Positions 1-64,000 of a stretch of DNA of 64,000 nucleotides are shown here, piece by piece; position 1 is the stretch's first letter; every line of letters starts with the position of its first letter. The translations under genes were made by a program, and so were the position numbers. Source of the stretch: Bradyrhizobium sp. CER78. Lineage in GTDB: Bacteria > Pseudomonadota > Alphaproteobacteria > Rhizobiales > Xanthobacteraceae. Location: positions 1 through 64,000 of the forward strand of contig NZ_JARVWP010000007.1 in the NCBI RefSeq assembly GCF_029846235.1, in the 5' to 3' direction. The notes under the pieces are model-generated. The model saw nothing but the letters and a program-made list of their open reading frames with translations, did no database searches and was not told the origin of the DNA.

Positions 1-37
1 TGCGCCCGCTTCCAATACCGCAACCGGGGACAGAACC

Positions 38-850
38 GTGCTACCCGATCTGACCAGACGACACTTCATGACCGCAGGAGGACTTTCGATCATGGCCGCG
101 ATGACGGGGATGCAGCCGGCAGGGGCCGCGACGTGGCGCGATGAGATTCGCGCGATCGCGTTCGACGTCCAGGGGACGTGCGTCGACTTCTATCAGCCGA
201 TCCTGCGCGCGGGAGAAGCCATCAACACGGCGAAGGGGCTCGCGCTCGACTGGGCCAAGCTCTCGAGCGAATGGCGCGATCTCTATCGTGCCGCGCTCGA
301 CGACGTGATCGCCGGCAAACGGCCGTGGATCCGGGTCGACCGCATCTATCGCGAGGCGCTGGATGTGCTGCTCGATCGGCACGGCCTGTCGAAGGCCTTC
401 TCCAAAGACGAGCGCGACGAACTGAATACGGTGTGGAGCAAGCTCGACGCCTGGCCCGACAGCGTCGAAGGGCTTGCGCGCCTGCGCAGCCGTTTCGTGA
501 CCTCGACATTGTCGAATGCCGGCATGGCCGCCGTGGTGGCGGTGGTCAAGCATGCCAAGCTGCCGTTCGATGCCGTGCTGACTGCGGAGCTTGCGCGCAG
601 CTACAAGCCGTCACCGGCGGTGTATCAGCTCGCCGTCGACTATCTCGGATATCCTGCCGACAAGATCCTGATGGTCGCCTGCCACAAATACGATCTGAAG
701 GCCGCCCGCGCCTTCGGCATGCGCACCGCGTTCGTTGCCCGTCCGCTGGAGTTCGGTCCGGCGGCAAAGGTCGACGTCGCGCCGGAGCCCTGGTTCGACC
801 TTCACGTGGACAGCTTTACGCAGCTGGCCGACGCGCTTGTGCCGGTGTGA
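38..850 (+). CDS. Haloacid dehalogenase type II, Tat-exported
   Basis: 270 aa, GTG start behind a GGGGACAG ribosome site. The N-terminus has a twin-arginine signal (R7-R8-H-F followed by a hydrophobic stretch ending near AGA at residue 30), so export to the periplasm is predicted. The mature part is a HAD-superfamily hydrolase: motif I is FDVQGTCVD (nucleophile Asp at its start), motif II is TLSNAG, motif III is the Lys in YKPSPAVY, and the C-terminal region has MVACHKYDLKAARAFGM, as in L-2-haloacid dehalogenases. The usual DVYGTL is altered to DVQGTC, so the substrate may not be a 2-haloacid. It stands alone before a repeat-rich gap. Fold is clear; substrate is inferred. Confidence 0.85.
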   Translation: MLPDLTRRHFMTAGGLSIMAAMTGMQPAGAATWRDEIRAIAFDVQGTCVDFYQPILRAGEAINTAKGLALDWAKLSSEWRDLYRAALDDVIAGKRPWIRVDRIYREALDVLLDRHGLSKAFSKDERDELNTVWSKLDAWPDSVEGLARLRSRFVTSTLSNAGMAAVVAVVKHAKLPFDAVLTAELARSYKPSPAVYQLAVDYLGYPADKILMVACHKYDLKAARAFGMRTAFVARPLEFGPAAKVDVAPEPWFDLHVDSFTQLADALVPV

Positions 851-930
851 CGATGCGCGGGCCCGATCCATGGGTCGAATGTGTCAGATGAACAACTGCG
901 ATCGCCGGAAGCGGTGAGGTAAGCACGCTG

Positions 931-1103
931 GTAGGGCTCCCTCCCCCCTTGCGGGGGAGGGTTGGGGAGAGGGGTGCTGCTTGCTCCGCTCTCTGTAAGA
1001 ACCAGCTCGCGACGCGCATTGACAGACGATCATCCTTTCGCGCGCATTGCGCCCAGGGCCACCCCTCACCCCACCCTCCCCCACAAGGGGAGAGGGAGCC
1101 TGA
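931..1103. repeat. Dispersed repeat family A, inverted pair
   Basis: Two copies of a GC-rich hairpin element, at about 931-976 and 1060-1103, in opposite orientation. Each has a CCCTCCCC arm, a short TTGCG- or ACAAG-type centre and a GGGGAGGG arm, followed by a GGGGAGAGGGG tail. They fill the gap between the convergent dehalogenase and serine acetyltransferase genes. Related pairs occur near 15.1-15.3, 19.7-19.8, 26.8-27.0 and 34.2-34.3 kb. Confidence 0.85.
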
Positions 1104-1128
1104 GAGGCGTGCTCACCCGACGATCTCG

Positions 1129-1896
1129 CTAGAGCACCGGCGCGCCCGCTTCCGTGCAATTGGTCAGCCGCGCCGGCACGCCGACGGCGGTGCAGCCGGC
1201 GGGCACGTCCGACGTCACCAGTGCGCCAGCGCCGATCTTAGCGAAATCTCCAATGCTGAGATTGCCGATGACAGTGGCGCCGGCGCTGAGCAGCACGCCG
1301 TGACCGATCTTTGGCGCGTGGCGCGGGTCATCCTGATGCCGCGCGATGGTGACGTTCTGCAGGATCGTGACCTCGTCGCCGACCGACGCCAGCGCGCCGA
1401 TGATGATGCCGGTGCCGTGATCGAGGAACACAGCGGTTCCGATTTGGGCCGAGGGATGAATGCTGATCTGCAACTGGACCGCCGCCGCGCTCTGCATCAG
1501 CAGCGCAAGGTCGGGATGATCCTGGCGCCACAGCCAGTTCGTGACACGCCAGGCTTGCAATGCGACGTAGCCTTTGAAGTTGCGGAACGGCGGCAGCAAC
1601 CCTTTGATCGCCGGATCGCGGCGCACGATGGCGGTGAGATCAACGGCTGCGGCGTCGACCAGCGCGGGCTCGGCCGCGAACGCCTCGCGGGCCGCTCGCA
1701 TGAACTGCGCGCGATCGGCATCGGTGCGGCAGATGGCCCGGCCAATCAGGAAGGCGAGCGCGCCAGCGAGGTCGCCCTGATCGAGGATGAAGGCGGCTGA
1801 GGCTTCGAGAAAGGGATCGGCCGCGATTGCAGTTTCAGCCTCGCGCCGGATCGCAAGCCAGAGATCATCAGAACTCACCGTCGCAGATCCCGCCAT
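1129..1896 (-). CDS. cysE: Serine O-acetyltransferase
   Basis: 255 aa from the ATG at 1896, which has GAGG about ten bases upstream; an in-frame start at 1977 lacks this and adds an unlike-family extension. The enzyme makes O-acetylserine from serine and acetyl-CoA, the first step of cysteine synthesis in the cytoplasm. The helical N-terminal domain (about 1-130) is followed by left-handed beta-helix hexapeptide repeats, including HPSAQIGTAVFLDHGTGIIIG, whose His-Asp region matches the CysE active site, and a GVPAR turn near the end. Length fits the family. No cysteine genes are adjacent. Confidence 0.93.
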   Translation of the reverse strand: MAGSATVSSDDLWLAIRREAETAIAADPFLEASAAFILDQGDLAGALAFLIGRAICRTDADRAQFMRAAREAFAAEPALVDAAAVDLTAIVRRDPAIKGLLPPFRNFKGYVALQAWRVTNWLWRQDHPDLALLMQSAAAVQLQISIHPSAQIGTAVFLDHGTGIIIGALASVGDEVTILQNVTIARHQDDPRHAPKIGHGVLLSAGATVIGNLSIGDFAKIGAGALVTSDVPAGCTAVGVPARLTNCTEAGAPVL

Positions 1897-1956
1897 CGTC
1901 TTCGCCTCGTCACGCGTGCTCACACGATAGTGGGCGTGACTACCCCAAAATGCAAA

Positions 1957-1985
1957 CCGCCCGCTTGCTTGTCGCAAACGGGCGG
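1957..1985 (-). terminator. Rho-independent terminator after the DUF2852 gene
   Basis: A 7-bp GC stem (CCGCCCG 1957-1963 paired with CGGGCGG 1979-1985). On the minus strand it is followed by a T-rich run (complement of CAAAATGCAAA, 1947-1957). It lies about 60 bases past the stop of the DUF2852 gene and before cysE. Confidence 0.75.
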
Positions 1986-2046
1986 CTCAGGGCCATCAGG
2001 TTCTATGGGGGCACATCGCCTGAAGGCTAGCTACTGCCTCGCGTCA

Positions 2047-2538
2047 TCAGCTCTGCGGCGGCTGGTCGTTCGGCGGGGTCGGACGGGTCTTGTGCTGCGC
2101 CATGAAGGCATCGAACTCTTCCTTGTCCTTGGCGTGACGCAGGCGATCGAGGAAGTTCTTGAACTCGACCTGCTCTTCCTCGAGCCGGCGCAGCGTATCC
2201 TGGCGGTACTCGTCGAAGGCGCGGTTGCCGCTCGAGGGCGGGCCGAAGCCGCCGAACGGGAAGCCGCGGCGCTCCATGCGGCTCTTCATCCGCTCCATCT
2301 TGTCCTGCATGCGCTCCATCTTGTTCTGCCAGCGATCCATGTCGTTGTGACTCCAACAGGCCATTTTTCTGCTCCCGAGTGTGAAAAAGAGAAGGGCGAG
2401 GCCGATCGGCCACCAGATCATGAAGCCGAGGATGATCCCGGCGATCTTCAGGGGATGCCACGGCGTCGCGTAGAAGTAGGGACGGTAGGGCTCTTCAGCG
2501 GGGCCGCGCCAGCGATTGACATCAGCGGTGTAGGCCAT
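2047..2538 (-). CDS. DUF2852 family membrane protein
   Basis: 163 aa from the ATG at 2538. That start has GGAGAAGG a few bases upstream, whereas longer in-frame starts at 2550 and 2601 run into the operator described at 2572-2590. Residues about 20-50 form one hydrophobic segment (HPLKIAGIILGFMIWWPIGLALLFFTLG). It is followed by a charged, Met-rich coiled-coil part with repeated M-x-R/DKMERM heptads and a Gly/Pro linker. This arrangement is typical of the alphaproteobacterial DUF2852 family, which has no known function. It is probably inner-membrane anchored with a cytoplasmic coiled coil. Regulation by the upstream TetR protein is inferred from the shared operator. Confidence 0.85.
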   Translation of the reverse strand: MAYTADVNRWRGPAEEPYRPYFYATPWHPLKIAGIILGFMIWWPIGLALLFFTLGSRKMACWSHNDMDRWQNKMERMQDKMERMKSRMERRGFPFGGFGPPSSGNRAFDEYRQDTLRRLEEEQVEFKNFLDRLRHAKDKEEFDAFMAQHKTRPTPPNDQPPQS

Positions 2539-2571
2539 TTCCTTCTCCATCACGGCATCACGCCGTTGTGA

Positions 2572-2590
2572 ATGTAAATAACATTTACAT
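2572..2590. promoter_or_regulatory. TetR-type operator upstream of the DUF2852 gene
   Basis: A perfect 19-bp inverted repeat: 8-bp arms ATGTAAAT and ATTTACAT around AAC. It sits 34 bp upstream of the DUF2852 start codon. The same geometry recurs at 3381-3399 on the start of the neighbouring TetR gene, so that protein is the likely ligand. Confidence 0.8.
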
Positions 2591-2668
2591 AGGTAGCCCA
2601 TCCCCCGGGAAAGTCAAGCAGCGCGGATGACGCACCCCTCGGATTATTTTTGGCCTGGCCGTTGAACC

Positions 2669-3382
2669 TTATTTCGGCTTGCCCCACGGACCAGCCTTCT
2701 CGCCGGCCGGCTTGTCGTCGGCTGCCGCGGTTCCAGGCCGCTGGTCGGTCCGGAAGCCGAGACCGCGCAGGTAGATCAGCACTTCGGCCTCGAGCAGATC
2801 CTCCGGCGACATCGGCAGCTTGCGCCGCGCGGCATCGCCACGGCCGAACAGCGACGCGACGCCATGCGACATCGACCAGATGTGCAGCGCCATCATCATC
2901 GCCGGCGGCCGCGGCATACCCGGCGGCGCCAGCGCCGCGAGCCGTTCGGCAGCGGCACGGATGATCGCGAACGCCCGCTCGCTTGCAGCCATCAGCGTTG
3001 GATTCGCGTCGGGCGGCAGGCCGGATTCGAACATCGCGGAATAGAATGCGGGCTCCTCACGCGCGAAGGCGAGATAGGCCTTGCCGACCCGCTCGAACGC
3101 CGTGACGGTATCCGGGCGGCCGTCGTCCCAGGCTTGCGTCAGCAAAGACTCGAACTGCTCGAAGCCGCGCTGCGCGATGCTGGCGATCAGCTCGTCGCGG
3201 TCGCGAAAGTGCCGGTACGGTGCGGCGGGGCTGACGCCGGCCATGCGCGCGGCATCGGCGAAGGTGAAGCCGGCCGGCCCCTTCTTCGAGATCAGGTCGA
3301 GGGCGGCCTGCAGCAACGCCTCTTTGAGATTGCCGTGATGATAGCCGCGCTCGGCGCGGCCTTGGTCCTTGCGCCAGCTCAT
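2669..3382 (-). CDS. TetR/AcrR family transcriptional regulator
   Basis: 237 aa. The N-terminal DNA-binding domain (about residues 14-65) has the TetR helix-turn-helix with FTFADAARMAGVSPAAPYRHFRDRDELI; the C-terminal ligand domain resembles the WHG type (MMMALHIWSMSHGVASLFG). The proline/alanine-rich tail is low complexity. The gene is the upstream member of a same-strand pair with the DUF2852 gene, but the 130-bp gap with its own operator suggests separate transcription. An operator-like palindrome overlaps its own start codon, pointing to autorepression and perhaps a leaderless or very short leader. The inducer is unknown. Confidence 0.9.
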   Translation of the reverse strand: MSWRKDQGRAERGYHHGNLKEALLQAALDLISKKGPAGFTFADAARMAGVSPAAPYRHFRDRDELIASIAQRGFEQFESLLTQAWDDGRPDTVTAFERVGKAYLAFAREEPAFYSAMFESGLPPDANPTLMAASERAFAIIRAAAERLAALAPPGMPRPPAMMMALHIWSMSHGVASLFGRGDAARRKLPMSPEDLLEAEVLIYLRGLGFRTDQRPGTAAADDKPAGEKAGPWGKPK

Positions 3383-3399
3383 GTGAACGGCTTTTACAT
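3381..3399. promoter_or_regulatory. TetR autoregulatory operator
   Basis: ATGTGAAC-GGC-TTTTACAT, 19 bp, with the same arm length and 3-bp centre as the perfect palindrome at 2572-2590 and two mismatched pairs. It overlaps the first two bases of the TetR start codon, so a bound repressor would cover the transcription or translation start. Confidence 0.7.
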
Positions 3400-3473
3400 G
3401 AGCCGGCGGTAAAGGTCACTAGCGGCGGGACCGCGCGTCAATCAAGATTAACGGACTAGCCCAAGCCGTATGA

Positions 3474-4007
3474 CTAGGCGGGGACGTAGGTCAACCGGAT
3501 CGTGTTGTCGCCCAGCCGGTCGCTAGCCACGAGGCGGAGCGGCGCGCGCGGGCCGGTGAAGAATGGCTTGCCGCGACCGAGCACGACGGGCCGGAGGTAG
3601 ATTTGATACTCATCGATCAGGCCGAGCTCGGTCAGGCATCCCGCGAGCTCCGGTCCGGCGACTTCGATCTCACCGTCGAGCCGGGCCTTCAACTCGCGCA
3701 CCGCCACCGCGAGATCGCCCGCGACCAGGATCGCGTTGGGCCCGACCGACGTCAGCGAACGCGACACGACCCATTTTGGCCGGCTCCGCCACGCGGCCGC
3801 GTACTCGCGCTCCTCCGCGCCCCAATCGGGGAGGTCGTCGTCCCAGTAGCGCATCACCTCGTACATGCGGCGGCCGTACAACATACCGGTCACGCCACGC
3901 ACCTGCTCGATGAAATGACGAAACAGCCCAGGTTCTGGCGGCATCGGCTGGTCGTGATCGACATAGCCGTCGAGCGGCTGGTTCAATCCAAAGACGAGCT
4001 TCGCCAT
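3474..4007 (-). CDS. Dihydrofolate reductase / RibD C-terminal-like reductase
   Basis: 177 aa from the ATG at 4007 (GGAG ten bases upstream; a GTG at 4022 is possible). It matches the RibD-C/DHFR-like family: N-terminal strand AKLVFGLNQPLDGYVD, the GMLYGRRMYEVMRYW region, VVSRSL, and a C-terminal half with VAGPELAGCLTELGLIDEYQIYLRPVVLGRGKPFF, which forms the NADPH-binding core in this family. These short proteins are common in clusters with YCII, SRPBCC and ArsR genes and have no assigned substrate. It is the last minus-strand gene after three YCII genes; a 233-bp repeat-bearing gap leaves cotranscription uncertain. Confidence 0.85.
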   Translation of the reverse strand: MAKLVFGLNQPLDGYVDHDQPMPPEPGLFRHFIEQVRGVTGMLYGRRMYEVMRYWDDDLPDWGAEEREYAAAWRSRPKWVVSRSLTSVGPNAILVAGDLAVAVRELKARLDGEIEVAGPELAGCLTELGLIDEYQIYLRPVVLGRGKPFFTGPRAPLRLVASDRLGDNTIRLTYVPA

Positions 4008-4109
4008 CGCGCAAATCTCCACCTAGAGTTCAGATTGGATTGAGCCGGCGTGACGTGAGAACGACGTCGCTCCCGGGGGATGGGGCTGTCTCCGCATGTC
4101 GCATCGTGG

Positions 4110-4254
4110 AGAAAGCCCCCACCCGCATCGCATCGATGATGCGATGCGACCTAAGAGCGAGCTTCGCTCGTCTCGACCCCGCAAGCGGGAGAGGTTCAGG
4201 GAACTGGTGGCCTAACGCCCCGGGGCCTAACGCCCGGGGACTAGCGTCCCGGGA
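4110..4254. repeat. Family A-like palindrome and three short tandem copies at a gene end
   Basis: About 4120-4200 holds a palindrome with GCATCGCATCGATGATGCG and a GCGGG-type arm resembling family A. Next to it, 4211-4254 is three near-identical copies of a 15-bp unit (CCTAACGCCCCGGGG, then variants). The third copy contains the stop codon of the YCII gene ending at 4241, so the gene end seems to have been duplicated in place twice. Confidence 0.6.
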
Positions 4255-4603
4255 TCGGCAGCACCGGCATGATCTCCACGGCTTCGCCCGGGAAGATCGA
4301 AAAGTGCGGGTGGTTCTCGAACAGCTTTGCCGCCGCCTCATGCGAGGGCGCGCGCACCACGGTGAAGCCGGTCAGATGATTGGTGATGTCGGCGGTGCCG
4401 CCCTCGCCGACCTTCTTGGTCTTGCCCAGCGGACCGCCCATCTCGACGATCACGTCGTGGTGCTTCTCGACCCAGGCGCCCCACGCGGCCATGCCCTGCT
4501 GCTCCTTGGCGCGCCGCTCGGCCTCCGGCATCGCGTTCCAGGCCGCCATCCGCGCGCCGGTCTTGCTGCCGAGATAGACGGCGAGGAAGGTGTTGCTGCT
4601 CAT
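4241..4603 (-). CDS. YCII-related protein, divergent (no DGPF motif)
   Basis: 120 aa from the ATG at 4603 with GGAG seven bases upstream. The dimeric ferredoxin-like YCII fold is suggested by length, by FLAVYLGSKTGARMAAW at the start and by the final VEIMPVLPIPGR strand. Where its neighbours have DGPF this protein has MGGPLGKTKKV. It is the most divergent of four YCII genes in the window. It follows two other YCII genes on the same strand, separated from them by a family C repeat. YCII proteins have been linked to ECF sigma factors of group 42, one of which is encoded at 15.4-16.7 kb. Biochemical role unknown. Confidence 0.8.
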   Translation of the reverse strand: MSSNTFLAVYLGSKTGARMAAWNAMPEAERRAKEQQGMAAWGAWVEKHHDVIVEMGGPLGKTKKVGEGGTADITNHLTGFTVVRAPSHEAAAKLFENHPHFSIFPGEAVEIMPVLPIPGR

Positions 4604-4700
4604 CGTGCTTCTCCGTTGTGGTGGTTGGTGGTGTGACGATCGGTTGGTGGCGCGGTGACGCCGTGCGGCGGCATCGCTTCTTGTTCGACTCCTTCGTTTT

Positions 4701-4748
4701 GCGCATGGTCTTCCGGAAAACCGCTGCGCACTTTTCCGGATCATGCGC
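4701..4748. repeat. Dispersed repeat family C
   Basis: One copy of the element with TTCCGGAAAACCGC and CACTTTTCCGGATCATGC. It ends at the stop codon of the YCII gene at 4748. Other copies are near 11.6, 12.8, 23.2, 23.9, 39.9 and 58.1 kb. Confidence 0.8.
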
Positions 4749-5173
4749 TAACGCAGCGCCTTGCCCCAGCCGCCCTGCGGATGCTCGAAGGTGGCGGCCG
4801 CCTGCTGCACCTCCTCGGAGAAATCGGCCATCTCCTGCACCTGGCGGATCTCGATCATCTCGTTCGCGGTGGCCGGACACTGCTTTGCCCATTCGATCGC
4901 TTCCGCGCGCGAGGCGACCTCGATCATCCAGAAGCCGCCGATCACTTCCTTGGCCTCGGTGAACGGACCGTCGATCACGACGGGCTCGCCGGCGTCGAAC
5001 TTGACGCGCGCGCCGGCGGCCGGCGGATGCAACCCCTCCAGCGTGATCAGCACGCCGGCGTCCTTCAGCGCCTGATTGTACCGCATCATCGCGGCGACGC
5101 GTTCGGGGTCGAGCTCGAGCTTGGCGGGGGCGGATTCGTAGCCGAGCGGGATCATCAGCATCATGAAGCGCAT
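4748..5173 (-). CDS. YCII (DGPF) family protein
   Basis: 141 aa from the ATG at 5173 (MRFMMLMIPLGYESAPAKLE), the usual family start; longer in-frame starts run into a repeat. The diagnostic DGPFTEAKEVIGGFWMIE lies near residues 75-92, followed by ASRAEAIEWAKQCP and IEIRQVQEM, the ferredoxin-like strands of the fold. Members often accompany group 42 ECF sigma factors and may be small enzymes or binding proteins. The gene lies 155 bp after another YCII gene with no promoter match of its own, so readthrough from the promoter at 5797-5824 is likely. Confidence 0.88.
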   Translation of the reverse strand: MRFMMLMIPLGYESAPAKLELDPERVAAMMRYNQALKDAGVLITLEGLHPPAAGARVKFDAGEPVVIDGPFTEAKEVIGGFWMIEVASRAEAIEWAKQCPATANEMIEIRQVQEMADFSEEVQQAAATFEHPQGGWGKALR

Positions 5174-5328
5174 TGGTCGGGTTTCCCTATCTGTTGAATC
5201 TCTCGCAATCTTCACTTTCGTCATTCCGGGAAGCCCGACGCGACGGCGGCCCGGAATCCACGACCTGCGATCGTGATCATGTATTCCAGGCGCATCGCCT
5301 GCGCGATATCGCGGAACGACGACGGGCG

Positions 5329-5745
5329 TCATTTCTTTCCAGCCTGCGCGCGCAGGCGCTCGCCGCGTTCACGCAGCTCGGGCGTCAGCGCCTCGCCGAA
5401 ATCGTCTGCCGAGAACACCTGGCGGATTTCGATCTCGGAGCCGCCGTCGAACGGTGCGCGCTTCATCCAGCCGATCGCTTCATCGAGCGATTTGGTCTCG
5501 ATCAGCCAGAAGCCGCAGACCAGATCGCCGCTCAGGCTGAACGGGCCGTGCGACACCGTGCTCTGTCCGCCGGCATATTTGACCCGCGCGCCCTTGTTGG
5601 TCGGATGCAGGCCCTCGCCGGCCTGCATCACGCCGGCCTTGACCATCTCCTCGTTGAACTTGCCCATTGCCGCGAGCAGCTCGGTGCTCGGCATCACCCC
5701 GGCCTCGGTATCCTTGTTCGCCTTCACGATCACCCTGAACTTCAT
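5329..5745 (-). CDS. YCII (DGPF) family protein, first of three
   Basis: 138 aa from the ATG at 5745 (MKFRVIVKANKDTEAGVMP). The family motif is HGPFSLSGDLVCGFWLIE in place of DGPFTEAKE, followed by SLDEAIGWMKRAP and a C-terminal IEIRQVFSADDFGE. An ECF42-type promoter match lies at 5797-5824, giving a leader of about 45 bases. Two further YCII genes and a RibD-like reductase follow on the same strand and may be read from it. The protein probably dimerises; the function is unknown. Confidence 0.88.
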   Translation of the reverse strand: MKFRVIVKANKDTEAGVMPSTELLAAMGKFNEEMVKAGVMQAGEGLHPTNKGARVKYAGGQSTVSHGPFSLSGDLVCGFWLIETKSLDEAIGWMKRAPFDGGSEIEIRQVFSADDFGEALTPELRERGERLRAQAGKK

Positions 5746-5796
5746 CGTCGTGCTCCGTTGTCTCCGAGCCGATCTCAGCACCGGCGCTCGGTTGAA

Positions 5797-5824
5797 AGAC
5801 GATGGAGGATTTGCGCGGCCGACA
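5797..5824 (-). promoter_or_regulatory. Candidate ECF42 promoter of the YCII gene
   Basis: On the minus strand: TGTCGG (complement of 5819-5824), 17 bp, then CGTCT (complement of 5797-5801). It is one of six matches with the same spacing in this region. Predicted transcription start is about 45 bp before the ATG at 5745. Confidence 0.75.
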
Positions 5825-5863
5825 CGGTCATTGAAATTATTTCCGAGGTCATTGACACGCGCG

Positions 5864-7069
5864 CTAGTCGTCGATGGCCTGATAGGCGAGCGTCCAGAAA
5901 TCCGAATACACCGGCAGCGGCTGCGGCGAATCCATCATGCGCTGGGTCAGCAGGATTCCGGTCATCGCCTCGCGCGGGTCGGAATACCAGGAAGTGCCGT
6001 AACCGCCGTCCCAGCCATAGCGGCCTGGCACATCACAGAGATCGTCCCGCGTGGTCACGACCGACAGCCCGAAACCCCAGCCCCGCGCGCCGAGCAAAAA
6101 CTCGGAGCCAAGTTTCTGCTCCGGCGTAATTTGGTTCGAGGTCATAAGCTCGACCGAGGGACGCGACAGGATCCGCTCGGTGCCGAGCCGCCCGCCATTC
6201 AGCATCATCTGGGCGAAGGCGTTGAAATCGTCCGCGGTCGACACCAGCCCGGCGCCGCCATTCTCGAATGCCGGCGGCGCGGCATATTTGCCGGTCGCGG
6301 GTTCGTCGAACACTTTCAGCGTGCCGGTCGCGTGATCGCTGGCATAGCAGGTCGCAAACCGCGTCAGCTTGTGTTGCGGCACGTGGAAAGCCGTATCCTT
6401 CATGCCGAGCGGTTCAAAGATCCGTTGCTGCAGGAAGCCCGCGAACGAGGTTCCGGCAACGCGCGCGATCAGGACGCCGAGGATCAGGCTTCCGGTGTTG
6501 TAGAGCCAGCGCTCGCCGGGCTGATAGGCCAGCGGCAGCGTGCCGTAGCGGCGCAGCAACTCGTCCGGCGGAAACGACGGAAATACCGGCCCGGGTGCGA
6601 AGCCGGCATCCGCGATCGCCATCTGGATCGGATAGCGCGCCGGATACATCGGGATCATGCCGAGCCCGAGGCGGAAGGTGAGCAGATCGCGCAGCGTGAT
6701 CGCGCGCCTTGCCGGCACCGTGTCATCGACCTCGGATTCGATGGTGCGCAACACACGGCGATCGGCGAGCTCGGGCAGCCAGCGATCGAGGGGATCATCG
6801 AGCCTGAGCCGGCATTCCTCGACCAGGATCATCGCGGCGACCGCCGTCACCGGCTTGGTCATCGAGGAAATGCGGAAGATGGTGTCGCGCTGCATCGGCG
6901 GCCCGCCCACCGCCATGCGTCCGAGCACATCGGCATGGATCTCGCCGCGACGGCTGACCAGCGCCACGAGGCCGGGTACGTCGCCATCATCGATATGCCG
7001 CGCCAGCCCCTCGCGCATGCGTCCGAGCCGTGCCTGCGACAGACCACTGCCCTCACTTGCTATCGACAT
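5864..7069 (-). CDS. Serine hydrolase of the beta-lactamase fold (class C / EstB-like)
   Basis: 401 aa from the ATG at 7069; the longer open frame upstream overlaps the SnoaL gene and is rejected. The class C beta-lactamase fold shows the S-x-x-K motif SMTK (Ser69), the YxN motif in LYNTGS and a WDGGYG segment in the place of the third motif. There is no signal peptide, so a cytoplasmic esterase or amidase is likelier than a beta-lactamase. It lies 77 bp downstream of a SnoaL-like gene and is probably cotranscribed with it from the promoter at 7587-7614. The substrate is unknown. Confidence 0.88.
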   Translation of the reverse strand: MSIASEGSGLSQARLGRMREGLARHIDDGDVPGLVALVSRRGEIHADVLGRMAVGGPPMQRDTIFRISSMTKPVTAVAAMILVEECRLRLDDPLDRWLPELADRRVLRTIESEVDDTVPARRAITLRDLLTFRLGLGMIPMYPARYPIQMAIADAGFAPGPVFPSFPPDELLRRYGTLPLAYQPGERWLYNTGSLILGVLIARVAGTSFAGFLQQRIFEPLGMKDTAFHVPQHKLTRFATCYASDHATGTLKVFDEPATGKYAAPPAFENGGAGLVSTADDFNAFAQMMLNGGRLGTERILSRPSVELMTSNQITPEQKLGSEFLLGARGWGFGLSVVTTRDDLCDVPGRYGWDGGYGTSWYSDPREAMTGILLTQRMMDSPQPLPVYSDFWTLAYQAIDD

Positions 7070-7146
7070 TGTCCGGTTTCCTTTGCAGAGTTCACGCTCG
7101 CCGACGACGACGCCCGGGCGAGCGCGCGATTGATCACGAGGCTGCC

Positions 7147-7518
7147 CTATCGCTCCTGCCTGACGAGTTCGCCGTCCTGATGCGACGGGCCGAAATAGAC
7201 GTCGATCCGCGACACCTTGTCGCCGTCGAACACGAAGAACTCGGTGTTGCGGAAGCTCTTGCCGTCCTTGGCCACGCATCGATAGGTGACGAAGGCCTCG
7301 ATGCCGTCGACCATGATGCGCTCGATCTCGTGACGGCCGATCCAGCCACTGTCGCGCCAGCACTCGGCGAAATAGCGTGGCTTGTCGATGTTCTCGCCAT
7401 AGGGCGTCGAGAAGCGGAAATCCTCCGAAAACGCCGCCTCGACGCTTGCGCGGTCATTGGCGAGATAGGCGGCGAAGAGGGAGCGGATGATCTCCGCCCT
7501 GTTGCCAGCTGCAGCCAT
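7147..7518 (-). CDS. SnoaL/NTF2-like small protein
   Basis: 123 aa from the ATG at 7518, with GGAG six bases upstream. It has the NTF2-like cone fold pattern: an initial helix (NRAEIIRSLFAAYLANDRASVEAAFSEDFRFSTP), then MVDGIEAFVTYRCVAKDGKSFRNTEFFVFDGDKVSRIDVYFG, typical of SnoaL-type proteins that bind or isomerise small hydrophobic molecules. It is the promoter-proximal gene ahead of the beta-lactamase-fold hydrolase and has its own ECF42-type promoter match. The reaction is unknown. Confidence 0.85.
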   Translation of the reverse strand: MAAAGNRAEIIRSLFAAYLANDRASVEAAFSEDFRFSTPYGENIDKPRYFAECWRDSGWIGRHEIERIMVDGIEAFVTYRCVAKDGKSFRNTEFFVFDGDKVSRIDVYFGPSHQDGELVRQER

Positions 7519-7586
7519 GTCGTCTCCACACAGATCGCCCGGGCCTCCGGAGCGCCAAGCGCTCCAGAACCCGGGCCTCAGGTACA

Positions 7587-7614
7587 AGACGAATGGAACG
7601 GCGCGAAAGCGACA
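7587..7614 (-). promoter_or_regulatory. Candidate ECF42 promoter of the SnoaL / hydrolase unit
   Basis: On the minus strand: TGTCGC (complement of 7609-7614), 17 bp, CGTCT (complement of 7587-7591). The only one of the six sites with C as the sixth base of the -35 element. Leader about 60 bases. Confidence 0.72.
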
Positions 7615-7660
7615 TCGCGCCGTCATTTATTTTCGGGACGGGACCGGACCAGGGTTCCCG

Positions 7661-8314
7661 TCAGGACTCCTGCGGGAACATGCCGAAATAAGGCTCGGCC
7701 TCGTCGAGGACGCGCGCGAAGGACGGCCGCGCCTTCAGCCGCTCGAGATAGGCAGCGAGATGCCGGTGGCCCTCTCCGATCGGCTCGACCTTGTTGCCAT
7801 AGAACAGCGCCGGGGCGGCGGAGCAATCGGCCAGCGAGAAGCGTTCGCCCATCATCCAGCCGCCATGCGCGAGGTATTTATCCAGGATCGCATAGGAGGT
7901 ACGGAGCTGCGCCCGCGCCTCGGCGACGCCATGCGGGTCCTTCTTGTCCGCCGGCCGCAGCCGGTCGCCGATGACCTTCTGCATCGGCAGATGGACATAG
8001 AGATCGAGGAAACGATCGCGCAGCCGGGTCTGCAGCGCGAGGTCCGGGTCGTCCGATATCAGCTTGGCGGTGCCGGGATAATGCCGGTCTAGATATTCGA
8101 TGACGATGCTCGATTCAGGCACCGTCTCGTCCCTCGTCTCGTCGCGCAGCACGGGGAAGCGACCGATCGGCCACAGCGCGAGCAGCGCCGCGCGCTCGGC
8201 GGGATCGCCGAGATTGACCATGTGCGGCGTGAACGGCGCACCGTTCTCGTACAGTGCGACCAGCGCCTTCCAGCAGAACGAGGACAGCGGGTGGTAATGC
8301 AGGGTGAGCGACAT
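7661..8314 (-). CDS. Glutathione S-transferase family protein
   Basis: 217 aa from the ATG at 8314 with GGAG six bases upstream. The N-terminal thioredoxin-like domain (about 1-82) starts SLTLHYHPLSSFCWK and contains the cis-Pro FPVLRD and the PESSIVIEYLD glutathione-gamma-glutamyl site; the helical domain has GERFSLADCSAAPALFY, the N-capping box of GSTs. It probably conjugates or reduces electrophiles with glutathione in the cytoplasm. A promoter match at 8345-8372 places it in the proposed ECF42 regulon as a single-gene unit. Confidence 0.92.
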   Translation of the reverse strand: MSLTLHYHPLSSFCWKALVALYENGAPFTPHMVNLGDPAERAALLALWPIGRFPVLRDETRDETVPESSIVIEYLDRHYPGTAKLISDDPDLALQTRLRDRFLDLYVHLPMQKVIGDRLRPADKKDPHGVAEARAQLRTSYAILDKYLAHGGWMMGERFSLADCSAAPALFYGNKVEPIGEGHRHLAAYLERLKARPSFARVLDEAEPYFGMFPQES

Positions 8315-8344
8315 CAAAACTCCATCATGGAACCAGAGGTCCGA

Positions 8345-8372
8345 GGACGAACCACAGGCCACCCTGCCGACA
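8345..8372 (-). promoter_or_regulatory. Candidate ECF42 promoter of the GST gene
   Basis: On the minus strand: TGTCGG (complement of 8367-8372), 17 bp, CGTCC (complement of 8345-8349). Leader about 25 bases to the ATG at 8314. Confidence 0.72.
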
Positions 8373-8411
8373 TCTCGTGCCGCGATTTATTTTGCTCTCG
8401 CCGGAGCGCGG

Positions 8412-8566
8412 TAGCCAGCTCGCTGTCCGAGATCAAGGCTGCGATCGCCGGCGTCAACGAATACATCACCTCCACCTCCACCGCCGCCGCGGTCGAGGAG
8501 CAGAGCATCGTGACGCAGGACATGTCCACAAACATGCAGCGCGCTTCCGCCGAACTCGCGGCGTAA
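8412..8566 (+). pseudogene. 3' fragment of a methyl-accepting chemotaxis protein
   Basis: A frame ending at 8566 encodes about 48 residues that look like the extreme C-terminal helix of a receptor signalling domain: SEIKAAIAGVNEY, then AAAVEEQSIVTQDMSTNMQRASAE. Everything before it (over 300 residues expected) is missing, and the preceding DNA carries the promoter of the GST gene on the other strand. It is a gene relic left next to a second broken gene. Confidence 0.7.
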
Positions 8567-8576
8567 GCAGCGGTGC

Positions 8577-8633
8577 GATCCTCGAAGGATGAGCGTCCCG
8601 GGCTGGGGGCCGCGCATCCTTCGAGACGCGCCT
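8577..8633. repeat. Dispersed repeat family B, shortened copy
   Basis: CTCGAAGGATGAGCG...CATCCTTCGAGACGCGCC, an inverted pair of CGAAGGATG arms lacking the outer CCTCAGGATGACGG ends seen in full copies. Confidence 0.7.
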
Positions 8634-8734
8634 TAGATTGCGCAGAGCCGGCTAGTACAGATTGCTCCATCTAGCCATTGACCACCGCGAATGTTGCGTC
8701 ATTCTGATGACGCGACAACGCGTGAGCAATTGCG

Positions 8735-9057
8735 ATGGGCATCTACGTCTACATGCTTCGCTGCGCCGATGGGTCCTTCTATCGGCAGTGCCACCGGCGA
8801 CGATCTCGCGCCGCGAATTGAACAGCACAACATGGGAGCCTACCCCGGCTACACTTTCAACCGGCGACCGGTTGTCCTCGTATGGTCGCAGCACTTCGAT
8901 CGCATCACTGACGGCATCGCGGCAGGTCAAAGGCTGGGGTCGGGCTAAGAAGGAAGCGTTAACGCGGTCGGATTGGGGCGCAGTCAGCCGGCTGGCACGT
9001 CGTAGAGGTGGTGCTCCACCTTCCGAACCGAACATCGATCCTTCCCCTTCATCCTGA
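8735..9057 (+). pseudogene. GIY-YIG nuclease-family gene broken by two frameshifts
   Basis: Three frames join into one GIY-YIG protein of roughly 100 residues. From the ATG at 8735 comes MGIYVYMLRCADGSFY; a shift near 8780 leads to GDDLAPRIEQHNMGAYPGYT and RRPVVLVWSQHFDRI; a second shift near 8925 leads to QVKGWGRAKKEALTRSDW and SRLARRRGG, ending at 9057. The order and content match the short UPF0213/YhbQ-like GIY-YIG proteins common in Rhizobiales. Neither shift can be blamed on sequencing from this window alone, but two breaks next to another gene relic favour true decay. Confidence 0.8.
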
Positions 9058-9147
9058 GGTGCGAGCGGAGCGAGCCTCGAAGGATGGATCGGCCACAGAC
9101 GGGCCGTGCATCCTTCGAGACGCGCTTCGCGCTCCTCAGGATGACGG
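9050..9147. repeat. Dispersed repeat family B
   Basis: Full copy: CATCCTGAGGTGCGAGCGGAG at one end, paired CGAAGGATG / CATCCTTCG arms in the middle, and CTCCTCAGGATGACGG at the other. It overlaps the last codons of the broken GIY-YIG gene. Confidence 0.85.
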
Positions 9148-9221
9148 AGAAATATCATATCGTCGGTTGTTGACACCTCTGCATAAAGGTCGCAGACGGT
9201 CGGGACTTCCTGCCCGAACCG

Positions 9222-10022
9222 ATGGACCTCCCGATGAACGCCTCCGCACACAAAGTCGCACTCGTGACCGGCGCCGCGCGCGGCATCGGGCTTGCCGCGG
9301 CGAAGCGCTTTCTTGCCGACGGCTGGCGCGTCGCGCTGCTCGACATCGAAGGGGAATTGCTGCGCACCGCGGTCGCGGCCTTGAAGCAGCCCGACGACAC
9401 GCTGGCGCTGACCTGCGACGTCTCCGATGCCGACGGCGTCGCCAAAGCGATCACGGCGATCACGGACCGATTCGGCCGGCTCGACGCGCTGGTCAACAAC
9501 GCCGGCACGGCGGTGTTCGCGCCGGTGCTGGAGACCTCCGACGCCGACTGGAACCGGATCATGGCGGTTAACCTCACCGGCCCGTTCCTGTGCACCAAGG
9601 CGGCCGCACCAGTGATGCGCGAGCATGGCGGCGGTGCGATCGTCAACATCACCTCGATCTCGGCGGTACGCGCCTCGACGCTGCGCTCAGCCTACGGCAC
9701 CAGCAAGGCCGGGCTCGCACACCTCACCAAGCAGCTCGCGGTCGAGCTCGCCTCGCTCGGCATCCGCGTCAACGGCGTGGCGCCCGGCCCGGTCGAGACC
9801 GCGATGGCGAAAGCCGTGCACACGCCGGAGATCCGCGCCGACTATCACGACGCCATCCCGCTCAACCGCTATGGGCTGGAGGAGGAGCTGGCGGAAGCGA
9901 TCTTCTTCCTGTGCTCGGACCGTGCCAGCTACATCACCGGCCAGATCCTCGCCGTCGACGGCGGCTTCGACGCCGCCGGCATCGGCCTGCCGACCCTGCG
10001 CGGCCAGCGACGAAATGGGTGA
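9222..10022 (+). CDS. Short-chain dehydrogenase/reductase
   Basis: 266 aa; the ATG at 9234 (MNASAHKVALVTG) is an equally possible start. A classical SDR: cofactor motif TGAARGIG near residue 17, NNAG near 93, catalytic Ser in SISAV, and YGTSK supplying Tyr and Lys, followed by the PGPVETAMA loop and the usual GQILAVDGG end. NAD(P)-dependent oxidoreductase with unknown substrate. It is the only plus-strand gene between 3.4 and 11.7 kb, is flanked on both sides by family B repeats, and carries no ECF42 promoter match. Confidence 0.9.
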   Translation: MDLPMNASAHKVALVTGAARGIGLAAAKRFLADGWRVALLDIEGELLRTAVAALKQPDDTLALTCDVSDADGVAKAITAITDRFGRLDALVNNAGTAVFAPVLETSDADWNRIMAVNLTGPFLCTKAAAPVMREHGGGAIVNITSISAVRASTLRSAYGTSKAGLAHLTKQLAVELASLGIRVNGVAPGPVETAMAKAVHTPEIRADYHDAIPLNRYGLEEELAEAIFFLCSDRASYITGQILAVDGGFDAAGIGLPTLRGQRRNG

Positions 10023-10049
10023 CGTCGACCGCGCATTCAATGCTGCTCC

Positions 10050-10177
10050 GTCACCCTGAGGTGGCCGCTCCGTCAGCGGCCCTCGAAGGGTCGACGGCCC
10101 GGCTGGTGGCCGATTCATCCTTCGAGGCTCGCCCAGCGGCGCAAGTGCGCCGCAAGGCTCGCACCTCAGGATGACGG
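10050..10177. repeat. Dispersed repeat family B
   Basis: Between the SDR gene and the cobC-like gene, which converge here. It starts with GTCACCCTGAGGTGGC and ends with CACCTCAGGATGACGG, with CTCGAAGG / CCTTCGAG arms inside. It may double as a bidirectional terminator. Confidence 0.8.
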
Positions 10178-10199
10178 AATTTCTAGTGCCGGAGAGTGA

Positions 10200-10769
10200 T
10201 TAACACCCGTTCACTGCAACAACGCGCCACGCATTCTCCAACCGATCGATCCGCGTCAGCGACAGCGGATCGATCACGAAGCGCAGCGCAAGCTCCGGCG
10301 CGAGATCGAGCGCGATCGCGAGGATCGCGCGGATGGTGCCGGAATGCACCACCAGCACGACGTCGCCGGACGGCAGGTGCCTAAGCCCTGCCCGCGCGCG
10401 CGCGATCTGGTCGGCAAAGCTCTCACCGCCCGGCGGACGGTTGGTCCCCGGCGAATTCCAGAACCCGCGATAGGCCGCGGCACCGAGCTCTTGCTCGATC
10501 TCGCTGTGGCGACGGCCGGTCCAGTTGCCGAAATCCTGTTCGCGAAAGGCGTCGTCTTCCGTTGCCGTGAGACCGAGCCGTGCTGCGGTCTCGCGCGTCC
10601 GGCGCGCCGGGCTGCAGACCGCGACCGCGTCAACTGGAAGCCTCGCCTGCAACGCGGCGAATGCAGTGGCATCGCCGAGGTCCGCCGGCGCATCCGGCGC
10701 ATGGATCACGCCGCGCGGTCCGTCGACCGGCGCGTGACGGATCAGCCAGAGATGCGTTTCTCTGTCCAT
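10200..10769 (-). CDS. Histidine phosphatase, probably alpha-ribazole phosphatase (CobC-like)
   Basis: 189 aa from the ATG at 10769. The phosphoglycerate-mutase fold shows LIRHAPVDGP (phosphate-accepting His; RHA where RHG is usual), SPARRTRETA, FREQDFGNWTGRR and VVHSGTIRAIL (second His). Its neighbour seven bases upstream is cobS, so removal of the 5'-phosphate of alpha-ribazole, or of adenosylcobalamin phosphate, in nucleotide-loop assembly is the best reading. The family is broad and the assignment rests mainly on context. Confidence 0.82.
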   Translation of the reverse strand: MDRETHLWLIRHAPVDGPRGVIHAPDAPADLGDATAFAALQARLPVDAVAVCSPARRTRETAARLGLTATEDDAFREQDFGNWTGRRHSEIEQELGAAAYRGFWNSPGTNRPPGGESFADQIARARAGLRHLPSGDVVLVVHSGTIRAILAIALDLAPELALRFVIDPLSLTRIDRLENAWRVVAVNGC

Positions 10770-10776
10770 CTCCCGC

Positions 10777-11529
10777 CTACCCCAACCGCGCCGCGAGCAG
10801 CACCAGGATCGCAGTCTCCGCGACCTGTTCGGCGCCGCCAAGCACGTCACCGGTCTGGCCGCCGATCTGCCGCTTTGCCAGCAGCGCCATGATCAGCGCG
10901 CCCGCGCCGGCCGCGATCGCTGCCAGCAGTGCGCTGCCGAGGGGCAGAGCGAGGATTGCGATCAAAAGCGCGATGCCGGCCGCGACCGCGGCGATCGCAC
11001 CATCGGGCCGGCCTGCATTGGCCGCGAGCCCATCCTTGCGCGCATAAGGCAGGCTGATCGCGATCCACGGCAGCACGCCGCGGCCGAGCGCATGGGCCGC
11101 GATCAGGCCCTGCACCACCATGCCATCGGGAAGCGCGGCCAGTGCCGCAAGCTTGGTGGCAAAGCTCACCACCAGCGCCAGCGCGCCATAGGTGCCGAGC
11201 CGGCTGTCGCGCATGATCTCGAGCTTGGCCGCTGTATCGCGGCCGCCGCCGAACCCGTCGGCGACGTCGGCAAGCCCGTCTTCATGCAGAGCGCCGGTCA
11301 ACAGCGCAGCCCCACCGAGCGCAAGCGCCGCCGCGGCGAGATCCGGCACGCCGATCGCCCGCAGCAGCAGGCAGAGCAGGCCGACGGCCGCCCCGATGCC
11401 GGCCCCGACCAGCGGAAACAGCCGCTGCGCTCGCGCAAAGCTCTCCGGCCGCGCCCCGTCCGGGTGCGGCATCGGCAGCCGGGTCAGGAAAGCGGTGGCG
11501 GTCCTGAGATCGTCGAGCCATTGATTCAT
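10777..11529 (-). CDS. cobS: Adenosylcobinamide-GDP ribazoletransferase (cobalamin synthase)
   Basis: 250 aa, the usual length. It is a polytopic inner-membrane protein with many Ala/Leu-rich segments. The family signature HEDGLADVADGFGGG near residues 82-96 binds metal and substrate, and DSRLGTYG follows. It joins adenosylcobinamide-GDP to alpha-ribazole to make the cobalamin nucleotide loop. It forms an operon with the cobC-like gene and is divergent from cobT, which makes the ribazole phosphate. No cobalamin riboswitch was recognised in the 180-bp divergent gap. Confidence 0.95.
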   Translation of the reverse strand: MNQWLDDLRTATAFLTRLPMPHPDGARPESFARAQRLFPLVGAGIGAAVGLLCLLLRAIGVPDLAAAALALGGAALLTGALHEDGLADVADGFGGGRDTAAKLEIMRDSRLGTYGALALVVSFATKLAALAALPDGMVVQGLIAAHALGRGVLPWIAISLPYARKDGLAANAGRPDGAIAAVAAGIALLIAILALPLGSALLAAIAAGAGALIMALLAKRQIGGQTGDVLGGAEQVAETAILVLLAARLG

Positions 11530-11602
11530 GGTGAAGGCCTGGAAATTGGGCTAAAGCGCGACGGGATCGGGCTCAATCTCCATCGCGCTTGAGCTTCTTG
11601 TT

Positions 11603-11676
11603 AGGGCATGATCGCCGCGCAAACGCCAGGCGTTTGTCAGGAGGGAAAACCGCTTCACGCTTTTCCGGATCATGCT
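11603..11676. repeat. Dispersed repeat family C, long form
   Basis: In the divergent cobS/cobT gap. GCATGATCGCCGCGC, a CAAACGCCAGGCGTTTG hairpin inserted in the middle, then GGGAAAACCGCTTCACG and CTTTTCCGGATCATGC. The inserted hairpin resembles the one in the 58.1 kb copy. Confidence 0.75.
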
Positions 11677-11708
11677 TTAGCTTGCGGCCCGTTCGACGAG
11701 GGAATCGC

Positions 11709-12722
11709 ATGCAGTTCAGTACTCTAGACGACATCCGCAGCTTTTGTCGCGACCTGCCCCAGGGCGACGAAGCCAGCGCTGCGGCCGCTACGGTTCGCCA
11801 GCAGAACCTGACCAAGCCGCCGGGCAGCCTCGGCCGGCTGGAGGAGGCTGCGATCTGGCTGGCGCGCTGGCAGGGGCGCGAGATCCCCCGGCTCGACAAG
11901 GTCACGATCGCAGTGTTTGCCGGCAATCACGGCATCGCCGAGCGCGGCGTCTCCGCCTATCCGTCCGAGGTTACCGTGCAGATGGTGGCGAATTTTGCCG
12001 CTGGCGGTGCCGCGATCAACCAGATCGCAAAGCTTGCCGGCGCCGAGCTGCGTGTCGAGGCGCTCGAGCTCGCGCGGCCGACCCGCGATTTCACGATGGC
12101 GCCGGCGATGGACGGCGCCGATTTCCTGGTCGCACTCGACACCGGCTGGCGCACGGTGCCGGAGCAATGCGATTTGCTCGTGGTCGGCGAGATGGGGATT
12201 GCCAACACCACGGTGGCCGCGACGCTGTGCGCGGCATTGATGGGCGGGCGCGGCGCGCGCTGGGCCGGCCGCGGCACCGGCGTCGACGATGCCGGCCTGC
12301 TGCGCAAGCGCACCACGATCGATACCGCGCTCAAAATGCACCGCAACCTGCTCGATGATCCGCTCGCCGTCGCAGTCGCGCTCGGCGGGCGCGAGCTCGC
12401 GGCAATCTTCGGCGCCGTGCTGGCGGCGCGTGCAAGATCGATCCCGGTGCTGCTCGACGGCTTCGTCGCGACATCGGCGGTGCTGCCGCTGGCGCGGCTT
12501 GTACCCAACGGCCTCGCGCATTGCCGCGCCGGGCACGTCTCGGCCGAACTCGGCCATCGCGAATTGCTGCGCGAACTTCAGCTCGCCCCCTTGCTCGATC
12601 TCGAGATGCGGCTCGGCGAAGCCTCCGGCGCGGGGATCGCGATCCTGCTGTTGCGCGCGGCGCTCGCCTGCCACGGCGGCATGGCGACCTTCGCCGAGGC
12701 CGGCGTCTCCAGCGCAGACTGA
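11709..12722 (+). CDS. cobT: Nicotinate-nucleotide--dimethylbenzimidazole phosphoribosyltransferase
   Basis: 337 aa from the ATG at 11709 with GAGGG upstream; a longer frame from 11589 is repeat-derived and rejected. It transfers the ribose phosphate of nicotinate mononucleotide to dimethylbenzimidazole, giving alpha-ribazole phosphate. Visible family features: LTKPPGSLGRLE, AGNHGIAERGVSAYP, GEMGIANTTVA, GRGTGVDD and the C-terminal GEASGAGIAI with the catalytic Glu region. It is divergent from cobS-cobC, so the three genes cover nucleotide-loop assembly. Confidence 0.96.
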   Translation: MQFSTLDDIRSFCRDLPQGDEASAAAATVRQQNLTKPPGSLGRLEEAAIWLARWQGREIPRLDKVTIAVFAGNHGIAERGVSAYPSEVTVQMVANFAAGGAAINQIAKLAGAELRVEALELARPTRDFTMAPAMDGADFLVALDTGWRTVPEQCDLLVVGEMGIANTTVAATLCAALMGGRGARWAGRGTGVDDAGLLRKRTTIDTALKMHRNLLDDPLAVAVALGGRELAAIFGAVLAARARSIPVLLDGFVATSAVLPLARLVPNGLAHCRAGHVSAELGHRELLRELQLAPLLDLEMRLGEASGAGIAILLLRAALACHGGMATFAEAGVSSAD

Positions 12723-12761
12723 CAAACTGTCGCCGCATGAGCTAGCCTATGCTCTCAGCCT

Positions 12762-12806
12762 GAGCATGCCCTTGGGAAAACCGCTTCACACTTTCCGGAT
12801 CATGCC
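12762..12806. repeat. Dispersed repeat family C, short form
   Basis: GAGCATGCCCTTGGGAAAACC and CACTTTCCGGATCATGC between cobT and the next gene. Confidence 0.7.
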
Positions 12807-12854
12807 CCAGGGCTCGGCGCGAGCCAGAGCGACGTCAACGGAAGGAACCGCCAC

Positions 12855-13298
12855 ATGCGTATCGGGGCGATCTGGACGATCATGATCTTGGGGATGGCGG
12901 CGCTGCTTGCCGATGTTTCAAGCGCTGAAGCCGACGTTCGTATCCTTGCCAGCCCCGGCGGACAGGTCGGTCCGTTCATCGATCTGTTCGACAAGGTGCG
13001 CGAGTCCGGCGAGCGCGTGGTGATCGACGGGCCGTGCCTGTCGGCCTGCACGCTGGTGCTCTCGATGGTGCCGGGCGACCGCATCTGTGTGACGCGGCGC
13101 GCCGTGCTCGGCTTCCACGCCGCACGCTCGATCGACCAGCGCGGCCGGACCTATGCGGAGCCGGAAGCATCCGTCGCCGTGCTGCAAGCCTATCCGGCGC
13201 CGGTGCGCAGCTGGATCGTGCGCCGCGGCGGCCTGACCTCACGCCTGCTGCTGCTGCGCGGCCGCGAGCTCGCTACGATCTATCCGCGGTGCAGGTGA
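12855..13298 (+). CDS. Predicted periplasmic protein with ClpP/crotonase-like core
   Basis: 147 aa with an N-terminal signal peptide (about 1-25, ending ...SSAEA). The core has GGQVGPFIDLFDKVRESGERVVIDG, then PCLSACTLVLSM and RAVLGFHAARS. A Ser in an SAC turn followed some 30 residues later by a G-x-H is the pattern of COG3904-type periplasmic proteins, which share the ClpP/crotonase fold. Whether it is a hydrolase is not known. The gene has GGAAGG before its start and stands alone between repeats. Confidence 0.72.
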   Translation: MRIGAIWTIMILGMAALLADVSSAEADVRILASPGGQVGPFIDLFDKVRESGERVVIDGPCLSACTLVLSMVPGDRICVTRRAVLGFHAARSIDQRGRTYAEPEASVAVLQAYPAPVRSWIVRRGGLTSRLLLLRGRELATIYPRCR

Positions 13299-13308
13299 CG
13301 CGCGATCT

Positions 13309-13414
13309 CGTAGGGTGGGTTAGCCGAAGGCGTAACCCACCGTTGTCGTCACACAGCCACTTGCGCGGATGAGAGACCGGCGGCGGGTTACGCTTCGCTA
13401 ACCCGCCCTACGAT
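13309..13414. repeat. Palindromic repeat with GTAGGGTGGGTTAG / CTAACCCGCCCTAC ends
   Basis: A 106-bp element with outer inverted ends and an inner GCGTAACCCACC / GCGGGTTACGC pair. It lies between converging genes and could act as a bidirectional terminator. One copy in this window. Confidence 0.8.
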
Positions 13415-13431
13415 TCTGGCGTGTCTGCGAC

Positions 13432-13842
13432 CTACATCTGCTGCGGACAGTTCACCATCCAGGGGATGCCGAACTGATCCACGCACATGCCGAAGCCGTT
13501 GGAGAAGAAGGTCTTGCCGAAAGGCATGGTGACCGTGCCGCCCTCGGACAGCGCCTTGAAGCGGCGTTCGGCCTCAGCGGGATCCTCGACCTGCAGCGCG
13601 ACGTGGAATCCCTGCGCCTTCTGGAAATGGCCGGGCGGGGCGTCGGAGGCCATGATGATCTCGCCGTCGATCGTGAGGCGGGCATGCATGATCTTGTCCT
13701 TCCAGCCGGGCGGCGTCTGCATCTCCGCATTGCCCTCGCCGTAGGGATAGGTTTCCTCGATCCGCGCACCGAGAACCTTCTGGTAGAAGTTCAGCGCGGC
13801 GCCGCAATTGCCGTCATAGGAGAGATAGGGGTTGACCTGCAT
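13432..13842 (-). CDS. VOC family protein, PhnB-like
   Basis: 136 aa. Opens with MQVNPYLSYDGNCGAALNFY and contains KVLGARIEETYPY, then IMASDAPPG and a closing NGFGMCVDQFGIPWMVN, the two-beta-alpha-beta-beta-beta modules of PhnB-type vicinal oxygen chelate proteins. These are usually annotated as glyoxalase- or bleomycin-resistance-like, with unknown substrate. It is the last gene after DoxX and SRPBCC genes on the same strand, probably read from the promoter at 14995-15022. The 79-bp gap to the SRPBCC gene holds no promoter match. Confidence 0.88.
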   Translation of the reverse strand: MQVNPYLSYDGNCGAALNFYQKVLGARIEETYPYGEGNAEMQTPPGWKDKIMHARLTIDGEIIMASDAPPGHFQKAQGFHVALQVEDPAEAERRFKALSEGGTVTMPFGKTFFSNGFGMCVDQFGIPWMVNCPQQM

Positions 13843-13921
13843 CGCATGCTCCCTTGGGTAGATTCTGGTTCTGGCGCATTTTCTTCACGCGAACCGGTAA
13901 ACCACTTCGCTCGAAAACGCG

Positions 13922-14458
13922 CTATTTTTCCGTCAGCTTCTTCAGATTGGCGAGACCGACCTCGAAATCCTTGCCGATCATGTGGTCCAGGTTCATGAAC
14001 ACCTGCATCACCTTCGACATGAAGACGGCCGGACCATACATGGTCCATGTGACGCTGGTCGCATCTCCCTGCGGCAGCATTGTGAACTCGGCGGTGTTGT
14101 GGCCCTCGAACGGCTTGAGGAAGTCGAGCTTGATGACGACCTTCGTCGGCGCGGACGACTGCAGGATCTCCATGCGGCCGGTGCCGACATTCTTGTTGCC
14201 GTCCCAGGCATAGACCGCCCCCTGCCCGCGCCCGGCGCCGTCATAGGTGCGCTTCATGTCCGGATCCCGGTTCTCGTAGGGCGACCAGGCCGTCCACTGC
14301 CGGAAATCGTCGATCAGCGGAAATATCCGTTCGGCCGGCGCCTTGATGCTGGTGGCGCGCGTGACGCGGAACGTGCTCGGCTTGGTCGCCGCAAGGATGA
14401 GAACGACGGCAATCGCGACCGCAAGGACAATCGCGATGATGGCAAGGGTCTCGAACAT
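13922..14458 (-). CDS. Membrane-anchored SRPBCC protein (polyketide cyclase-like)
   Basis: 178 aa from the ATG at 14458 with GGAG seven bases upstream. Residues 1-28 are a transmembrane anchor (FETLAIIAIVLAVAIAVVLILAATKP). The rest is a START/Bet v 1 type ligand-binding domain: SIKAPAERIFPLIDDFRQWTAWSPYENRDPDMKRTYDG, KVVIKLDFLKPFEGHNTAEFTM, and a long C-terminal helix. It probably binds a hydrophobic ligand at the membrane. It sits 88 bp after the DoxX gene and before the VOC gene, suggesting one transcription unit. Confidence 0.87.
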   Translation of the reverse strand: MFETLAIIAIVLAVAIAVVLILAATKPSTFRVTRATSIKAPAERIFPLIDDFRQWTAWSPYENRDPDMKRTYDGAGRGQGAVYAWDGNKNVGTGRMEILQSSAPTKVVIKLDFLKPFEGHNTAEFTMLPQGDATSVTWTMYGPAVFMSKVMQVFMNLDHMIGKDFEVGLANLKKLTEK

Positions 14459-14546
14459 GATGGTCTCCAAATGCATGAATCGAAGAATTAGAGCGTTTCG
14501 AACGAAGTGAGTAGCGGTTCGCATCAAGCAAACGCGTCAAACCAAC

Positions 14547-14957
14547 TCAGCGGCGGAACGGCAGCAGCGCACGCAGATTGCCGTCGCGCAGATAGAGCCC
14601 GCCCCACACCATCAGGCCGAGATAGAGCCCGAACAGCGTATGGGTGAACAGCGGGCTGCCGATCCGCACATGCGATGCGATCGCGCCGCCGAGATAGCCG
14701 GTGAGCAGGATGGCGCCGAGGATCGAGGTCGGCGGCACCGAGTACAACAGCGTGCAGACGATGGTGATGATGCCGAGGCTGCGCGCCAGCGTATCGCTCG
14801 CGCCCCAGCCCATCTTGTCCATGGTCTCGGTGACGACCGACAATGGCACCAGCTTGATGGCGCCATCGAACAGCAGGAAGAGAACGACCACGCCGCTCAT
14901 GACGCGGCCGGTGATGCGGGCGGGCTTTGAGACTTCGGTCTCGACGATCGTCGACAT
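14547..14957 (-). CDS. DoxX-like integral membrane protein
   Basis: 136 aa from the ATG at 14957. Four hydrophobic helices are visible: VMSGVVVLFLLFDGAIKLV, SLGIITIVCTLLYSVP, SILGAILLTGYLGGAIASH and HTLFGLYLGLMVWGGLYL. GYLGGAIASHVRIG is typical of the DoxX family. DoxX-like proteins are linked to redox or thiol stress in some bacteria, but no role is proven for this subtype. First gene of a DoxX-SRPBCC-VOC unit with an ECF42-type promoter match about 38 bp upstream. Confidence 0.85.
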   Translation of the reverse strand: MSTIVETEVSKPARITGRVMSGVVVLFLLFDGAIKLVPLSVVTETMDKMGWGASDTLARSLGIITIVCTLLYSVPPTSILGAILLTGYLGGAIASHVRIGSPLFTHTLFGLYLGLMVWGGLYLRDGNLRALLPFRR

Positions 14958-14994
14958 GACGGGCTCCGTAACGCTTGGTGATGCTCTGTCATCT

Positions 14995-15022
14995 AGACGA
15001 ACGGTGGGATACGGGGCCGACA
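14995..15022 (-). promoter_or_regulatory. Candidate ECF42 promoter of the DoxX-SRPBCC-VOC unit
   Basis: On the minus strand: TGTCGG (complement of 15017-15022), 17 bp, CGTCT (complement of 14995-14999). Leader about 30 bases. Confidence 0.75.
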
Positions 15023-15113
15023 CTGCGCGGGAAGATTTTTTGGAGGGCGCGACGAGAGCTGTGACCGCGCAACCAGACAGCGAAGACGATGTCGATCATC
15101 TCACCCGGGGCTT

Positions 15114-15340
15114 ACCCCTCTCCCCACCCTCCCCCGCAAGGGGGGAGGGAGCCTGACCTGCGTGCTCACCTCACGTAATTTCCGCACGCTCACCTCACGT
15201 AATTGTTGGCGTGGCCGCGAACGAGTTTGCTCGCCGCACGCTGATCCGCGGTTTGACGCGTAGGTTCTGCGTTTGTGTAAGGGACACACCGGCGGTAGGG
15301 TTCCCTCCCCCCTTGCGGGGGAGGGTTAGGGAGAGGGGTA
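15114..15340. repeat. Dispersed repeat family A, inverted pair
   Basis: Copies at 15114-15154 and 15296-15340 in opposite orientation around about 140 bp of unique sequence that itself has a short direct repeat (CTCACCTCACGTAATT at 15165-15202). It fills the gap between the ECF42 stop and the DoxX promoter. Confidence 0.85.
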
Positions 15341-15395
15341 CCGCACGGGAAGTCTCCCAACTCGGACACGAACAACGCGCGACCAGGCGCGCGCC

Positions 15396-16673
15396 CTACT
15401 TCGCCTTCACATTGCGCGGCTGGCTGTCGCGCATCAGGCGGTCGATGTGCATGCGGATGTGGGCCGCCTCGGCCGTGGTGTTGGCGAGCGCGATGGCGCG
15501 GTCGAAGGCGACACGCGCCTCCTCGTTGCGGCCGAGCTGCATCAGGAAGGCGCCGCGCACGCCGAAATAATGGAAGTAATTCGACAGCCGCGGCGCCAGC
15601 GGCTCGATCATCTCGAGCGCGGCTTCCGCCCCCTTCACCTTGGAGACCGCAACCGCGCGATTGAGCGTGATCACCGGCGACGGCTGCATGACCTCGAGCG
15701 CGCCGTAGAGCAGGTCGATCTGGGTCCAGTCGGTATCCTCGGGCTTTTCCGCGCGGGCGTGCAGCGCGGCGATCGCCGCCTGCACCTGATAGGGCCCGCT
15801 GCGGCGATGGCGCATCGCCTTGTCGATCAGCGCTGCGCCCTCGGCGATCAGCTTCTGGTTCCACAGAGTGCGGTCCTGGTCGTCGAGCAGGATCACCTGG
15901 CCGTCGGCATCGAAACGTGCCTCGGCGCGGGCGTGCTGCAGCAACAGCAGCGCGGTCAGCCCCATGATCTCCGGCTCGCTTTGGAACAGCCGCAGCAGCA
16001 GGCGGGCGAGGCGGATCGCCTCCTCGCACAGCGGCGAGCGGATCTCGGCAGTGTCGCCGCTCGCCGAATAGCCCTCGTTGAAGATCAAATAGATCATCGC
16101 CGCGACCGACGCGAGCCGCTCGCTGCGCTCGACCGCGCCCGGCGTCTCGAACGGCACGTTGGCGTCGGCGACGCGCGCCTTGGCCCGCGTGATGCGCTGC
16201 TCCATCGCGGCCTCCGAGACCAGGAAGGCGCGCGCGATCTGCTTCACCGTGAGGCCGGAGACGATGCGCAGCGCCAGCGCGATCTGCTGGGTCGGCGGCA
16301 GGTCCTTGTGACAGCAGATGAACAGCAGCCGCAGGATGTCGTCGCGATAATGCGAGCCGTCGAGCCGCTCGGCGATCTCGTCCTCGGCGTCGTCGAGGTC
16401 GGAGATCGCCCGGTCGTCGTCGGGCAGCGCCTCCTGCTTCTTGCTGCGCCTGATGTCGTCGATCGCGACATTGCGGCCGACCATGATCAGCCACGACGCC
16501 GGGTCGCGCGGCGGGCCGTTCTGCGGCCAGCTCTTCAGCGCCCGCAGGCAGGCGTTCTGGAAGGCTTCCTCGGCGGTGTCGAGATTGCGGAAGTAGCGCA
16601 GCAATGCGCCAACCGCCTGGGGACGCGCCGACGTCAGCGCGGCATCGATCCAGGCGGTGTCGGTCACGCTCAC
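15396..16673 (-). CDS. ECF42-type RNA polymerase sigma factor with C-terminal extension
   Basis: 425 aa, more than twice a usual ECF sigma factor. Sigma2 (about 15-80) has YFRNLDTAEEAFQNACLRAL and the DIRRSKK end; sigma4 (about 115-165) has LPPTQQIALALRIVSGLTVKQIARAFLVSEAAMEQRI. Residues about 180-425 are a helical TPR-like DUF6596 extension (IYLIFNEGYSAS, LLLLQHAR, GPYQVQAAIAALHARA, VITLNRAVAVSKVKG). In group 42 this extension is thought to replace an anti-sigma factor as control element. The GTG start overlaps the TGA of the upstream YCII gene by four bases. It probably drives the six promoters found here, including its own. Confidence 0.93.
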   Translation of the reverse strand: MSVTDTAWIDAALTSARPQAVGALLRYFRNLDTAEEAFQNACLRALKSWPQNGPPRDPASWLIMVGRNVAIDDIRRSKKQEALPDDDRAISDLDDAEDEIAERLDGSHYRDDILRLLFICCHKDLPPTQQIALALRIVSGLTVKQIARAFLVSEAAMEQRITRAKARVADANVPFETPGAVERSERLASVAAMIYLIFNEGYSASGDTAEIRSPLCEEAIRLARLLLRLFQSEPEIMGLTALLLLQHARAEARFDADGQVILLDDQDRTLWNQKLIAEGAALIDKAMRHRRSGPYQVQAAIAALHARAEKPEDTDWTQIDLLYGALEVMQPSPVITLNRAVAVSKVKGAEAALEMIEPLAPRLSNYFHYFGVRGAFLMQLGRNEEARVAFDRAIALANTTAEAAHIRMHIDRLMRDSQPRNVKAK

Positions 16674-17038
16674 GTCTTTGCGCTCCCCGGAGTGAAGTAT
16701 CCGACCGGGCGGATCTCATAGGTGCCGCCGGGATTGGCCTCGCCGAGGTCGCGCGCGATGTCGAGCACCTCGTCGAGATTCTTGCCCTCGACCAGATAGA
16801 AGCCGAGCAGCTGCTCCTTGGTCTCGGCGAACGGGCCGTCCAGCACCAGCGGCGGGTTTTCCTTGCGCAGCGTGGTCGCAGCCGTGGTCGGCAACAGCCG
16901 CGCCACCGGGCCGAGCTTGCCCTGCTTGGCGAGCTTGTCCTGCACGACGGACAATTTCTGCATGACCGAGGCGTCGTGCTCCTTGCTCCAGGAACCGACC
17001 ATGTCTTCGTCATGATAGCAGAGGATGGCGTACAGCAT
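16670..17038 (-). CDS. YCII (DGPF) protein coupled to the ECF42 sigma factor
   Basis: 122 aa from the ATG at 17038 (MLYAILCYHDEDMVG), the usual family start. The ATG at 17059 is less likely because it would fall at the predicted transcription start. The family motif DGPFAETKEQLLGFYLVEGKNLDEVL is intact. Its stop overlaps the sigma-factor start (GTGA), so the two are translationally coupled; this YCII-ECF42 pairing is the hallmark arrangement of group 42. It may sense or act on the inducing compound, but this is untested. Confidence 0.92.
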   Translation of the reverse strand: MLYAILCYHDEDMVGSWSKEHDASVMQKLSVVQDKLAKQGKLGPVARLLPTTAATTLRKENPPLVLDGPFAETKEQLLGFYLVEGKNLDEVLDIARDLGEANPGGTYEIRPVGYFTPGSAKT

Positions 17039-17064
17039 CGAAAAGGCGTCTCCGTTCATTGCAA

Positions 17065-17092
17065 GAACGAACGATTATGCCCGCTGCCGACA
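17065..17092 (-). promoter_or_regulatory. Candidate autoregulated ECF42 promoter
   Basis: On the minus strand: TGTCGG (complement of 17087-17092), 17 bp, CGTTC (complement of 17065-17069). It lies about 27 bp before the YCII start codon at 17038, so the sigma factor would activate its own operon. Confidence 0.78.
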
Positions 17093-17228
17093 GCGTGAGC
17101 GAAAGAAATTTCGGTTCCGGATGCCGGCGATGGATTTTGGCCGAAACGTCATGGCGCGCCGCGACAGACCGAAGGCCGTGGTCGCGGCGATGGCACGTCA
17201 GGTCATCGCCATGACGACGCCGCTGCGA

Positions 17229-17516
17229 TCACCAGTAGACACCGTAGCGGGCGGCGATGCGGCGCGCCTTGGCTTCATCGCTCTCCCGGCGGCTGGTCTG
17301 GCTCCGCTTCACCGGGCGCGATGCCTGCGCCCTCAAGGCCTCGGCCGGCTGGGCCTGCGACGGCGCCGGCTGGGCCTCGGCCTGATCAGGAGCAACGGCC
17401 GGTTGCGCCTGAGCCGGTGTATCGGCGTCTGCGAGCACGAGACCACGGCTCTGGCCCGCGTGCGCCGTGGCGGCGGTGGCTGCGATGAAAGCCGCGATCA
17501 GGATCAGCTTGCGCAT
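17229..17516 (-). CDS. Small exported hypothetical protein
   Basis: 95 aa from the ATG at 17516, with GGGGAGAA upstream. Residues 1-20 are a signal peptide (MRKLILIAAFIAATAATAHA). Then comes a Gln/Pro/Ala-rich stretch (AQAQPAVAPDQAEAQPAPSQ) and a basic C-terminus ending KARRIAARYGVYW. This pattern, low-complexity linker plus a short conserved basic tail, recurs in Bradyrhizobium genomes as unnamed secreted proteins. No function can be given. It diverges from the neighbouring dehydrogenase gene. Confidence 0.7.
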   Translation of the reverse strand: MRKLILIAAFIAATAATAHAGQSRGLVLADADTPAQAQPAVAPDQAEAQPAPSQAQPAEALRAQASRPVKRSQTSRRESDEAKARRIAARYGVYW

Positions 17517-17605
17517 GGAAGTTCTCCCCTGATGATGGCAGGAGACTAGGGAGCGGGCCGGACCCGCTCTGTGACATTCGTCACATTGATTTTGGAGGTA
17601 TCTGG

Positions 17606-18571
17606 ATGGGTAAGGGCGCACTGGCGCTGCTGATCAATGGCGGCTCGGAAAACTGGTCGTCGGCGCGCTGGAAGGCGCGGTTCGACACGGTCTGCCCGGA
17701 TCGCCCGGTGGTGCTGCTGCCGGACGGCGCGCTCGATCCCGCGGAGGTGCATTACGCCGCGGTGTGGAAACCGAAGCCGGGCGAGCTCGCTTCGTTCAAG
17801 AACCTGCGCGTGATCTTCAATCTCGGCGCCGGCGTCGATGCGCTGATGGCCGACCACTCGCTGCCCGACGTGCCGCTGGTGCGGGTCTCGGTCTCCGATC
17901 TCACCGACCGCATGACCGAATATGTCGTGCTGCACGTGCTGATGCATCACCGTCAGGAGCTGTATCTGCGCGAGTCGCAACGACAGAAGCGCTGGGCGCC
18001 GGACTATCAATGGGCGGCGAACGCCATCACGGTCGGCGTGATGGGGCTCGGCACGCTCGGCGCAGCCGCAGCGCAGGCGCTGCGCGCGCTCGGCTTCCGT
18101 GTCGTCGGCTGGAGCCGCAGCGAGAAGCGGATCGACGGCATCGCCTGCCATCACGGCAACGACGGGCTCGACACGTTCCTGCGCGCGACCAACATCCTGG
18201 TCTGCCTGCTGCCGCTGACGCCGGATACGCGGCATGTGCTGAACCGCGATGCGTTCGCCAAGCTGAACCGCACCAGCCCGCTCGGCGCACCCGTCATCAT
18301 CAATGCCGGCCGCGGCGGCCTGCAGAACGAAGCAGATATTTTGCGCGCGCTCGACGACGGCACGCTGGGCGCCGCCTCGCTCGACGTCTTCGAGACCGAG
18401 CCGCTGCCCGAGGCGAGCCCGTTCTGGAGCCATCCGAGGGTGGTGCTGACGCCGCACAACGCCGCCGACACCGACGCCGACGAGATCTCGAAATACGTCG
18501 CGCAGCAGATCGCGCGCTTCGAGCAAGGCGGCGAGCTGGAGAACGTGGTCGATCGCAAGCGGGGGTACTAG
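17606..18571 (+). CDS. D-2-hydroxyacid dehydrogenase, glyoxylate/hydroxypyruvate reductase A-like
   Basis: 321 aa; GGAGG lies nine bases before the ATG. The fold is a D-isomer 2-hydroxyacid dehydrogenase with substrate-domain LGAGVDALM, the Rossmann motif GVMGLGTLGAAAAQAL near residue 143, the catalytic Arg in INAGRGGLQNEADIL, the Glu in DVFETEPLP and the His in LTPHNAA. The extended N-terminus and WKPKPGEL match the GhrA subgroup, which reduces glyoxylate and hydroxypyruvate with NADPH. Single gene between repeats. Confidence 0.88.
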   Translation: MGKGALALLINGGSENWSSARWKARFDTVCPDRPVVLLPDGALDPAEVHYAAVWKPKPGELASFKNLRVIFNLGAGVDALMADHSLPDVPLVRVSVSDLTDRMTEYVVLHVLMHHRQELYLRESQRQKRWAPDYQWAANAITVGVMGLGTLGAAAAQALRALGFRVVGWSRSEKRIDGIACHHGNDGLDTFLRATNILVCLLPLTPDTRHVLNRDAFAKLNRTSPLGAPVIINAGRGGLQNEADILRALDDGTLGAASLDVFETEPLPEASPFWSHPRVVLTPHNAADTDADEISKYVAQQIARFEQGGELENVVDRKRGY

Positions 18572-18579
18572 CGCGAAGC

Positions 18580-18665
18580 CGTCATTGCGAGGAGCGAAGC
18601 GACGAAGCAATCCATGCCACCGCAAACGCGGACAGATGGATTGCTTCGCTCGCTCGCAATGACGG
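18580..18665. repeat. Palindromic repeat, GTCATTGCGAGGAGCGAAGC type
   Basis: Outer inverted ends GTCATTGCGAG and CTCGCAATGAC, inner GAAGCAATCCAT / ATGGATTGCTTC arms. It lies just past the dehydrogenase stop and before the convergent SRPBCC gene. Confidence 0.85.
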
Positions 18666-18684
18666 ATGAGAGATAACGGCCGTC

Positions 18685-19176
18685 TCAACCCATCTCGGCA
18701 ACGACCTCGGCGAGCCGATCGTAGGCGGGCGCGACGCCCTTATCGATGCCGGAGTTGAGATGGCCGTCACGGGCCTCCTTGGTCGGATGCTTGATGGTGG
18801 TGGTCAGCGTCGTCGTGCCGGCTTCCTCGACGAAGGTCGAGATGACGAGATATTCCTCGCTGGTGAAGCCCGGCATCGAGAACGTTTCGCCGAATGCCAA
18901 CCGCTCCGGACGCACCACTTCGCGATAGGTGCCGGTGAGTTCATGCTCGATGCCCTCGGACGAGCGGAACACGAACCGATAGGCGCCGCCGACCCGCAGG
19001 TCGACTTCACACACCGGCATCGTGAGCTGCTCGCAGCCAAGCCAGCGCATCAGATATTCCGGCTTTGTCATCGCATCGAACACAAAGCGCCGCGGCGCGT
19101 CGAACTGGCGCGTCATGGCGAATTCGAAATCCGACGGGGTCGTGATCCTCAGCGTCTTATCCACGCGTGCGTCCAC
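18685..19176 (-). CDS. SRPBCC protein of the AHSA1/Aha1 type
   Basis: 163 aa from a GTG at 19176, preceded by AAGGAG at good spacing. The AHSA1 pattern is clear: FEFAMTRQFDAPRRFVFDAMTKPEYLMRWLG, VGGAYRFVFRSSEG, GTYREVVRPERLAFGETF, and a final helix. Such proteins bind hydrophobic ligands. Its start lies inside the last 20 bases of an ArsR gene, so the two form the ArsR-SRPBCC pair seen widely in bacteria. It may be the effector protein released from ArsR repression. Confidence 0.92.
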   Translation of the reverse strand: MDARVDKTLRITTPSDFEFAMTRQFDAPRRFVFDAMTKPEYLMRWLGCEQLTMPVCEVDLRVGGAYRFVFRSSEGIEHELTGTYREVVRPERLAFGETFSMPGFTSEEYLVISTFVEEAGTTTLTTTIKHPTKEARDGHLNSGIDKGVAPAYDRLAEVVAEMG

Positions 19177-19561
19177 GTTGCTTCTCCTTGGTTACTCTGA
19201 CTTTACGTTGACTACGCGGCGGGGCCTTTGCGGCCTCCTCCACCTTCATCTCCTCGAGCAGACCGTCGAGGCGGTTGAAGCTCTCGTCCCAGAAGCGGCG
19301 GAAATTGCCGAGCCAGCCATCGACCTGCTTGAACGAGGCGGGCGCGATCCGGCATGGCCGCCACTGCGCCTCGCGCCCGCGCGAGATCAGACCTGCATGC
19401 TCCAGCACCTTCAGGTGCTTGGAAATCGCCGGCAGGCTCATGTCGAACGGCTTTGCCAGCTCCATCACCGAGGTCTCGCCGAGCGCAAGCCGCGCCAGGA
19501 TCGCGCGCCGGGTCGGGTCGGCCAGCGCCGCGAAGGTTGAACTGAGGGGGTCCAGCGGCAT
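19157..19561 (-). CDS. ArsR family regulator
   Basis: 134 aa. Winged helix with FAALADPTRRAILARLALGETSVMELAKPFDMSLPAISKHLKVLEHAGLI. The usual metal-binding Cys residues of ArsR/SmtB are absent, as in the SRPBCC-linked subgroup, which is thought to answer to organic signals rather than metals. The basic C-terminal tail (SQRKVRVTKEKQRGRTRG) overlaps the SRPBCC gene. A symmetric operator lies right upstream of the ATG, pointing to autorepression. No ECF42 promoter match precedes it. Confidence 0.93.
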   Translation of the reverse strand: MPLDPLSSTFAALADPTRRAILARLALGETSVMELAKPFDMSLPAISKHLKVLEHAGLISRGREAQWRPCRIAPASFKQVDGWLGNFRRFWDESFNRLDGLLEEMKVEEAAKAPPRSQRKVRVTKEKQRGRTRG

Positions 19562-19565
19562 GTAC

Positions 19566-19597
19566 TTAGCTCATCGGTTAAATAACCTTTGGGCTAA
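19566..19597. promoter_or_regulatory. ArsR operator, two head-to-head sites
   Basis: TTAGC-N5-GGTTA (19566-19580) and TAACC-N5-GCTAA (19583-19597) mirror each other around AA, with GGTTAAATAACC as the inner palindrome. The sites lie 5-36 bp upstream of the ArsR ATG at 19561. The half-site GGTTAA type is common for ArsR proteins paired with SRPBCC genes. Confidence 0.75.
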
Positions 19598-19657
19598 ATA
19601 CACATGAACGGCGCCCACGTCAACGGCCGTTTTTGGCCGCTGGCGCAGGTAACGGCC

Positions 19658-19810
19658 CTTCCCTCCCTCTCCCCGTTCTTACGGGGAGAGGGTTGGGGTG
19701 AGGGGCTGCTTTCCGCATATCCGGCGGTCACCGCATTCGCTGAGACTCCCCTCACCCGGATCGCATCTCGCGATGCGATCCGACCTCTCCCCGCAAGCAG
19801 GGCGAGGTGA
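19658..19810. repeat. Dispersed repeat family A, inverted pair
   Basis: Left copy 19658-19705 (CCCTCTCCCCGTTCTTACGG type), right copy 19745-19810 in reverse with an extra GCATCTCGCGATGC hairpin. Located between the converging reads of ArsR upstream DNA and the reductase stop. Confidence 0.8.
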
Positions 19811-19831
19811 AGCCGAGCCCATTTCGCAATT

Positions 19832-20479
19832 CTACGATTTGCGCGCGAAAGTGACGTGCGTGGCGTTCGGGCTCGCGACGTTTGAGACAACGGCGTAACC
19901 GAGCGCGGGCAGATCGATGCCGGCGAACAGATTCTCGCCTGCGCCAAGCAGCACCGGCGACAGCGCCAGCTGCACCTCGTCGAGCAGCCGCGCCTCAAGG
20001 AATTGGCGCACCAGCGACACGCCTCCGCCGACCCGGATGTCCTTGTCCCCAGCAACAGCACGCGCGCGCTCTAGCGCTGCGTGAATGCCATCGGTCACGA
20101 AATGGAAAGTGGTGCCGCCTTCCATTTCGATGTCAGGCCGCGCGTGATGGGTCAGCACATAGGTCGGCGTGTGATACGGCGGATTGGGGCCCCACCAGCC
20201 CTTCCAGGACTCGTCGGGCCACGGCCCACGGATCGGGCCGAACATGTTCCGCCCGAGGATCCAGGCGCCGATATTCTCCATCGACTTGCGCGCGATCTCG
20301 TCATCGAGCCCGGTGCTTCCGCCGTCCTGGCCGAATGTCTGGCGAAACGTCCGTGTCTGGAGGAACCAGCCGGGCAACACCATGCCGCCTTCGCCGAATG
20401 GATTTTCAAGGCTCTGGCGCGGCGCCGCGCCAAATCCGTCGATCGAGACCGAGAATGCTGAAGTTCTGACTTTTCCCAT
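19832..20479 (-). CDS. Dihydrofolate reductase / RibD C-terminal-like reductase
   Basis: 215 aa from the ATG at 20479. RibD-C family: SVSIDGFGAAPRQSLENPFGEGG, SMENIGAWILGRNMFGPI, WWGPNPPYHTPTYVLTHHARPD, then the NADPH-binding part VAGDKDIRVGGGVSLVRQFLEARLLDEVQLALSPVLLGAGENLF. It is longer than the paralogue at 3.5-4.0 kb and belongs to the subgroup often next to YCII/ArsR/SRPBCC genes. An ECF42-type promoter match sits 37 bp upstream, making it the outermost member of the proposed regulon. Confidence 0.9.
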   Translation of the reverse strand: MGKVRTSAFSVSIDGFGAAPRQSLENPFGEGGMVLPGWFLQTRTFRQTFGQDGGSTGLDDEIARKSMENIGAWILGRNMFGPIRGPWPDESWKGWWGPNPPYHTPTYVLTHHARPDIEMEGGTTFHFVTDGIHAALERARAVAGDKDIRVGGGVSLVRQFLEARLLDEVQLALSPVLLGAGENLFAGIDLPALGYAVVSNVASPNATHVTFARKS

Positions 20480-20515
20480 GAGATTCCGCTTCCATAAGTG
20501 GGGAGACCTTACGGA

Positions 20516-20543
20516 AGACGGGCAGGAAAACCAGCGCCCGACA
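20516..20543 (-). promoter_or_regulatory. Candidate ECF42 promoter of the RibD-like reductase
   Basis: On the minus strand: TGTCGG (complement of 20538-20543), 17 bp, CGTCT (complement of 20516-20520). Leader about 30 bases to the ATG at 20479. Confidence 0.75.
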
Positions 20544-20569
20544 TTTGCTGCTAAAGAAATTTGCCGCTT

Positions 20570-21229
20570 CTATTTGGCCTTGCACATCAGGTCGATAGCG
20601 CCCTGCACGATCGCCTCGAGCTCCCGGCGCGGCACCCGGGCGCGGGCACGGATCGCGATGGTGTGGATGGTGGCGGAGGCTAGGTGCGCCAGCGCCGCCG
20701 GATCGGCACCCTCGGGCAACTCGCCGCGCTCCTTGGCGTGGCGGAAGCAGATGCCGAACGCCTTGTCGAGCTCGGTCAGCCCCTCCACCACCATGTTGCG
20801 GATGTCAGGATCGGACACCGCCTCCGACGCAGCGGTCATCACCGTGAAGCAGCCGCGCGGGCCGGACTCCCCGGAAAGATAGATGTCGAGCGCGATGCGA
20901 TAGATGCGCTCCAGCCGCTCGCGCAGCGGCGCATCGGCGCGGAAGATGTCGGCCATCGCGACGCGCGCGTCATCGCGATAGCGCTGGTAGCTCTTGATGT
21001 AGAGCTCGCGCTTGTCGCCGAACGCGCCATAGAGGCTCGGCCGGTTCATCCCGGTCGCCGCGCTCAGATCATCGAGCGAGGTCGCGGCAAAGCCATCGCG
21101 CCGGAACAGATCGAGCGCCTTGCCGAGCGCGACATCGGGCTCATAGGCGCGCGGCCGCCCCCGCCGCTTCGGCGCAACGGGCGCAGCCATTTTGGCAGCA
21201 GATGGCGGCTTCTTACTTTTTTGTACCAT
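20570..21229 (-). CDS. TetR/AcrR family regulator
   Basis: 219 aa from the ATG at 21229 (MVQKSKKPP), with AAGGA ten bases upstream; a start at 21319 would reach into the GST gene leader. Lys/Arg-rich N-terminus, then the TetR helix-turn-helix GFAATSLDDLSAATGMNRPSLYGAFGDKRELYIKSY and a C-terminal domain with GCFTVMTAASEAV like NemR/ComR-type regulators. It diverges from a GST gene across a 92-bp gap with a symmetric repeat, so control of that gene is likely. Confidence 0.92.
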   Translation of the reverse strand: MVQKSKKPPSAAKMAAPVAPKRRGRPRAYEPDVALGKALDLFRRDGFAATSLDDLSAATGMNRPSLYGAFGDKRELYIKSYQRYRDDARVAMADIFRADAPLRERLERIYRIALDIYLSGESGPRGCFTVMTAASEAVSDPDIRNMVVEGLTELDKAFGICFRHAKERGELPEGADPAALAHLASATIHTIAIRARARVPRRELEAIVQGAIDLMCKAK

Positions 21230-21280
21230 TTCGCATAAATTCCTTGACGCAGCTAATATTATCCAAGACAGTACAAAAAT
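21217..21280. promoter_or_regulatory. Symmetric half-sites in the TetR/GST divergent gap
   Basis: TTTTTGTAC (21218-21226) and GTACAAAAA (21271-21279) form a 9-bp inverted repeat separated by 44 bp, one arm in the first codons of the TetR gene and the other in the GST leader. They may be two separate operators, one per promoter. The weak symmetry within each arm keeps the confidence low. Confidence 0.4.
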
Positions 21281-21321
21281 CAACAACGGCCGGACACCCG
21301 CGCCAGACACTGGAGGCACCC

Positions 21322-21966
21322 ATGGATCTTTATTTCTCGCCGCTCGCCTGCTCGATGGCGACCCGCGTCGCGCTCTATGAAGCGGGCCAGCCGGCCAACT
21401 ATCTCGAGGTCGACCCGAAGACCAAGCAGGTGCGTAACGACGGCACCGACTTCAACAAGGTCAACCCGCTTGGGCTGGTGCCGACGCTGCGCACCGATGA
21501 TGGTGTGGTGCTGACCGAGAACGCCGCGATCCTGCAATATGTCGCCGACCAGTTCCCCCGGGCCGGGATCGGCACCGCGTCGAACGCCGAGCGCTCGAAG
21601 CTGCATCAATGGCTGTGCTTCATCGGCACCGAGTTGCACAAGGGCCTGTTCCTGCCGCTGCTCGACAAGAAGGCGCCGCCGGAGGCCAAAACCTACGCGC
21701 TGGAAAAATACGTTTCGCGGCTCGACTATGTCGAAGACCACCTGAAGGGCCGCGACTACCTGCTCGATCATTTCAGCGTCGCCGACGCCTATCTCGTCAC
21801 CGTGATCAACTGGACCATGGCGACACCGCCGATCGAGCTCGCAAAATGGCCGGCGCTGAAGGCCTATTACGAGCGCCTGCGCGCACGGCCTTCGGTCGCG
21901 AAGGCAGTCGCGGAAGAATTCGAGCTCTACAAGGCCGAGATCGCGCGGCACAAGGCGGCGGCATAA
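21322..21966 (+). CDS. Glutathione S-transferase
   Basis: 214 aa, ATG with GGAGG six bases upstream. It starts MDLYFSPLACSMATRVALYEAG, the beta-class GST pattern with a Cys in the active-site loop (LACS), then NPLGLVPTL, LTENAAILQYVAD and DHFSVADAYLV (N-capping box). It probably conjugates or reduces electrophiles in the cytoplasm. Divergent from the TetR gene that likely controls it. Confidence 0.93.
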   Translation: MDLYFSPLACSMATRVALYEAGQPANYLEVDPKTKQVRNDGTDFNKVNPLGLVPTLRTDDGVVLTENAAILQYVADQFPRAGIGTASNAERSKLHQWLCFIGTELHKGLFLPLLDKKAPPEAKTYALEKYVSRLDYVEDHLKGRDYLLDHFSVADAYLVTVINWTMATPPIELAKWPALKAYYERLRARPSVAKAVAEEFELYKAEIARHKAAA

Positions 21967-21973
21967 GGCTCTC

Positions 21974-22022
21974 TCCGCTCCCTCTCCCCGTTCTTCACGG
22001 GGAGAGGGTTGGGGTGAGGGGC
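21974..22022. repeat. Dispersed repeat family A, single copy
   Basis: CCCTCTCCCCGTTCTTCACGG then GGAGAGGGTTGGGGTGAGGGG, between the GST stop and the convergent TolA-like gene. Confidence 0.8.
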
Positions 22023-22053
22023 CGCTTCCGCAAAAGCGCTGCTTGTTGTTACG

Positions 22054-22536
22054 TCAGCATCCCCGGCAAATCGAAAGCTTGCGAGTATTAGAGAGTTCGT
22101 CCGCAGACTCTCCCTTTCCTGCAGGAGGTGTCGGCAGTTCCATAAAGACCGGCTGGAATTTCTTCCATTGATCGTAGTATTCCGCCGGCAAAGTGTACGG
22201 CTGGCATTCAATGATCGCTCGCAGCGCACTTTTTTGATACGCCTGAGCATAGTCTGACGTGGCCGGCTTGCTCCCTGGCAGCACCAAAGGTTGCCCATCC
22301 AGCTTGCCCTCTGGCGTCAGGTCGACCGTGATCTCAACCCTCACATTTGCCGCATCGCTCCCGGCGCGTGCAGGCTTCTTCCAACACCTCTCGACTTGAT
22401 ATCGAAACATCGGCCCCCACGTATCCGGCCCGCGCATTTTATCCTTCGCCGCGCTTGGCTGGATAGGAACGGCGCTAAGCGCGGCCGTGAGGAGGAAGCC
22501 TGCGAGCGCAAAGGCTCTAGAACGTTCAAGCGTCAT
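22054..22536 (-). CDS. Exported TonB/TolA C-terminal-like protein
   Basis: 160 aa from the ATG at 22536. The signal peptide is MTLERSRAFALAGFLLTAALSAVP with a cut near SAA-K. The remainder has RYQVERCWKKP, VRVEITVDLTPEGKLDGQPLVLP and YQKSALRAIIECQPYTLP, matching the TolA/TonB C-terminal domain used for periplasmic contacts, here without the usual long helical domain. Cys residues (ERCW, IECQ, final CRGC) may form disulfides. No tol genes are adjacent; the role is unknown. Confidence 0.75.
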   Translation of the reverse strand: MTLERSRAFALAGFLLTAALSAVPIQPSAAKDKMRGPDTWGPMFRYQVERCWKKPARAGSDAANVRVEITVDLTPEGKLDGQPLVLPGSKPATSDYAQAYQKSALRAIIECQPYTLPAEYYDQWKKFQPVFMELPTPPAGKGESADELSNTRKLSICRGC

Positions 22537-22636
22537 GTAATGGTCCGGCAGAAGCGGTGAGGTTGCAACGCCGACCAGCATAGACCAGCCCACATCGAGA
22601 CTCGTAAACGTTTTCGATAGGCCAGTACGGTTGACC

Positions 22637-22733
22637 GTAGCCCGGATGGAGCGCAGCGCAATCCGGGATCGGCTGTGCCACAGAAGAGACCGCCCTGGAT
22701 TTCGCTTCGCTTCATCCGGGCTACGAAGAGCCG
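22637..22733. repeat. Dispersed repeat family D
   Basis: GTAGCCCGGATGGAGCGCAGC and GCAATCCGGG at one end, CTTCATCCGGGCTACGAAG at the other: an inverted-end element between the TolA-like gene and the DUF1348 gene. Confidence 0.8.
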
Positions 22734-22734
22734 A

Positions 22735-23202
22735 TCAGAACGGCTCCTGCCCCAACCCCGGCACATCAGCCGGGCGCGGGCCCGGCGCGGGCCAATGGAA
22801 GCGGCGATCCTTCTCCGCAATCGCGATGTCGTTGATCGAGGCTTCGCGGCGGCGCATCAGGCCGTGCTCGTCGAACTCCCACTGCTCGTTGCCATAGGAG
22901 CGAAACCAGTTGCCGGCGGCGTCATGCCATTCGTACTGGAAGCGCACCGCGATGCGGTTGCCGTCGAACGCCCAGAGATCCTTGATCAGACGATACTCCT
23001 GCTCCTTCTCCCATTTGCGGGTCAGGAAGGCGACGATCGCCTCGCGGCCCTGGAACACCTCGGAGCGATTGCGCCAGCGGCTGTCCTCGGTATAGGCGCC
23101 GGCAACCCGGACGGGGTCGCGCGAATTCCAGGCATCCTCCGCCATGCGCGCTTTCTGCGCGGCGGTCTCGCGGGTGAAAGGCGGCAGCGGCGGGCGTGAC
23201 AT
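22735..23202 (-). CDS. DUF1348 family NTF2-like protein
   Basis: 155 aa from the ATG at 23202. It matches the DUF1348 pattern from end to end: [97 protein letters not shown] and [10 protein letters not shown]. This is an NTF2-fold family of unknown activity, common in soil bacteria. Single gene between two repeats; no ECF42 promoter match upstream. Confidence 0.92.
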
Positions 23203-23223
23203 CGGCGATCCCTCGCGGTTGAG

Positions 23224-23269
23224 GCATGATCCGGAAAAGTGTGAAGCGGTTTTCCGAAAAGATCATGCT
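23224..23269. repeat. Dispersed repeat family C
   Basis: GCATGATCCGGAAAAGTGTG, AAGCGGTTTTCCGAAAAGATC: a full copy in the 170-bp gap between the DUF1348 gene and ybgC. Confidence 0.85.
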
Positions 23270-23372
23270 GGAAATGGAAGACAAAGCACGATCAATCTGA
23301 TCGCGCTATGTCGCGCGCAAATCTAGCGCCACTCCACGCAGAGTCGATGGGGCGTTTCCTATCGCCCCATAG

Positions 23373-23822
23373 CTAGGCCAGATCGGCCTTCATCAGCGCA
23401 CGGATGGACTTCGGAATCGGCTGTGCCCTGCCCTGGCTGACGAAGGCAACGCGCACCTGTGCCTTCACAAGCACGTCATCGCCGCGCCTGACCTCCTGCG
23501 CCAGCATGATGGAGGCGCCCTTCACCGCGATCGGCCAGGTCACGACGTCGAGCATGTCGTCCATCCGCGCAGGCTTGAGGAAGTCCAGCGTCATCGAGCG
23601 CACGACAAAGGCGAAGCCGCCGGTCTCCTCCTGCGCCTCCTCGAACAGCGCGTTCTGTTCGGCGCCCATCAGACGCAGATGATTGGTGCGCCCGCGCTCC
23701 ATGAACCGCAGATAATTGGCGTGGTAGACGATGCCGGAAAAGTCGGTGTCTTCGTAATAGACGCGCACCTGCATATGGTGCCGGCCATCGCGGATCGCGC
23801 CGTCGATATGGGGTAAGGTCAA
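23373..23822 (-). CDS. ybgC: Tol-Pal associated acyl-CoA thioesterase
   Basis: 149 aa from a TTG at 23822, with GAGGGG six bases upstream; the ATG at 23774 is an alternative that keeps the whole hot-dog domain. The YbgC/4-hydroxybenzoyl-CoA thioesterase signature VYYEDTDFSGIVYHANYLRFMERGRT with its catalytic Asp is complete, and MTLDFLKPARMDDMLDV follows. It hydrolyses acyl-CoA and usually heads the tol-pal operon. Here no tolQRAB follows within the window on its downstream side, but the ruv block lies nearby, as is typical for Rhizobiales where ruvCAB-ybgC-tol are clustered. Confidence 0.9.
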   Translation of the reverse strand: MTLPHIDGAIRDGRHHMQVRVYYEDTDFSGIVYHANYLRFMERGRTNHLRLMGAEQNALFEEAQEETGGFAFVVRSMTLDFLKPARMDDMLDVVTWPIAVKGASIMLAQEVRRGDDVLVKAQVRVAFVSQGRAQPIPKSIRALMKADLA

Positions 23823-23896
23823 TTGCGGCCCCTCGATTGCGTTGGAGCGCGGTGGATTCAGACTGAATCATCCCCGCGCTCCAGCTTGTTGTTTGC

Positions 23897-23940
23897 GCAT
23901 GATCTTTCGGAAAACCGCTTCGCACTTTTCCGGATCATGC
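23897..23940. repeat. Dispersed repeat family C
   Basis: GCATGATCTTTCGGAAAACCG and CGCACTTTTCCGGATCATGC, opposite orientation to the copy at 23.2 kb; the two flank ybgC. Confidence 0.85.
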
Positions 23941-23989
23941 TTTGGAACGACAATCGTGTTGCGCAAATTCCTGCATCACGCAAGCGCGA

Positions 23990-24907
23990 TCAGGACACCG
24001 CCGGTCCCTTGGCGCCGAGCGTCACCTGCACGATCTCGGGCGGCACGCCGAGGCGGAACGGCATGATGCTGCAGCCGAGGCCGCCGGAGACGACGACGTC
24101 GCATTTCAGCTTGATGTGGCCATATGCGAGCCGCATGCCGTGCTTCACCGGTACCGCCGGCGACCAGCCGAGCAGCCGGATCTGGCCGCCATGGGTGTGG
24201 CCGGACAGTTGCAGCGCGACGCGCGAGGGCACGCGGAGCGCAACGTCAGGCTCATGCGCGAGCAGGATCACCGGCGCATCGTCGGTGACCTTCGCGAGCG
24301 TCCCGTTGAGATCGTCGACGCCGATCCGCCGAACTTCGCGGTAGCGCCGTGCCGCCATGAAGGCGAGCTGGTCGCCGAGACCGGCAAGCCAGAACGGGCG
24401 GTTATCCTTGACGAGCCGCACCGCGTCGTTCTCGTAGACCGGGATGCCGGCGCGCTCCAGCGCGCGGCGCGCGACCGGTGTGCCCTGGCCCAGGCGCTGC
24501 ACCGTCTTGTCTTCCCAGTAATCGTGGTTGCCAAGCACGGCGTGCACGCCGAGCGGCGCCTTGAGATCCTTCAGCACCGCGGCCCATTCCGAGGCCGGAA
24601 TGAAACGTGTCACGTGGCGCAGCCCCGCGACATAATCGCCGAGCAGCACGATGATGTCGGGGTTGAGTGCGTTGGTCCGCTCGACGATGTCTGCGATGCG
24701 ATCGAGCGACATCCAGGGATCGCAGGCGTGAATGTCGGCGAGCGCGACGATCTTGAGCGGAAAGTCCGCCGGCCATTGCCGCGGCGACAGGTCGTAGCGC
24801 GTCAGCGTGAGGCGGACGACCGGCTCGCTCAGGCCATAGGCCGCGGTCGAGGCCGTGGCGGCGGTCAGTCCGCCGGCGGTGCGTAGAAAATTTCGGCGTG
24901 AAATCAT
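23990..24907 (-). CDS. Tat-exported metallophosphoesterase (calcineurin-like)
   Basis: 305 aa. The twin-arginine signal SRRNFLRTAGG lies at residues 3-13. All five metallophosphatase motifs are visible: ADIHA, GDYVAG, GNHDYW, LLAHEPD and GHTHGGQ. It belongs to the YaeI/YkuE-like group of membrane-side phosphodiesterases. The start is an ATG at 24907; it stands between ybgC and ruvB, same strand, without close coupling. The natural substrate (a phospholipid headgroup or nucleotide) cannot be told. Confidence 0.9.
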   Translation of the reverse strand: MISRRNFLRTAGGLTAATASTAAYGLSEPVVRLTLTRYDLSPRQWPADFPLKIVALADIHACDPWMSLDRIADIVERTNALNPDIIVLLGDYVAGLRHVTRFIPASEWAAVLKDLKAPLGVHAVLGNHDYWEDKTVQRLGQGTPVARRALERAGIPVYENDAVRLVKDNRPFWLAGLGDQLAFMAARRYREVRRIGVDDLNGTLAKVTDDAPVILLAHEPDVALRVPSRVALQLSGHTHGGQIRLLGWSPAVPVKHGMRLAYGHIKLKCDVVVSGGLGCSIMPFRLGVPPEIVQVTLGAKGPAVS

Positions 24908-25076
24908 GGACGCGTGATCGGTGATGCCTGAGCGACCATACGCTCTCTGATTGGGCGAAATTGGGCCGTGTTTGTGCAGACGCCTTGCAGAGCCGTCGCA
25001 ATGGTTAGCAGGTAAGGCTACCGGTACGCGCGATGCACTGCATCAACACGTCTTCTCACGTCTTCGCGAGCAGGAA

Positions 25077-26126
25077 TCAATCCTCGTCGCCATTGCCGCC
25101 GAACAGGCCGAACTGCGAGGGATCACGGTTCGGCTCGGCGAGGCCGAGATGGCGGAAGGCGTGCGAGGTCAGCAGCCTTCCGCGCGGGGTGCGCTGCAGA
25201 TAGCCGCACTGGATCAGATAGGGCTCGATGATGTCCTCGATCGCATCGCGCGGCTCCGACAGCGCCGCCGCCATGGTCTCGACGCCGACCGGCCCACCGC
25301 CATAGTTCAGGGCGATGGTGGTGAGATAGCGCCGGTCCATCGCATCGAGCCCGGCACTGTCGACCTCGAGCGCGCTGAGCGCCCGGTCAGCGATGCCGCG
25401 ATCGACGGAATCAGCATCGGCCGCGGAAGCAAAGTCGCGCACCCGGCGCAGCAGGCGGCCGGCGATCCGCGGCGTGCCGCGGGCGCGACGCGCGATCTCG
25501 TTGGCGCCATCCGCGCTCATGCCGATGTTCAGCACGCGGGCGCCGCGGGTGACGATCTTCTCCAGCTCTTCCACGGTGTAGAAATTCAGCCGGATCGGAA
25601 TGCCGAAGCGGTCGCGCAGCGGATTGGTCAGCAGGCCCGCGCGCGTCGTCGCACCGACCAGGGTGAACTTCGACAGCTCGATCTTCACCGAGCGCGCTGC
25701 GGGGCCTTCACCGATGATGAGGTCGAGCTGGAAATCCTCCATCGCGGGATAGAGCACTTCTTCCACCGCCGGGCTGAGACGATGGATCTCGTCGATGAAC
25801 AGCACGTCGCGCTCTTCGAGATTGGTGAGCAGCGCCGCGAGATCGCCGGCCTTCGCAATGACAGGGCCGGAGGTGGCACGAAAGCCGACGCCGAGCTCAC
25901 GCGCAACGATCTGCGCCAGCGTGGTCTTGCCGAGGCCAGGCGGACCGACGAACAGCACGTGATCCAGCGCCTCGCCGCGCTTCTTGGCGGCCTCGATGAA
26001 GATCGAGAGATTCTTGCGGGCCTGGGCCTGGCCGACGAACTCCGTCAGCGACTGCGGACGCAGCGCGGTGTCGCCGACATCGTCGGAGCGGCGTTCGGGC
26101 GAGACCATGCGCGAGGGCGTGTTCAC
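25077..26126 (-). CDS. ruvB: Holliday junction ATP-dependent DNA helicase RuvB
   Basis: 349 aa; the GTG start overlaps the ruvA stop by four bases. AAA+ motor of branch migration: Walker [10 protein letters not shown] near residue 64, Walker [15 protein letters not shown], sensor [16 protein letters not shown], Arg finger region, and the C-terminal winged helix with [13 protein letters not shown]. RuvB hexamers pump DNA through the RuvA-junction complex. The short tail [11 protein letters not shown] is typical of Rhizobiales. Confidence 0.98.
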
Positions 26127-26740
26127 TTCGACAATTCCTTAAGCCCCAGCCGGATCAGCTGCGCGGTCTCGGCGCTCTCACCGGCGCTGCGCGAGGCGGC
26201 GGCGATGGCGGCGGCGGCCTGCGGCTGGCCGTAGCCGAGATTGACCAGCGCCGAGATCGCATCCGTCACCGGGCGCGGCGCGCGGTTGTTGTCGATCGCA
26301 CCCGAGAGCTGCACCACCGCGGGATCGACATCGGCAAAGCTAGGCGCTTTGTCCTTCAATTCGCTGACGATGCGCTCGGCGACCTTCGGCCCGACCCCCG
26401 GCGTGCGGGCGACCGCGGCCTTGTCGCGCAGCGCGATCGCGTTCGCCAAATCCGTTGGTGGCAAAGTGCCGAGCACTGCGAGCGCGACCTTGGCGCCGAC
26501 GCCCTGCACGGTCTGCAACAGGCGAAACCACTCGCGCTCGTGATCACTGCGGAAACCGAACAGCTTGATCGCGTCCTCACGGACATAGGTCTCGATCGAG
26601 AGCACGGCCGCTCCGCCCGGCGACGGCAACGCCTGCAGCGTACGACCAGCGCAATGCACCTGGTAACCGACACCGCCGACATCGAGGATCACATAGTCCT
26701 CGCCGTAGGAATCGATCAGGCCCTTCAGCTTGCCGATCAT
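26123..26740 (-). CDS. ruvA: Holliday junction DNA helicase subunit RuvA
   Basis: 205 aa from the ATG at 26740 with GAGGTGGC upstream. Domain I starts [30 protein letters not shown]; the helix-hairpin-helix part has [14 protein letters not shown] and [19 protein letters not shown]; domain III (after [21 protein letters not shown]) contacts RuvB. Tetramers hold the four-way junction open. Coupled to ruvB; separated from ruvC by a repeat pair. Confidence 0.98.
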
Positions 26741-26805
26741 CGTGCCACCTCGCACTCGGTACTCACACTGCGTTCGAATGCTTCAGTGAAGGACGTACCG
26801 GCGGA

Positions 26806-26982
26806 AGGGTTCCCTCCCCCCTTGCGGGGGAGGGTTAGGGAGAGGGGTACCACACGACGTGCTCTCTCAATTTCCGTTCCGACGACAGGTAGCCGACTTT
26901 GCGAGGGCAATGCGCTCATCAATCGTCTCGCCCGGGGCTTACCCCTCTCCCCAACCCTCCCCCGCAAGGGGGGAGGGAGCCT
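26806..26982. repeat. Dispersed repeat family A, inverted pair within the ruv cluster
   Basis: Copies at 26806-26850 and 26941-26982 in opposite orientation, 90 bp apart, fill the ruvC-ruvA gap. Together they could fold into a long hairpin in the ruvC-ruvA transcript. Confidence 0.85.
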
Positions 26983-27011
26983 GTAGAGCGTGCTCTCCTC
27001 ACTTGCGCCGA

Positions 27012-27539
27012 TCATAGGTTCGCCACCCTGAGCCGCAGCGCGGTGCTCTGGCGGTGATGCGCGTGGGTGATCGCAATCGCGAGCGCGTCGGCGGCATCGG
27101 CGGTTGGCGGTTCGGCCTTCGGCAGCAGGATCTTCAGCATCACCTGGATCTGGTTCTTCTCGGCATGGCCGGCGCCGACCACGGTCTTCTTGACCTGGTT
27201 CGGCGCGTATTCGGCGACCGAGATACCGAACATTGCAGGCGCCAGCATGGCGACGCCGCGGGCCTGGCCGAGCTTCAGCGTGGCCACGCCATCCTTGTTG
27301 ACGAAGGTCTGCTCGACCGCGGCCTCGGCCGGCCTGAAGTCACCGAGCACGGCGGCAAGGCCCTCATGGATCGCGAGCAGCCGGCTCGCCAGCGGCAGAT
27401 CGTCCGGCGGCTCGACCGAACCGCAGCCGATATAGACCAGGCGGTTGCCTTCGGTCTCGATCACGCCCCAGCCGGTGCGGCGGAGACCCGGATCGATACC
27501 GATGATGCGGACGGGAGAGCGAATCGGCTGGGCTGTCAT
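27012..27539 (-). CDS. ruvC: Crossover junction endodeoxyribonuclease RuvC
   Basis: 175 aa. Catalytic acidic residues sit in [25 protein letters not shown] and [15 protein letters not shown]; the [15 protein letters not shown] loop is also conserved. It resolves Holliday junctions made during recombination repair. First gene of the ruvC-ruvA-ruvB unit on the minus strand, downstream of yebC as in most Rhizobiales. Confidence 0.98.
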
Positions 27540-27637
27540 GGGGTAGTGATACCGCCTAGCCTGCGAGAACGAAACACAAACGGAGGCTCATCCCCGCCTG
27601 TGTCGCGGTCGGCCCCGCTGATCATCCCGCCTTTGCT

Positions 27638-27741
27638 CGTCATCCCCCGCGAAAGCGGGGGATCCAGTACGCCGCGGCTTCTCGGATCAAAACACCGGCC
27701 TCTGGAATACTGGATCGCCCGGTCGAGCCGGGCGATGACAG
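27638..27741. repeat. Palindromic repeat, CGCGAAAGCGGGGGATCCAG type
   Basis: CGTCATCCCCCGCGAAAGCGG at one end and GGTCGAGCCGGGCGATGACAG at the other, with GGATCCAGTACGCCGCGG and ATACTGGATCGCC arms between. A related element is at 53.7-53.9 kb. Confidence 0.8.
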
Positions 27742-27753
27742 CAGTGCACGGCC

Positions 27754-28500
27754 TCAGCCGCCCATCTTCGCGAGCAGCGCGTCGGAGACCTCGAAATTGG
27801 CGAACACGTTCTGCACGTCGTCGTGCTCGTTGAGCAGGTCCATCAGCTTCAACAGCTTTTCGCCGGTTTCGTCGTCGACCGAGACGGTGTTCTGCGGCTT
27901 CCAGGTCAGCGCCGCCTTGCGCGGCTCGCCGAACTTCGCTTCCAGCGCCTTTGCCACTTCGCGGAAGGTATCCTGCGAGGCGTAGACCTCGTGACCGGAT
28001 TCGCTTGACACCACGTCGTCGGCGCCGGCCTCGATCGCGGCATCCAGCATCGCGTCGTCGGAGGCGACCTTGGCGTCGTATTCGATGATGCCGGTGCGAT
28101 CGAACATGAAGGCGACCGAGCCGGTTTCGCCGAGATTGCCTCCCGACTTGGTGAAGAACGAGCGGATATCGGAGGCGGCGCGATTGCGGTTGTCGGTCAG
28201 CGCCTCGACAATGACGGCGACGCCGCCGGGGCCATAACCCTCGTAGCGGATCTCGTCATAGTTCTCGCCCTCATTGCCGGCGGCCTTCTTGATGGCGCGG
28301 TCGATATTGTCCTTCGGCATGTTCTCGGCGCGGGCCGCGACCACGGCAGCGCGCAGCCGCGGGTTCATCGCCGGGTCCGGGGTGCCGAGCTTGGCCGCCA
28401 CGGTGATTTCGCGGGCCAGCTTGCCGAAAAGCTTCGACTTCTGGGCATCCTGCCGGCCCTTGCGGTGCATGATGTTCTTGAATTGGGAATGGCCGGCCAT
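27754..28500 (-). CDS. yebC: YebC/PmpR family protein
   Basis: 248 aa, ATG start. It matches the family from [23 protein letters not shown] through [52 protein letters not shown] and the C-terminal WKPQNTVSV and [13 protein letters not shown]. Family members act as DNA-binding regulators or, as shown for some, help ribosomes through difficult proline-rich stretches. It sits upstream of ruvC on the same strand, a conserved arrangement. Confidence 0.97.
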
Positions 28501-28702
28501 GCGACGTCTCTTCGGAGCTTAGGGTCTGAACAGGGATGGAAAACGCGGCCTTATAGGCCCCTGGCGGTCAAAATCAAAGGATCGGCGGGGCCCTTCGGCC
28601 CGGGAATACTACCGCAACCCCGAATATGAGGCACTTGTTAACCATGACTTCATGCCCGGATGCGAGGATCGCCCCGTCTCGCCGCAACTTCCAAGAGCTC
28701 CC

Positions 28703-30481
28703 ATGGCATTCGGTTTGTTTCGAAAGCAAGTGCCGGAGACGGCTGCGCCGGCCGTCGCGACGCAGGTTCCAGCCGCGACCGCTGCGCCAGACGCCTCGAC
28801 CGAGACTGATTCGGCCCAGGATTCTGCCAAAGGCTCGGCCAAGGAAATCCTGGAACTGCTGGAACTCGAGCTTGGCGCGATGATCCGCCAGCTCGAACGC
28901 GCCGCAAGCTCGGTCGCCGACGGCGCCGAGGCGACGGCAGCGAGGCTCGCGACCATCCGTGCCCGCACCGACGCGCTGGCCGGCCGCAGCAGCGATGCGC
29001 AGAGCACCGCGACGACATTCTCCGAAGCCGCCGACCGCTTCACCCATTCCGCCGAGGGCATCGGCGCGCAGGTGCGCAGCGCGAGCCAGCTCGCCGACGA
29101 CGCCGCAGCCGCGGCGCGCGAGGCCACCGCCAATGTCGACCGCTTGCGGGAGTCCTCGGCCGCGATCGGCAATGTCGTCAACCTGATCGCGCAGATCGCG
29201 CGGCAGACCACGCTGCTGGCGCTCAACTCGACCATCGAGGCGGCGCGCGCCGGCGCCGCCGGCAAGGGCTTTGCGGTGGTCGCAACCGAGGTCAAGGCGC
29301 TCGCGGTGCAGACCCAGAGCGCGACCGAGGAGATCACGCGCAAGATCGAGGCGCTGCAGAAGGACGCCACCGGATCGGCCGACGCCGTGCACCGCATCTC
29401 GCAGGCGATCGACAAGATCCGCCCGGTGTTCGAGAACGTCAACGGCGCGGTCGCCGAGCAGAACCAGATCACTGGCGAGATGGGCCAGAACGCGGCCTCC
29501 GCCTCCAACTTCATCGTCTCGGTCGGCACCAGCGCCGGCGAGATCGACAGTGCGACCCGCGAAGCCGCCGCGCATGGCGACAATGTCGCGAAGGCCGGCA
29601 AGGCAGTCACTGCGTTTGCCCAGAAGCTGAAGGCGCGCTGCGCGGTGCTGCTGCGCCAGGACGAGCGCGGCGATCCGCGCAAGAACGAGCGCCTGCCCTG
29701 CAGCCTCACCATCGAGATCACGACGGCGCGCGGCAACGTCACCGCGCCGGTCTACGAGCTCGCGATGGACGGCATCCTGATCGGCGGGCCCGATGCCGAG
29801 AAGCTGCCGGCCCATGAGACGCTAAGCGCGAGCTTGCAGGATATCGGCGCGTGCCGGATCCGGATCGGCGACCGCTCCAAGGCAGGCAGCCAGGCCCGCT
29901 TCGAGGCGCCGACTGCCGAGTTGCGCGAAAAGATCGAAGACCGGATGTGGGCAATCCACGAGGAGAACGCCGAACTCATCACCCGCGCGATGGAAGCAGG
30001 CGCCGAGCTGAGCAAGATATTCGAGAACGGACTGGCGAGCGGCGCCCTCACGATCGCGGACATGTTCGACACCGACTATGTCGAGATCACAGGCACCAAT
30101 CCGGTGCAGTACCGCACCAGGATGCTGGATTGGGCGGATCGCGCGCTGCCCGCTCTGCTCGAGACGTTCCTTGCCAGGGACAAGCGCCTGGCGTTCTGCG
30201 CGACGGTCGACCGCAACGGCTATCTGCCGGTCCACAACAAGATCTACTCGCATCCGCAGCGGCCGGGGGATGTGGCATACAACATCGCCAATTGCCGCAA
30301 TCGCCGCATCTTCAACGATCCCGCGGGCCTCGCCGCCGCGCACAATGAGCGCGCCTACCTGGTGCAGAGCTACGCCCGCGACATGGGCAACGGCACCACC
30401 GTGATGATGCGCGAGATCGACGTACCAATCCGCGTGCGCGGCCGGCACTGGGGCGCTTTCCGCACCGCCTACAAGCTTTGA
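28703..30481 (+). CDS. Soluble chemoreceptor with PilZ-like and C-terminal sensor domains
   Basis: 592 aa from the ATG at 28703. There is no transmembrane segment, so it is cytoplasmic. The methyl-accepting signalling domain (about 60-320) has the hairpin tip region [37 protein letters not shown]. Residues about 340-420 resemble PilZ, with R-K-N-E-R but ELAMDG instead of the D/NxSxxG motif. The last 180 residues form a Cache-like sensor ending in GYLPVHN, NCRNRRIFND, QSYARDMG and GRHWGAFR, placed after the signalling part. It is followed by a paralogue 145 bp downstream. Confidence 0.88.
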   Translation: MAFGLFRKQVPETAAPAVATQVPAATAAPDASTETDSAQDSAKGSAKEILELLELELGAMIRQLERAASSVADGAEATAARLATIRARTDALAGRSSDAQSTATTFSEAADRFTHSAEGIGAQVRSASQLADDAAAAAREATANVDRLRESSAAIGNVVNLIAQIARQTTLLALNSTIEAARAGAAGKGFAVVATEVKALAVQTQSATEEITRKIEALQKDATGSADAVHRISQAIDKIRPVFENVNGAVAEQNQITGEMGQNAASASNFIVSVGTSAGEIDSATREAAAHGDNVAKAGKAVTAFAQKLKARCAVLLRQDERGDPRKNERLPCSLTIEITTARGNVTAPVYELAMDGILIGGPDAEKLPAHETLSASLQDIGACRIRIGDRSKAGSQARFEAPTAELREKIEDRMWAIHEENAELITRAMEAGAELSKIFENGLASGALTIADMFDTDYVEITGTNPVQYRTRMLDWADRALPALLETFLARDKRLAFCATVDRNGYLPVHNKIYSHPQRPGDVAYNIANCRNRRIFNDPAGLAAAHNERAYLVQSYARDMGNGTTVMMREIDVPIRVRGRHWGAFRTAYKL

Positions 30482-30487
30482 CGACTT

Positions 30488-30523
30488 CGTAGCCCGGATG
30501 CAGCGAAGCGCAATCCGGGACAC
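30488..30523. repeat. Dispersed repeat family D, half copy
   Basis: GTAGCCCGGATGCAGCGAAGC followed by GCAATCCGGG; the inverted other end is missing. Confidence 0.65.
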
Positions 30524-30626
30524 CCCGTGCACGCTCAGGCAAGACGACCTGCGCGAATCACGCTCTAGATGGGAATGGGGAATGCTGCGGCGGCTCGACG
30601 GGCCGCTGTAACGGAGGAAACGCGAC

Positions 30627-32051
30627 ATGTCGGCTGCGCAGCTTGCAGTGCTGGATACGTCATCGAACCGGACGCTCGCCGAACGGCTGGTCGACCAGCT
30701 CGCCGACCGCATCGGCGGCCTCGGGGTGGAGCTTGCCGACATCGCCGGCAATGTCCAGGAGGTTGCCAACCGCGTCACCAACCAGTCCGAGCGGTTCCAT
30801 CACTTGCAGGAGACCGCCGAGATCATGGTCTCGGCCAATCACGACATCGCCAATGCCTCGCAGGCGGTGCAATCGACCGCATCCGCCGCGGCCGGCCAGA
30901 TTGCGGAATCGCGCACCGTGGTCGAGACGGCGGTCAGCCACATCGCGGAACTCGTCGCCGCCGTCGGACGGATCGAGGCGCGGCTTGCCGCGGTCGGCTC
31001 GGCGCTGAGCCAGGTTGCCAAGGTCTCCGGCTCGATCGAGGCGATCGCCAAGCAGACCAACCTTTTGGCGCTCAACGCCACCATCGAAGCAGCACGCGCC
31101 GGCAATGCCGGCCGCGGCTTCGCAGTGGTCGCGAGCGAGGTGAAGAACCTTGCCGAGGCGACCCGCCAGGCGACACATCAGATTTCCGACACCGTGCGCG
31201 ATCTCGACGGCCAGATCGGCAGCCTGATCGGCGAGAGCAGCGATGCCTCGCTGCGCGCCAAGAGCGCCGGCGAAGGCGCCCGGCAGATCTCGGGCATCAT
31301 CAGCCGCGTGCAGGAAGGCTTTTCATCGGTCGGCGCCGAGATCGGCAGCGTGGCGCGCGCCGCGACCTCCAATCTCGGTCATTGCGACACCGTGATCGCG
31401 GAGCTGAACGAGCTTGCCAAGGGCGTCGACCTGTCCTCGCGCGACCTCAAGCATGCCGACGGCCGCGTGGCGAAGCTGCTCGAGCTGTCCGAGAGCCTGA
31501 TCGTGATGATCGCCGACAGCGGCGTGGAAACCAGTGATGCGCCGCTGATCCGCGTCGTGATCGATACCGCGAAGCAGATCTCCGACCTGTTCGAGAATGC
31601 CGTCGCACGCGGCGAGATCACGCTGGCGCAATTGATGGACGAGAAGTATCGCGAGATCGCCGGCACCAACCCGAAGCAATACCTGACCGACTATGTCAGC
31701 TTCACCGACCGCGTGCTGCCCGCGATCCAGGATCCGATCCAGAAGACCGATCCGCGCATCGTGTTCTGCGTCGCCTGGGCGCGCGGCGGCTATCTGCCGA
31801 CCCACAATCCGAACTACCGGCAGCCGCAGGGGCCGGACCCGGTGTGGAACAACGCCAATTGCCGCAACCGCCGGCTGTTCAACGACCGCGCGGTGAGCAA
31901 GGTCGCGGCCAATACCAAGCCGTTCCTGCTGCAGACCTACCGCCGCGACATGGGCGGCGGCAATTTCGTGCTGATGAAGGACCTGTCATCGCCGATCTTC
32001 GTCGGCGGCCGCCACTGGGGCGCGTTCCGGATGGGCTTCCGGCAGTCGTGA
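30627..32051 (+). CDS. Soluble chemoreceptor with C-terminal Cache-like sensor
   Basis: 474 aa, ATG behind GGAGGAAA. No membrane segments. The N-terminal coiled coil leads to the signalling tip [44 protein letters not shown]. The C-terminal domain (about 320-474) has [83 protein letters not shown] and [11 protein letters not shown], as in its upstream neighbour but without a PilZ-like part between. The pair probably feeds one chemotaxis array; no che genes are in the window. Confidence 0.9.
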
Positions 32052-32218
32052 ATCCGCGGCCTCATAGCCCATGTGAAGCCAACGGTCGTCCGGGTGCGCT
32101 TGGCTGAGCGCGCTACCAAAATATCGAAAACAACCCCATGCAAAGCAGCCGGCGTCCGACACGGCAACTTGACACGACGGGCAACTCACCGGTACTCTTC
32201 TATTATTCCGAAATCGTG

Positions 32219-32348
32219 TGTAGCCCGTAACCTGGATGGAGCGAAGCGCAATCCGGGGCTCTCGCAGGCTGAAAGACTGGTCCCGGATTTCGCGGAGCCT
32301 GTCATCGGGCGCGCGTTCGCGCGACCCGTTGGCTCCATCCGGGCTACA
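32219..32348. repeat. Dispersed repeat family D, long copy
   Basis: GTAGCCCGTAACCTGGATGG, GAGCGAAGCGCAATCCGGGG at one end and GGCTCCATCCGGGCTACAGC at the other, between the convergent chemoreceptor and YmdB-like genes. The preceding 32060-32215 has no gene I can support; it contains AACAACCCCATGCAAAGCAG, which looks like another dispersed element. Confidence 0.75.
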
Positions 32349-32359
32349 GCACTATCGCG

Positions 32360-33184
32360 CTACGTCCAAAACCCCGGCACCACGGGCTCGAGTCGGCCGC
32401 CGGCGCGCACCGGCGCGACCTTGACCGCAAGCCCGGTTGCATCGTCGGTCTCGACCGCGATACCGCTGAGCGTCGCAACGCCGCCGGCCGGCTCGAAACG
32501 GCCGGAGGGAATGCCGGTGAGGAAGCGCTGCAGCGGCTCCTCCTTCTGCATGCCGATCACCGAATCATAATCGCCGGTCATGCCGGCATCGCTCATATAG
32601 GCGGTGCCGCCGGGCAGCACCTGGTGATCGGCGGTCGGCACATGGGTATGGGTCCCGACCACGAGACTGACGCGGCCGTCGCAGAAGAAGCCGACGCCCT
32701 GCTTCTCGGAGGTCGCTTCGGCATGGAAATCGAGCACGATGGCATCGGCGCCTTCGCGTAGCGGGCAGGCCTCGAGCTCGCGATCGATCGCGCTGAACGG
32801 ATCGTTCGACGACGGCTCCATGAACACGCGGCCGATCGCATTGAGCACGAGCGCGCGCTTGCCGTTCTTGGTGTCGACCAGCGTGGCGCCGCGGCCGGGC
32901 GAATGGCGCGGAAAATTCAAGGGACGGATCAGGCGCGGCGCGCGTTCGATGAAGACCAGCGCCTCTTTCTGATTCCACGCATGATTGCCGAGCGTGATGG
33001 CGTCCGCGCCGGCATCCAGCAGCTCCTGGTAGATCGCCTCGGTGATCCCAAAGCCGCCGGCGGAATTCTCGCCATTGACGACGACGAGGTCGAGCGACCA
33101 GTCCCTTATCATGCCGGGAAGATGGTCTGAGATGGCGGTGCGGCCGGTCCTGCCGACGACGTCACCAACGAAGAGGATACGCAA
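32360..33184 (-). CDS. YmdB-like (TIGR00282) metallophosphoesterase
   Basis: 274 aa from a TTG start (LRILFVGDVVGRTGR). Metal-site motifs: GDVVGRTGR, NGENSAGGFG, LGNHAWNQKE, DFHAEATSEK and GTHTHVPTAD. YmdB proteins are dimeric Fe/Mn phosphodiesterases that cleave 2',3'-cyclic nucleotides. The gene begins two bases past the stop of the 5-FCL gene, so the two are coupled, which is the common alphaproteobacterial order. Confidence 0.93.
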   Translation of the reverse strand: MRILFVGDVVGRTGRTAISDHLPGMIRDWSLDLVVVNGENSAGGFGITEAIYQELLDAGADAITLGNHAWNQKEALVFIERAPRLIRPLNFPRHSPGRGATLVDTKNGKRALVLNAIGRVFMEPSSNDPFSAIDRELEACPLREGADAIVLDFHAEATSEKQGVGFFCDGRVSLVVGTHTHVPTADHQVLPGGTAYMSDAGMTGDYDSVIGMQKEEPLQRFLTGIPSGRFEPAGGVATLSGIAVETDDATGLAVKVAPVRAGGRLEPVVPGFWT

Positions 33185-33186
33185 GG

Positions 33187-33765
33187 CTAGCTACTCCGGA
33201 AATCGAACGTCTTGCGCTCCGTTAGCACATAATCGAGCGGGACGTCGTGCGATAGCGCCGGAATGGCCTTGGTTTCCTGTGCGGCAAAGGCAACACCCAC
33301 CCCGATCACGTGCTTGGCCTTGCGCAGATGCGCAAAGGTATAGTCGTAATAGCCGGCGCCGTAACCGATGCGGTGGCCGAGCTTGTCGAATGCGGCAAGC
33401 GGCACCAGCATCACGTCGGGATGCACCTCGGCCGCGGCCGGCGACGGCTCCGGAATGCCGAGCGGACCGAGCATCAGCCGGTCCTGCGGCGACCAGCTGC
33501 GGAAGGTCAGCGACTGGCCGCGCGCATTGATACAGGGCAGCGCGAGCCGCGCACCCTTTTCCGCAAGCTTCTTCATCAACGGCGCCGGATCGATCTCGCT
33601 GCGGATCGGCGCATAGCCGGAGATGATCATGCCTTGCGTGATCTCGAACGGCGCGCCGCGCTTGGCGAGGGCTTCGGCAGCGGTCGCGCGCTGCTCGTCG
33701 CTCAGCGCGTCGCGCTTGGCGAGGGCAAGCGCCCGAAGCTCGGCCTTCGATGGAGATGCGTGCAT
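33187..33765 (-). CDS. 5-formyltetrahydrofolate cyclo-ligase
   Basis: 192 aa from the ATG at 33765 (MHASPSKAELRALALAKRDALS); longer frames run into the 6S RNA region. The ATP/folate pocket GHRIGYGAGYYDYTFA and the closing VPLDYVLTERKTF are diagnostic. It converts 5-formyl-THF to methenyl-THF using ATP. The gene lies just downstream of the candidate 6S RNA, an association seen from gamma- to alphaproteobacteria, and upstream of the YmdB-like gene. Confidence 0.95.
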   Translation of the reverse strand: MHASPSKAELRALALAKRDALSDEQRATAAEALAKRGAPFEITQGMIISGYAPIRSEIDPAPLMKKLAEKGARLALPCINARGQSLTFRSWSPQDRLMLGPLGIPEPSPAAAEVHPDVMLVPLAAFDKLGHRIGYGAGYYDYTFAHLRKAKHVIGVGVAFAAQETKAIPALSHDVPLDYVLTERKTFDFRSS

Positions 33766-33842
33766 GATCCATCTTCCGCTGTCGTCGTCCGCGACAACGG
33801 ACGATCCATCATTCAGAGACGCTAGCTTCGCAAGGCCAGGCC

Positions 33843-34005
33843 GCGGCGCGCTGGACGCCCCGCATCGCGGGGCACAACACTGCTTCGCAATCGAACCGCC
33901 GCAGCACGACGACAAGGCAACAGCAAAAATTCAGTGCGAAGCCGCAGAGGCCGTTGGAGCGCTCGATCCCGGAGTTCCCTACGAAAGTAGGTGGGCACCA
34001 TATGT
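33843..34005 (-). ncRNA. ssrS: Candidate 6S RNA
   Basis: A non-coding stretch between zapA and the 5-FCL gene, the classic place of ssrS. On the minus strand it begins near CATATGGTGCCCACC, has a perfect CCTAC-TTTC-GTAGG hairpin (33978-33991), then long helices around TCGAGCGCTCCAACGGCC and GCTGCGGCGG, and ends with a GCCCCGC-GAT-GCGGGGC hairpin (33857-33873). No frame codes for a recognisable protein. 6S RNA binds housekeeping RNA polymerase in stationary phase. The call rests on synteny and structure; exact ends are uncertain. Confidence 0.62.
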
Positions 34006-34171
34006 CCGGGTCCACGGACCCGGCCAGGGACAGTTCCCTAAAGGATCGATAAGGCCCCGGGGATATATGGCTCCTGACGCACGACGCAGCTTCGCGGGGG
34101 CTAATCTAGCTATCGTTGTCGCAATCCGCCAGCGGTAAGGAAGACGCCGCGCAAGCTCCCACGATCTTCTT

Positions 34172-34340
34172 CACCCTCCCCTGGAGGGGGAGGGTCGTAT
34201 CGCATCGCGCGAAGCAAGATGCGATGCGGGGTGGGGTGAAAGTCTCTCAACCGGTGCAGCGCCCGAGTGGAGGGATCACCCCACCCCGTCTCACATTCGC
34301 TTCGCTCATTGTGAGCCGACCCTCCCCCTCCAGGGGAGGA
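34172..34340. repeat. Family A variant, large inverted pair
   Basis: Left CACCCTCCCCTGGAGGGGGAG (34172-34192 region) and right CCGACCCTCCCCCTCCAGGGG (34316-34336 region) are reverse complements, 110 bp apart. The enclosed part contains GGGGTGGGGTGA and its inverse, so the unit could fold end to end. It lies just past the zapA stop. Confidence 0.8.
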
Positions 34341-34345
34341 TAAGA

Positions 34346-34729
34346 TCACCCGATCGCGATGCCGCCGCCGATGGTGCGGTTCAGCACCTGCGTGGTGCGC
34401 TCGATCCGCTCGGCGGCGGCGTTGAGCGCGTTGGAGACCGCGGTCTGGGTGGCGCGGGCGCGGTCGGTGGCGGCTGTGCGGGCATTGCGCAGCTGCTCGA
34501 CCTCTTCCTCGAGGCTGCGGATGCGTGCGCTCGCATCGACCAGCTCGTCGCAGGCGGTGAGCGCCGCCATCACCGTGAGCCTGGCATCGCCGATCTCGCC
34601 GAACTTGCCGCGCAGCGATTCGACGCGCTGCTGGAGATTTTCCGCAAGCTTCAACAGCCGCACCTCCTGGCCCTCCTCGCAGGCCATCCGGTATTGCCGG
34701 CCGTTGATGGTGACGTTGATGTGGCTCAT
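34346..34729 (-). CDS. zapA: Cell division protein ZapA
   Basis: 127 aa. The N-terminal ZapA fold is MSHINVTINGRQYRMACEEGQEVRLLKLAENLQQRVESLRG, followed by IGDARLTVMAALTACDELVDA and a C-terminal coiled coil. ZapA cross-links FtsZ filaments at midcell. Its ATG overlaps the stop of the DUF4164 gene (ATGA), giving a two-gene unit that leads into 6S RNA, as in other alphaproteobacteria. Confidence 0.93.
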   Translation of the reverse strand: MSHINVTINGRQYRMACEEGQEVRLLKLAENLQQRVESLRGKFGEIGDARLTVMAALTACDELVDASARIRSLEEEVEQLRNARTAATDRARATQTAVSNALNAAAERIERTTQVLNRTIGGGIAIG

Positions 34730-35046
34730 CTGCTGTCTCCGCCCTCGAGCACGGCGCGTATGGTGCCGATCGCGGCGTCGAGCTTTTCCGCGATGTCGCG
34801 ATTGGCACGCTCGAGCTTGCGCGTCTTCACCAGCGATCCGTCGAGTTCGTCGGCAAGCCGGGAGCGATCGGCGCCGAGCGCCTGGATCCGGCTCGCCAAT
34901 TCATTCTCGTCGCGGTCGGCCTCGCGGCGCCGCTCCACGGAGCTTTCCAGCGCATCGAGCGCGGCCATCAGCCGCTTGGTCGCAGCGTCGATATCGGCAA
35001 GCGGTGCCTCGGTATTGCCAGACCCGTTGGCGAGACGATCACTCAT
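34726..35046 (-). CDS. DUF4164 coiled-coil protein
   Basis: 106 aa from the ATG at 35046 (MSDRLANGSGN); a longer frame from 35118 reads into the promoter region. It is almost entirely one coiled coil (ATKRLMAALDALESSVERRREADRDENELASRIQALGADRSRLADELDGSL). DUF4164 genes sit upstream of zapA across Rhizobiales, so a division-related or ZapA-partner role is inferred. The stop overlaps the zapA start. Confidence 0.88.
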   Translation of the reverse strand: MSDRLANGSGNTEAPLADIDAATKRLMAALDALESSVERRREADRDENELASRIQALGADRSRLADELDGSLVKTRKLERANRDIAEKLDAAIGTIRAVLEGGDSR

Positions 35047-35365
35047 GACACGCGGCGTTGACCCCTCAGGTAGGCCGTTAGAGATGGCTGCCGCACGGCA
35101 AAAGCGGCGGTTCGGCAAGCGTTTAGCGGACGAAATTTACGTGGCAAGCGAGGGAAGCGCAACGGCGGCGCAGAACTATGCACCGTTCAATGAAATTGGG
35201 CGATTTCCGGCAACTTTTCCCCGTTTTGGGGCGTTCCATCGCCTTGGACTTGCGGAATTGAGGTGCTAATCCACCCTCCAACCCGTAAGGCCCATCCACA
35301 CACGTGTCGCGGCTGCCCGCCCGATGCGTTCAGAATCAGCTCTCATTCCAGGCGGACTTTTCATC
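35047..35365. other. Divergent promoter region, DUF4164-zapA / tkt
   Basis: 319 bp without a supportable gene. It should hold both promoters. A candidate for tkt is TTGGAC at 35243-35248, 16 bp, CTAATC; the match is weak. No repeat family is present here. Confidence 0.5.
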
Positions 35366-37348
35366 ATGACGCAGGTCGATCACACCCGTATGGCCAATGC
35401 GATCCGTGGCCTTGCCATGGACGCCGTCGAGAAGGCGAATTCCGGCCATCCCGGCCTGCCGATGGGCGCCGCCGACATCGCGACCGTGCTGTTCACGAAG
35501 TTTCTGAAATTCGATGCCGCCGACACCGCGTGGCCCGATCGCGATCGCTTCGTGCTGTCGGCCGGCCATGGCTCGATGCTGCTCTACGCGTTGCTGTACC
35601 TCACCGGCAACAAGGACATGACGCTCGACCAGATCAAGCGCTTCCGCCAGCTCGGATCGCTGACGCCGGGACATCCGGAGAATTTCCACACCAAGGGCAT
35701 CGAGACCACCACCGGCCCGCTCGGCCAGGGCATTGCGACAGCGGTCGGCATGGCGCTCGCCGAGAAGATGCTCGCCGCGGAATTCGGCAAGAAGATCGTC
35801 AACCACCACACCTATGTGCTCGCCTCCGACGGCGACCTGATGGAAGGCATCTCGCAGGAAGCGATCGCGCTCGCCGGCGTGTGGCGGCTCAACAAGATGA
35901 TCGTGCTGTACGACGACAACGGCATCTCGATCGACGGCCCGACCTCGATCTCCGATTCCGTCGACCAGGTGAAGCGCTTCAAGTCCGCGGGCTGGGCCGC
36001 CGAATTGATCGACGGCCATGATCCGCAGGCGATTGCCGCTGCGATCACCCGCGCGCAGAAATCCAGCAAGCCTTCGATGATCGCCTGCAAGACCACGATC
36101 GGTTACGGCGCGCCGCACAAGGCCGGCACGGCGAAAGCCCATGGTGAAGCGCTCGGCGCCGACGAGCTCAAGGCCGCCAAGGAGAAGCTCGGCATCTCGC
36201 TCGAGCCGTTCTCGGTGCCCGACGATGTGCTGAAGGCGTGGCGCGAGGCGGGTGCCCGCGGCGCCGCCGAGCACAAAGCATGGGACGAGCAGTTCGCGCA
36301 GCTCGGCAACCGCAAGCGCGCCGAGTTCGAGCGCCGCATCCGACACGAGCGGCCGCAGTCGCTCGCCAAGGGGCTGCGAGCCTTCAAGAAGGGCCTCTTG
36401 GAAAACCCGCTCAACGTCGCCTCCCGCAAATCATCGGAAGCTGCGATCGAGGTGATCGCGGCCGCGATGCCGATGGAATTCGTAGCCGGCTCCGCCGACC
36501 TCACCGGCTCCAACAACAACAAGGCAAAGTCGGCGACAGCGTTCGGCGCCAAGACGCCGAAGGGCCGCTTCATCCATTACGGCATCCGCGAGCACGGCAT
36601 GGCGGCGTGCCTCAACGGCATCTTCCTGCATGGCGGTTTCGCGCCGAACGGCGCCACCTTCCTGGTGTTCACCGACTATGCGCGCCCCGCGATGCGGCTG
36701 TCGGCGCTGATGGGCACCGGCGTGGTCTATGTCATGACCCATGACTCGATCGGCCTCGGCGAGGACGGCCCGACGCACCAGCCGGTGGAGCATCTCTCGG
36801 CGCTGCGCGCGATCCCCAACATGCGCGTGTTCCGTCCCTGCGACGCGGTCGAGACCGCCGAGTGCTGGGAACTGGCGCTCAACCGCATCGACGGACCGAC
36901 GGTGCTGGCGCTGACCCGCCAGAACCTGCCGCAGCTCCGCACCACGGCGCCGAACGACAACCCGTGCAGCCACGGCGCCTACGAGCTGGTCGCGGCACAG
37001 GGTGACGCAAAAGTGTCATTGTTCGCGTCCGGTTCCGAGGTCCAGATCGCGGTCGAGGCGCAGAAGCAGCTGGCCGGGCGCGGCATCGCGACGCGGGTCG
37101 TCTCGGTCCCGTCGCTGGAATTGCTGCTGGCGCAGCCCGCCGAGCGGCAAAATGCCATTATCGGCAACGCTCCGGTCAAGATTGCGATCGAGGCCGCGGT
37201 GCGCTGGGGCTGGGATGCCGTGATCGGCCATGATGGCGAATTCATCGGCATGCACGGTTTCGGCGCCAGCGCCCCGGCGAAGGACCTTTTCCCGCATTTC
37301 GGCATTACCGCTGAGGCCGTCGTTAACGCTGCCACGAAGCGCGTCTGA
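35366..37348 (+). CDS. tkt: Transketolase
   Basis: 660 aa from the ATG at 35366 ([30 protein letters not shown]); a start at 35324 adds an unlike extension. Thiamine diphosphate and substrate sites: [48 protein letters not shown], the central [18 protein letters not shown], and the C-terminal [15 protein letters not shown]. It moves two-carbon units in the pentose phosphate and Calvin cycles. First of a tkt-gap-pgk-fba series typical of Bradyrhizobium and relatives. Confidence 0.97.
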
Positions 37349-37508
37349 CGCTGGCCTGACACCCGCGGGCCAAGGTTGAGCTTGTCGCGAAAAAGGATTA
37401 CCTAAGCTCCATCTTTTCCGTACGCGCCCGGCCGAACCGGGCGTTCCGCCGTAAAAACCTCGTGGGAGCCCTCCCGCGGGGCTGACAACAGCATTAGAGG
37501 AGACGAGC

Positions 37509-38516
37509 ATGGCAATCCGCGTCGCGATCAACGGGTTTGGGCGTATCGGCCGCAACATTCTGCGCGCCATCGCCGAGTCCGGCCGCAAGGACATCGAGGT
37601 GGTCGGCATCAACGACCTCGGTCCGGTCGAGACCAATGCGCATCTGCTGCGCTTCGATTCCGTGCACGGCCGCTTCCCGGGCACCGTGACCGTCGATGGC
37701 GACACGATCAGCCTCGGCGACAACAAGATCAAGGTTTCGGCCGAGCGCGATCCCTCCAAGCTGCCGTGGAAGGCCCTCGGCGTCGACGTCGCGCTGGAAT
37801 GCACCGGCATCTTCACCTCAAAGGACAAGGCTTCGGCGCACCTCACCGCCGGCGCCAAGCGCGTGCTGGTCTCGGCGCCCGCCGACGGCGCTGACGCCAC
37901 CATCGTCTACGGCGTCAACCACGACACGCTGAACAAGGATCAGCTGGTCGTCTCCAACGGCTCCTGCACCACCAACTGCCTCGCGCCGGTCGCCAAGGTG
38001 CTGAACGACACCGTCGGCATCGAGACCGGCTTCATGACCACGATCCACGCCTATACCGGCGACCAGCCGACGCTCGACACCCTGCACAAGGACCTCTATC
38101 GCGGCCGCGCCGCTGCGATGTCGATGATCCCGACCTCGACCGGTGCTGCGAAGGCGATCGGCCTGGTGCTGCCCGAGCTGAAGGGCAAGCTCGACGGCGT
38201 CTCGGTCCGCGTGCCGACCCCGAACGTTTCCGTCATCGACCTCAAGATCGTCGCCAAGCGCGCTACCGATGCCAAGGAGATCAACGAGGCGATGAAGCGC
38301 GCCTCCGAGCAGCAACTCAAGGGCATCCTCGGCTACACCAACGCGCCGAACGTCTCGATCGACTTCAACCACGATCCGCACTCGGCCACCTTCCACATGG
38401 ACCAGACCAAGGTGCAGAACGGCACGCTGGTGCGCGTGATGGCCTGGTACGACAACGAGTGGGGCTTCTCGAACCGCATGGCGGACACCGCCGTCGCGAT
38501 CGGCAAGCTGGCTTAA
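37509..38516 (+). CDS. gap: Glyceraldehyde-3-phosphate dehydrogenase, type I
   Basis: 335 aa, ATG with GAGGAGA upstream. NAD-binding start [20 protein letters not shown], active-site Cys in [30 protein letters not shown], and the C-terminal [12 protein letters not shown]. It oxidises glyceraldehyde-3-phosphate in glycolysis or runs in reverse for gluconeogenesis. It lies 160 bp after tkt and is followed by a terminator-like hairpin, so it is probably its own unit. Confidence 0.98.
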
Positions 38517-38530
38517 GTTCGACTGTTCGT

Positions 38531-38555
38531 GATGCCCGGCCCCGCGCCGGGCATC
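38531..38555 (+). terminator. Terminator-like hairpin after gap
   Basis: GATGCCCGG (38531-38539) pairs with CCGGGCATC (38547-38555), a 9-bp stem, followed by TGCGTCTTT. It begins 14 bases past the gap stop. Confidence 0.75.
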
Positions 38556-38570
38556 TGCGTCTTTGCCCCT

Positions 38571-38651
38571 CCGTCATTCCGGGATGGTCCGAAGGACCAG
38601 ACCCGGAATCTCGAGATTCCGGGTTCGATGCTTCGCATCGCCCCGGAATGA
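38571..38651. repeat. Palindromic repeat, CGTCATTCCGGGATGGTCCG type
   Basis: Ends CCGTCATTCCGGG and CCCCGGAATGACC, with nested arms GGTCCG-AAGGACC, CCCGGAATC-TCGA-GATTCCGGG and GATGC-TTC-GCATC. A shorter relative (GTCATTCCGGGAAGCCCGAC) is at about 5220-5265. Confidence 0.8.
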
Positions 38652-38675
38652 CCGCTCTTAGTGCGAGTTGACCCC

Positions 38676-39872
38676 ATGACAAAATCGTTCCGCACCCTCG
38701 ACGACGTCAATGTGAAGGGCAAGCGCGTGCTGCTGCGCGTCGACCTCAACGTCCCCATGGAAGGCGGCCGCGTCACCGACGCCACCCGGCTCGAGCGCGT
38801 CGCCCCCACCATCACCGAAATCTCCGACAAGGGCGGCAAGGTGATCCTGCTCGCCCATTTCGGCCGGCCCAAGGGACGCGATCCCAAGGAGTCGCTCAAG
38901 CCGGTAGCCGAAGCGCTGTCGAAGGTGATCAAGCGCCCGGTCGCCTTCGCCGAGGATTGCATCGGCGAAGCCGCAGCCACGGCGGTTGCAGCACTCAAGG
39001 ATGGCGACATCCTCTGTCTGGAAAACACCCGCTTCCACAAGGAAGAGGAAAAGAACGACGCCGGCTTCGTCGCAGAACTCGCCAAGCTCGGCGACATCTG
39101 GGTCAACGACGCCTTCTCCGCCGCGCATCGCGCCCACGCCTCGACCGAAGGCCTCGGCCACAAGCTGCCCGCCTATGCCGGCCGCACCATGCAGGCCGAG
39201 CTCGACGCGCTCGGCAAGGCGCTGGAAGCACCGACCAAGCCTGTCATCGCGATCATCGGCGGCGCCAAGGTCTCGACCAAGATCGATCTCCTGGAAAACC
39301 TCGTGAACAAGGTCGACGCGCTGGTGATCGGCGGCGGCATGGCCAACACCTTCCTGCACGCGCAGGGCGTCGCGGTCGGCAAGTCGCTCGCCGAGAAGGA
39401 CCTCGCCGCGACCGCGCTGCGGATCATGGAGAAGGCCAACGCCGCCAACTGCGCGATCATCCTCCCGGTTGACGCTGTCGTCGCCAACCAGTTTGCCGCC
39501 AACGCGCCGTCGCACGCCTACGGCCTCGACGCGATCCCGGCCGACGGCATGATCCTCGACGTCGGCCCGCAATCGATCGCGCGGATCCACGCCGCGATCG
39601 ACGATGCGGCGACGCTGGTCTGGAACGGGCCGCTCGGCGCCTTCGAGCTGACGCCGTTCGACCGCGGCACCGTGGTATCGGCCAAGCATGCCGCCGAGCG
39701 GACCAGGGCCAAAAAGCTCATCTCGGTCGCCGGCGGCGGCGATACCGTCGCGGCGCTGAACCAGGCGGGCGTGGCCGGCGATTTTTCCTACGTCTCGACC
39801 GCGGGCGGCGCGTTTCTTGAATGGATGGAAGGCAAGCCGCTGCCGGGCGTCGAAGTTTTGAAAAAGGGTTGA
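38676..39872 (+). CDS. pgk: Phosphoglycerate kinase
   Basis: 398 aa from the ATG at 38676 ([28 protein letters not shown]). Substrate-binding residues are in [17 protein letters not shown] and [14 protein letters not shown]; the nucleotide side has [23 protein letters not shown] and the C-terminal [14 protein letters not shown]. It transfers phosphate between 1,3-bisphosphoglycerate and ADP. Between two repeats, downstream of gap. Confidence 0.98.
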
Positions 39873-39878
39873 TCGAGA

Positions 39879-39924
39879 GCATGATCCGGAAAAGTGTGAA
39901 GCGGTTTTCCGAAAAGATCATGCT
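39879..39924. repeat. Dispersed repeat family C
   Basis: GCATGATCCGGAAAAGTGTG and GCGGTTTTCCGAAAAGATCA then TGC, just past the pgk stop and followed 17 bp later by a perfect palindrome. Confidence 0.85.
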
Positions 39925-39940
39925 CAAACAAAGAGATGAG

Positions 39941-39974
39941 ATCATGATGCGTTTCCCTGGAAACGCATCATGAT
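39941..39974. repeat. Perfect 34-bp palindrome upstream of class II fba
   Basis: Arms ATCATGATGCGTTTCC and GGAAACGCATCATGAT (16 bp each) around CT. It lies 40 bp before the fba start codon and directly after the family C copy. It could be a terminator for pgk, a cruciform, or a regulator site; there is no T-run after it. Confidence 0.7.
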
Positions 39975-40013
39975 CTGGTTCGAATCCGAACACGCACTAC
40001 AGGGAGAAATAGA

Positions 40014-41081
40014 ATGGCTCGCATAACGTTGCGGCAACTGCTCGATCACGCGGCCGAGCATGATTACGGCGTACCTGCCTTCAACATCAACAACATGGAG
40101 CAGGCGCTGTCGATCATGGCGGCGGCCTCCGAGGTCGACGCGCCGGTCATCATCCAGGCTTCGCGCGGCGCACGGTCCTACGCCAACGACGTCATGCTCA
40201 AGCACATGATGGACGCCGTCACCGAGATCTACCCGCAGATCCCGGTTTGCGTGCATCTCGACCACGGCAACGAGCCCGCGACCTGCATGACCGCGATCCA
40301 GGCCGGCTTCACCTCGGTCATGATGGACGGCTCGCTGAAGGCCGACGGCAAGACCCCCGGCGACTGGGACTACAATGTCGGCGTCACCCGGACGGTGACC
40401 GGCATGGCCCATCTCGGCGGCATCTCGGTGGAAGGCGAGCTCGGCGTGCTCGGCTCGCTGGAGACCGGCATGGGCGACAAGGAAGACGGCCACGGCGCCG
40501 AGGGCAAGCTGTCGCATGACCAGCTGCTGACCAATCCCGACGAGGCCGTGAAGTTCGTCAGGGAGACCAAGGTCGACGCGCTGGCGATCGCGATGGGCAC
40601 CTCGCACGGTGCCTACAAGTTCACCCGCAAGCCCGACGGCGACATCCTCGCCATGAACGTGATCGAGGAAATCCATCGCAAGCTGCCGAACACGCATCTC
40701 GTCATGCACGGCTCCTCGTCGGTGCCGCAGGAGTTGCAGGAGATCATCAACGCCAATGGCGGCAAGATGAAGCCGACCTGGGGCGTGCCGGTCGCCGAGA
40801 TCCAGCGCGGCATCAAGAACGGCGTGCGCAAGATCAACATCGACACCGACAACCGGATGGCGATGACCGGCCAGATCCGGAAAGTTCTGAAGGACAATCC
40901 GGAAGAGTTCGATCCGCGCAAGTACCTGAAGCCGGCGATGGAGGCGATGACCAAGCTGTGCAAGCAGCGCCTGCAGGAGTTCAACACCGCGGGCCAGGCC
41001 AGCAAGATCAAGAAGGTGCTGACCACCGCGGAAATGGCCAAGCGCTACGCCGCCGGCCAGCTCGACCCCAAGATCGCCTGA
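40014..41081 (+). CDS. fba: Fructose-bisphosphate aldolase, class II (CbbA subtype)
   Basis: 355 aa, ATG start. Zinc-site residues are in [10 protein letters not shown] and [23 protein letters not shown]; the GTSHGAYKF loop, [10 protein letters not shown] and [17 protein letters not shown] complete the class II signature. The length and [11 protein letters not shown] insert fit the Calvin-cycle subtype. It cleaves or forms fructose-1,6- and sedoheptulose-1,7-bisphosphate. Followed by a hairpin, then by a class I aldolase gene. Confidence 0.97.
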
Positions 41082-41133
41082 CAGCGGTTCGCACAAGATC
41101 CGCCTGACAACTTATCGCCTGAATCATTAAGGC

Positions 41134-41170
41134 GGGACACCGGCTCCGACGCAGTCGGAAACGGTGTCCC
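41134..41170 (+). terminator. Hairpin after class II fba
   Basis: GGGACACC (41134-41141) pairs with GGTGTCCC (41163-41170), with a second inner stem TCCGAC / GTCGGA. No clear T-run follows, so it may be a rho-dependent or mRNA-stabilising structure. Confidence 0.6.
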
Positions 41171-41283
41171 GGGGCTTGATCGCCGGCTGCGACAAACACC
41201 AGCCGCGACGAACGTTTTCTAGGCATTTGCCCGAGAACCGCCTATTTTGGTTTGCAAAGGCAATGCTCTGGAGGACACTCCCC

Positions 41284-42309
41284 ATGAACCTCTCCGACCT
41301 CAACAAGATTGCGCTTGCCATGGTCACCCCGGGCAAGGGCATCCTCGCCGCCGACGAATCCTCCGGCACCATCAAGAAGCGTTTCGACGCCATCAAGGTC
41401 GATTCGACCGAAGACAATCGACGCGACTATCGCGAGATGCTGTTCCGCTCGCAGGAGGCGATGAGCAAATACATCTCCGGCGTCATCCTCTACGACGAGA
41501 CGATCTGGCAGAACGCCAAGGACGGCACGCCGCTGGTCAAGCTGATCGAGCAGGCGGGCGCGATCCCCGGCATCAAGGTCGATGAAGGCACCCAAGCGCT
41601 GCCGAACTGCCCCGGCGAACTCGTCACCGTCGGCCTCGACAAGCTCGCCGAGCGGCTGAAGAAATATTACGAGCGCGGTGCGCGCTTTGCGAAGTGGCGC
41701 GCGGTGATCGATATCGGACCGCGAATCCCGACCCAGACCGCGATCCGCGTCAACGCCCACGCGTTGGCGCGCTATGCCGCGCTGTGCCAGGCCGCGCAGA
41801 TCGTGCCGATCGTCGAGCCCGAGGTGCTGATGGACGGCGATCACGACATCGACCGCTGCTACGAGGTGACACAGCGCGTGCTGAACCGCACCTTCCAGGA
41901 ATTGCGGGTGCAGCGCGTCGCGCTCGAAGGCATGATCCTGAAGCCGAACATGGCGATCTCCGGCAAGAAGTGCCCGAAACAGGCCTCGGTGCAGGAAGTC
42001 GCCGAAAAGACCATCCGCCTGCTCAAGAGCTGCGTGCCGGCCGCGGTGCCCGGCATCGCCTTCCTCTCCGGCGGACAGAGCGACGAGGAAGCGACTGCGC
42101 ATCTCGACGCCATGAACAAGATCGGCCACCTGCCCTGGCGGCTGACCTTCTCCTACGGCCGTGCGCTGCAGGCGGCGCCGCAGAAGGCGTGGTCCGGCAA
42201 GCCCGACAATGTGCCCGCCGGCCAGCGCGCCTTCTCGCATCGCGCCCGGATGAACGGGCTCGCGAGCACCGGCAATTGGGAAGCCGGCCTCGAAAAACAG
42301 GCGGCATAG
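41284..42309 (+). CDS. Fructose-bisphosphate aldolase, class I
   Basis: 341 aa from the ATG at 41284 with GGAGG upstream; a longer frame from 41164 crosses the hairpin. Metal-independent aldolase: GILAADESSGTIKKRF near residue 19, KWRAVIDIG, VEPEVLMDGDHDI, the Schiff-base Lys in GMILKPNMAISG, and AFLSGGQSDEEAT. It is adjacent to a class II enzyme for the same reaction, so the two may be used under different metal or carbon conditions. The ThiE-like gene starts right at its stop. Confidence 0.97.
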   Translation: MNLSDLNKIALAMVTPGKGILAADESSGTIKKRFDAIKVDSTEDNRRDYREMLFRSQEAMSKYISGVILYDETIWQNAKDGTPLVKLIEQAGAIPGIKVDEGTQALPNCPGELVTVGLDKLAERLKKYYERGARFAKWRAVIDIGPRIPTQTAIRVNAHALARYAALCQAAQIVPIVEPEVLMDGDHDIDRCYEVTQRVLNRTFQELRVQRVALEGMILKPNMAISGKKCPKQASVQEVAEKTIRLLKSCVPAAVPGIAFLSGGQSDEEATAHLDAMNKIGHLPWRLTFSYGRALQAAPQKAWSGKPDNVPAGQRAFSHRARMNGLASTGNWEAGLEKQAA

Positions 42310-42999
42310 TTGGCCACCAAGCCCGTTCCGCCGCGGCCGGCGCCGCGCCTCTATCTGGCCACCCCGCCGGTCGACGAGCCTGCGCGGCTCGCAACCGAGC
42401 TTGCCGACCTGCTCACCGCGGCCGACGTCGCGGCCGTTCTGGTGCGGCTGCATGAGAGCGATCCGCGCAGCATGATCTCCACCGTCAAGGCGCTGGCGCC
42501 GGCGATCCAGAGCGCCGGTGCGGCGCTCTTGATCGACGGCCACCCCGACATCGTCGCCCGCGCCGGTGCCGATGGCGCGCATTTGACCGGCATCGCCGCG
42601 ATGGAAGAGGCGATGCCCGCGCTGAGGCCCGACCGCATCGTCGGCGTCGGCAGGCTCGCGACGCGCCACGATTCGATGGCCGCGGGTGAAGCCGGGGCCG
42701 ACTACGTGCTGTTCGGCGAGCCCGACGCCAAGGGCCAGCGGCCGTCGAGCGAGGCGATCGCCGAGCGGCTGCAATGGTGGGACGAGTTGTTCGAGCCCCC
42801 CTGTGTCGGCTTTGCGGCCTCGCGCGAGGAGGCCGAGGCGTTCGCGGCGGCCGGCGCGGATTTCGTGCTGGTCGGAGACTTCATCTGGTCCGATCCGCGC
42901 GGCGCGAAGGCGGCCCTCGTCGAGATCGGCGAGGCCATTGCGCGGGCGCATGCCGGCACATTCGGCAAGGCCAAGGTCGAGGGGAAGGCCGAGGGATGA
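42310..42999 (+). CDS. ThiE-like thiamine phosphate synthase family protein, divergent
   Basis: 229 aa from a TTG directly after the TAG of the aldolase gene, so translation is probably coupled. TIM-barrel of the ThiE/TenI type: RLYLATPPVDEPARLA, LLIDGHPDIVARAGADGAHLTG, VGVGRLATRHDSMAAGEAGADYVLFG and AGADFVLVGDFIWSDP. The usual NDR and HLGQxD residues of thiamine phosphate synthase are replaced (DGH, HLTGIAA), so activity is doubtful. No other thiamine genes are present. Confidence 0.8.
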   Translation: MATKPVPPRPAPRLYLATPPVDEPARLATELADLLTAADVAAVLVRLHESDPRSMISTVKALAPAIQSAGAALLIDGHPDIVARAGADGAHLTGIAAMEEAMPALRPDRIVGVGRLATRHDSMAAGEAGADYVLFGEPDAKGQRPSSEAIAERLQWWDELFEPPCVGFAASREEAEAFAAAGADFVLVGDFIWSDPRGAKAALVEIGEAIARAHAGTFGKAKVEGKAEG

Positions 43000-43006
43000 C
43001 GGCGGA

Positions 43007-44080
43007 ATGAAATGCCTGCGTCCGATAGGTGTTGCGCTCGGCTGCACGATGCTGGCGAGCGGCGCGATGGCGCAGCTCTCGATCACGCCGCCGGCCCAGA
43101 CGCCGCCGCCTGCGAAGAAGGAGGCTCCGAAGGAAAAGCCGAAGGTGCATGCGCCGGTTGCAAAGAAGCCCGCGCCGAAGCCTGCGGCCGCGCCCACCCC
43201 GACGCCGACACCCTCGCCGACCGCGACGCCGGACGATCCCAATGTCGACCTCGTCTACGGTGCCTATCAGCGCGGCATGTACAAGACGGCGTTCGATCTC
43301 GCGACGGTGCGCGCGCAGAACAACAACGATGCCAAGGCCATGACGATGCTGGGCGAGCTCTATGCCAATGGGCTCGGCGTCAAGCGCGACTACGTCAAGG
43401 CCGACGACTGGTACAAGCGCGCGTCGGATGCCGGCGACCGCGAGGCGATGTTCGCGCTGGCCATGATGCGGATCGCCGGCCGCGGCGGCACGGTGGACAA
43501 GGATTCCGCGGTCAAGCTGCTGGCGTCGGCGGCCAAGCTCGGTGAACCGAAGGCGGCCTATAATCTCGCGCTGCTCTATCTCGACGGCCAGACCCTGCCG
43601 CAGGACCTCAAGCGCTCCGCCGAGCTGCTGCGGATGGCTGCGGACGCCGGCAGCCCCGAGGCGCAATACGCGCTCGCGACCTTCTACAAGGAAGGCACCG
43701 GCGTGCCGAAAGACCTCGAAAAGGCCGCGCGGCTGCTGCAGGCTGCCTCGCTGGCCGACAATGTCGACGCCGAAGTCGAATATGCCATCGCGCTCTACAA
43801 CGGCGCCGGCACGCCGCGGAACGTGCCTGCCGCCGTGGCGCTGCTGCGCAAGGCGGCCCGGCAGAACAGCCCTATCGCGCAGAACCGCCTCGCCCATGTG
43901 CTGGCGACCGGCGCCGGCGCCCCGGTCGACAAGGTCGAGGCGCTAAAATGGCACACGGTCGCCAAGACCGCCGGCAAGGGCGACCCCGATCTCGACGACA
44001 TCCTCGCCGATATGAGCCCGGAAGACCGCGCCAAGGGCGAGGCGGCTGCCCGAAAATGGATCGGAAACAACGTCAAATGA
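43007..44080 (+). CDS. Exported Sel1-repeat protein
   Basis: 357 aa from the ATG at 43007. Signal peptide MKCLRPIGVALGCTMLASGAMAQ, then a Pro/Lys/Thr-rich linker (about 28-75), then at least six Sel1/TPR-like helical repeats with the GLGVKRDYVKADDWYKRASDAGD, YLDGQTLPQDLKRSAELLRMAADAGS and GTGVPKDLEKAARLLQAAS pattern. Such proteins are periplasmic scaffolds. It follows the ThiE-like gene by seven bases, in one run with the class I aldolase. Confidence 0.92.
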   Translation: MKCLRPIGVALGCTMLASGAMAQLSITPPAQTPPPAKKEAPKEKPKVHAPVAKKPAPKPAAAPTPTPTPSPTATPDDPNVDLVYGAYQRGMYKTAFDLATVRAQNNNDAKAMTMLGELYANGLGVKRDYVKADDWYKRASDAGDREAMFALAMMRIAGRGGTVDKDSAVKLLASAAKLGEPKAAYNLALLYLDGQTLPQDLKRSAELLRMAADAGSPEAQYALATFYKEGTGVPKDLEKAARLLQAASLADNVDAEVEYAIALYNGAGTPRNVPAAVALLRKAARQNSPIAQNRLAHVLATGAGAPVDKVEALKWHTVAKTAGKGDPDLDDILADMSPEDRAKGEAAARKWIGNNVK

Positions 44081-44154
44081 CGCCTTGACGGCGCCACTTC
44101 CAGAGGGCACCCAGTCCGGAAATCCGGTGCGGCCACGCCGTTCCCGCTTGACCC

Positions 44155-44253
44155 GTCATCCTGAGGAGCGCGAAGCGCGTCTCGAAGGATGAACGGCCCG
44201 GTCCGGGGCCGTGCACCCTTCGAGGCTCGCTGCGCTCGCACCTCAGGATGACG
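44155..44253. repeat. Dispersed repeat family B
   Basis: GTCATCCTGAGGAGCGCGAAG to CACCTCAGGATGACGG, with CTCGAAGGATG / CCCTTCGAGG arms. Between the Sel1 gene and the inositol monophosphatase gene. Confidence 0.85.
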
Positions 44254-44303
44254 GGATTGGATTTGAACCCGTGGCCGGCACAATCACATAAGAAATCATC
44301 CTC

Positions 44304-45098
44304 ATGCTCTACTCCGCCCTCATCAATGTCATGGTCAAGGCCGCGCGCCGCGCCGGCCGCAGCCTCAAACGCGACCTCGGCGAGATCGAACATCTCCAGG
44401 TCTCGCTGAAGGGCCCGGCGAACTTCGTCTCGCTCGCCGACAAGCGCGCCGAGGAGATGCTCTACACCGACCTCGAAAAGGCCCGGCCCGGCTACGGGTT
44501 CCTCGGCGAGGAAGGCGGTAGGCGCGAAGGCTCGGACAAGAGCCACACCTGGATCGTCGATCCCCTGGACGGCACCACCAACTTCCTGCACGGCATCCCG
44601 CAATTCGCGATCTCGATCGGGCTGCTCCGCGAGGACACCGTGATCGCGGGCGTGATCTACAATCCGGCCAATGACGAGCTCTACATTGCGGAGCGCGGCA
44701 AGGGTGCGTTCCTCAACGACCAGCGGCTCCGCGTCGCCGGCCGCCGCCAGCTCAACGAATGCGTGGTCGCCTGCGGCCTGCCGCATATCGGCCGCGGCAA
44801 TCACCAGCTGGCGCTGCAGGAGATGGCCGCGCTGCAGAGCAAGGTCGCGGGCTTCCGTCGCTTCGGCGCTGCCTCGCTCGACCTCGCTTTCGTCGCCGCC
44901 GGCCGCCTCGACGGCTATTGGGAACGCAATCTGCAGCCCTGGGACCTGGCGGCCGGTCTGCTGATGATCCGGGAAGCCGGCGGCACCGTCTCCGGCATCC
45001 AGGGCAATGACGACCCGCTGCAGACCGGCCACGTCGTCGGCGGCAACGAGTTCGTGCACGGCGAGCTGATCAAGATCCTGAAGCCGCTCGGGCAGTAG
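44304..45098 (+). CDS. suhB: Inositol monophosphatase family protein
   Basis: 264 aa, ATG start. Metal-binding motifs: FLGEEGGRREG (Glu), TWIVDPLDGTTNFLHGIPQFAISIGL (Asp-Leu-Asp-Gly), and the C-terminal NLQPWDLAAGLLMIREAGGTVSG. It dephosphorylates myo-inositol-1-phosphate or similar substrates; SuhB-type members also bind the transcription machinery in enterobacteria. Single gene converging on the AAA ATPase gene. Confidence 0.94.
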   Translation: MLYSALINVMVKAARRAGRSLKRDLGEIEHLQVSLKGPANFVSLADKRAEEMLYTDLEKARPGYGFLGEEGGRREGSDKSHTWIVDPLDGTTNFLHGIPQFAISIGLLREDTVIAGVIYNPANDELYIAERGKGAFLNDQRLRVAGRRQLNECVVACGLPHIGRGNHQLALQEMAALQSKVAGFRRFGAASLDLAFVAAGRLDGYWERNLQPWDLAAGLLMIREAGGTVSGIQGNDDPLQTGHVVGGNEFVHGELIKILKPLGQ

Positions 45099-45112
45099 CG
45101 CGGCGGCTCGGT

Positions 45113-46246
45113 CTATTCGTCGTCATCATCGCCATCGTCTTCCCCGTCACGAAATTCACCGCCGGCGGTGAGGCCCTCGATGGCCGTGGCGCCCTTCGCC
45201 TTGATCACCCGGCGCAGCGGGACCGCGCTCTCGCTGCGCAACGCCTCCATCAGCTGTTCCGAATGGGTGACGATCCAGATGTCAGCGCGGCGCGACGCCT
45301 TGGCGATCAGCCTCGCCAACGGCGCCAGCAGCGACGGATGCAGGCTGGTCTCGGGCTCGTTCAGCGCAATGAACGGCGGCAGCCGATAGCCCATGAAGAC
45401 CGCGAGCAGGCAGATATATTTCAGCGTCCCGTCGGAGAGTTCGTGGGCCTTGAACGGCCGCGGCATGTCCGCCTGCCGCAGCTCGAATTCGCACCGCCCG
45501 TTTTCTTCCCATGCCCGGAGCGCGGCGCCCGGGAACGCATCCTCGATCGCATCCTGGAGGTCGGCCGCATCTTGTCTGATCGCGCTGAGCGTTGCCAAAG
45601 CGGCTGCCAGATCGCTGCCATCGGCGCTCAGCGACGGCGTCGTGATCGCGAGACAGGGCTTGCGGATCGGCGATGCCGGATCGGTGCGGAAATCGTGATA
45701 GAATCGCCAGCTCTGCAAGGCATTCCTGATCAGGCCGACTTCGGGGCATGTCTGGCCGTCGAGGAAATCGGCGAGCGCGGTTTCCGACGGCAGCACGGCA
45801 TCCTTGTGCTCGCTCCAGGCGCCGCTCTCGCCGCGAACGCTGACGTGCGAATTGGTCCGCTCCATCATCAGGACCTTTCGCTTGCCGTGGATCGTCTCGA
45901 TCCGTTCGGACTTGATCATCGGCTCGCCGGGAAACGCGGCCTCGACCGGACCGGGATGTCCGAGCTCGATCGAGTAATTGACGTGCTCGAATCTGGCCGC
46001 CAGCCGCAGCCTCCCATCCTCGCCCCGCTTGCGAAGCCCGGACCAGCAGACCGAGTTCAACCCGCCTTCATCGGCGATCGTGCGCGTGATCCGGCCGGTT
46101 GCCGCATCGCGCAACAGCGACAGCGACTTGTAGAGATTGGACTTGCCGACGCCGTTCTCGCCGATGAAGACGGACAGCGGTTGAATGGGCATGAAGAGCC
46201 GACGAATCGAGCGATAATTCGAGATCGCAATGTCGGTCGGCCGCAT
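45113..46246 (-). CDS. AAA family ATPase (RecF/SMC-like head)
   Basis: 377 aa from the ATG at 46246 (the GTG one codon earlier is possible). ABC-type ATPase head without a long coiled coil: AISNYRSIRRL, Walker A IGENGVGKSNLYKSL, signature LSDGTLKYICLLAVFM, Walker B IALNEPETSLHPSLLAPLA with Asn where Asp is common, and the H-loop VTHSEQLMEAL. It ends in an acidic tail (DGEDDGDDDDE). Such proteins are known from DNA repair and anti-phage pairs, but no partner nuclease is adjacent, so the role is open. Confidence 0.85.
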   Translation of the reverse strand: MRPTDIAISNYRSIRRLFMPIQPLSVFIGENGVGKSNLYKSLSLLRDAATGRITRTIADEGGLNSVCWSGLRKRGEDGRLRLAARFEHVNYSIELGHPGPVEAAFPGEPMIKSERIETIHGKRKVLMMERTNSHVSVRGESGAWSEHKDAVLPSETALADFLDGQTCPEVGLIRNALQSWRFYHDFRTDPASPIRKPCLAITTPSLSADGSDLAAALATLSAIRQDAADLQDAIEDAFPGAALRAWEENGRCEFELRQADMPRPFKAHELSDGTLKYICLLAVFMGYRLPPFIALNEPETSLHPSLLAPLARLIAKASRRADIWIVTHSEQLMEALRSESAVPLRRVIKAKGATAIEGLTAGGEFRDGEDDGDDDDE

Positions 46247-46362
46247 CACATGCTCTCAGTCCTCGGGTTGCCTGTTCGCTCCCCGTTCAATCCAGAGCTG
46301 CAATCTGGATTGACGATGTTGGGAAAGCAAGCCGCCGGCTTGATCGCCACCGATTTCGGACA

Positions 46363-49300
46363 TCAGTGGCCGCCCGTTACCGGCGCTGGCGGGCCGTAGA
46401 CTTCCGGCTTCTCGACCTTGTCCCGGTCACCGGCGAGCACGCGCTGCACGCTGACGAAGAACACCGGCACCAAGAGCAGCGCGAGGATCACGACGGCGAT
46501 CATGCCGCCCATCACGGACGTGCCGAGCGCCTGCTGGCTGGCGCCGCCGGCGCCGGTCGCGATCGCCATCGGCAGCACGCCGCAGACGAAGGCGAGACCG
46601 GTCATCAGGATCGGGCGGAATCTGAGGCTGCACGCCTCGATGGTCGCCTCGACCAGCGGCTTGCCCTGCGCGCGCAGGTCCTTGGCAAACTCGATGATCA
46701 GGATCGCGTCCTTCGCGGCAAGACCGATGATGGTGATCAGGCCGACGGTGAAATAGACGTCGTTCGACAGCCCGCGCAGCGTCGCCGCCACCACGGCGCC
46801 GAGAATGCCGAGCGGGATGGTGAGCAGCACCGCGAGCGGAATGGTCCAGCTCTCGTAGAGCGCTGCAAGCAGCAGGAATACCACCAGCACCGAGAGCGCG
46901 AGCAGGAACGGCGCCTGCGAGCCCGACAGCTTCTCCTGCAGCGACTGGCCGGTCCACTCATAGCCGAAGCCGCGCGGCAGCTTGTCGGCGAGCCGCTCCA
47001 TCTCCGCGATCGCATCGCCCGAGGTGAAGCCCGGCTTCGCCTCACCGGAGATGCGCACCGCCGGATAGTAGTTGAAGCCCGCGATCTGCGTCGGGCCCTT
47101 CGTCCATTCGATGGTGGCGAAGGCCGAGAACGGCACCAGCTGGCCACGACTGTTCTTGACGTTGTAGTTCAGGATGTCGTCCGCGTTCATGCGGCTGGTC
47201 TTGTCGGCCTGCACGATGACGCGCTGCATGCGCCCGCGGTTCGGGAAGTCGTTGATGTAGTTCGAGCCGAGATTGGTCGAGATCGTATTGTTGATGTCCT
47301 CGAAGGTAAGGCCGAACGCGCCGGCCTTCTCGCGGTCGATCATCAGATTGACCTGCGGCGCCGGCGGCAGGCCTTCGACATAGACCTTCTGCAGGATCGG
47401 GCTGGCATTGGCTTCCGCGATCAGGCGGTCGGACGCTGCGATCAGTGCCGCATAGCCCTTCTGGCCGCGGTCCTGCAGGCGGAACGAGAAGCCCGAGGAG
47501 TTGCCGAGGTTGTCGATCGGCGGCGGCTGCAGCGCCGAGATCCTGGCGTCGCGGATCGACGACAGGTCGCGGTTGATGTCGGCGACGATGGCGGCGGCCG
47601 AATCCTTCGGGCCGCGCTCCGACCAGTCCTTCAGCGTGACGAAGGCCTGCGCCGTGTTCATGCCCTGGCCGAGGAAGCTGAAGCCGGTGAGGAACGTGAC
47701 GTTCTCGATGCCGGCGCGATCCTTCAGGTACTTCTCGACCTGCTCGACCGCACCTTCCGTGCGCGCATAGGACGATTCCGACGGCGTCTGCACGTCGGTC
47801 GTGATGAAGCCCTGATCGTCGACCGGGAGGAAGCCGCCGGGCAGCCGCACGAAGCCGTAGGCGACGCCTGCGAACAGCACGAGATAGATCAGCATCAGGC
47901 GGCCGGTGCGCTTCAGCGAGCCCTGCACCGTGCGCGTATAGCCGGCGCGGCTGTTGTCGAGCACGCGGTTGAACCAGCCGAATACGCCCCTGCGGGCATG
48001 GCCGTGGCCCTTCTCGACCGGCTTGAGCAAGGTCGCGCACAGCGCCGGCGTCAGCGACAGCGCGAGCAGCGCCGAGAACGCAATCGCCGCCACCATGGTG
48101 ACCGAGAACTGGCGGTAGATGATGCCGACCGAGCCGGGGAAGAACGCCATCGGCACGAACACCGCCATCAGCACCAGCGTGATGCCGATGATGGCGCCGG
48201 TGATCTGCGACATCGCCTTCCTGGTCGCTTCCTTCGGCGGCAGGCCCTCTTCGGCCATGATGCGCTCGACGTTCTCGACCACGACGATGGCGTCGTCGAC
48301 CAGGATGCCGACCGCCAGCACCATGCCGAACATGGTCAGCATGTTGATGGAGTAGCCCACAGCCATCAGGGTCGCGCAGGTACCGAGCAGCGCCACCGGC
48401 ACCACGATGGTCGGAATGATGGTGTAGCGGATGTTCTGCAGGAACAGGAACATCACGATGAACACCAGCACCACCGCCTCGACCAGGGTCATCAGGACCT
48501 TCTCGATCGAGGCCTTCACCACAGGCGTGATGTTGTAGGGGATTTCGTAGGAGATATTGGCCGGGAAGAAGCGCGACAGCTCCTTCATCTTGGCTTCGAC
48601 CGCGCTTGCGGTCGCCAGCGCGTTGCCCTTCGGAGACAGCAGCACCGAGAGGCCGGCGGTCGGCTTGCCGTCGAGACGGGTGTTGAACTGATAGCTGAGG
48701 CCGCCGATCTCGATCCGCGCGACGTCGCGCAGGCGGACCGCCGAGCCGTCGGCATTGGCGCGCAGGATGATCGCGCCGAACTCGTCGGGCGAGGAAAGCT
48801 GGCCCTTCACCAGCACCTGCGCGGAGATCTTCTGCGTGTCGGTGCTGGGCTCGGCGCCGATGCTGCCGGAGGCGACCTGGGCGTTCTGCGCCGTGATCGC
48901 CTTGTTGACGTCATCGGCCGAGAGGCCGTAGCCGACCAGCTTGGCCGGATCGATCCAGATGCGCAGCGAGCGTTCGGTCGAATACAGCGTGGCGCGGCCG
49001 ACGCCGGGGATGCGGCGCACCTCGCCCAGCACGTTGCGGATCATGAAGTCGCCGAGGCCGACTTCATCCAGCGAGCCGTCGGTCGAGTTCAGCGTGATGA
49101 TCTGCAGCACGGCAGACGAGGCCTCCTCGACCAGGATGCCCTGCTGGATCACGGCGCGCGGCAGCCGCGCCTCGACGCGCTTGAGGCGGTTCTGCACCTC
49201 GACCGAGGCTTGGCTGGTGTCGGTGCCCGGCTTGAAGTTGGCGATGATCTCGACCTGGCCGAGCGAGTCGGAGGTCGATTCGAAGTTCAGGATGTTGGCG

Positions 49301-49515
49301 GCGCCGTTGAGCTCCTCCTCGATCAGCCGCGTCACGCTGTTGTACAGGTTCTCCGGCGACGCGCCGGGATAGCTGGTCGAGATCGAGATCGAGGGCGGCG
49401 CGATGATCGGGTACTGCGCGACCGCAAGCAGCTGAATCGAGATCGCGCCGATCAGACAGATGAACAGCGCAACGACCCAGGCGAAGATCGGCCTGTCGAT
49501 GAAGAAGCTGGGCAT
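46363..49515 (-). CDS. RND multidrug efflux permease (HAE1/AcrB type)
   Basis: 1050 aa. Twelve membrane helices and two large periplasmic loops are expected. Visible signs: MPSFFIDRPIFAWVVALFICLIGAISI, the FPGSVGIIYRQF region, the TM4 proton-relay pair in GILVDDAIVVVENVERIMAEEG, and a TM10-12 block with LYESWTIPLAVLLTIPLGILGA. It exports hydrophobic drugs from the inner membrane and periplasm. It lies seven bases after the membrane fusion protein gene, but no outer-membrane channel gene is in the window. Confidence 0.96.
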   Translation of the reverse strand: MPSFFIDRPIFAWVVALFICLIGAISIQLLAVAQYPIIAPPSISISTSYPGASPENLYNSVTRLIEEELNGAANILNFESTSDSLGQVEIIANFKPGTDTSQASVEVQNRLKRVEARLPRAVIQQGILVEEASSAVLQIITLNSTDGSLDEVGLGDFMIRNVLGEVRRIPGVGRATLYSTERSLRIWIDPAKLVGYGLSADDVNKAITAQNAQVASGSIGAEPSTDTQKISAQVLVKGQLSSPDEFGAIILRANADGSAVRLRDVARIEIGGLSYQFNTRLDGKPTAGLSVLLSPKGNALATASAVEAKMKELSRFFPANISYEIPYNITPVVKASIEKVLMTLVEAVVLVFIVMFLFLQNIRYTIIPTIVVPVALLGTCATLMAVGYSINMLTMFGMVLAVGILVDDAIVVVENVERIMAEEGLPPKEATRKAMSQITGAIIGITLVLMAVFVPMAFFPGSVGIIYRQFSVTMVAAIAFSALLALSLTPALCATLLKPVEKGHGHARRGVFGWFNRVLDNSRAGYTRTVQGSLKRTGRLMLIYLVLFAGVAYGFVRLPGGFLPVDDQGFITTDVQTPSESSYARTEGAVEQVEKYLKDRAGIENVTFLTGFSFLGQGMNTAQAFVTLKDWSERGPKDSAAAIVADINRDLSSIRDARISALQPPPIDNLGNSSGFSFRLQDRGQKGYAALIAASDRLIAEANASPILQKVYVEGLPPAPQVNLMIDREKAGAFGLTFEDINNTISTNLGSNYINDFPNRGRMQRVIVQADKTSRMNADDILNYNVKNSRGQLVPFSAFATIEWTKGPTQIAGFNYYPAVRISGEAKPGFTSGDAIAEMERLADKLPRGFGYEWTGQSLQEKLSGSQAPFLLALSVLVVFLLLAALYESWTIPLAVLLTIPLGILGAVVAATLRGLSNDVYFTVGLITIIGLAAKDAILIIEFAKDLRAQGKPLVEATIEACSLRFRPILMTGLAFVCGVLPMAIATGAGGASQQALGTSVMGGMIAVVILALLLVPVFFVSVQRVLAGDRDKVEKPEVYGPPAPVTGGH

Positions 49516-49521
49516 GTCGGA

Positions 49522-50724
49522 TCACCGCACCGCGTGCGCGGTCTGATGCGAATCCGGTGCCGACGCAGCGTCGATCTCACGCCAGGCCAGCGGCCGCACC
49601 TTGTCGCCGGCGGCGAATTTCTGGAACCCCTCGACGACGACCTTGTCGCCGGCCTTGAGGCCTTCGCTCACGAACCAGGAGCCGCCCTGCAGCGAGCCGG
49701 TGCGCACCGGCTGCACCGCGACGTGATTATCGTCCTTGACGACGAACACCTCGCTGCCGCCGCCGCCGTTGCGCTGGATCGCCTGCTGCGGCACCGCGAT
49801 CGCATCGCTATCGATGCCCTGCTCGATCAGCACGCGGACATACATGCCCGGCAGCAGGATGCGATGCGGGTTCGGGAATTCACCGCGGAGGGTCACCTGC
49901 CCGGTATAGGCGTCGACCTTGGCGTCGGAGAACAACAGCTTGCCCGGCACCGGATAGATCGAGCCGTCGTCGAGCACGAGGCGGACCTTCATCGCGTCCG
50001 GCGCGATGCGCTCGAGGTCGCCGCTCTCGAAGGCGCGGCGGAGCTGGTTCATCTCGGTCACCGACTGCTGGAAGTCGGCGTAGATCGGATCGAGCTGCTG
50101 GATGGTCGCAAGGCTCGCGGCGTCGTTCTGGACGACGAGCGCGCCTTCGCTGATGACCGCAGCACCGATGGTGCCGTCGATCGGCGCACGGATCGTCGCA
50201 TAGTCCAGGTTGAGCTTCGCACGTGCGACGTCGGCCTCACGGCCCTGCACGTCGGCTTCCGCCTGCTTCAGGTTGGCGATCGCCTTCTCGTTTTCGGCCT
50301 CCGAGGTCGCGCGCTGTTGGGTAAGCGTCGCGATGCGGCGGGCCTGCAGCGCGGTCTGCTCGAGCACGGCCTTGGCCCGCGCCAGCGCCGCCTCGGTCGA
50401 CTGCAATTCGACTTCGAACGGGCGCGGATCGATCTGATACAGGGGATCGCCGACCTTCACCTCGCTGCCCTGGTGGAACATGCGGTTGACGACGATGCCC
50501 GAGACGCGCGGGCGCACCTCGGAAACGCGGGTCGGGGCGATGCGGCCCGGGAGCTCGCGCACCATCGCGCGCGCCTGCGGCTTCACGGTGACCACGCTGA
50601 CGTCCGGCTCGGGTGCTTGCACGGCGGCGGTTGCGGAATTCGGTTCGTCGCAGCCAGCAAGCAGTGGCGCCGTCACGGCCAGCATCAGAGCAATGCATGC
50701 CGATTGCGCGCGAAGTCCAGACAT
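49522..50724 (-). CDS. RND efflux periplasmic adaptor (AcrA-like lipoprotein)
   Basis: 400 aa from the ATG at 50724. Lipobox LLAGC near residue 25 predicts inner-membrane anchoring. Membrane fusion protein order: lipoyl half GRIAPTRVSEVRPRVSGIV, alpha hairpin (TEAALARAKAVLEQTALQARRIATLTQQRATSEAE), LDYATIRAPIDGTIG, beta-barrel VRLVLDDGSIYPVPGKLLFSD and YTGQVTLRGEFPNPHRILLPGMYVRV. It links the permease to an outer-membrane channel such as TolC. First gene of the adaptor-permease operon. Confidence 0.95.
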   Translation of the reverse strand: MSGLRAQSACIALMLAVTAPLLAGCDEPNSATAAVQAPEPDVSVVTVKPQARAMVRELPGRIAPTRVSEVRPRVSGIVVNRMFHQGSEVKVGDPLYQIDPRPFEVELQSTEAALARAKAVLEQTALQARRIATLTQQRATSEAENEKAIANLKQAEADVQGREADVARAKLNLDYATIRAPIDGTIGAAVISEGALVVQNDAASLATIQQLDPIYADFQQSVTEMNQLRRAFESGDLERIAPDAMKVRLVLDDGSIYPVPGKLLFSDAKVDAYTGQVTLRGEFPNPHRILLPGMYVRVLIEQGIDSDAIAVPQQAIQRNGGGGSEVFVVKDDNHVAVQPVRTGSLQGGSWFVSEGLKAGDKVVVEGFQKFAAGDKVRPLAWREIDAASAPDSHQTAHAVR

Positions 50725-51243
50725 TGAGATGATCGCCCCCGAAAGGTTTGGGCAAACGAACGGCGGTGTCACGGCGACAGCGCTCGCGTTGCTGCGGTGA
50801 AAATAAAATCTGCTTGCTGCGACGCAACGCGTTTCTCGGGCGGCTCATTGTCACAGAACGCTATCACCCTGATTTCGCGCCATGTTTTATCTTGTCACCG
50901 CATTGTGAGCGGGTTCCATCGCAGGCTGTGGGAATGCGTTAAGGACTGCGTGCGCGGGAACACGCCATTTTGCCTGCGCAGGAATGCCGCACCTTGCGAC
51001 ATCGTGCACTCCGGCCGAATCAGCGCGCGTCGCACCCGCTTCCCCGACGAGGCGTGCAATCCGGCCAGATCTCGCGATCTGCGCGTGGTGGCCGGGACCT
51101 GTGCACACGGCCGCCCCGAAAGCTGCGCAAAGCGGCAACAGCTCGCCCCGTCTCCACCATCCGCCTTTGGATTCGGCTTTCCTCACTCCGCCGCTGTGCC
51201 ATATTGCTGACAGATGCGGCCTTCGCGAACGGATGATCCGGCA
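50725..51243. other. Divergent intergenic region, efflux operon / MotA-like gene
   Basis: 519 bp without a gene I can support; several open frames are present but none looks like a protein. It holds two promoters. About 50805-50900 is less GC-rich than its surroundings and is the likeliest place for the efflux promoter. No TetR or other regulator gene lies beside the pump. No repeat family is seen. Confidence 0.5.
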
Positions 51244-52242
51244 ATGCCCCCTTCCCGCTCCGAGATGGAGATCGAACTGAGCAAGCTGTCCTCGCCCAGG
51301 ATCTTCCTGGTGCGGATGCTGGTATTCCTGGTGCTCTGCGGCCTGGTCGGGGTGGTGCTGTACAAGCAGATCGTCACCGCCTTCTTCGCCAATCCCGGGC
51401 TGAACGCCCTGATCGGCGCGGTGCTGCTGATCGGCGTCATCCTGGCGTTCCGGCAGGTGATCCGGCTCTATCCCGAGGTTGCCTGGGTCAATAATTTCCG
51501 CATCGCCGATCCCGGCCTTGCGATCGAGCGCCGCCCGACGCTGCTTGCGCCGATGGCCGCCATCCTCGGCGGCGAGCGCACGGGCCGGATGTCGATCTCG
51601 CAGCAGACCATGCGGCATCTGCTCGATTCGATCGCAACCCGCCTCGATGAAGCCCGCGACATCTCGCGCTACATGACCGGCCTCTTGGTGTTCCTCGGCC
51701 TGCTCGGCACCTTCTGGGGCCTGATCGAGACGGTCGGCTCGGTCGGCAAGGTGATCGACGGGCTCAAGGTCGGCGGCGACGCCGGCGCGCTGTTCGACAC
51801 GCTGAAGGAGGGCCTCGCCGCCCCGCTCGGCGGCATGGGCATCTCGTTCTCGTCCTCGCTGTTCGGTCTTGCCGGGTCGCTGATCCTCGGCTTCCTCGAT
51901 CTGCAATCGAGCCAGGCCCAGAACCGCTTCTACACCGACCTCGAGGACTGGCTCGCCACCACCGTGCGCGGCATTTCCGGCGACGGCGTCGGTGCCGGCG
52001 GCGCCGATTTGCAGGGCGCGATCGACCGGCTGCGTGCCACCTTCGAGGAAGGCGGCGCCGGCGGCGGCGGCCGCAACACCACGGCGGCGATGGCCAATCT
52101 GGCCGAGGCGATCCAGGGGCTGGTTGCGCATATGCGCACCGAGCAGCAGATGATCCGCGAATGGGCCGATGGCCAGGGCGAGCAGAACCGCGAGATCAAG
52201 CGGCTGCTCGAACGCCTCGCCCGCCAGCCCGAGAAGAGCTGA
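51244..52242 (+). CDS. MotA/TolQ/ExbB-like proton channel protein
   Basis: 332 aa from the ATG at 51244 (the ATG at 51265 is an alternative). Four membrane helices: IFLVRMLVFLVLCGLVGVVLY, ALIGAVLLIGVILAFRQVI, YMTGLLVFLGLLGTFWGLIETVGSV and SLFGLAGSLILGFLDL. GLLGTFWGLIETVGSV followed by LAAPLGGMGISFSSSLFGLAGS is the MotA/TolQ/ExbB channel signature. A long hydrophilic C-terminus contains a Gly-rich turn and a coiled coil. It probably forms a proton-driven motor with the MotB/OmpA-like protein two genes downstream. Confidence 0.9.
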   Translation: MPPSRSEMEIELSKLSSPRIFLVRMLVFLVLCGLVGVVLYKQIVTAFFANPGLNALIGAVLLIGVILAFRQVIRLYPEVAWVNNFRIADPGLAIERRPTLLAPMAAILGGERTGRMSISQQTMRHLLDSIATRLDEARDISRYMTGLLVFLGLLGTFWGLIETVGSVGKVIDGLKVGGDAGALFDTLKEGLAAPLGGMGISFSSSLFGLAGSLILGFLDLQSSQAQNRFYTDLEDWLATTVRGISGDGVGAGGADLQGAIDRLRATFEEGGAGGGGRNTTAAMANLAEAIQGLVAHMRTEQQMIREWADGQGEQNREIKRLLERLARQPEKS

Positions 52243-52257
52243 ACCACGGAGACCGAT

Positions 52258-52626
52258 TTGCTGGACCACGTGACCATCGGCATCAGTGATATCGAGCGGT
52301 CCAAGGCCTTCTATGATGCGGCTTTGCGCTCGCTCGGCATCAGCCGCCTGTACGCGGAGGGTGCCGAATTTGCCGGCTATGGCATCCATCCGAAAGCCTT
52401 CTTCTGGATCGGCCGGCGCGGCACGCCGCAGACCGGCGCCCACATCGCCTTCACGGCAAACGATCGCGCCACCGTCGATCGCTTCTACGACGACGCGATC
52501 AAGGCTGGCGGCAAGGACAATGGGCGGCCCGGAATTCGGCCGCACTATCATGCAAACTACTACGGTGCTTTCGTGCTCGACCCCGACGGCCACAACATCG
52601 AAGCCGTCTGCCACGCGCCGCACTGA
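52258..52626 (+). CDS. VOC family (glyoxalase-like) protein
   Basis: 122 aa from a TTG with ACGGAG eight bases upstream. The fold is a short vicinal oxygen chelate protein: LDHVTIGISDIERSKAFYDAAL, FFWIGRRGTPQTGAHIAFTAND, and a closing YHANYYGAFVLDPDGHNIEAVCH with the metal-site His and Glu. Its substrate is unknown. It lies inside a two-gene channel operon (15 bases after the MotA-like stop, 21 before the MotB-like start), where a VOC gene is not expected. Confidence 0.9.
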   Translation: MLDHVTIGISDIERSKAFYDAALRSLGISRLYAEGAEFAGYGIHPKAFFWIGRRGTPQTGAHIAFTANDRATVDRFYDDAIKAGGKDNGRPGIRPHYHANYYGAFVLDPDGHNIEAVCHAPH

Positions 52627-52647
52627 CTGGAAATAAAGGGAAACCAG

Positions 52648-53679
52648 ATGGCCCTCGCCCGCTCGCGCCGCAGCGAATCCGGCTTCAACTACTGGCCCGG
52701 CTTTGTCGACGCGCTGTCGACGCTGGTGCTGTCGATCGTGTTCTTGCTGTCGGTGTTCCTCGTCGTGCAGTTCTTCCTGTCGCAGGAAGTCACAGGCAAG
52801 GACAAGGCGCTGGAGCAGCTCACCGCCAAGATCGCTCAGCTCAACGAGCTGCTGTCGCTGGAGAAGCTCTCCAAGCTGACGCTCGACGACCAGGTGTCGC
52901 AGCTCCGCGCCGGCCTCGCCTCTGCCGAAGGCGAGCGCGACCGCATGAAGGGGCTGTATGAGGGACTCGCCAATTCCGGCAACGACGCGCAGGGCCGCGC
53001 CAACGAGCTCAACAAGGCGCTGGAGTCCGAGAAGAGCGTGTCGTCGCGCGCGCTGGCGCAGATCGAGGTGCTGAACCAGCAGATCAGCGCGCTGCGCCGC
53101 CAGCTCGCCGCGCTCGAGGAGGCGCTCGACGCCTCGGAGAAGCGCGACAAGGAATCGCAGAACCGGATCGCCGATCTCGGCCAGCGCCTCAACGTCGCGC
53201 TGGCGCAGCGGGTGCAGGAATTGTCGAAATACCGTTCGGAATTCTTCGGCCGGCTGCGCGCGATCCTCGGCAACCGCCCCGATATCCGCATCGTCGGCGA
53301 CCGCTTCGTGTTCCAGTCCGAAGTGTTCTTCGACACCGGCCAGGCGACGCTGCTGCCGGAAGGCAAGACCGAGCTCGATACCGTGGCGAACGCGCTGATC
53401 GACCTCGACAAGCAGATTCCACCCGAGATCGCCTGGGTGCTGCGCGTCGACGGCCACACCGACTCGCGGCCGATCATCAACAGCCCGCTGTTCAAGTCGA
53501 ACTGGGAATTGTCCTCGGCGCGCGCGATCTCGGTGGTGCAATATCTGATCTCGCTCGGCGTGCCCGCGCAGCGCCTGGTCGCCGCGGGCTTTGCCGAATT
53601 CCAGCCGCTCGACACCGCGCAGACCGAAGACGCCTACAAGCGCAACCGCCGCATCGAGCTGAAGCTGACGGAGAAGTAA
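52648..53679 (+). CDS. MotB/OmpA-like peptidoglycan-binding protein
   Basis: 343 aa. One membrane helix near residues 17-45 (YWPGFVDALSTLVLSIVFLLSVFLVVQFF) carries the Asp (D21) expected of MotB/TolR-type proton carriers. A long coiled coil (about 50-190) follows, then an OmpA domain: FVFQSEVFFDTGQATLLPEGKTELD, RVDGHTDSRPI, SARAISVVQYLISLGVPAQRLVAAGFAEFQP and the RRIELKL end. It should anchor the MotA-like channel to peptidoglycan. The pair is not a flagellar MotAB, since no motility genes are near. Confidence 0.92.
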   Translation: MALARSRRSESGFNYWPGFVDALSTLVLSIVFLLSVFLVVQFFLSQEVTGKDKALEQLTAKIAQLNELLSLEKLSKLTLDDQVSQLRAGLASAEGERDRMKGLYEGLANSGNDAQGRANELNKALESEKSVSSRALAQIEVLNQQISALRRQLAALEEALDASEKRDKESQNRIADLGQRLNVALAQRVQELSKYRSEFFGRLRAILGNRPDIRIVGDRFVFQSEVFFDTGQATLLPEGKTELDTVANALIDLDKQIPPEIAWVLRVDGHTDSRPIINSPLFKSNWELSSARAISVVQYLISLGVPAQRLVAAGFAEFQPLDTAQTEDAYKRNRRIELKLTEK

Positions 53680-53710
53680 GGCGGTGGTCAACCGCTCGCT
53701 CCACATACGG

Positions 53711-53880
53711 TGTCATCACCCGCGCGGGTGATCCAGTATTCCAGAGGCAGCGTTGTTGAGCCGAGAAGCCGCGGCGTACTGGATCGCCCGGTCCCGTCTT
53801 CGCCAAGGCTTCGACGAGGCCATGAGTCCCTGGCGCGCCGAAGCTTTTGCGGAGGCGACGAGCCGGGCGATGACAGGTGT
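53711..53880. repeat. Palindromic repeat, CGCGGGTGATCCAGTATTCC type, extended
   Basis: GTCATCACCCGCGCGGGTGAT at one end and GAGCCGGGCGATGACAGG at the other, with GATCCAGTA / TACTGGATC arms and an extra internal hairpin. Related to the element at 27.6 kb. It lies between the converging OmpA-like and aldo/keto reductase genes. Confidence 0.8.
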
Positions 53881-53923
53881 GGCTGGGGACGCAGACGCGC
53901 GCGTCGCGTATTGACCGACTTCC

Positions 53924-55920
<1,997 letters not shown>

Positions 55921-55931
55921 TCGCGAATGCT

Positions 55932-56252
55932 TTAGATCGCGCCGACCGGCTCCGCGGCCGGTTTGTCCGGCTCCGCCTCCGCGGTCACGAATTTGAGTCC
56001 GAAGGTCTTGCCGCGGCGCCAGACCACCTCGCAGGGGTAGCGCTTGGCGTGATCGGCGAGCAGCGTCAGTGCAAGGCGGTCCTTCACCTCGAACTCGACC
56101 TCGGTGGTGATCTTGGCGCCGCCGGGCGAGATGTCGACCACGGCGCAGGCGTTCTCGGTCACGCCGTCGTCAACCGTGATCCACGCCGCACGGTTGTTGA
56201 GCTGGCGCCGCGGCTCGCGACTGACCTTGATCCGTGCTCCATTGCTCGCCAT
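55932..56252 (-). CDS. PilZ domain protein
   Basis: 106 aa from the ATG at 56252. A stand-alone PilZ domain with both cyclic di-GMP motifs: REPRRQ (RxxxR) near residue 13 and DISPGGAKI (DxSxxG) near 42. Likely a cytoplasmic c-di-GMP effector acting on another protein. Single gene, convergent with LysR. Confidence 0.92.
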   Translation of the reverse strand: MASNGARIKVSREPRRQLNNRAAWITVDDGVTENACAVVDISPGGAKITTEVEFEVKDRLALTLLADHAKRYPCEVVWRRGKTFGLKFVTAEAEPDKPAAEPVGAI

Positions 56253-56574
56253 CGTCGTCGTCCTTGAAGACATTGGTCATTGAAAACTTGCAAGACCGCG
56301 CAGGTCGATCGACGCGCCCGGCACATAACCGCAGCGGCCACAATGCCGTCCCCCCCGTAAAGTCCGGCTTAGCGCGATCGCTTGAACTTTACCGGAATCT
56401 TGACCTGGCTTTTAGCAAACGGGGATTCTGCAATTCCCTCAGCGGGATACCGGCCGCATTGGCGTTCCGGACCTTGACACCGCGACCGCACTGTTGGTGA
56501 AGTGGCGGCCGTGGCTTCGGCCACATCCCTGCAACAAGAGCGCTTCAAGCCGCCATTTCCGACGGAAACGACCC
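56253..56574. other. Divergent region, PilZ / acyl-CoA synthetase
   Basis: 322 bp with no supportable gene and no repeat. It holds both promoters; TTGACA at 56474-56479 is a plausible -35 element for the synthetase, with no strong -10. Confidence 0.45.
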
Positions 56575-58083
56575 ATGCTGATCCCCCTCGCCGACGTGCC
56601 GCGCTGGTATGCCGAACGCAAACCCACGGATGCGATCGCCGTCAGTCACGGCGCGGATACGCTGACCTGGCATGAGCTCGAGCGCCGCGCCAATGCGCGG
56701 GCGCGGGCCTTTGCCGCCAAGGGCGTCAAGCCCGGCGACTTCGTCGCGATCGGGTTGCCGAACAGCAACGCGTTCTTCGAGACCACATTCGCGGTGTGGA
56801 AATGCGGCGCGACGCCGACCTCACTGTCATGGCGGCTGCCGCGCGGCGAGGCCGCCGCGGTGCTCGAAATCCTGAAGCCGTCGCTGGTGGTCGGCGGCGA
56901 GGCCGACTGGAACGCGCCGAATTCGCTGCCGGCGAATTTCGTGCCGGAGGGATTTTCCGGGGAGCCGCTCGATGCGCCGGTCGCGCGCTACTGGAAGGCG
57001 ATGACGAGCGGCGGCTCGACTGGGCGGCCGAAGGTGATCCTCGATCACAACCCCGCGGTGATCGAAACCACAACGCCGCTGATGCTCGGGATTCCACATC
57101 AGGCCTCGCTGCTCAACCCGGGCCCGCTCTATCACAACGCGCCGTTCATCCTGTCGCACTCCGCGCTGTTCGGCGGCGGCAAGCTGACCGGCATGGTGAA
57201 GTTCGACGCCGAGGAAACGCTGCGGCTGATCGAGCGCGAACGTGTGCAATGGGTCAACTTCGTGCCGACGATGATGCACCGGATCTGGGCGCTGCCCGAG
57301 GAGGTGCGCAACCGCTACGACGTCTCCAGCCTGCAGATCGTGTTTCACATGGCAGCCCCGATGCCGCCCTGGCTGAAGGAGAAGTGGATCGAATGGCTCG
57401 GGCCGGAGCGGGTCTGGGAGCTCTATGGCGGCACCGAGCGGCAAGGCGCCTGCGTGATCTCGGGCGTCGAATGGATGGCGCATAAGGGCTCGGTCGGCAA
57501 GATCGGCGAGACCGCGAAGCTGCGCATCATCGGCGAGGACGGCAACGACGTCGCGCCCGGCGAGACCGGCGAGATCTATTTCCTGCCCAATGACGGCGCC
57601 GGCTCCACCTATCATTATCTCGGCGCAACGCCGAAGCGGCGGCCGGACGGTTGGGAATCGCTCGGCGATATCGGACGTCTGGATGAAGAGGGCTATCTCT
57701 ATCTCGGCGACCGGCTCGCCGACATGGTGCTGCGCGGCGGCGCCAACATCTATCCGGCCGAGGTCGAGGCCGCGGTCAGCGAACATCCTGATGTGCGCTC
57801 CTGCGTCGTGGTCGGATTGCCCGATCCGGAATTCGGCCAGCGCGTGCATGCGATCCTCGAGCTCGCCGATGATGCCGATGCGCAGAAGATCGCCGACGGC
57901 ATGGGCGATTTCCTGAAGGACCGGCTCAGCCGCTACAAGCACCCGGAAAGTTTCGAGCGCGTCGGCACCGCGCCGCGCGATGATTCCGGAAAGGTCCGCC
58001 GCACCATGCTGCGCGACGAGCGCGCCGCGTGGATCAAGGACAACCGCGCCTTCCGGATCATGCCGGCGCGCGCGAAGGCATGA
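56575..58083 (+). CDS. AMP-binding acyl-CoA synthetase (bile acid-CoA ligase-like)
   Basis: 502 aa from the ATG at 56575. Class I adenylate-forming enzyme: P-loop MTSGGSTGRPK near residue 143, the VWELYGGTERQG motif, GDIGRLDEEGYLYLGDRLADMVLRGGANIYPAEVE and the C-terminal DDSGKVRRTMLRDE. It activates a carboxylic acid with ATP and joins it to CoA. The shorter N-terminus and ERQG motif resemble BaiB-type ligases, but the substrate cannot be told. Followed by a family C repeat. Confidence 0.93.
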   Translation: MLIPLADVPRWYAERKPTDAIAVSHGADTLTWHELERRANARARAFAAKGVKPGDFVAIGLPNSNAFFETTFAVWKCGATPTSLSWRLPRGEAAAVLEILKPSLVVGGEADWNAPNSLPANFVPEGFSGEPLDAPVARYWKAMTSGGSTGRPKVILDHNPAVIETTTPLMLGIPHQASLLNPGPLYHNAPFILSHSALFGGGKLTGMVKFDAEETLRLIERERVQWVNFVPTMMHRIWALPEEVRNRYDVSSLQIVFHMAAPMPPWLKEKWIEWLGPERVWELYGGTERQGACVISGVEWMAHKGSVGKIGETAKLRIIGEDGNDVAPGETGEIYFLPNDGAGSTYHYLGATPKRRPDGWESLGDIGRLDEEGYLYLGDRLADMVLRGGANIYPAEVEAAVSEHPDVRSCVVVGLPDPEFGQRVHAILELADDADAQKIADGMGDFLKDRLSRYKHPESFERVGTAPRDDSGKVRRTMLRDERAAWIKDNRAFRIMPARAKA

Positions 58084-58150
58084 TCCGGAAAAGCGCGACG
58101 CGGTTTTCCCTCGCGACAAACCCGGAACGGGTTTGCGCGGAGATCATGCC
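58078..58150. repeat. Dispersed repeat family C, long form
   Basis: GCATGATCCGGAAAAGCGCG, GCGGTTTTCCCTCGCG, an inner AAACCCGGAACGGGTTT hairpin, then GCGGAGATCATGCC. The extra hairpin parallels the copy at 11.6 kb. Confidence 0.8.
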
Positions 58151-58350
58151 CGAACAAGAAGCTAAGGCGCGATGACATATCTCATCGCACTCTAGAAGCG
58201 AATAGATTCATCTATCTTGCGAGGGGCCGGTCTGCACGCCAGATGAGCTGTGCAGGCCGCCGCGCAGGGTATATCATTCCATCTTCCCTGCCGGCAGAAC
58301 CTCGGACTACCTTGAGGTTCCAGCGCGCCCTGCACGCCAGGAGATCCCAG

Positions 58351-59322
58351 ATGACTTCCACGACCGAACCGAAAGTGCCGGCGGCCTTTCAGCCCCGCCC
58401 CGAAGATTATCGCTATGACCTCGATCGTGCGCTGATGAGCGTGGTTGGGCTGCATTCGATCATTCCGCCTGATGCTTTCAGCGCCGAGACGCTCGGCACC
58501 GAACGCGCGGGCAACGGCGTGCTGATCGACGACGGGCTCGTGCTGACGATCGGCTATCTGATCACCGAAGCCGCCACGGTGTGGTTGCATCTCGGCGACG
58601 GCCGCGCGGTCGAGGGTCACGCACTCGGCTTCGATTTCGAATCCGGCTTCGGCCTGGTGCAGGCGCTGGGCAAGCTCGACATCGATCCGCTGCGGATCGG
58701 CTCGTCCGCGGCAACGCAGGTCGGCGACAATGTCGTGCTCGGCGGTGCCGGCGGCCGCACGCGCTCGGTCGCAAGCCAGATCGCGGCGAAGCAGGAATTC
58801 GCGGGCTACTGGGAATATCTGCTCGACGAAGCGATCTTCACCTATCCGTCGCACCCGAACTGGGGCGGCACCGGACTGATCAACAATGCCGGCGAGCTGA
58901 TCGGCATCGGATCATTGCAGCTCGAGCGTGAACGCTCGGGCCGCGCCGAGCACGTCAACATGATCGTGCCGATCGATCTGCTGAACCCGGTGCTGAGCGA
59001 CCTGCGCAGGTTCGGCCGTGTCGACAAGCCGGCGCGGCCGTGGCTCGGCATGTACACGACCGAGATCGACAACCGCCTCGTGGTGGTCGGCGTGGCCAGC
59101 AAGGGTCCGGCGGCGCGCGCCGAGCTGAAGACCGGCGACGTGATCCTCGCGGTCGACGGCGACAAGGTAACGAGCCAGACCGGCTTCTACCGCAAGCTCT
59201 GGTCGCTCGGCGCGGCCGGCGTCGACGTGCCGCTGACGGTCTATCACGAGGGCGTCACCTTCGACGTCACGCTGACCTCGATCGACCGCATGAAGCTGCT
59301 GAAGGCGCCGCGGCTGCACTAA
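58351..59322 (+). CDS. HtrA-like trypsin-fold protein with PDZ domain, catalytic residues absent
   Basis: 323 aa from the ATG at 58351. The two-barrel trypsin fold of the DegP/HtrA type spans about 25-215, and a PDZ domain spans about 225-315 (WLGMYTTEI, GVASKGPAARAELKTGDVILAVDGDKV). Where HtrA proteins have the catalytic His there is TIGYLI (Tyr69); where Asp, FESGFGL; where GNSGGPL, PNWGGTGL. All three catalytic residues are therefore replaced. No signal peptide. Probably a pseudo-protease used as a binding scaffold. The esterase gene follows 22 bases later. Confidence 0.85.
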   Translation: MTSTTEPKVPAAFQPRPEDYRYDLDRALMSVVGLHSIIPPDAFSAETLGTERAGNGVLIDDGLVLTIGYLITEAATVWLHLGDGRAVEGHALGFDFESGFGLVQALGKLDIDPLRIGSSAATQVGDNVVLGGAGGRTRSVASQIAAKQEFAGYWEYLLDEAIFTYPSHPNWGGTGLINNAGELIGIGSLQLERERSGRAEHVNMIVPIDLLNPVLSDLRRFGRVDKPARPWLGMYTTEIDNRLVVVGVASKGPAARAELKTGDVILAVDGDKVTSQTGFYRKLWSLGAAGVDVPLTVYHEGVTFDVTLTSIDRMKLLKAPRLH

Positions 59323-59344
59323 GCAAGAAAGAGGGGCAGTTGCG

Positions 59345-60412
59345 ATGAGCGAGGCCGTGGTTGACGACATCGTGGCCGTGCTGCCGCCGCTGCTGCAGAC
59401 GCTGGAATCGCTGTCCTTTGTCGCGCGCAACCTGAATCCGCCGGACTTCGATCGCGTGATGCAGATCGCGGGCGAGCCCGAGGAAGCACTGCAGGCCGTG
59501 CGCCCGCGGCTGGCCGATTGGCCGGAGAACTTCGCGCACATCAAGACTGCACTTGAGGCTGCGATCGAACCGGCGCTGGCCGGTTATGCGGGGCTGCGCG
59601 CGGTGCAGAACGGTGAAGGCGATCTCGTCAGCGTGTTCCGCGCGCTGCGCTATCTGCCGCGCGCGCAGGAAGCGCTCTATCCCTTGACCGAACTGCCGCC
59701 AGTCAGCGGCTTCTTCATCGCGCCCGACTTGCGCGAGGATGCCGGTCTGCAGGCAAAACTCGCGGCGACGCCGAACGACGACACCGGCATCTTCCATGAG
59801 CGAAACGAGCCGGGCAGCCGCGGCGGCTTCTCGATGTACGTGCCGGAATACTACACGCCAGATCGCACCTGGCCGCTGGTGATGGCGCTGCATGGCGGCA
59901 GCGGCAATGGCCGCGGCTTCCTGTGGAGCTGGCTGCGCGACGCGCGCAGCCGCGGCGCCATCCTGGTGGCGCCGACCGCAACCGGCCAGACCTGGGCGCT
60001 GATGGGCGACGACACCGACACGCCGAACCTCAACCGCATTCTCGACCAGGTGTGCGCGCGCTGGAATATCGACGGGACGCGGATGCTGCTGACCGGCATG
60101 AGCGACGGCGGCACGTTCAGCTATGTGACCGGGCTCGACGGCGCCTCGCGCTTCACGCATCTGGCCCCGGTCGCGGCGACGTTCCATCCGCTGATGGCCG
60201 AAATGGCCGATGCGGAGCGGCTGCGCGGCTTGCCGATCTTCATCACCCACGGCCGGCTCGACTGGATGTTCCCGGTGCAGACCGCGCGGCAGACCCAGGG
60301 CCTGCTGTCGGCCGCCGGCGCCAGGGTCGTCTATCGCGAGATCGACGATCTCAGCCACACCTATCCGCGCGAGATCAATGCGGAGATTTTTCAGTGGCTG
60401 AACGGCGAGTGA
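59345..60412 (+). CDS. Alpha/beta-hydrolase esterase (phospholipase/carboxylesterase type)
   Basis: 355 aa. N-terminal helical extension (1-150) of unknown role, then an alpha/beta-hydrolase core: oxyanion HGGSGNGRGF, nucleophile GMSDGGTFSY (GxSxG), Asp in GRLDWMFPV and His in LSHTYPRE. Cytoplasmic, no signal. The start (ATG at 59345) lies 22 bp after the HtrA-like gene, so the two share an operon; physical partnership is possible. Confidence 0.9.
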   Translation: MSEAVVDDIVAVLPPLLQTLESLSFVARNLNPPDFDRVMQIAGEPEEALQAVRPRLADWPENFAHIKTALEAAIEPALAGYAGLRAVQNGEGDLVSVFRALRYLPRAQEALYPLTELPPVSGFFIAPDLREDAGLQAKLAATPNDDTGIFHERNEPGSRGGFSMYVPEYYTPDRTWPLVMALHGGSGNGRGFLWSWLRDARSRGAILVAPTATGQTWALMGDDTDTPNLNRILDQVCARWNIDGTRMLLTGMSDGGTFSYVTGLDGASRFTHLAPVAATFHPLMAEMADAERLRGLPIFITHGRLDWMFPVQTARQTQGLLSAAGARVVYREIDDLSHTYPREINAEIFQWLNGE

Positions 60413-60442
60413 GCCCGCGGGGCTTAAGCGCGGCTCTCGCCC

Positions 60443-60587
60443 CGTCACCCTGAGGAGCGCGAAGCGCGTCTCGAAGGGTCGACGGCCGGACCGTAGCCGC
60501 GCGGCTGCATCGGGGCCGTGCACCCTTCGAGGCTCGCTCCGCTCGCGCCTCCAGCGACAAAGGCGAAGCCTTTGCGCAGGGATGACG
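60443..60587. repeat. Dispersed repeat family B, extended
   Basis: CGTCACCCTGAGGAGCGCG at one end and GCAGGGATGACGG at the other, with CTCGAAGGGTC / CCCTTCGAGG arms and an extra AAGGCGAAGCCTTTGCGC part. Between converging genes. Confidence 0.8.
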
Positions 60588-60645
60588 GTGATGGACGGTG
60601 CGCGCGGCACTATCCTCGTCGTTGCCGTGGACAGAACGGCACAAG

Positions 60646-61545
60646 CTACTTATTCGCCCGCGGCTTGAGCAGGTCTGAAAAGCCGACCCGGTGCAGCATC
60701 TCGTTGCGGACGCGGTCGATTACGCCGAAGGCGACCTCGGCGCCGTCCTGGGTCGGATCGATGTGGACGCGGAACGGCCGCTTGCCGAACGGCGTCTCGA
60801 TGACTTTGACGATCGCGTCCGCGACCAGCGACGCGTCGGCATCCTCGGGCACGATCGCCGCGAATGCCTTCATGATCTCCTCGCCGAAGCCGGCATAGGG
60901 ACCGGCTTCATATTCGGCGACGCGCGCTTCGTCGGCAGGACGGCCGGAATGCGCGAAGTGGTTGGTGCCGCCGGTGAAGGCGCCGGGCACGATGATCGAG
61001 GTCTCGATGCCCCAGCGCGCCAGTTCGCGGGCATAGATCACGGCCATCGCGTCCATGCCGGCCTTCGCCGCGAAATACGGTGCGAGATAGGGCGGCGTGC
61101 CGCCGGCCGACGAGCTGCTCGACACCCAGACCACGAGCCCCCTGCCCTGCTTGCGCAGCTGCGGCAGCGCCGCGCGGTTGACGCGCTGGGTCGAAAGCAC
61201 GTTGACGTCGTAGAGCTCGGCAAGCTGCTCTGGCGTGAACGCCTCCGCCGGGCCGAACACCATGTGGCCGGCATTGTGCATGACGACGTCGAGGCGGCCT
61301 TCCTCTGCAACAATCTGCGCAATGGCCTTGTCGACCGAAGCCTGCGAGCCGACGTCGAGCTCGAGCGAGCGCAGGTCGACCTTGTTGTCCCTCGCGAACT
61401 CCTCGATATCGGCGACCGCGGCGGCGTTGCGGCCGGTGGTGTGGCGCATCGAGGCGTAGACAATGTGGCCGGCCTTGGCGAGCGCGTTGGCGGTGAGGCG
61501 GCCGAAGCCGCTCGAGGCGCCGGTGATGACGATGACCTGTTTCAT
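60646..61545 (-). CDS. Short-chain dehydrogenase/reductase
   Basis: 299 aa, ATG start. Cofactor motif TGASSGFGRLTANAL near residue 8, NAG in MHNAGHMVFGP, catalytic Ser in SSSSAGGTPPYLAPYFAAK with Tyr and Lys. The long C-terminus (after FTGGTNHFAHSGRP) resembles the subgroup annotated as ketoreductase-like SDRs. Downstream of a second SDR on the same strand with a 57-bp gap, so a two-gene unit is likely. Confidence 0.92.
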   Translation of the reverse strand: MKQVIVITGASSGFGRLTANALAKAGHIVYASMRHTTGRNAAAVADIEEFARDNKVDLRSLELDVGSQASVDKAIAQIVAEEGRLDVVMHNAGHMVFGPAEAFTPEQLAELYDVNVLSTQRVNRAALPQLRKQGRGLVVWVSSSSSAGGTPPYLAPYFAAKAGMDAMAVIYARELARWGIETSIIVPGAFTGGTNHFAHSGRPADEARVAEYEAGPYAGFGEEIMKAFAAIVPEDADASLVADAIVKVIETPFGKRPFRVHIDPTQDGAEVAFGVIDRVRNEMLHRVGFSDLLKPRANK

Positions 61546-61602
61546 GACACGTGTCCTTGTGATGACGGATTGAACGGGAGCTGGGTTGAAGGCGCGAGGG
61601 GA

Positions 61603-62343
61603 TCAGACCAGGCCGCCATTGGCGCGCAGGGTCTGGCCGTTGATCCAGGAGCCGTCGGGGCCGGCGAGGAACGACACGGCATTGGCGATGTCGTCCGGCG
61701 TGCCGAGCCGCTCCAGCGGGACCATCTTGGCGAAGCGCTCGATCAGCTCGTCCGACTTGCCGTTGAGGAACAGATCGGTCGCGGTCGGGCCCGGCGCCAC
61801 GGCGTTCACGGTGATGCCGCGGCCGCGCAACTCCTTGGACAGGATCGCAGTCAGCGGCTCGATCGCCGCCTTGGTCGCGACGTAGATGCCGTAGGTTTCG
61901 AGCCTGGTGCCGACGACGCTGGTCGAGAAGTTGACGATGCGTCCGCCGTTGCGCAGCCGGCGTGCTGCCTCGCGCATGGTGTTGAAGCTGCCCTTCAGAT
62001 TGACCGCGACCTGCTGGTCGAACGACGCATCGTCGCTGTCGGCGATCCTGCCGAGCTTCATGATGCCGGCATTGTTGACCAGCACGTCGACGCCGCCGAA
62101 CGCCGCTTCCGCCGCGTCGAACATGCCGCGCACGGCGCTGGGATCGCTGACATCGGCTTTCGCCGTCAGCGCCCGGCCGCCGGCGGCCTCGATCCGGTCG
62201 GCCACCGCCTGGGCCGGCTTGGCATCGCCGGAATAGTTGATGACGACGGTGAAGCCATCCCTGGCGAGGCGCTCGGCAACTGCCGCGCCGATCCCGCGCG
62301 AGGCGCCCGTAATCAGAGCTACCTTGTTGGTTTGATTGGTCAT
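61603..62343 (-). CDS. Short-chain dehydrogenase, 3-oxoacyl-ACP reductase-like
   Basis: 246 aa. TGASRGIGAAVAERLARDG, NNAGIMKLG, catalytic ETYGIYVATKAA (Tyr, Lys), PGPTATDLFLNGKSDELIERFA, and the usual INGQTLRANGG end. NADPH-dependent reductase of unknown substrate. First of two SDR genes, divergent from a LysR gene across 120 bp. Confidence 0.94.
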   Translation of the reverse strand: MTNQTNKVALITGASRGIGAAVAERLARDGFTVVINYSGDAKPAQAVADRIEAAGGRALTAKADVSDPSAVRGMFDAAEAAFGGVDVLVNNAGIMKLGRIADSDDASFDQQVAVNLKGSFNTMREAARRLRNGGRIVNFSTSVVGTRLETYGIYVATKAAIEPLTAILSKELRGRGITVNAVAPGPTATDLFLNGKSDELIERFAKMVPLERLGTPDDIANAVSFLAGPDGSWINGQTLRANGGLV

Positions 62344-62463
62344 TTTTGATCTCCCTTCAGTTGAGCGGCAATGGCCGCGTTCGATAGGAGGACGCTACGC
62401 CTTGGCATCAACCGGATAATCCGGCATCTTTTGGCATCACTATTCGCAGATTTCGGACAATAG

Positions 62464-63351
62464 ATGGACCGCTTCGATGCGATGCGCGTGTTCACCCGGG
62501 TGGTCGAGCGGCGCAGCTTTTCGCTGGCCGCCGACGATCTTGGCCTGCCGCGCTCGACGGTGACGGACGCGGTGAAGGGGCTGGAGGCGCGGCTCGGCGT
62601 GCGGCTGCTCGAACGCACCACGCGCACGGTGCGCCCGACGCTCGATGGCGAGGCGCACTACCGGCGCTGCCTGTCGCTGATCTCCGATCTCGAAGACGCC
62701 GAAGGCGCGTTCGGCGGCGCGCGGCCGAAGGGGCTGCTGCGGCTCGAAGTGCAGGGCACCTTGGCGCGGCACTTCCTGCTGCCGAACCTGCCGGGCTTCC
62801 TCACCGAGTATCCCGACATCGAGATCAACATGAGCGAGAGCGATCGCTTCATCGATCTGATCCGCGAAGGCGTCGACTGCGTGCTGCGCTTCGGCAAGCT
62901 GCCTGACAGCGACATGATCGCGCGCCAGGTGACGATGCTGGAGCGATTGACCTGCGCTACGCCTGACTATTTCGCGCGCTTCGGCACGCCGACCGATCCG
63001 TTCGCGCTCGACGGCCATCGCATGATCGGCATCCGCTCGCTGACGACGGGACGCCTGCGGCCGATGGAGTTCGTGATCGACGGTGAACTCAAACAGTTTC
63101 CGCTGCCGGCGCCGATGTCGGTGACTGGGCCCGAGAGCTATCTGGCGAGCGCCAAGCTCGGCCTCGGCCTCGTGCAGGTGCCGCGCTTCCATGCCGAAAC
63201 CGATCTCGCCAACGGCACGCTGGTGGCGGTGCTGCAGCAATGGCCGCCACCAATGGTGCCGGTCAACCTGCTCTATCCGCGCAACCGCCAGCTTTCACCG
63301 CGCGTCCGCGTGTTCATCGATTATGTCATGCGCGTGTTCGCGCGCAGTTGA
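62464..63351 (+). CDS. LysR family regulator, divergent from two SDR genes
   Basis: 295 aa. Helix-turn-helix MDRFDAMRVFTRVVERRSFSLAADDLGLPRSTVTDAVKGLEARLGVRLLERTTRTVRPTLDG and an effector domain with LEVQGTLARHFLLPNLPGFLTEYPDIEINMSESDRFIDLIREGVDCVLRFG. Its position suggests control of the divergent SDR pair. Confidence 0.95.
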   Translation: MDRFDAMRVFTRVVERRSFSLAADDLGLPRSTVTDAVKGLEARLGVRLLERTTRTVRPTLDGEAHYRRCLSLISDLEDAEGAFGGARPKGLLRLEVQGTLARHFLLPNLPGFLTEYPDIEINMSESDRFIDLIREGVDCVLRFGKLPDSDMIARQVTMLERLTCATPDYFARFGTPTDPFALDGHRMIGIRSLTTGRLRPMEFVIDGELKQFPLPAPMSVTGPESYLASAKLGLGLVQVPRFHAETDLANGTLVAVLQQWPPPMVPVNLLYPRNRQLSPRVRVFIDYVMRVFARS

Positions 63352-63414
63352 TCAGCCGCCGGAACCACTGCGAACCCAGCGACGTTATCCCTTCGACACC
63401 GGAGGGATTAAGCG

Positions 63415-63621
63415 ATGCGGACGTTTTTTGGCATGATTTTAGGCGCGCTGCTGCTGATTTGCGGCGTCTATGTTTATGACTCGGTGCGAACATCGAGCGC
63501 GGCCAATGGCGAGGCGGCGCAAAACACGCGCACCATCGTCAATTGGGACGTCGCAGCCCACGACTGGAACCTGCTGAAGACGCGCACCCGCGAGCAGTGG
63601 GACAAGATCGCGTCGAAGTGA
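63415..63621 (+). CDS. Small single-pass membrane protein
   Basis: 68 aa, with GGAGGG about nine bases before the ATG. Residues 2-22 form one hydrophobic helix (RTFFGMILGALLLICGVYVYDSV); the rest is polar and probably periplasmic, ending WNLLKTRTREQWDKIASK. Small proteins of this shape are common in Bradyrhizobium and have no known role. Confidence 0.72.
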   Translation: MRTFFGMILGALLLICGVYVYDSVRTSSAANGEAAQNTRTIVNWDVAAHDWNLLKTRTREQWDKIASK

Positions 63622-63630
63622 CGGCTGACG

Positions 63631-63933
63631 TCACAGCCCGATCGCAGACGCCGCCAAGGCCGCGCCGAATCCGGCTCCCAGCGCGGCCCATTCCCTCGCC
63701 GTGATCGCCATGGTCACGAGCGCGACCAATGTCCCAACGAAGCCTGCCAGCCCGCCCGACAGGCAACCGCCGACAATGAATGCAATGAACAGATTGCCGG
63801 GCGCGAGCCGGAGAAAGCGCGCGGCAATGCCGTCGTCGCGCATCGATGCGGCGAGAACGTATCCGCCGGCGCGCATGACATAGCAGGTGACGCCGAGGAT
63901 GCAGATGACGCCGAGTACCGTAAGGTCATGCAT
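63631..63933 (-). CDS. azlD: AzlD branched-chain amino acid exporter subunit
   Basis: 100 aa. Three membrane helices (LGVICILGVTCYVMRAGGY, FIAFIVGGCLSGGLAGFVGTLVALVTMAI, LGAGFGAALAASAIGL) and the TCYVMRAGGYVLA motif mark the AzlD family. It works with AzlC to export branched-chain amino acids. Its ATG overlaps the end of the azlC gene by eight bases. Confidence 0.88.
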   Translation of the reverse strand: MHDLTVLGVICILGVTCYVMRAGGYVLAASMRDDGIAARFLRLAPGNLFIAFIVGGCLSGGLAGFVGTLVALVTMAITAREWAALGAGFGAALAASAIGL

Positions 63934-64000
63934 CCTTCGGCTCCATCATGCTCACCAGCGTGCCGCATCCACCTCCGATCAGCATCGACCAGCTCGGATC
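63926..64000 (-). CDS. azlC: AzlC family protein, 3' end only
   Basis: Only the last 24 codons are in the window (DPSWSMLIGGGCGTLVSMMEPKDA and stop); the start is beyond 64000. The glycine-rich last helix and the overlap with azlD support AzlC. It would be the larger exporter subunit. Confidence 0.7.
   Translation of the reverse strand, partial: DPSWSMLIGGGCGTLVSMMEPKDA

Follow-up and report, generated by a model that had tools for sequence, protein, structure and literature searches.

Six transcription units on the minus strand of the Bradyrhizobium sp. CER78 window (the whole analysed stretch of DNA, 64 kb in length) begin behind the same pair of short boxes, and the question raised by this locus is which sigma factor reads these boxes and how many promoters belong to the set. 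One of the six units contains a sigma factor gene, which is ECF42-like. The best explanation as a whole, in which the sequence comparisons described below give us high confidence, is that this sigma factor of the window itself recognizes the six sites as promoters. The system, whose promoters are kept in relatives, looks like a genuine genetic switch of a familiar type.

Promoter motif and genes in the window

The pattern TGTCGN-N17-CGTYY was matched seven times in the 64-kb window against 0.97 matches expected, and a count of seven was reached in 0 of 100 shuffles. Six of these matches, every one on the minus strand, are the sites proposed in an earlier sequence-only reading of this DNA, which had described exactly 17 bp between the boxes; all of them were found where that reading had placed them (Table 1). 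It had also put the sites about 30–75 bp before start codons, and the distances measured from the end of the −10 box to the likely start codon were 26–68 bp, namely 26 bp for YCIIa (start codon 17038), 30 bp for GST, 36 bp for the RibD-like gene, 37 bp for DoxX, 51 bp for YCIIb (start codon 5745), and 68 bp for SnoaL, the values for YCIIa and YCIIb being computed by hand from these start codons. An A/T tract of the form AAAWWWTTT lies 10–18 bp before the −35 box. The seventh match of the window is located at 26069 on the plus strand.

Table 1. Coordinates of promoters and genes in the window
Feature	Position	Strand	Remarks
Promoter of YCIIa-sigma operon, ECF42-type	17065..17092	-	TGTCGG-N17-CGTTC; predicted start ~17057
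A/T tract before sigma operon −35 box, UP-element-like	17102..17110	-	10–18 bp before the box
CATAAT box in spacer of sigma operon promoter	17074..17079	-	offsets 13–18 from first T of TGTCG
Promoter of DoxX-SRPBCC-VOC operon, ECF42-type	14995..15022	-	A/T tract 15032-15040
Promoter of GST gene, ECF42-type	8345..8372	-	A/T tract 8382-8390
Promoter of SnoaL-hydrolase operon, ECF42-type	7587..7614	-	TGTCGC variant; A/T tract 7624-7632
Promoter of YCIIb, ECF42-type	5797..5824	-	A/T tract 5834-5842
Promoter of RibD-like reductase gene, ECF42-type	20516..20543	-	A/T tract 20553-20561
YCIIa gene, YCII domain	16670..17038	-	Pfam; first in sigma operon; 4-base overlap (GTGA) with sigma gene
ECF42-type sigma factor	15396..16673	-	Pfam: Sigma70_r2, Sigma70_r4_2, DUF6596 extension
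DoxX-like gene	14547..14957	-	Pfam
SRPBCC (Polyketide_cyc2) gene	13922..14458	-	Pfam
VOC / glyoxalase-fold gene	13432..13842	-	Pfam
GST-like gene	7661..8314	-	Pfam
SnoaL-like gene	7147..7518	-	Pfam
Serine hydrolase, beta-lactamase / PBP-like family	5864..7069	-	Pfam
YCIIb gene	5329..5745	-	Pfam
YCIIc gene	4748..5173	-	Pfam
YCIId gene	4241..4603	-	Pfam; weak YCII match, 22.7 bits vs 24-bit cut-off
RibD_C-domain reductase gene	19832..20479	-	Pfam

The gene types named in the sequence-only reading agreed with the Pfam assignments (YCII, SnoaL_2, GST, DoxX_2, Polyketide_cyc2, Glyoxalase, RibD_C, and a sigma factor with DUF6596), and the hydrolase of the SnoaL operon was assigned to Beta-lactamase (PF00144). 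The sigma factor consists of 425 aa, with both sigma-70 domains followed by the DUF6596 extension at its C-terminus, and its gene lies directly downstream of a YCII gene, the ortholog of which (YCIIa) is present at 80 of 80 loci among the best 80 of 339 relatives. The Pfam scan of the C-terminal extension listed DUF6596 and no TPR family; residues 325–410 gave weak PDB matches (E about 0.5–0.6) to RPAP3 chains, which we take to be TPR proteins. No anti-sigma family was found among the scanned neighbours of the sigma gene, which comprise YCII, DoxX, SRPBCC, VOC, AHSA1, and RibD_C genes and a 2-hydroxyacid dehydrogenase gene on the opposite strand. A 95-aa frame near the sigma operon (17229–17516) showed no Pfam match. 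YCIIc is probably on the same transcript as YCIIb. Another RibD-like gene (3474–4007), at the left edge of the region covered by the earlier reading, has no motif upstream.

Conservation in related loci

Conservation was analysed in the best 80 of 339 relatives, which are hence the closest ones. In these 80 loci, 176 of the 190 strict 17-bp sites precede the same gene families, and the strict form was not found on the opposite strand; sites upstream of target genes numbered 176 with a 17-bp spacer, none with 16 bp, and three with 18 bp. The motif is present upstream of the YCIIa-sigma operon in 77 of the 80 loci, and it precedes 24/24 YCIIb orthologs, 19/19 orthologs of the RibD_C reductase gene at 19832..20479, 38/46 DoxX, 27/37 GST, and 11/34 SnoaL orthologs. 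Directly before YCIIc it was found in 17 of 38 orthologs, as in relatives lacking YCIIb. In many of these best 80 of 339 loci that lack the leading gene of an operon, the promoter precedes the gene that follows, for example SRPBCC or VOC without DoxX or YCIIc without YCIIb; the incomplete coverage for GST, SnoaL, and YCIIc is partly due to co-transcription. Within the same 80 loci the motif precedes none of the 62 TetR, 16 ArsR, 16 AHSA1, and 30 YCIId genes, none of the 80 sigma genes themselves, and none of the 18 distant relatives (32–36% identical) of the RibD-like gene at 3474–4007.

A looser form of the motif yielded 239 target sites in the best 80 of 339 loci, together with 54 other sites on the plus strand and 64 on the minus strand, against 33 for the mirror pattern. 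From the 239, a set of 89 non-redundant promoters (mutual identity <72%) was obtained, in which 92% of the members carry a purine at offset 35; T was never seen as the sixth base of the −35 box, and A was seen in 7%.

Genome-wide scans and association with ECF42

In the whole genome, the bare motif gave 123 matches, compared with 89 for its mirror-image pattern, and a longer form gave 36 and 25, so that enrichment of the bare motif was ruled out as proof. Because this over-representation is mild, the regulon is not delimited by motif matches alone; its members are recognized by where the site lies, by the A/T tract before it, and by conservation. The sequence-only reading had named strong enrichment just upstream of target genes in a genome scan as support for the regulon; a profile scan recovered the six sites. 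The profile, R1, was trained solely on promoters of relatives (an alignment of 50 hand-chosen members of the 89 non-redundant promoters), and 150 of 7469 first-look candidates of the own genome were scored. Over 7.97 Mb, all six window sites were within the top nine matches, and the top 11 matches had E < 0.006, the next standing at 0.06. The R1 scan extended the candidate regulon by three VOC genes, one MFS gene, and one paralogous sigma operon; the A/T tract is absent at the MFS site. Twenty distal sites were picked by eye among the first matches of a motif listing in which one site may count more than once, and the genes downstream of nine of these were scanned against Pfam, the others being named by eye. 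The regulon comprises about ten candidate promoters in this genome, not six.

Only 2 of 146 Bradyrhizobium genomes (G041 and G097) had no close match to the window-type sigma factor, and their use as negative controls was rejected; G097 is a 75%-complete assembly. Because such genomes were too few, a class-wide comparison was made in 192 alphaproteobacterial genomes. The composite promoter was found in 22 of 35 genomes with PF20239 and in 19 of 157 without (Fisher p 1.8e-9, counts hand-sorted from a table), or in 21 of 34 of the former with the own genome excluded (p 5.4e-9), and the mirror-image control was found in 3/35 and 21/157, respectively. The composite pattern is missing from 13 of the 35 ECF42-positive genomes. 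With R1, for which 80 candidates per genome were scored under stricter filters and the sums were made by hand, 27 matches at E < 0.001, a post-hoc cut-off, were obtained in 17 of 34 ECF42-positive genomes and none in 34 ECF42-negative genomes chosen by size. At E ≤ 0.05, 14 of the 34 negative genomes gave 15 matches, two of them at E 0.001, and six of the 34 positive genomes lacked an R1 match. Two strong R1 matches in other families (L278 and L283) precede frames without a Pfam match.

Three ECF42 paralogs and their promoters

The genome encodes three ECF42 sigma factors, two of which are paralogs on contigs C35 and C9. They are 41–46% identical to one another and differ at residues 158 and 162 of region 4.2, and the promoters of all three share TGTCG-N18-CG[T/A]C and a similar A/T tract. 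In window-type promoters, the sixth −35 base is G (77 of 79 YCIIa sites in the best 80 of 339 loci) and the −10 box is CGTCYT. B-type promoters have T in 36/36 Bradyrhizobium operons with CGAC[TC]G, and C-type promoters have A in 6/6 with CGTC[AG]; the 40 genus-level ECF42 loci taken from the top of the list comprise 35 of B type and five of C type. Outside Bradyrhizobium, the promoter letters of B-like and C-like sigma factors are mixed. At residues 158 and 162, window-type sigma factors have E and T, respectively, B-type ones pair A or G with L or V, and C-type ones pair A or S with V or L, in a comparison of 23 window-type sequences (the window, 12 of the best 80 of 339 loci, and 10 of 15 class-level sequences), 36 B-type, and eight C-type sequences that left out five divergent window-like, 11 B-like, and one C-like class-level sequences. 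When the own genome was searched for a B-type regulon, four sites were found, one of them at the operon of the B-type sigma factor itself, against one for the mirror pattern. The group 42 motif given in the sequence-only reading (TGTCGA / CG[A/T]C) agrees better with the promoters of the two paralogs than with those of the window sigma factor. The S. venezuelae ECF42 motif is reportedly TGTCGA with CGA or CGT, and it resembles the C and B types here, not the window type. The paralogs use promoters that differ at position six of the −35 box and in the −10 box, so insulation among the three systems is probable.

Proposed mechanism and alternative readings

Based on these comparisons, RNA polymerase carrying the ECF42-type sigma factor of the window would read the six sites, with region 4 recognizing TGTCGG, region 2 recognizing CGTCYT, and the spacer fixed at 17 bp. 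The expected start of transcription is some 35 bases downstream of the initial T of TGTCG. Around −53 to −45, the A/T tract is probably contacted by the alpha C-terminal domains, which would make the promoter stronger. Expression of the sigma factor itself would come from the YCIIa-sigma operon, which has this type of promoter too, and the switch-on signal probably acts via the DUF6596/TPR-type C-terminal extension, perhaps together with the co-translated YCII protein. The active sigma factor may then turn on scattered small ligand-binding or detoxification proteins, including YCII, VOC, SRPBCC, DoxX, SnoaL, GST, and RibD-like proteins, the hydrolase, and perhaps the MFS protein. The earlier proposal of a small regulon under one self-activating sigma factor gains support as to the regulon, with its six promoters being too few; self-activation, which we infer from the motif before the sigma operon in the related loci, is likely.

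The modest genome-wide excess of exact matches would fit a chance or compositional pattern of a GC-rich genome, but such an origin is refuted by the comparative counts and has next to no probability: in the best 80 of 339 loci the sites are conserved, biased to one strand, strict in their spacer, and specific to certain genes, and the class-wide association with ECF42 presence points the same way. The sequence-only reading had already judged chance very unlikely from the match in sequence, spacing, strand, and gene type. The conserved block could be the operator of a DNA-binding regulator instead of a sigma promoter, in that a dimer could also contact two blocks at fixed spacing and a TetR-like gene (named by eye), with relatives in most of the best 80 of 339 loci, lies upstream of the RibD-like gene. 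However, neither block is an inverted repeat of the other, their sequences correspond to mapped −35 and −10 boxes and the start falls at the expected distance in the published part of the S. meliloti data consulted (PMC6180224), and none of the TetR orthologs is preceded by the motif, which makes an operator very unlikely.

Less remote, if still improbable, is reading of the sites by a paralogous ECF42 sigma factor (C35 or C9) or by all three, the window sigma factor not being the sole master. The common box pattern, the similar A/T tracts, the co-occurrence of all three sigma factors in one genome, and the match of the C9 operon promoter to the window-type profile (E 0.003) would allow this. 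On the other hand, the sixth −35 base and the −10 box track the sigma type in the Bradyrhizobium loci examined, the 89 window-type promoters avoid T and rarely have A at that base, and the sigma factors are divergent, also at residues 158 and 162. Recognition by the window's own sigma factor is accordingly preferred.

A nested box in the sigma operon promoter

A CATANT box, which retains A2 and T6 of the hexamer, occurs at offset 13 within the spacer of 70 of 79 YCIIa sites and of none of 160 other target promoters in the best 80 of 339 loci; the same box at the same offset was found in seven of 29 fetched class-level ECF42 loci from five families. This confinement to the sigma operon suggests, as a tentative possibility somewhat short of even chances, an overlapping housekeeping −10 box that would provide basal sigma expression and exclude ECF42 polymerase while occupied. 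Such a box would place a start near offset 25, in agreement with the 5'-RACE start of SMc01151, which reads as offset 26 and falls inside the ECF42 −10 box, according to the parts of PMC6180224 consulted. Against this stand the missing −35 partner (a sigma70-consensus scan of 13300–20700 found no site, at the nested box or elsewhere) and the S. meliloti sequence given in that source, which lacks CATANT at that offset; the box could also be the site of another regulator. A broader proposal appears rather doubtful, namely that a one-base code (G/T/A of TGTCGN with the −10 changes), set by residues 158 and 162, separates three insulated ECF42 systems and that the window sigma factor controls itself via a composite promoter, the spacer CATANT giving basal expression and competing with its own polymerase. 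If true, this nested, overlapping control would explain the missing self-activation in the S. meliloti relative, and the box offers a testable explanation of that failure. In the portions seen of sources including PMC6180224, PMC8999054, PMC8103513, PMC10880074, PMC3817407, and PMC5333181, no description was found of a CATANT box inside a sigma operon spacer, of the AAAWWWTTT tract before the −35 box, or of three ECF42 paralogs with differing promoters (G/T/A) and residues 158 and 162.

Comparison with known ECF42 systems

The regulon of about ten promoters is testable in a well-studied genus, the promoter description is good enough for predicting members elsewhere, and the three natural sigma-promoter sets could serve as insulated switches. 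The closest parallel is RpoE10 of Sinorhizobium meliloti, a C-terminally extended sigma factor behind a YCII gene, whose promoters TGTCGG-N17-CGTC at SMc01149, SMb20475, and SMc01151 equal those of the window in motif, 17-bp spacer, and start point (predicted here; offset 35 at SMc01149, mapped by two methods) and whose targets include glyoxalase-like proteins and a predicted hydrophobic-ligand binder, as far as the consulted sections of PMC6180224 report. In contrast to the about ten candidate promoters here, overexpression of RpoE10 raised only six genes and gave no sign of self-activation, in that expression of the YCII gene preceding rpoE10 did not increase (PMC6180224, in part); GST, DoxX, RibD-like, SnoaL, and MFS families go beyond the targets described there. 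Several ECF42 paralogs per genome with a YCII gene in the neighbourhood also occur in Streptomyces venezuelae (Sven_0747, Sven_4377, and Sven_7131), where the TPR-rich C-terminal extension is essential for activity according to the sections seen of PMC8999054, and the title of a work cited there calls ECF42 sigma factors "widely distributed". The signal and the use of YCII, VOC, and SRPBCC-type targets are not established in the consulted parts of PMC6180224 and PMC8999054. From the same parts, ECF-10 of Pseudomonas putida belongs to the same sigma group with a similar genomic context and reportedly has effects on antibiotic and oxidative stress and on biofilm formation (PMC6180224, PMC8999054).

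Promoter motif and downstream genes

The six TGTCG(G/C)-N17-CGT(C/T)(C/T) sites claimed in the sequence-only reading are all present as placed, on the minus strand with a spacer of 17 bp, and the gene families behind them agree with those named. For TGTCGN-N17-CGTYY, 0.97 matches are expected in the window, and none of 100 shuffles reached the seven found. The bare motif is unselective and weakly enriched in the 7.97-Mb genome (123 matches vs 89 for the mirror-image pattern); that the motif is more than chance was decided by the comparison of related loci.

Of 339 loci with a related sigma factor, the best 80 entered this comparison, and 74 of them have records titled Bradyrhizobium; the closest loci are of this genus, with sigma factors up to 99% identical to that of the window. 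The strict motif (TGTCGN-N17-CGTCYW) occurs at 190 plus-strand sites, of which 176 lie 10-140 bp before an ortholog of a target gene, and at no site on the opposite strand. With a spacer of 16 or 18, the target-upstream sites number 0 and 3, respectively, and the remaining spacers from 12 to 22 give none, with 0-9 scattered sites per strand. A looser motif yields 239 target-upstream sites vs 54 other plus-strand, 64 minus-strand and 33 mirror-pattern sites. The motif precedes YCIIa in 77/80 orthologs, YCIIb in 24/24, RibD1 in 19/19, DoxX in 38/46 and GST in 27/37, and is found less often before SRPBCC (18/52), YCIIc (17/38), SnoaL (11/34), hydrolase (3/9) and VOC (3/74). In the same loci it precedes none of the TetR (0/62), ArsR (0/16), AHSA1 (0/16), YCIId (0/30) or sigma (0/80) genes, nor the distant RibD relatives (0/18). 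The low counts at second and third genes fit operons: in many loci it is SRPBCC or VOC that follows the promoter when DoxX is missing, and YCIIc when YCIIb is missing. Because the YCIIa and sigma genes share a four-base overlap, GTGA, they are probably translationally coupled.

An AAAWWWTTT tract lies at a fixed distance, 18 to 10 bp upstream of TGTCG, and its positions are A/T in 68-96% of the 239 target sites vs 14-64% at other sites in the 80 loci. The tract would occupy about -53 to -45 relative to the start point, the UP-element region. Some ECF promoters are known in general to need UP elements (PMC10880074 and PMC3817407); the portions of the literature searched held no description of an UP-like tract in ECF42 promoters.

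By eye, the plus strand at 8380-8560, directly upstream of the GST promoter, resembles the end of a methyl-accepting chemotaxis gene, possibly a remnant. Between the operons, the intergenic DNA at 9100-9170, 15100-15350 and 19660-19830 looks repeat-like by eye, with many blocks of CCCTCTCCCC and similar sequences.

Association with ECF42 sigma factors

The system belongs to the ECF42 kind, and the main interpretation of the six sites as a set of ECF42-sigma promoters holds; self-activation of the sigma factor is no more than likely. In PMC6180224, the S. meliloti promoters listed for the ECF42 sigma factor RpoE10 carry TGTCGG-N17-CGTC at SMc01149, SMb20475 and SMc01151, the last of which was unresponsive to RpoE10. 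The SMc01149 start, mapped there by two methods, lies 35 bases past the first T of TGTCG, with start offsets counted from the printed sequences on the assumption that the last letter is the start. The 80 loci yield 89 non-redundant promoters, of which 92% have a purine at offset 35 and 61% a C at offset 34.

The association also extends across the class. In a set of 192 alphaproteobacterial genomes, A/T tract plus motif as a composite pattern occurs in 22/35 with PF20239 (DUF6596, the C-terminal extension family of ECF42 sigma factors) vs 19/157 without (p = 1.8e-9), and the mirror pattern is not biased in this way (3/35 vs 21/157). A profile built from 50 promoters of relatives (R1) gives 27 matches at E < 0.001, which fall in 17 of the 34 ECF42-positive genomes tested; the 34 ECF42-negative genomes have none. 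This cut-off was set after the list had been seen, and two ECF42-negative matches lie just above it. At E <= 0.05, there are 73 matches (28/34 ECF42-positive genomes) vs 15 (14/34 ECF42-negative genomes). Two class-level genomes without a PF20239 match, G176 (locus L292) and G285 (L293), have one R1 match each (E 0.001). The site in L292 has a GST-type gene behind it, so a related sigma factor may use it, or both matches may be due to chance.

In other families, motif sites of ECF42-positive loci were followed downstream; nine of the genes, chosen by eye from 23 listed, comprise TfoX_N, DUF1428, two VOC, an alpha/beta hydrolase, SnoaL and three SRPBCC/AHSA1 genes. Several further genes behind such sites resemble YCII by eye, and those in loci L278 and L283 have no Pfam match.

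Extent of the regulon

The regulon is larger than the six promoters claimed. All six are among the top 11 R1 matches in this genome (E < 0.006), which add VOC, MFS and paralogous sigma operon sites; the match that follows has an E of 0.06.

Features of the sigma operon spacer and R1 matches outside the window (C numbers are contigs of this genome)
Feature	Position	R1 match	Remark
CATAAT	window 17074-17079		spacer of sigma operon promoter
3-dmu-9_3-mt/VOC gene	C22:20130	top 11	
3-dmu-9_3-mt/VOC gene	C4:76148	top 11	
MFS transporter	C4:53295	top 11	without A/T tract
ECF42 operon	C9	top 11	
VOC gene	C39:54979	top 11	-35 box altered, CGTCGG
DUF899 gene	C12:93632	E 0.09	
ECF42 operon	C35	E 0.30	

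Distal sites in relatives (20 selected by eye, 9 of them Pfam-scanned) precede VOC, GST, SRPBCC/AHSA1, YCII and, once, Ku genes. The Ku (DNA end-joining) gene, in one relative (locus L170), has an ECF42-type promoter with an A/T tract upstream at ~1688-1715 on the minus strand. In loci L152-L154, an inverted repeat (GGATGGC ... GCCATCC in L152) spans the spacer of a distal VOC promoter and could be a further control site.

Paralogous sigma factors and a nested box

The paralog-specific promoter letters and a box nested in the sigma operon promoter are the parts that deserve experiment. PF20239 is present in 145/146 Bradyrhizobium genomes, mostly in 2-3 copies, and the three ECF42 copies of this genome are 41-46% identical. 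The operon promoter of the window type reads TGTCGG/CGTCYT, that of the B type TGTCGT/CGAC[TC]G in 36/36 and that of the C type TGTCGA/CGTC[AG] in 6/6 Bradyrhizobium loci examined; B- and C-like operons outside this genus have mixed letters. At sigma residue 158, the window type has E (23/23), B has A or G (36/36) and C has A or S (8/8); at residue 162 the three types have T, L/V and V/L, in that order. A phmmer alignment places these residues opposite R and F of VRSRIFRAR in 6in7_B, which bears the label sigma-H factor and which we take to be AlgU; their counterparts in E. coli sigma E presumably contact -35 DNA.

Among the target promoters, that of the sigma operon is the only one to keep CATANT in its spacer, at 70/79 sites vs 0/160 at other targets, and at 18/23 vs 0/105 after sites 80% or more alike were dropped. 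It also occurs in the spacer in 7/29 fetched class-level loci, from five families. The simplest reading of its sequence would be a housekeeping -10 element; no -35 partner was found for it. The two other ECF42-YCII operons of this genome and their relatives (L061, L062 and L231-L270) have promoter letters of their own and a similar A/T tract.
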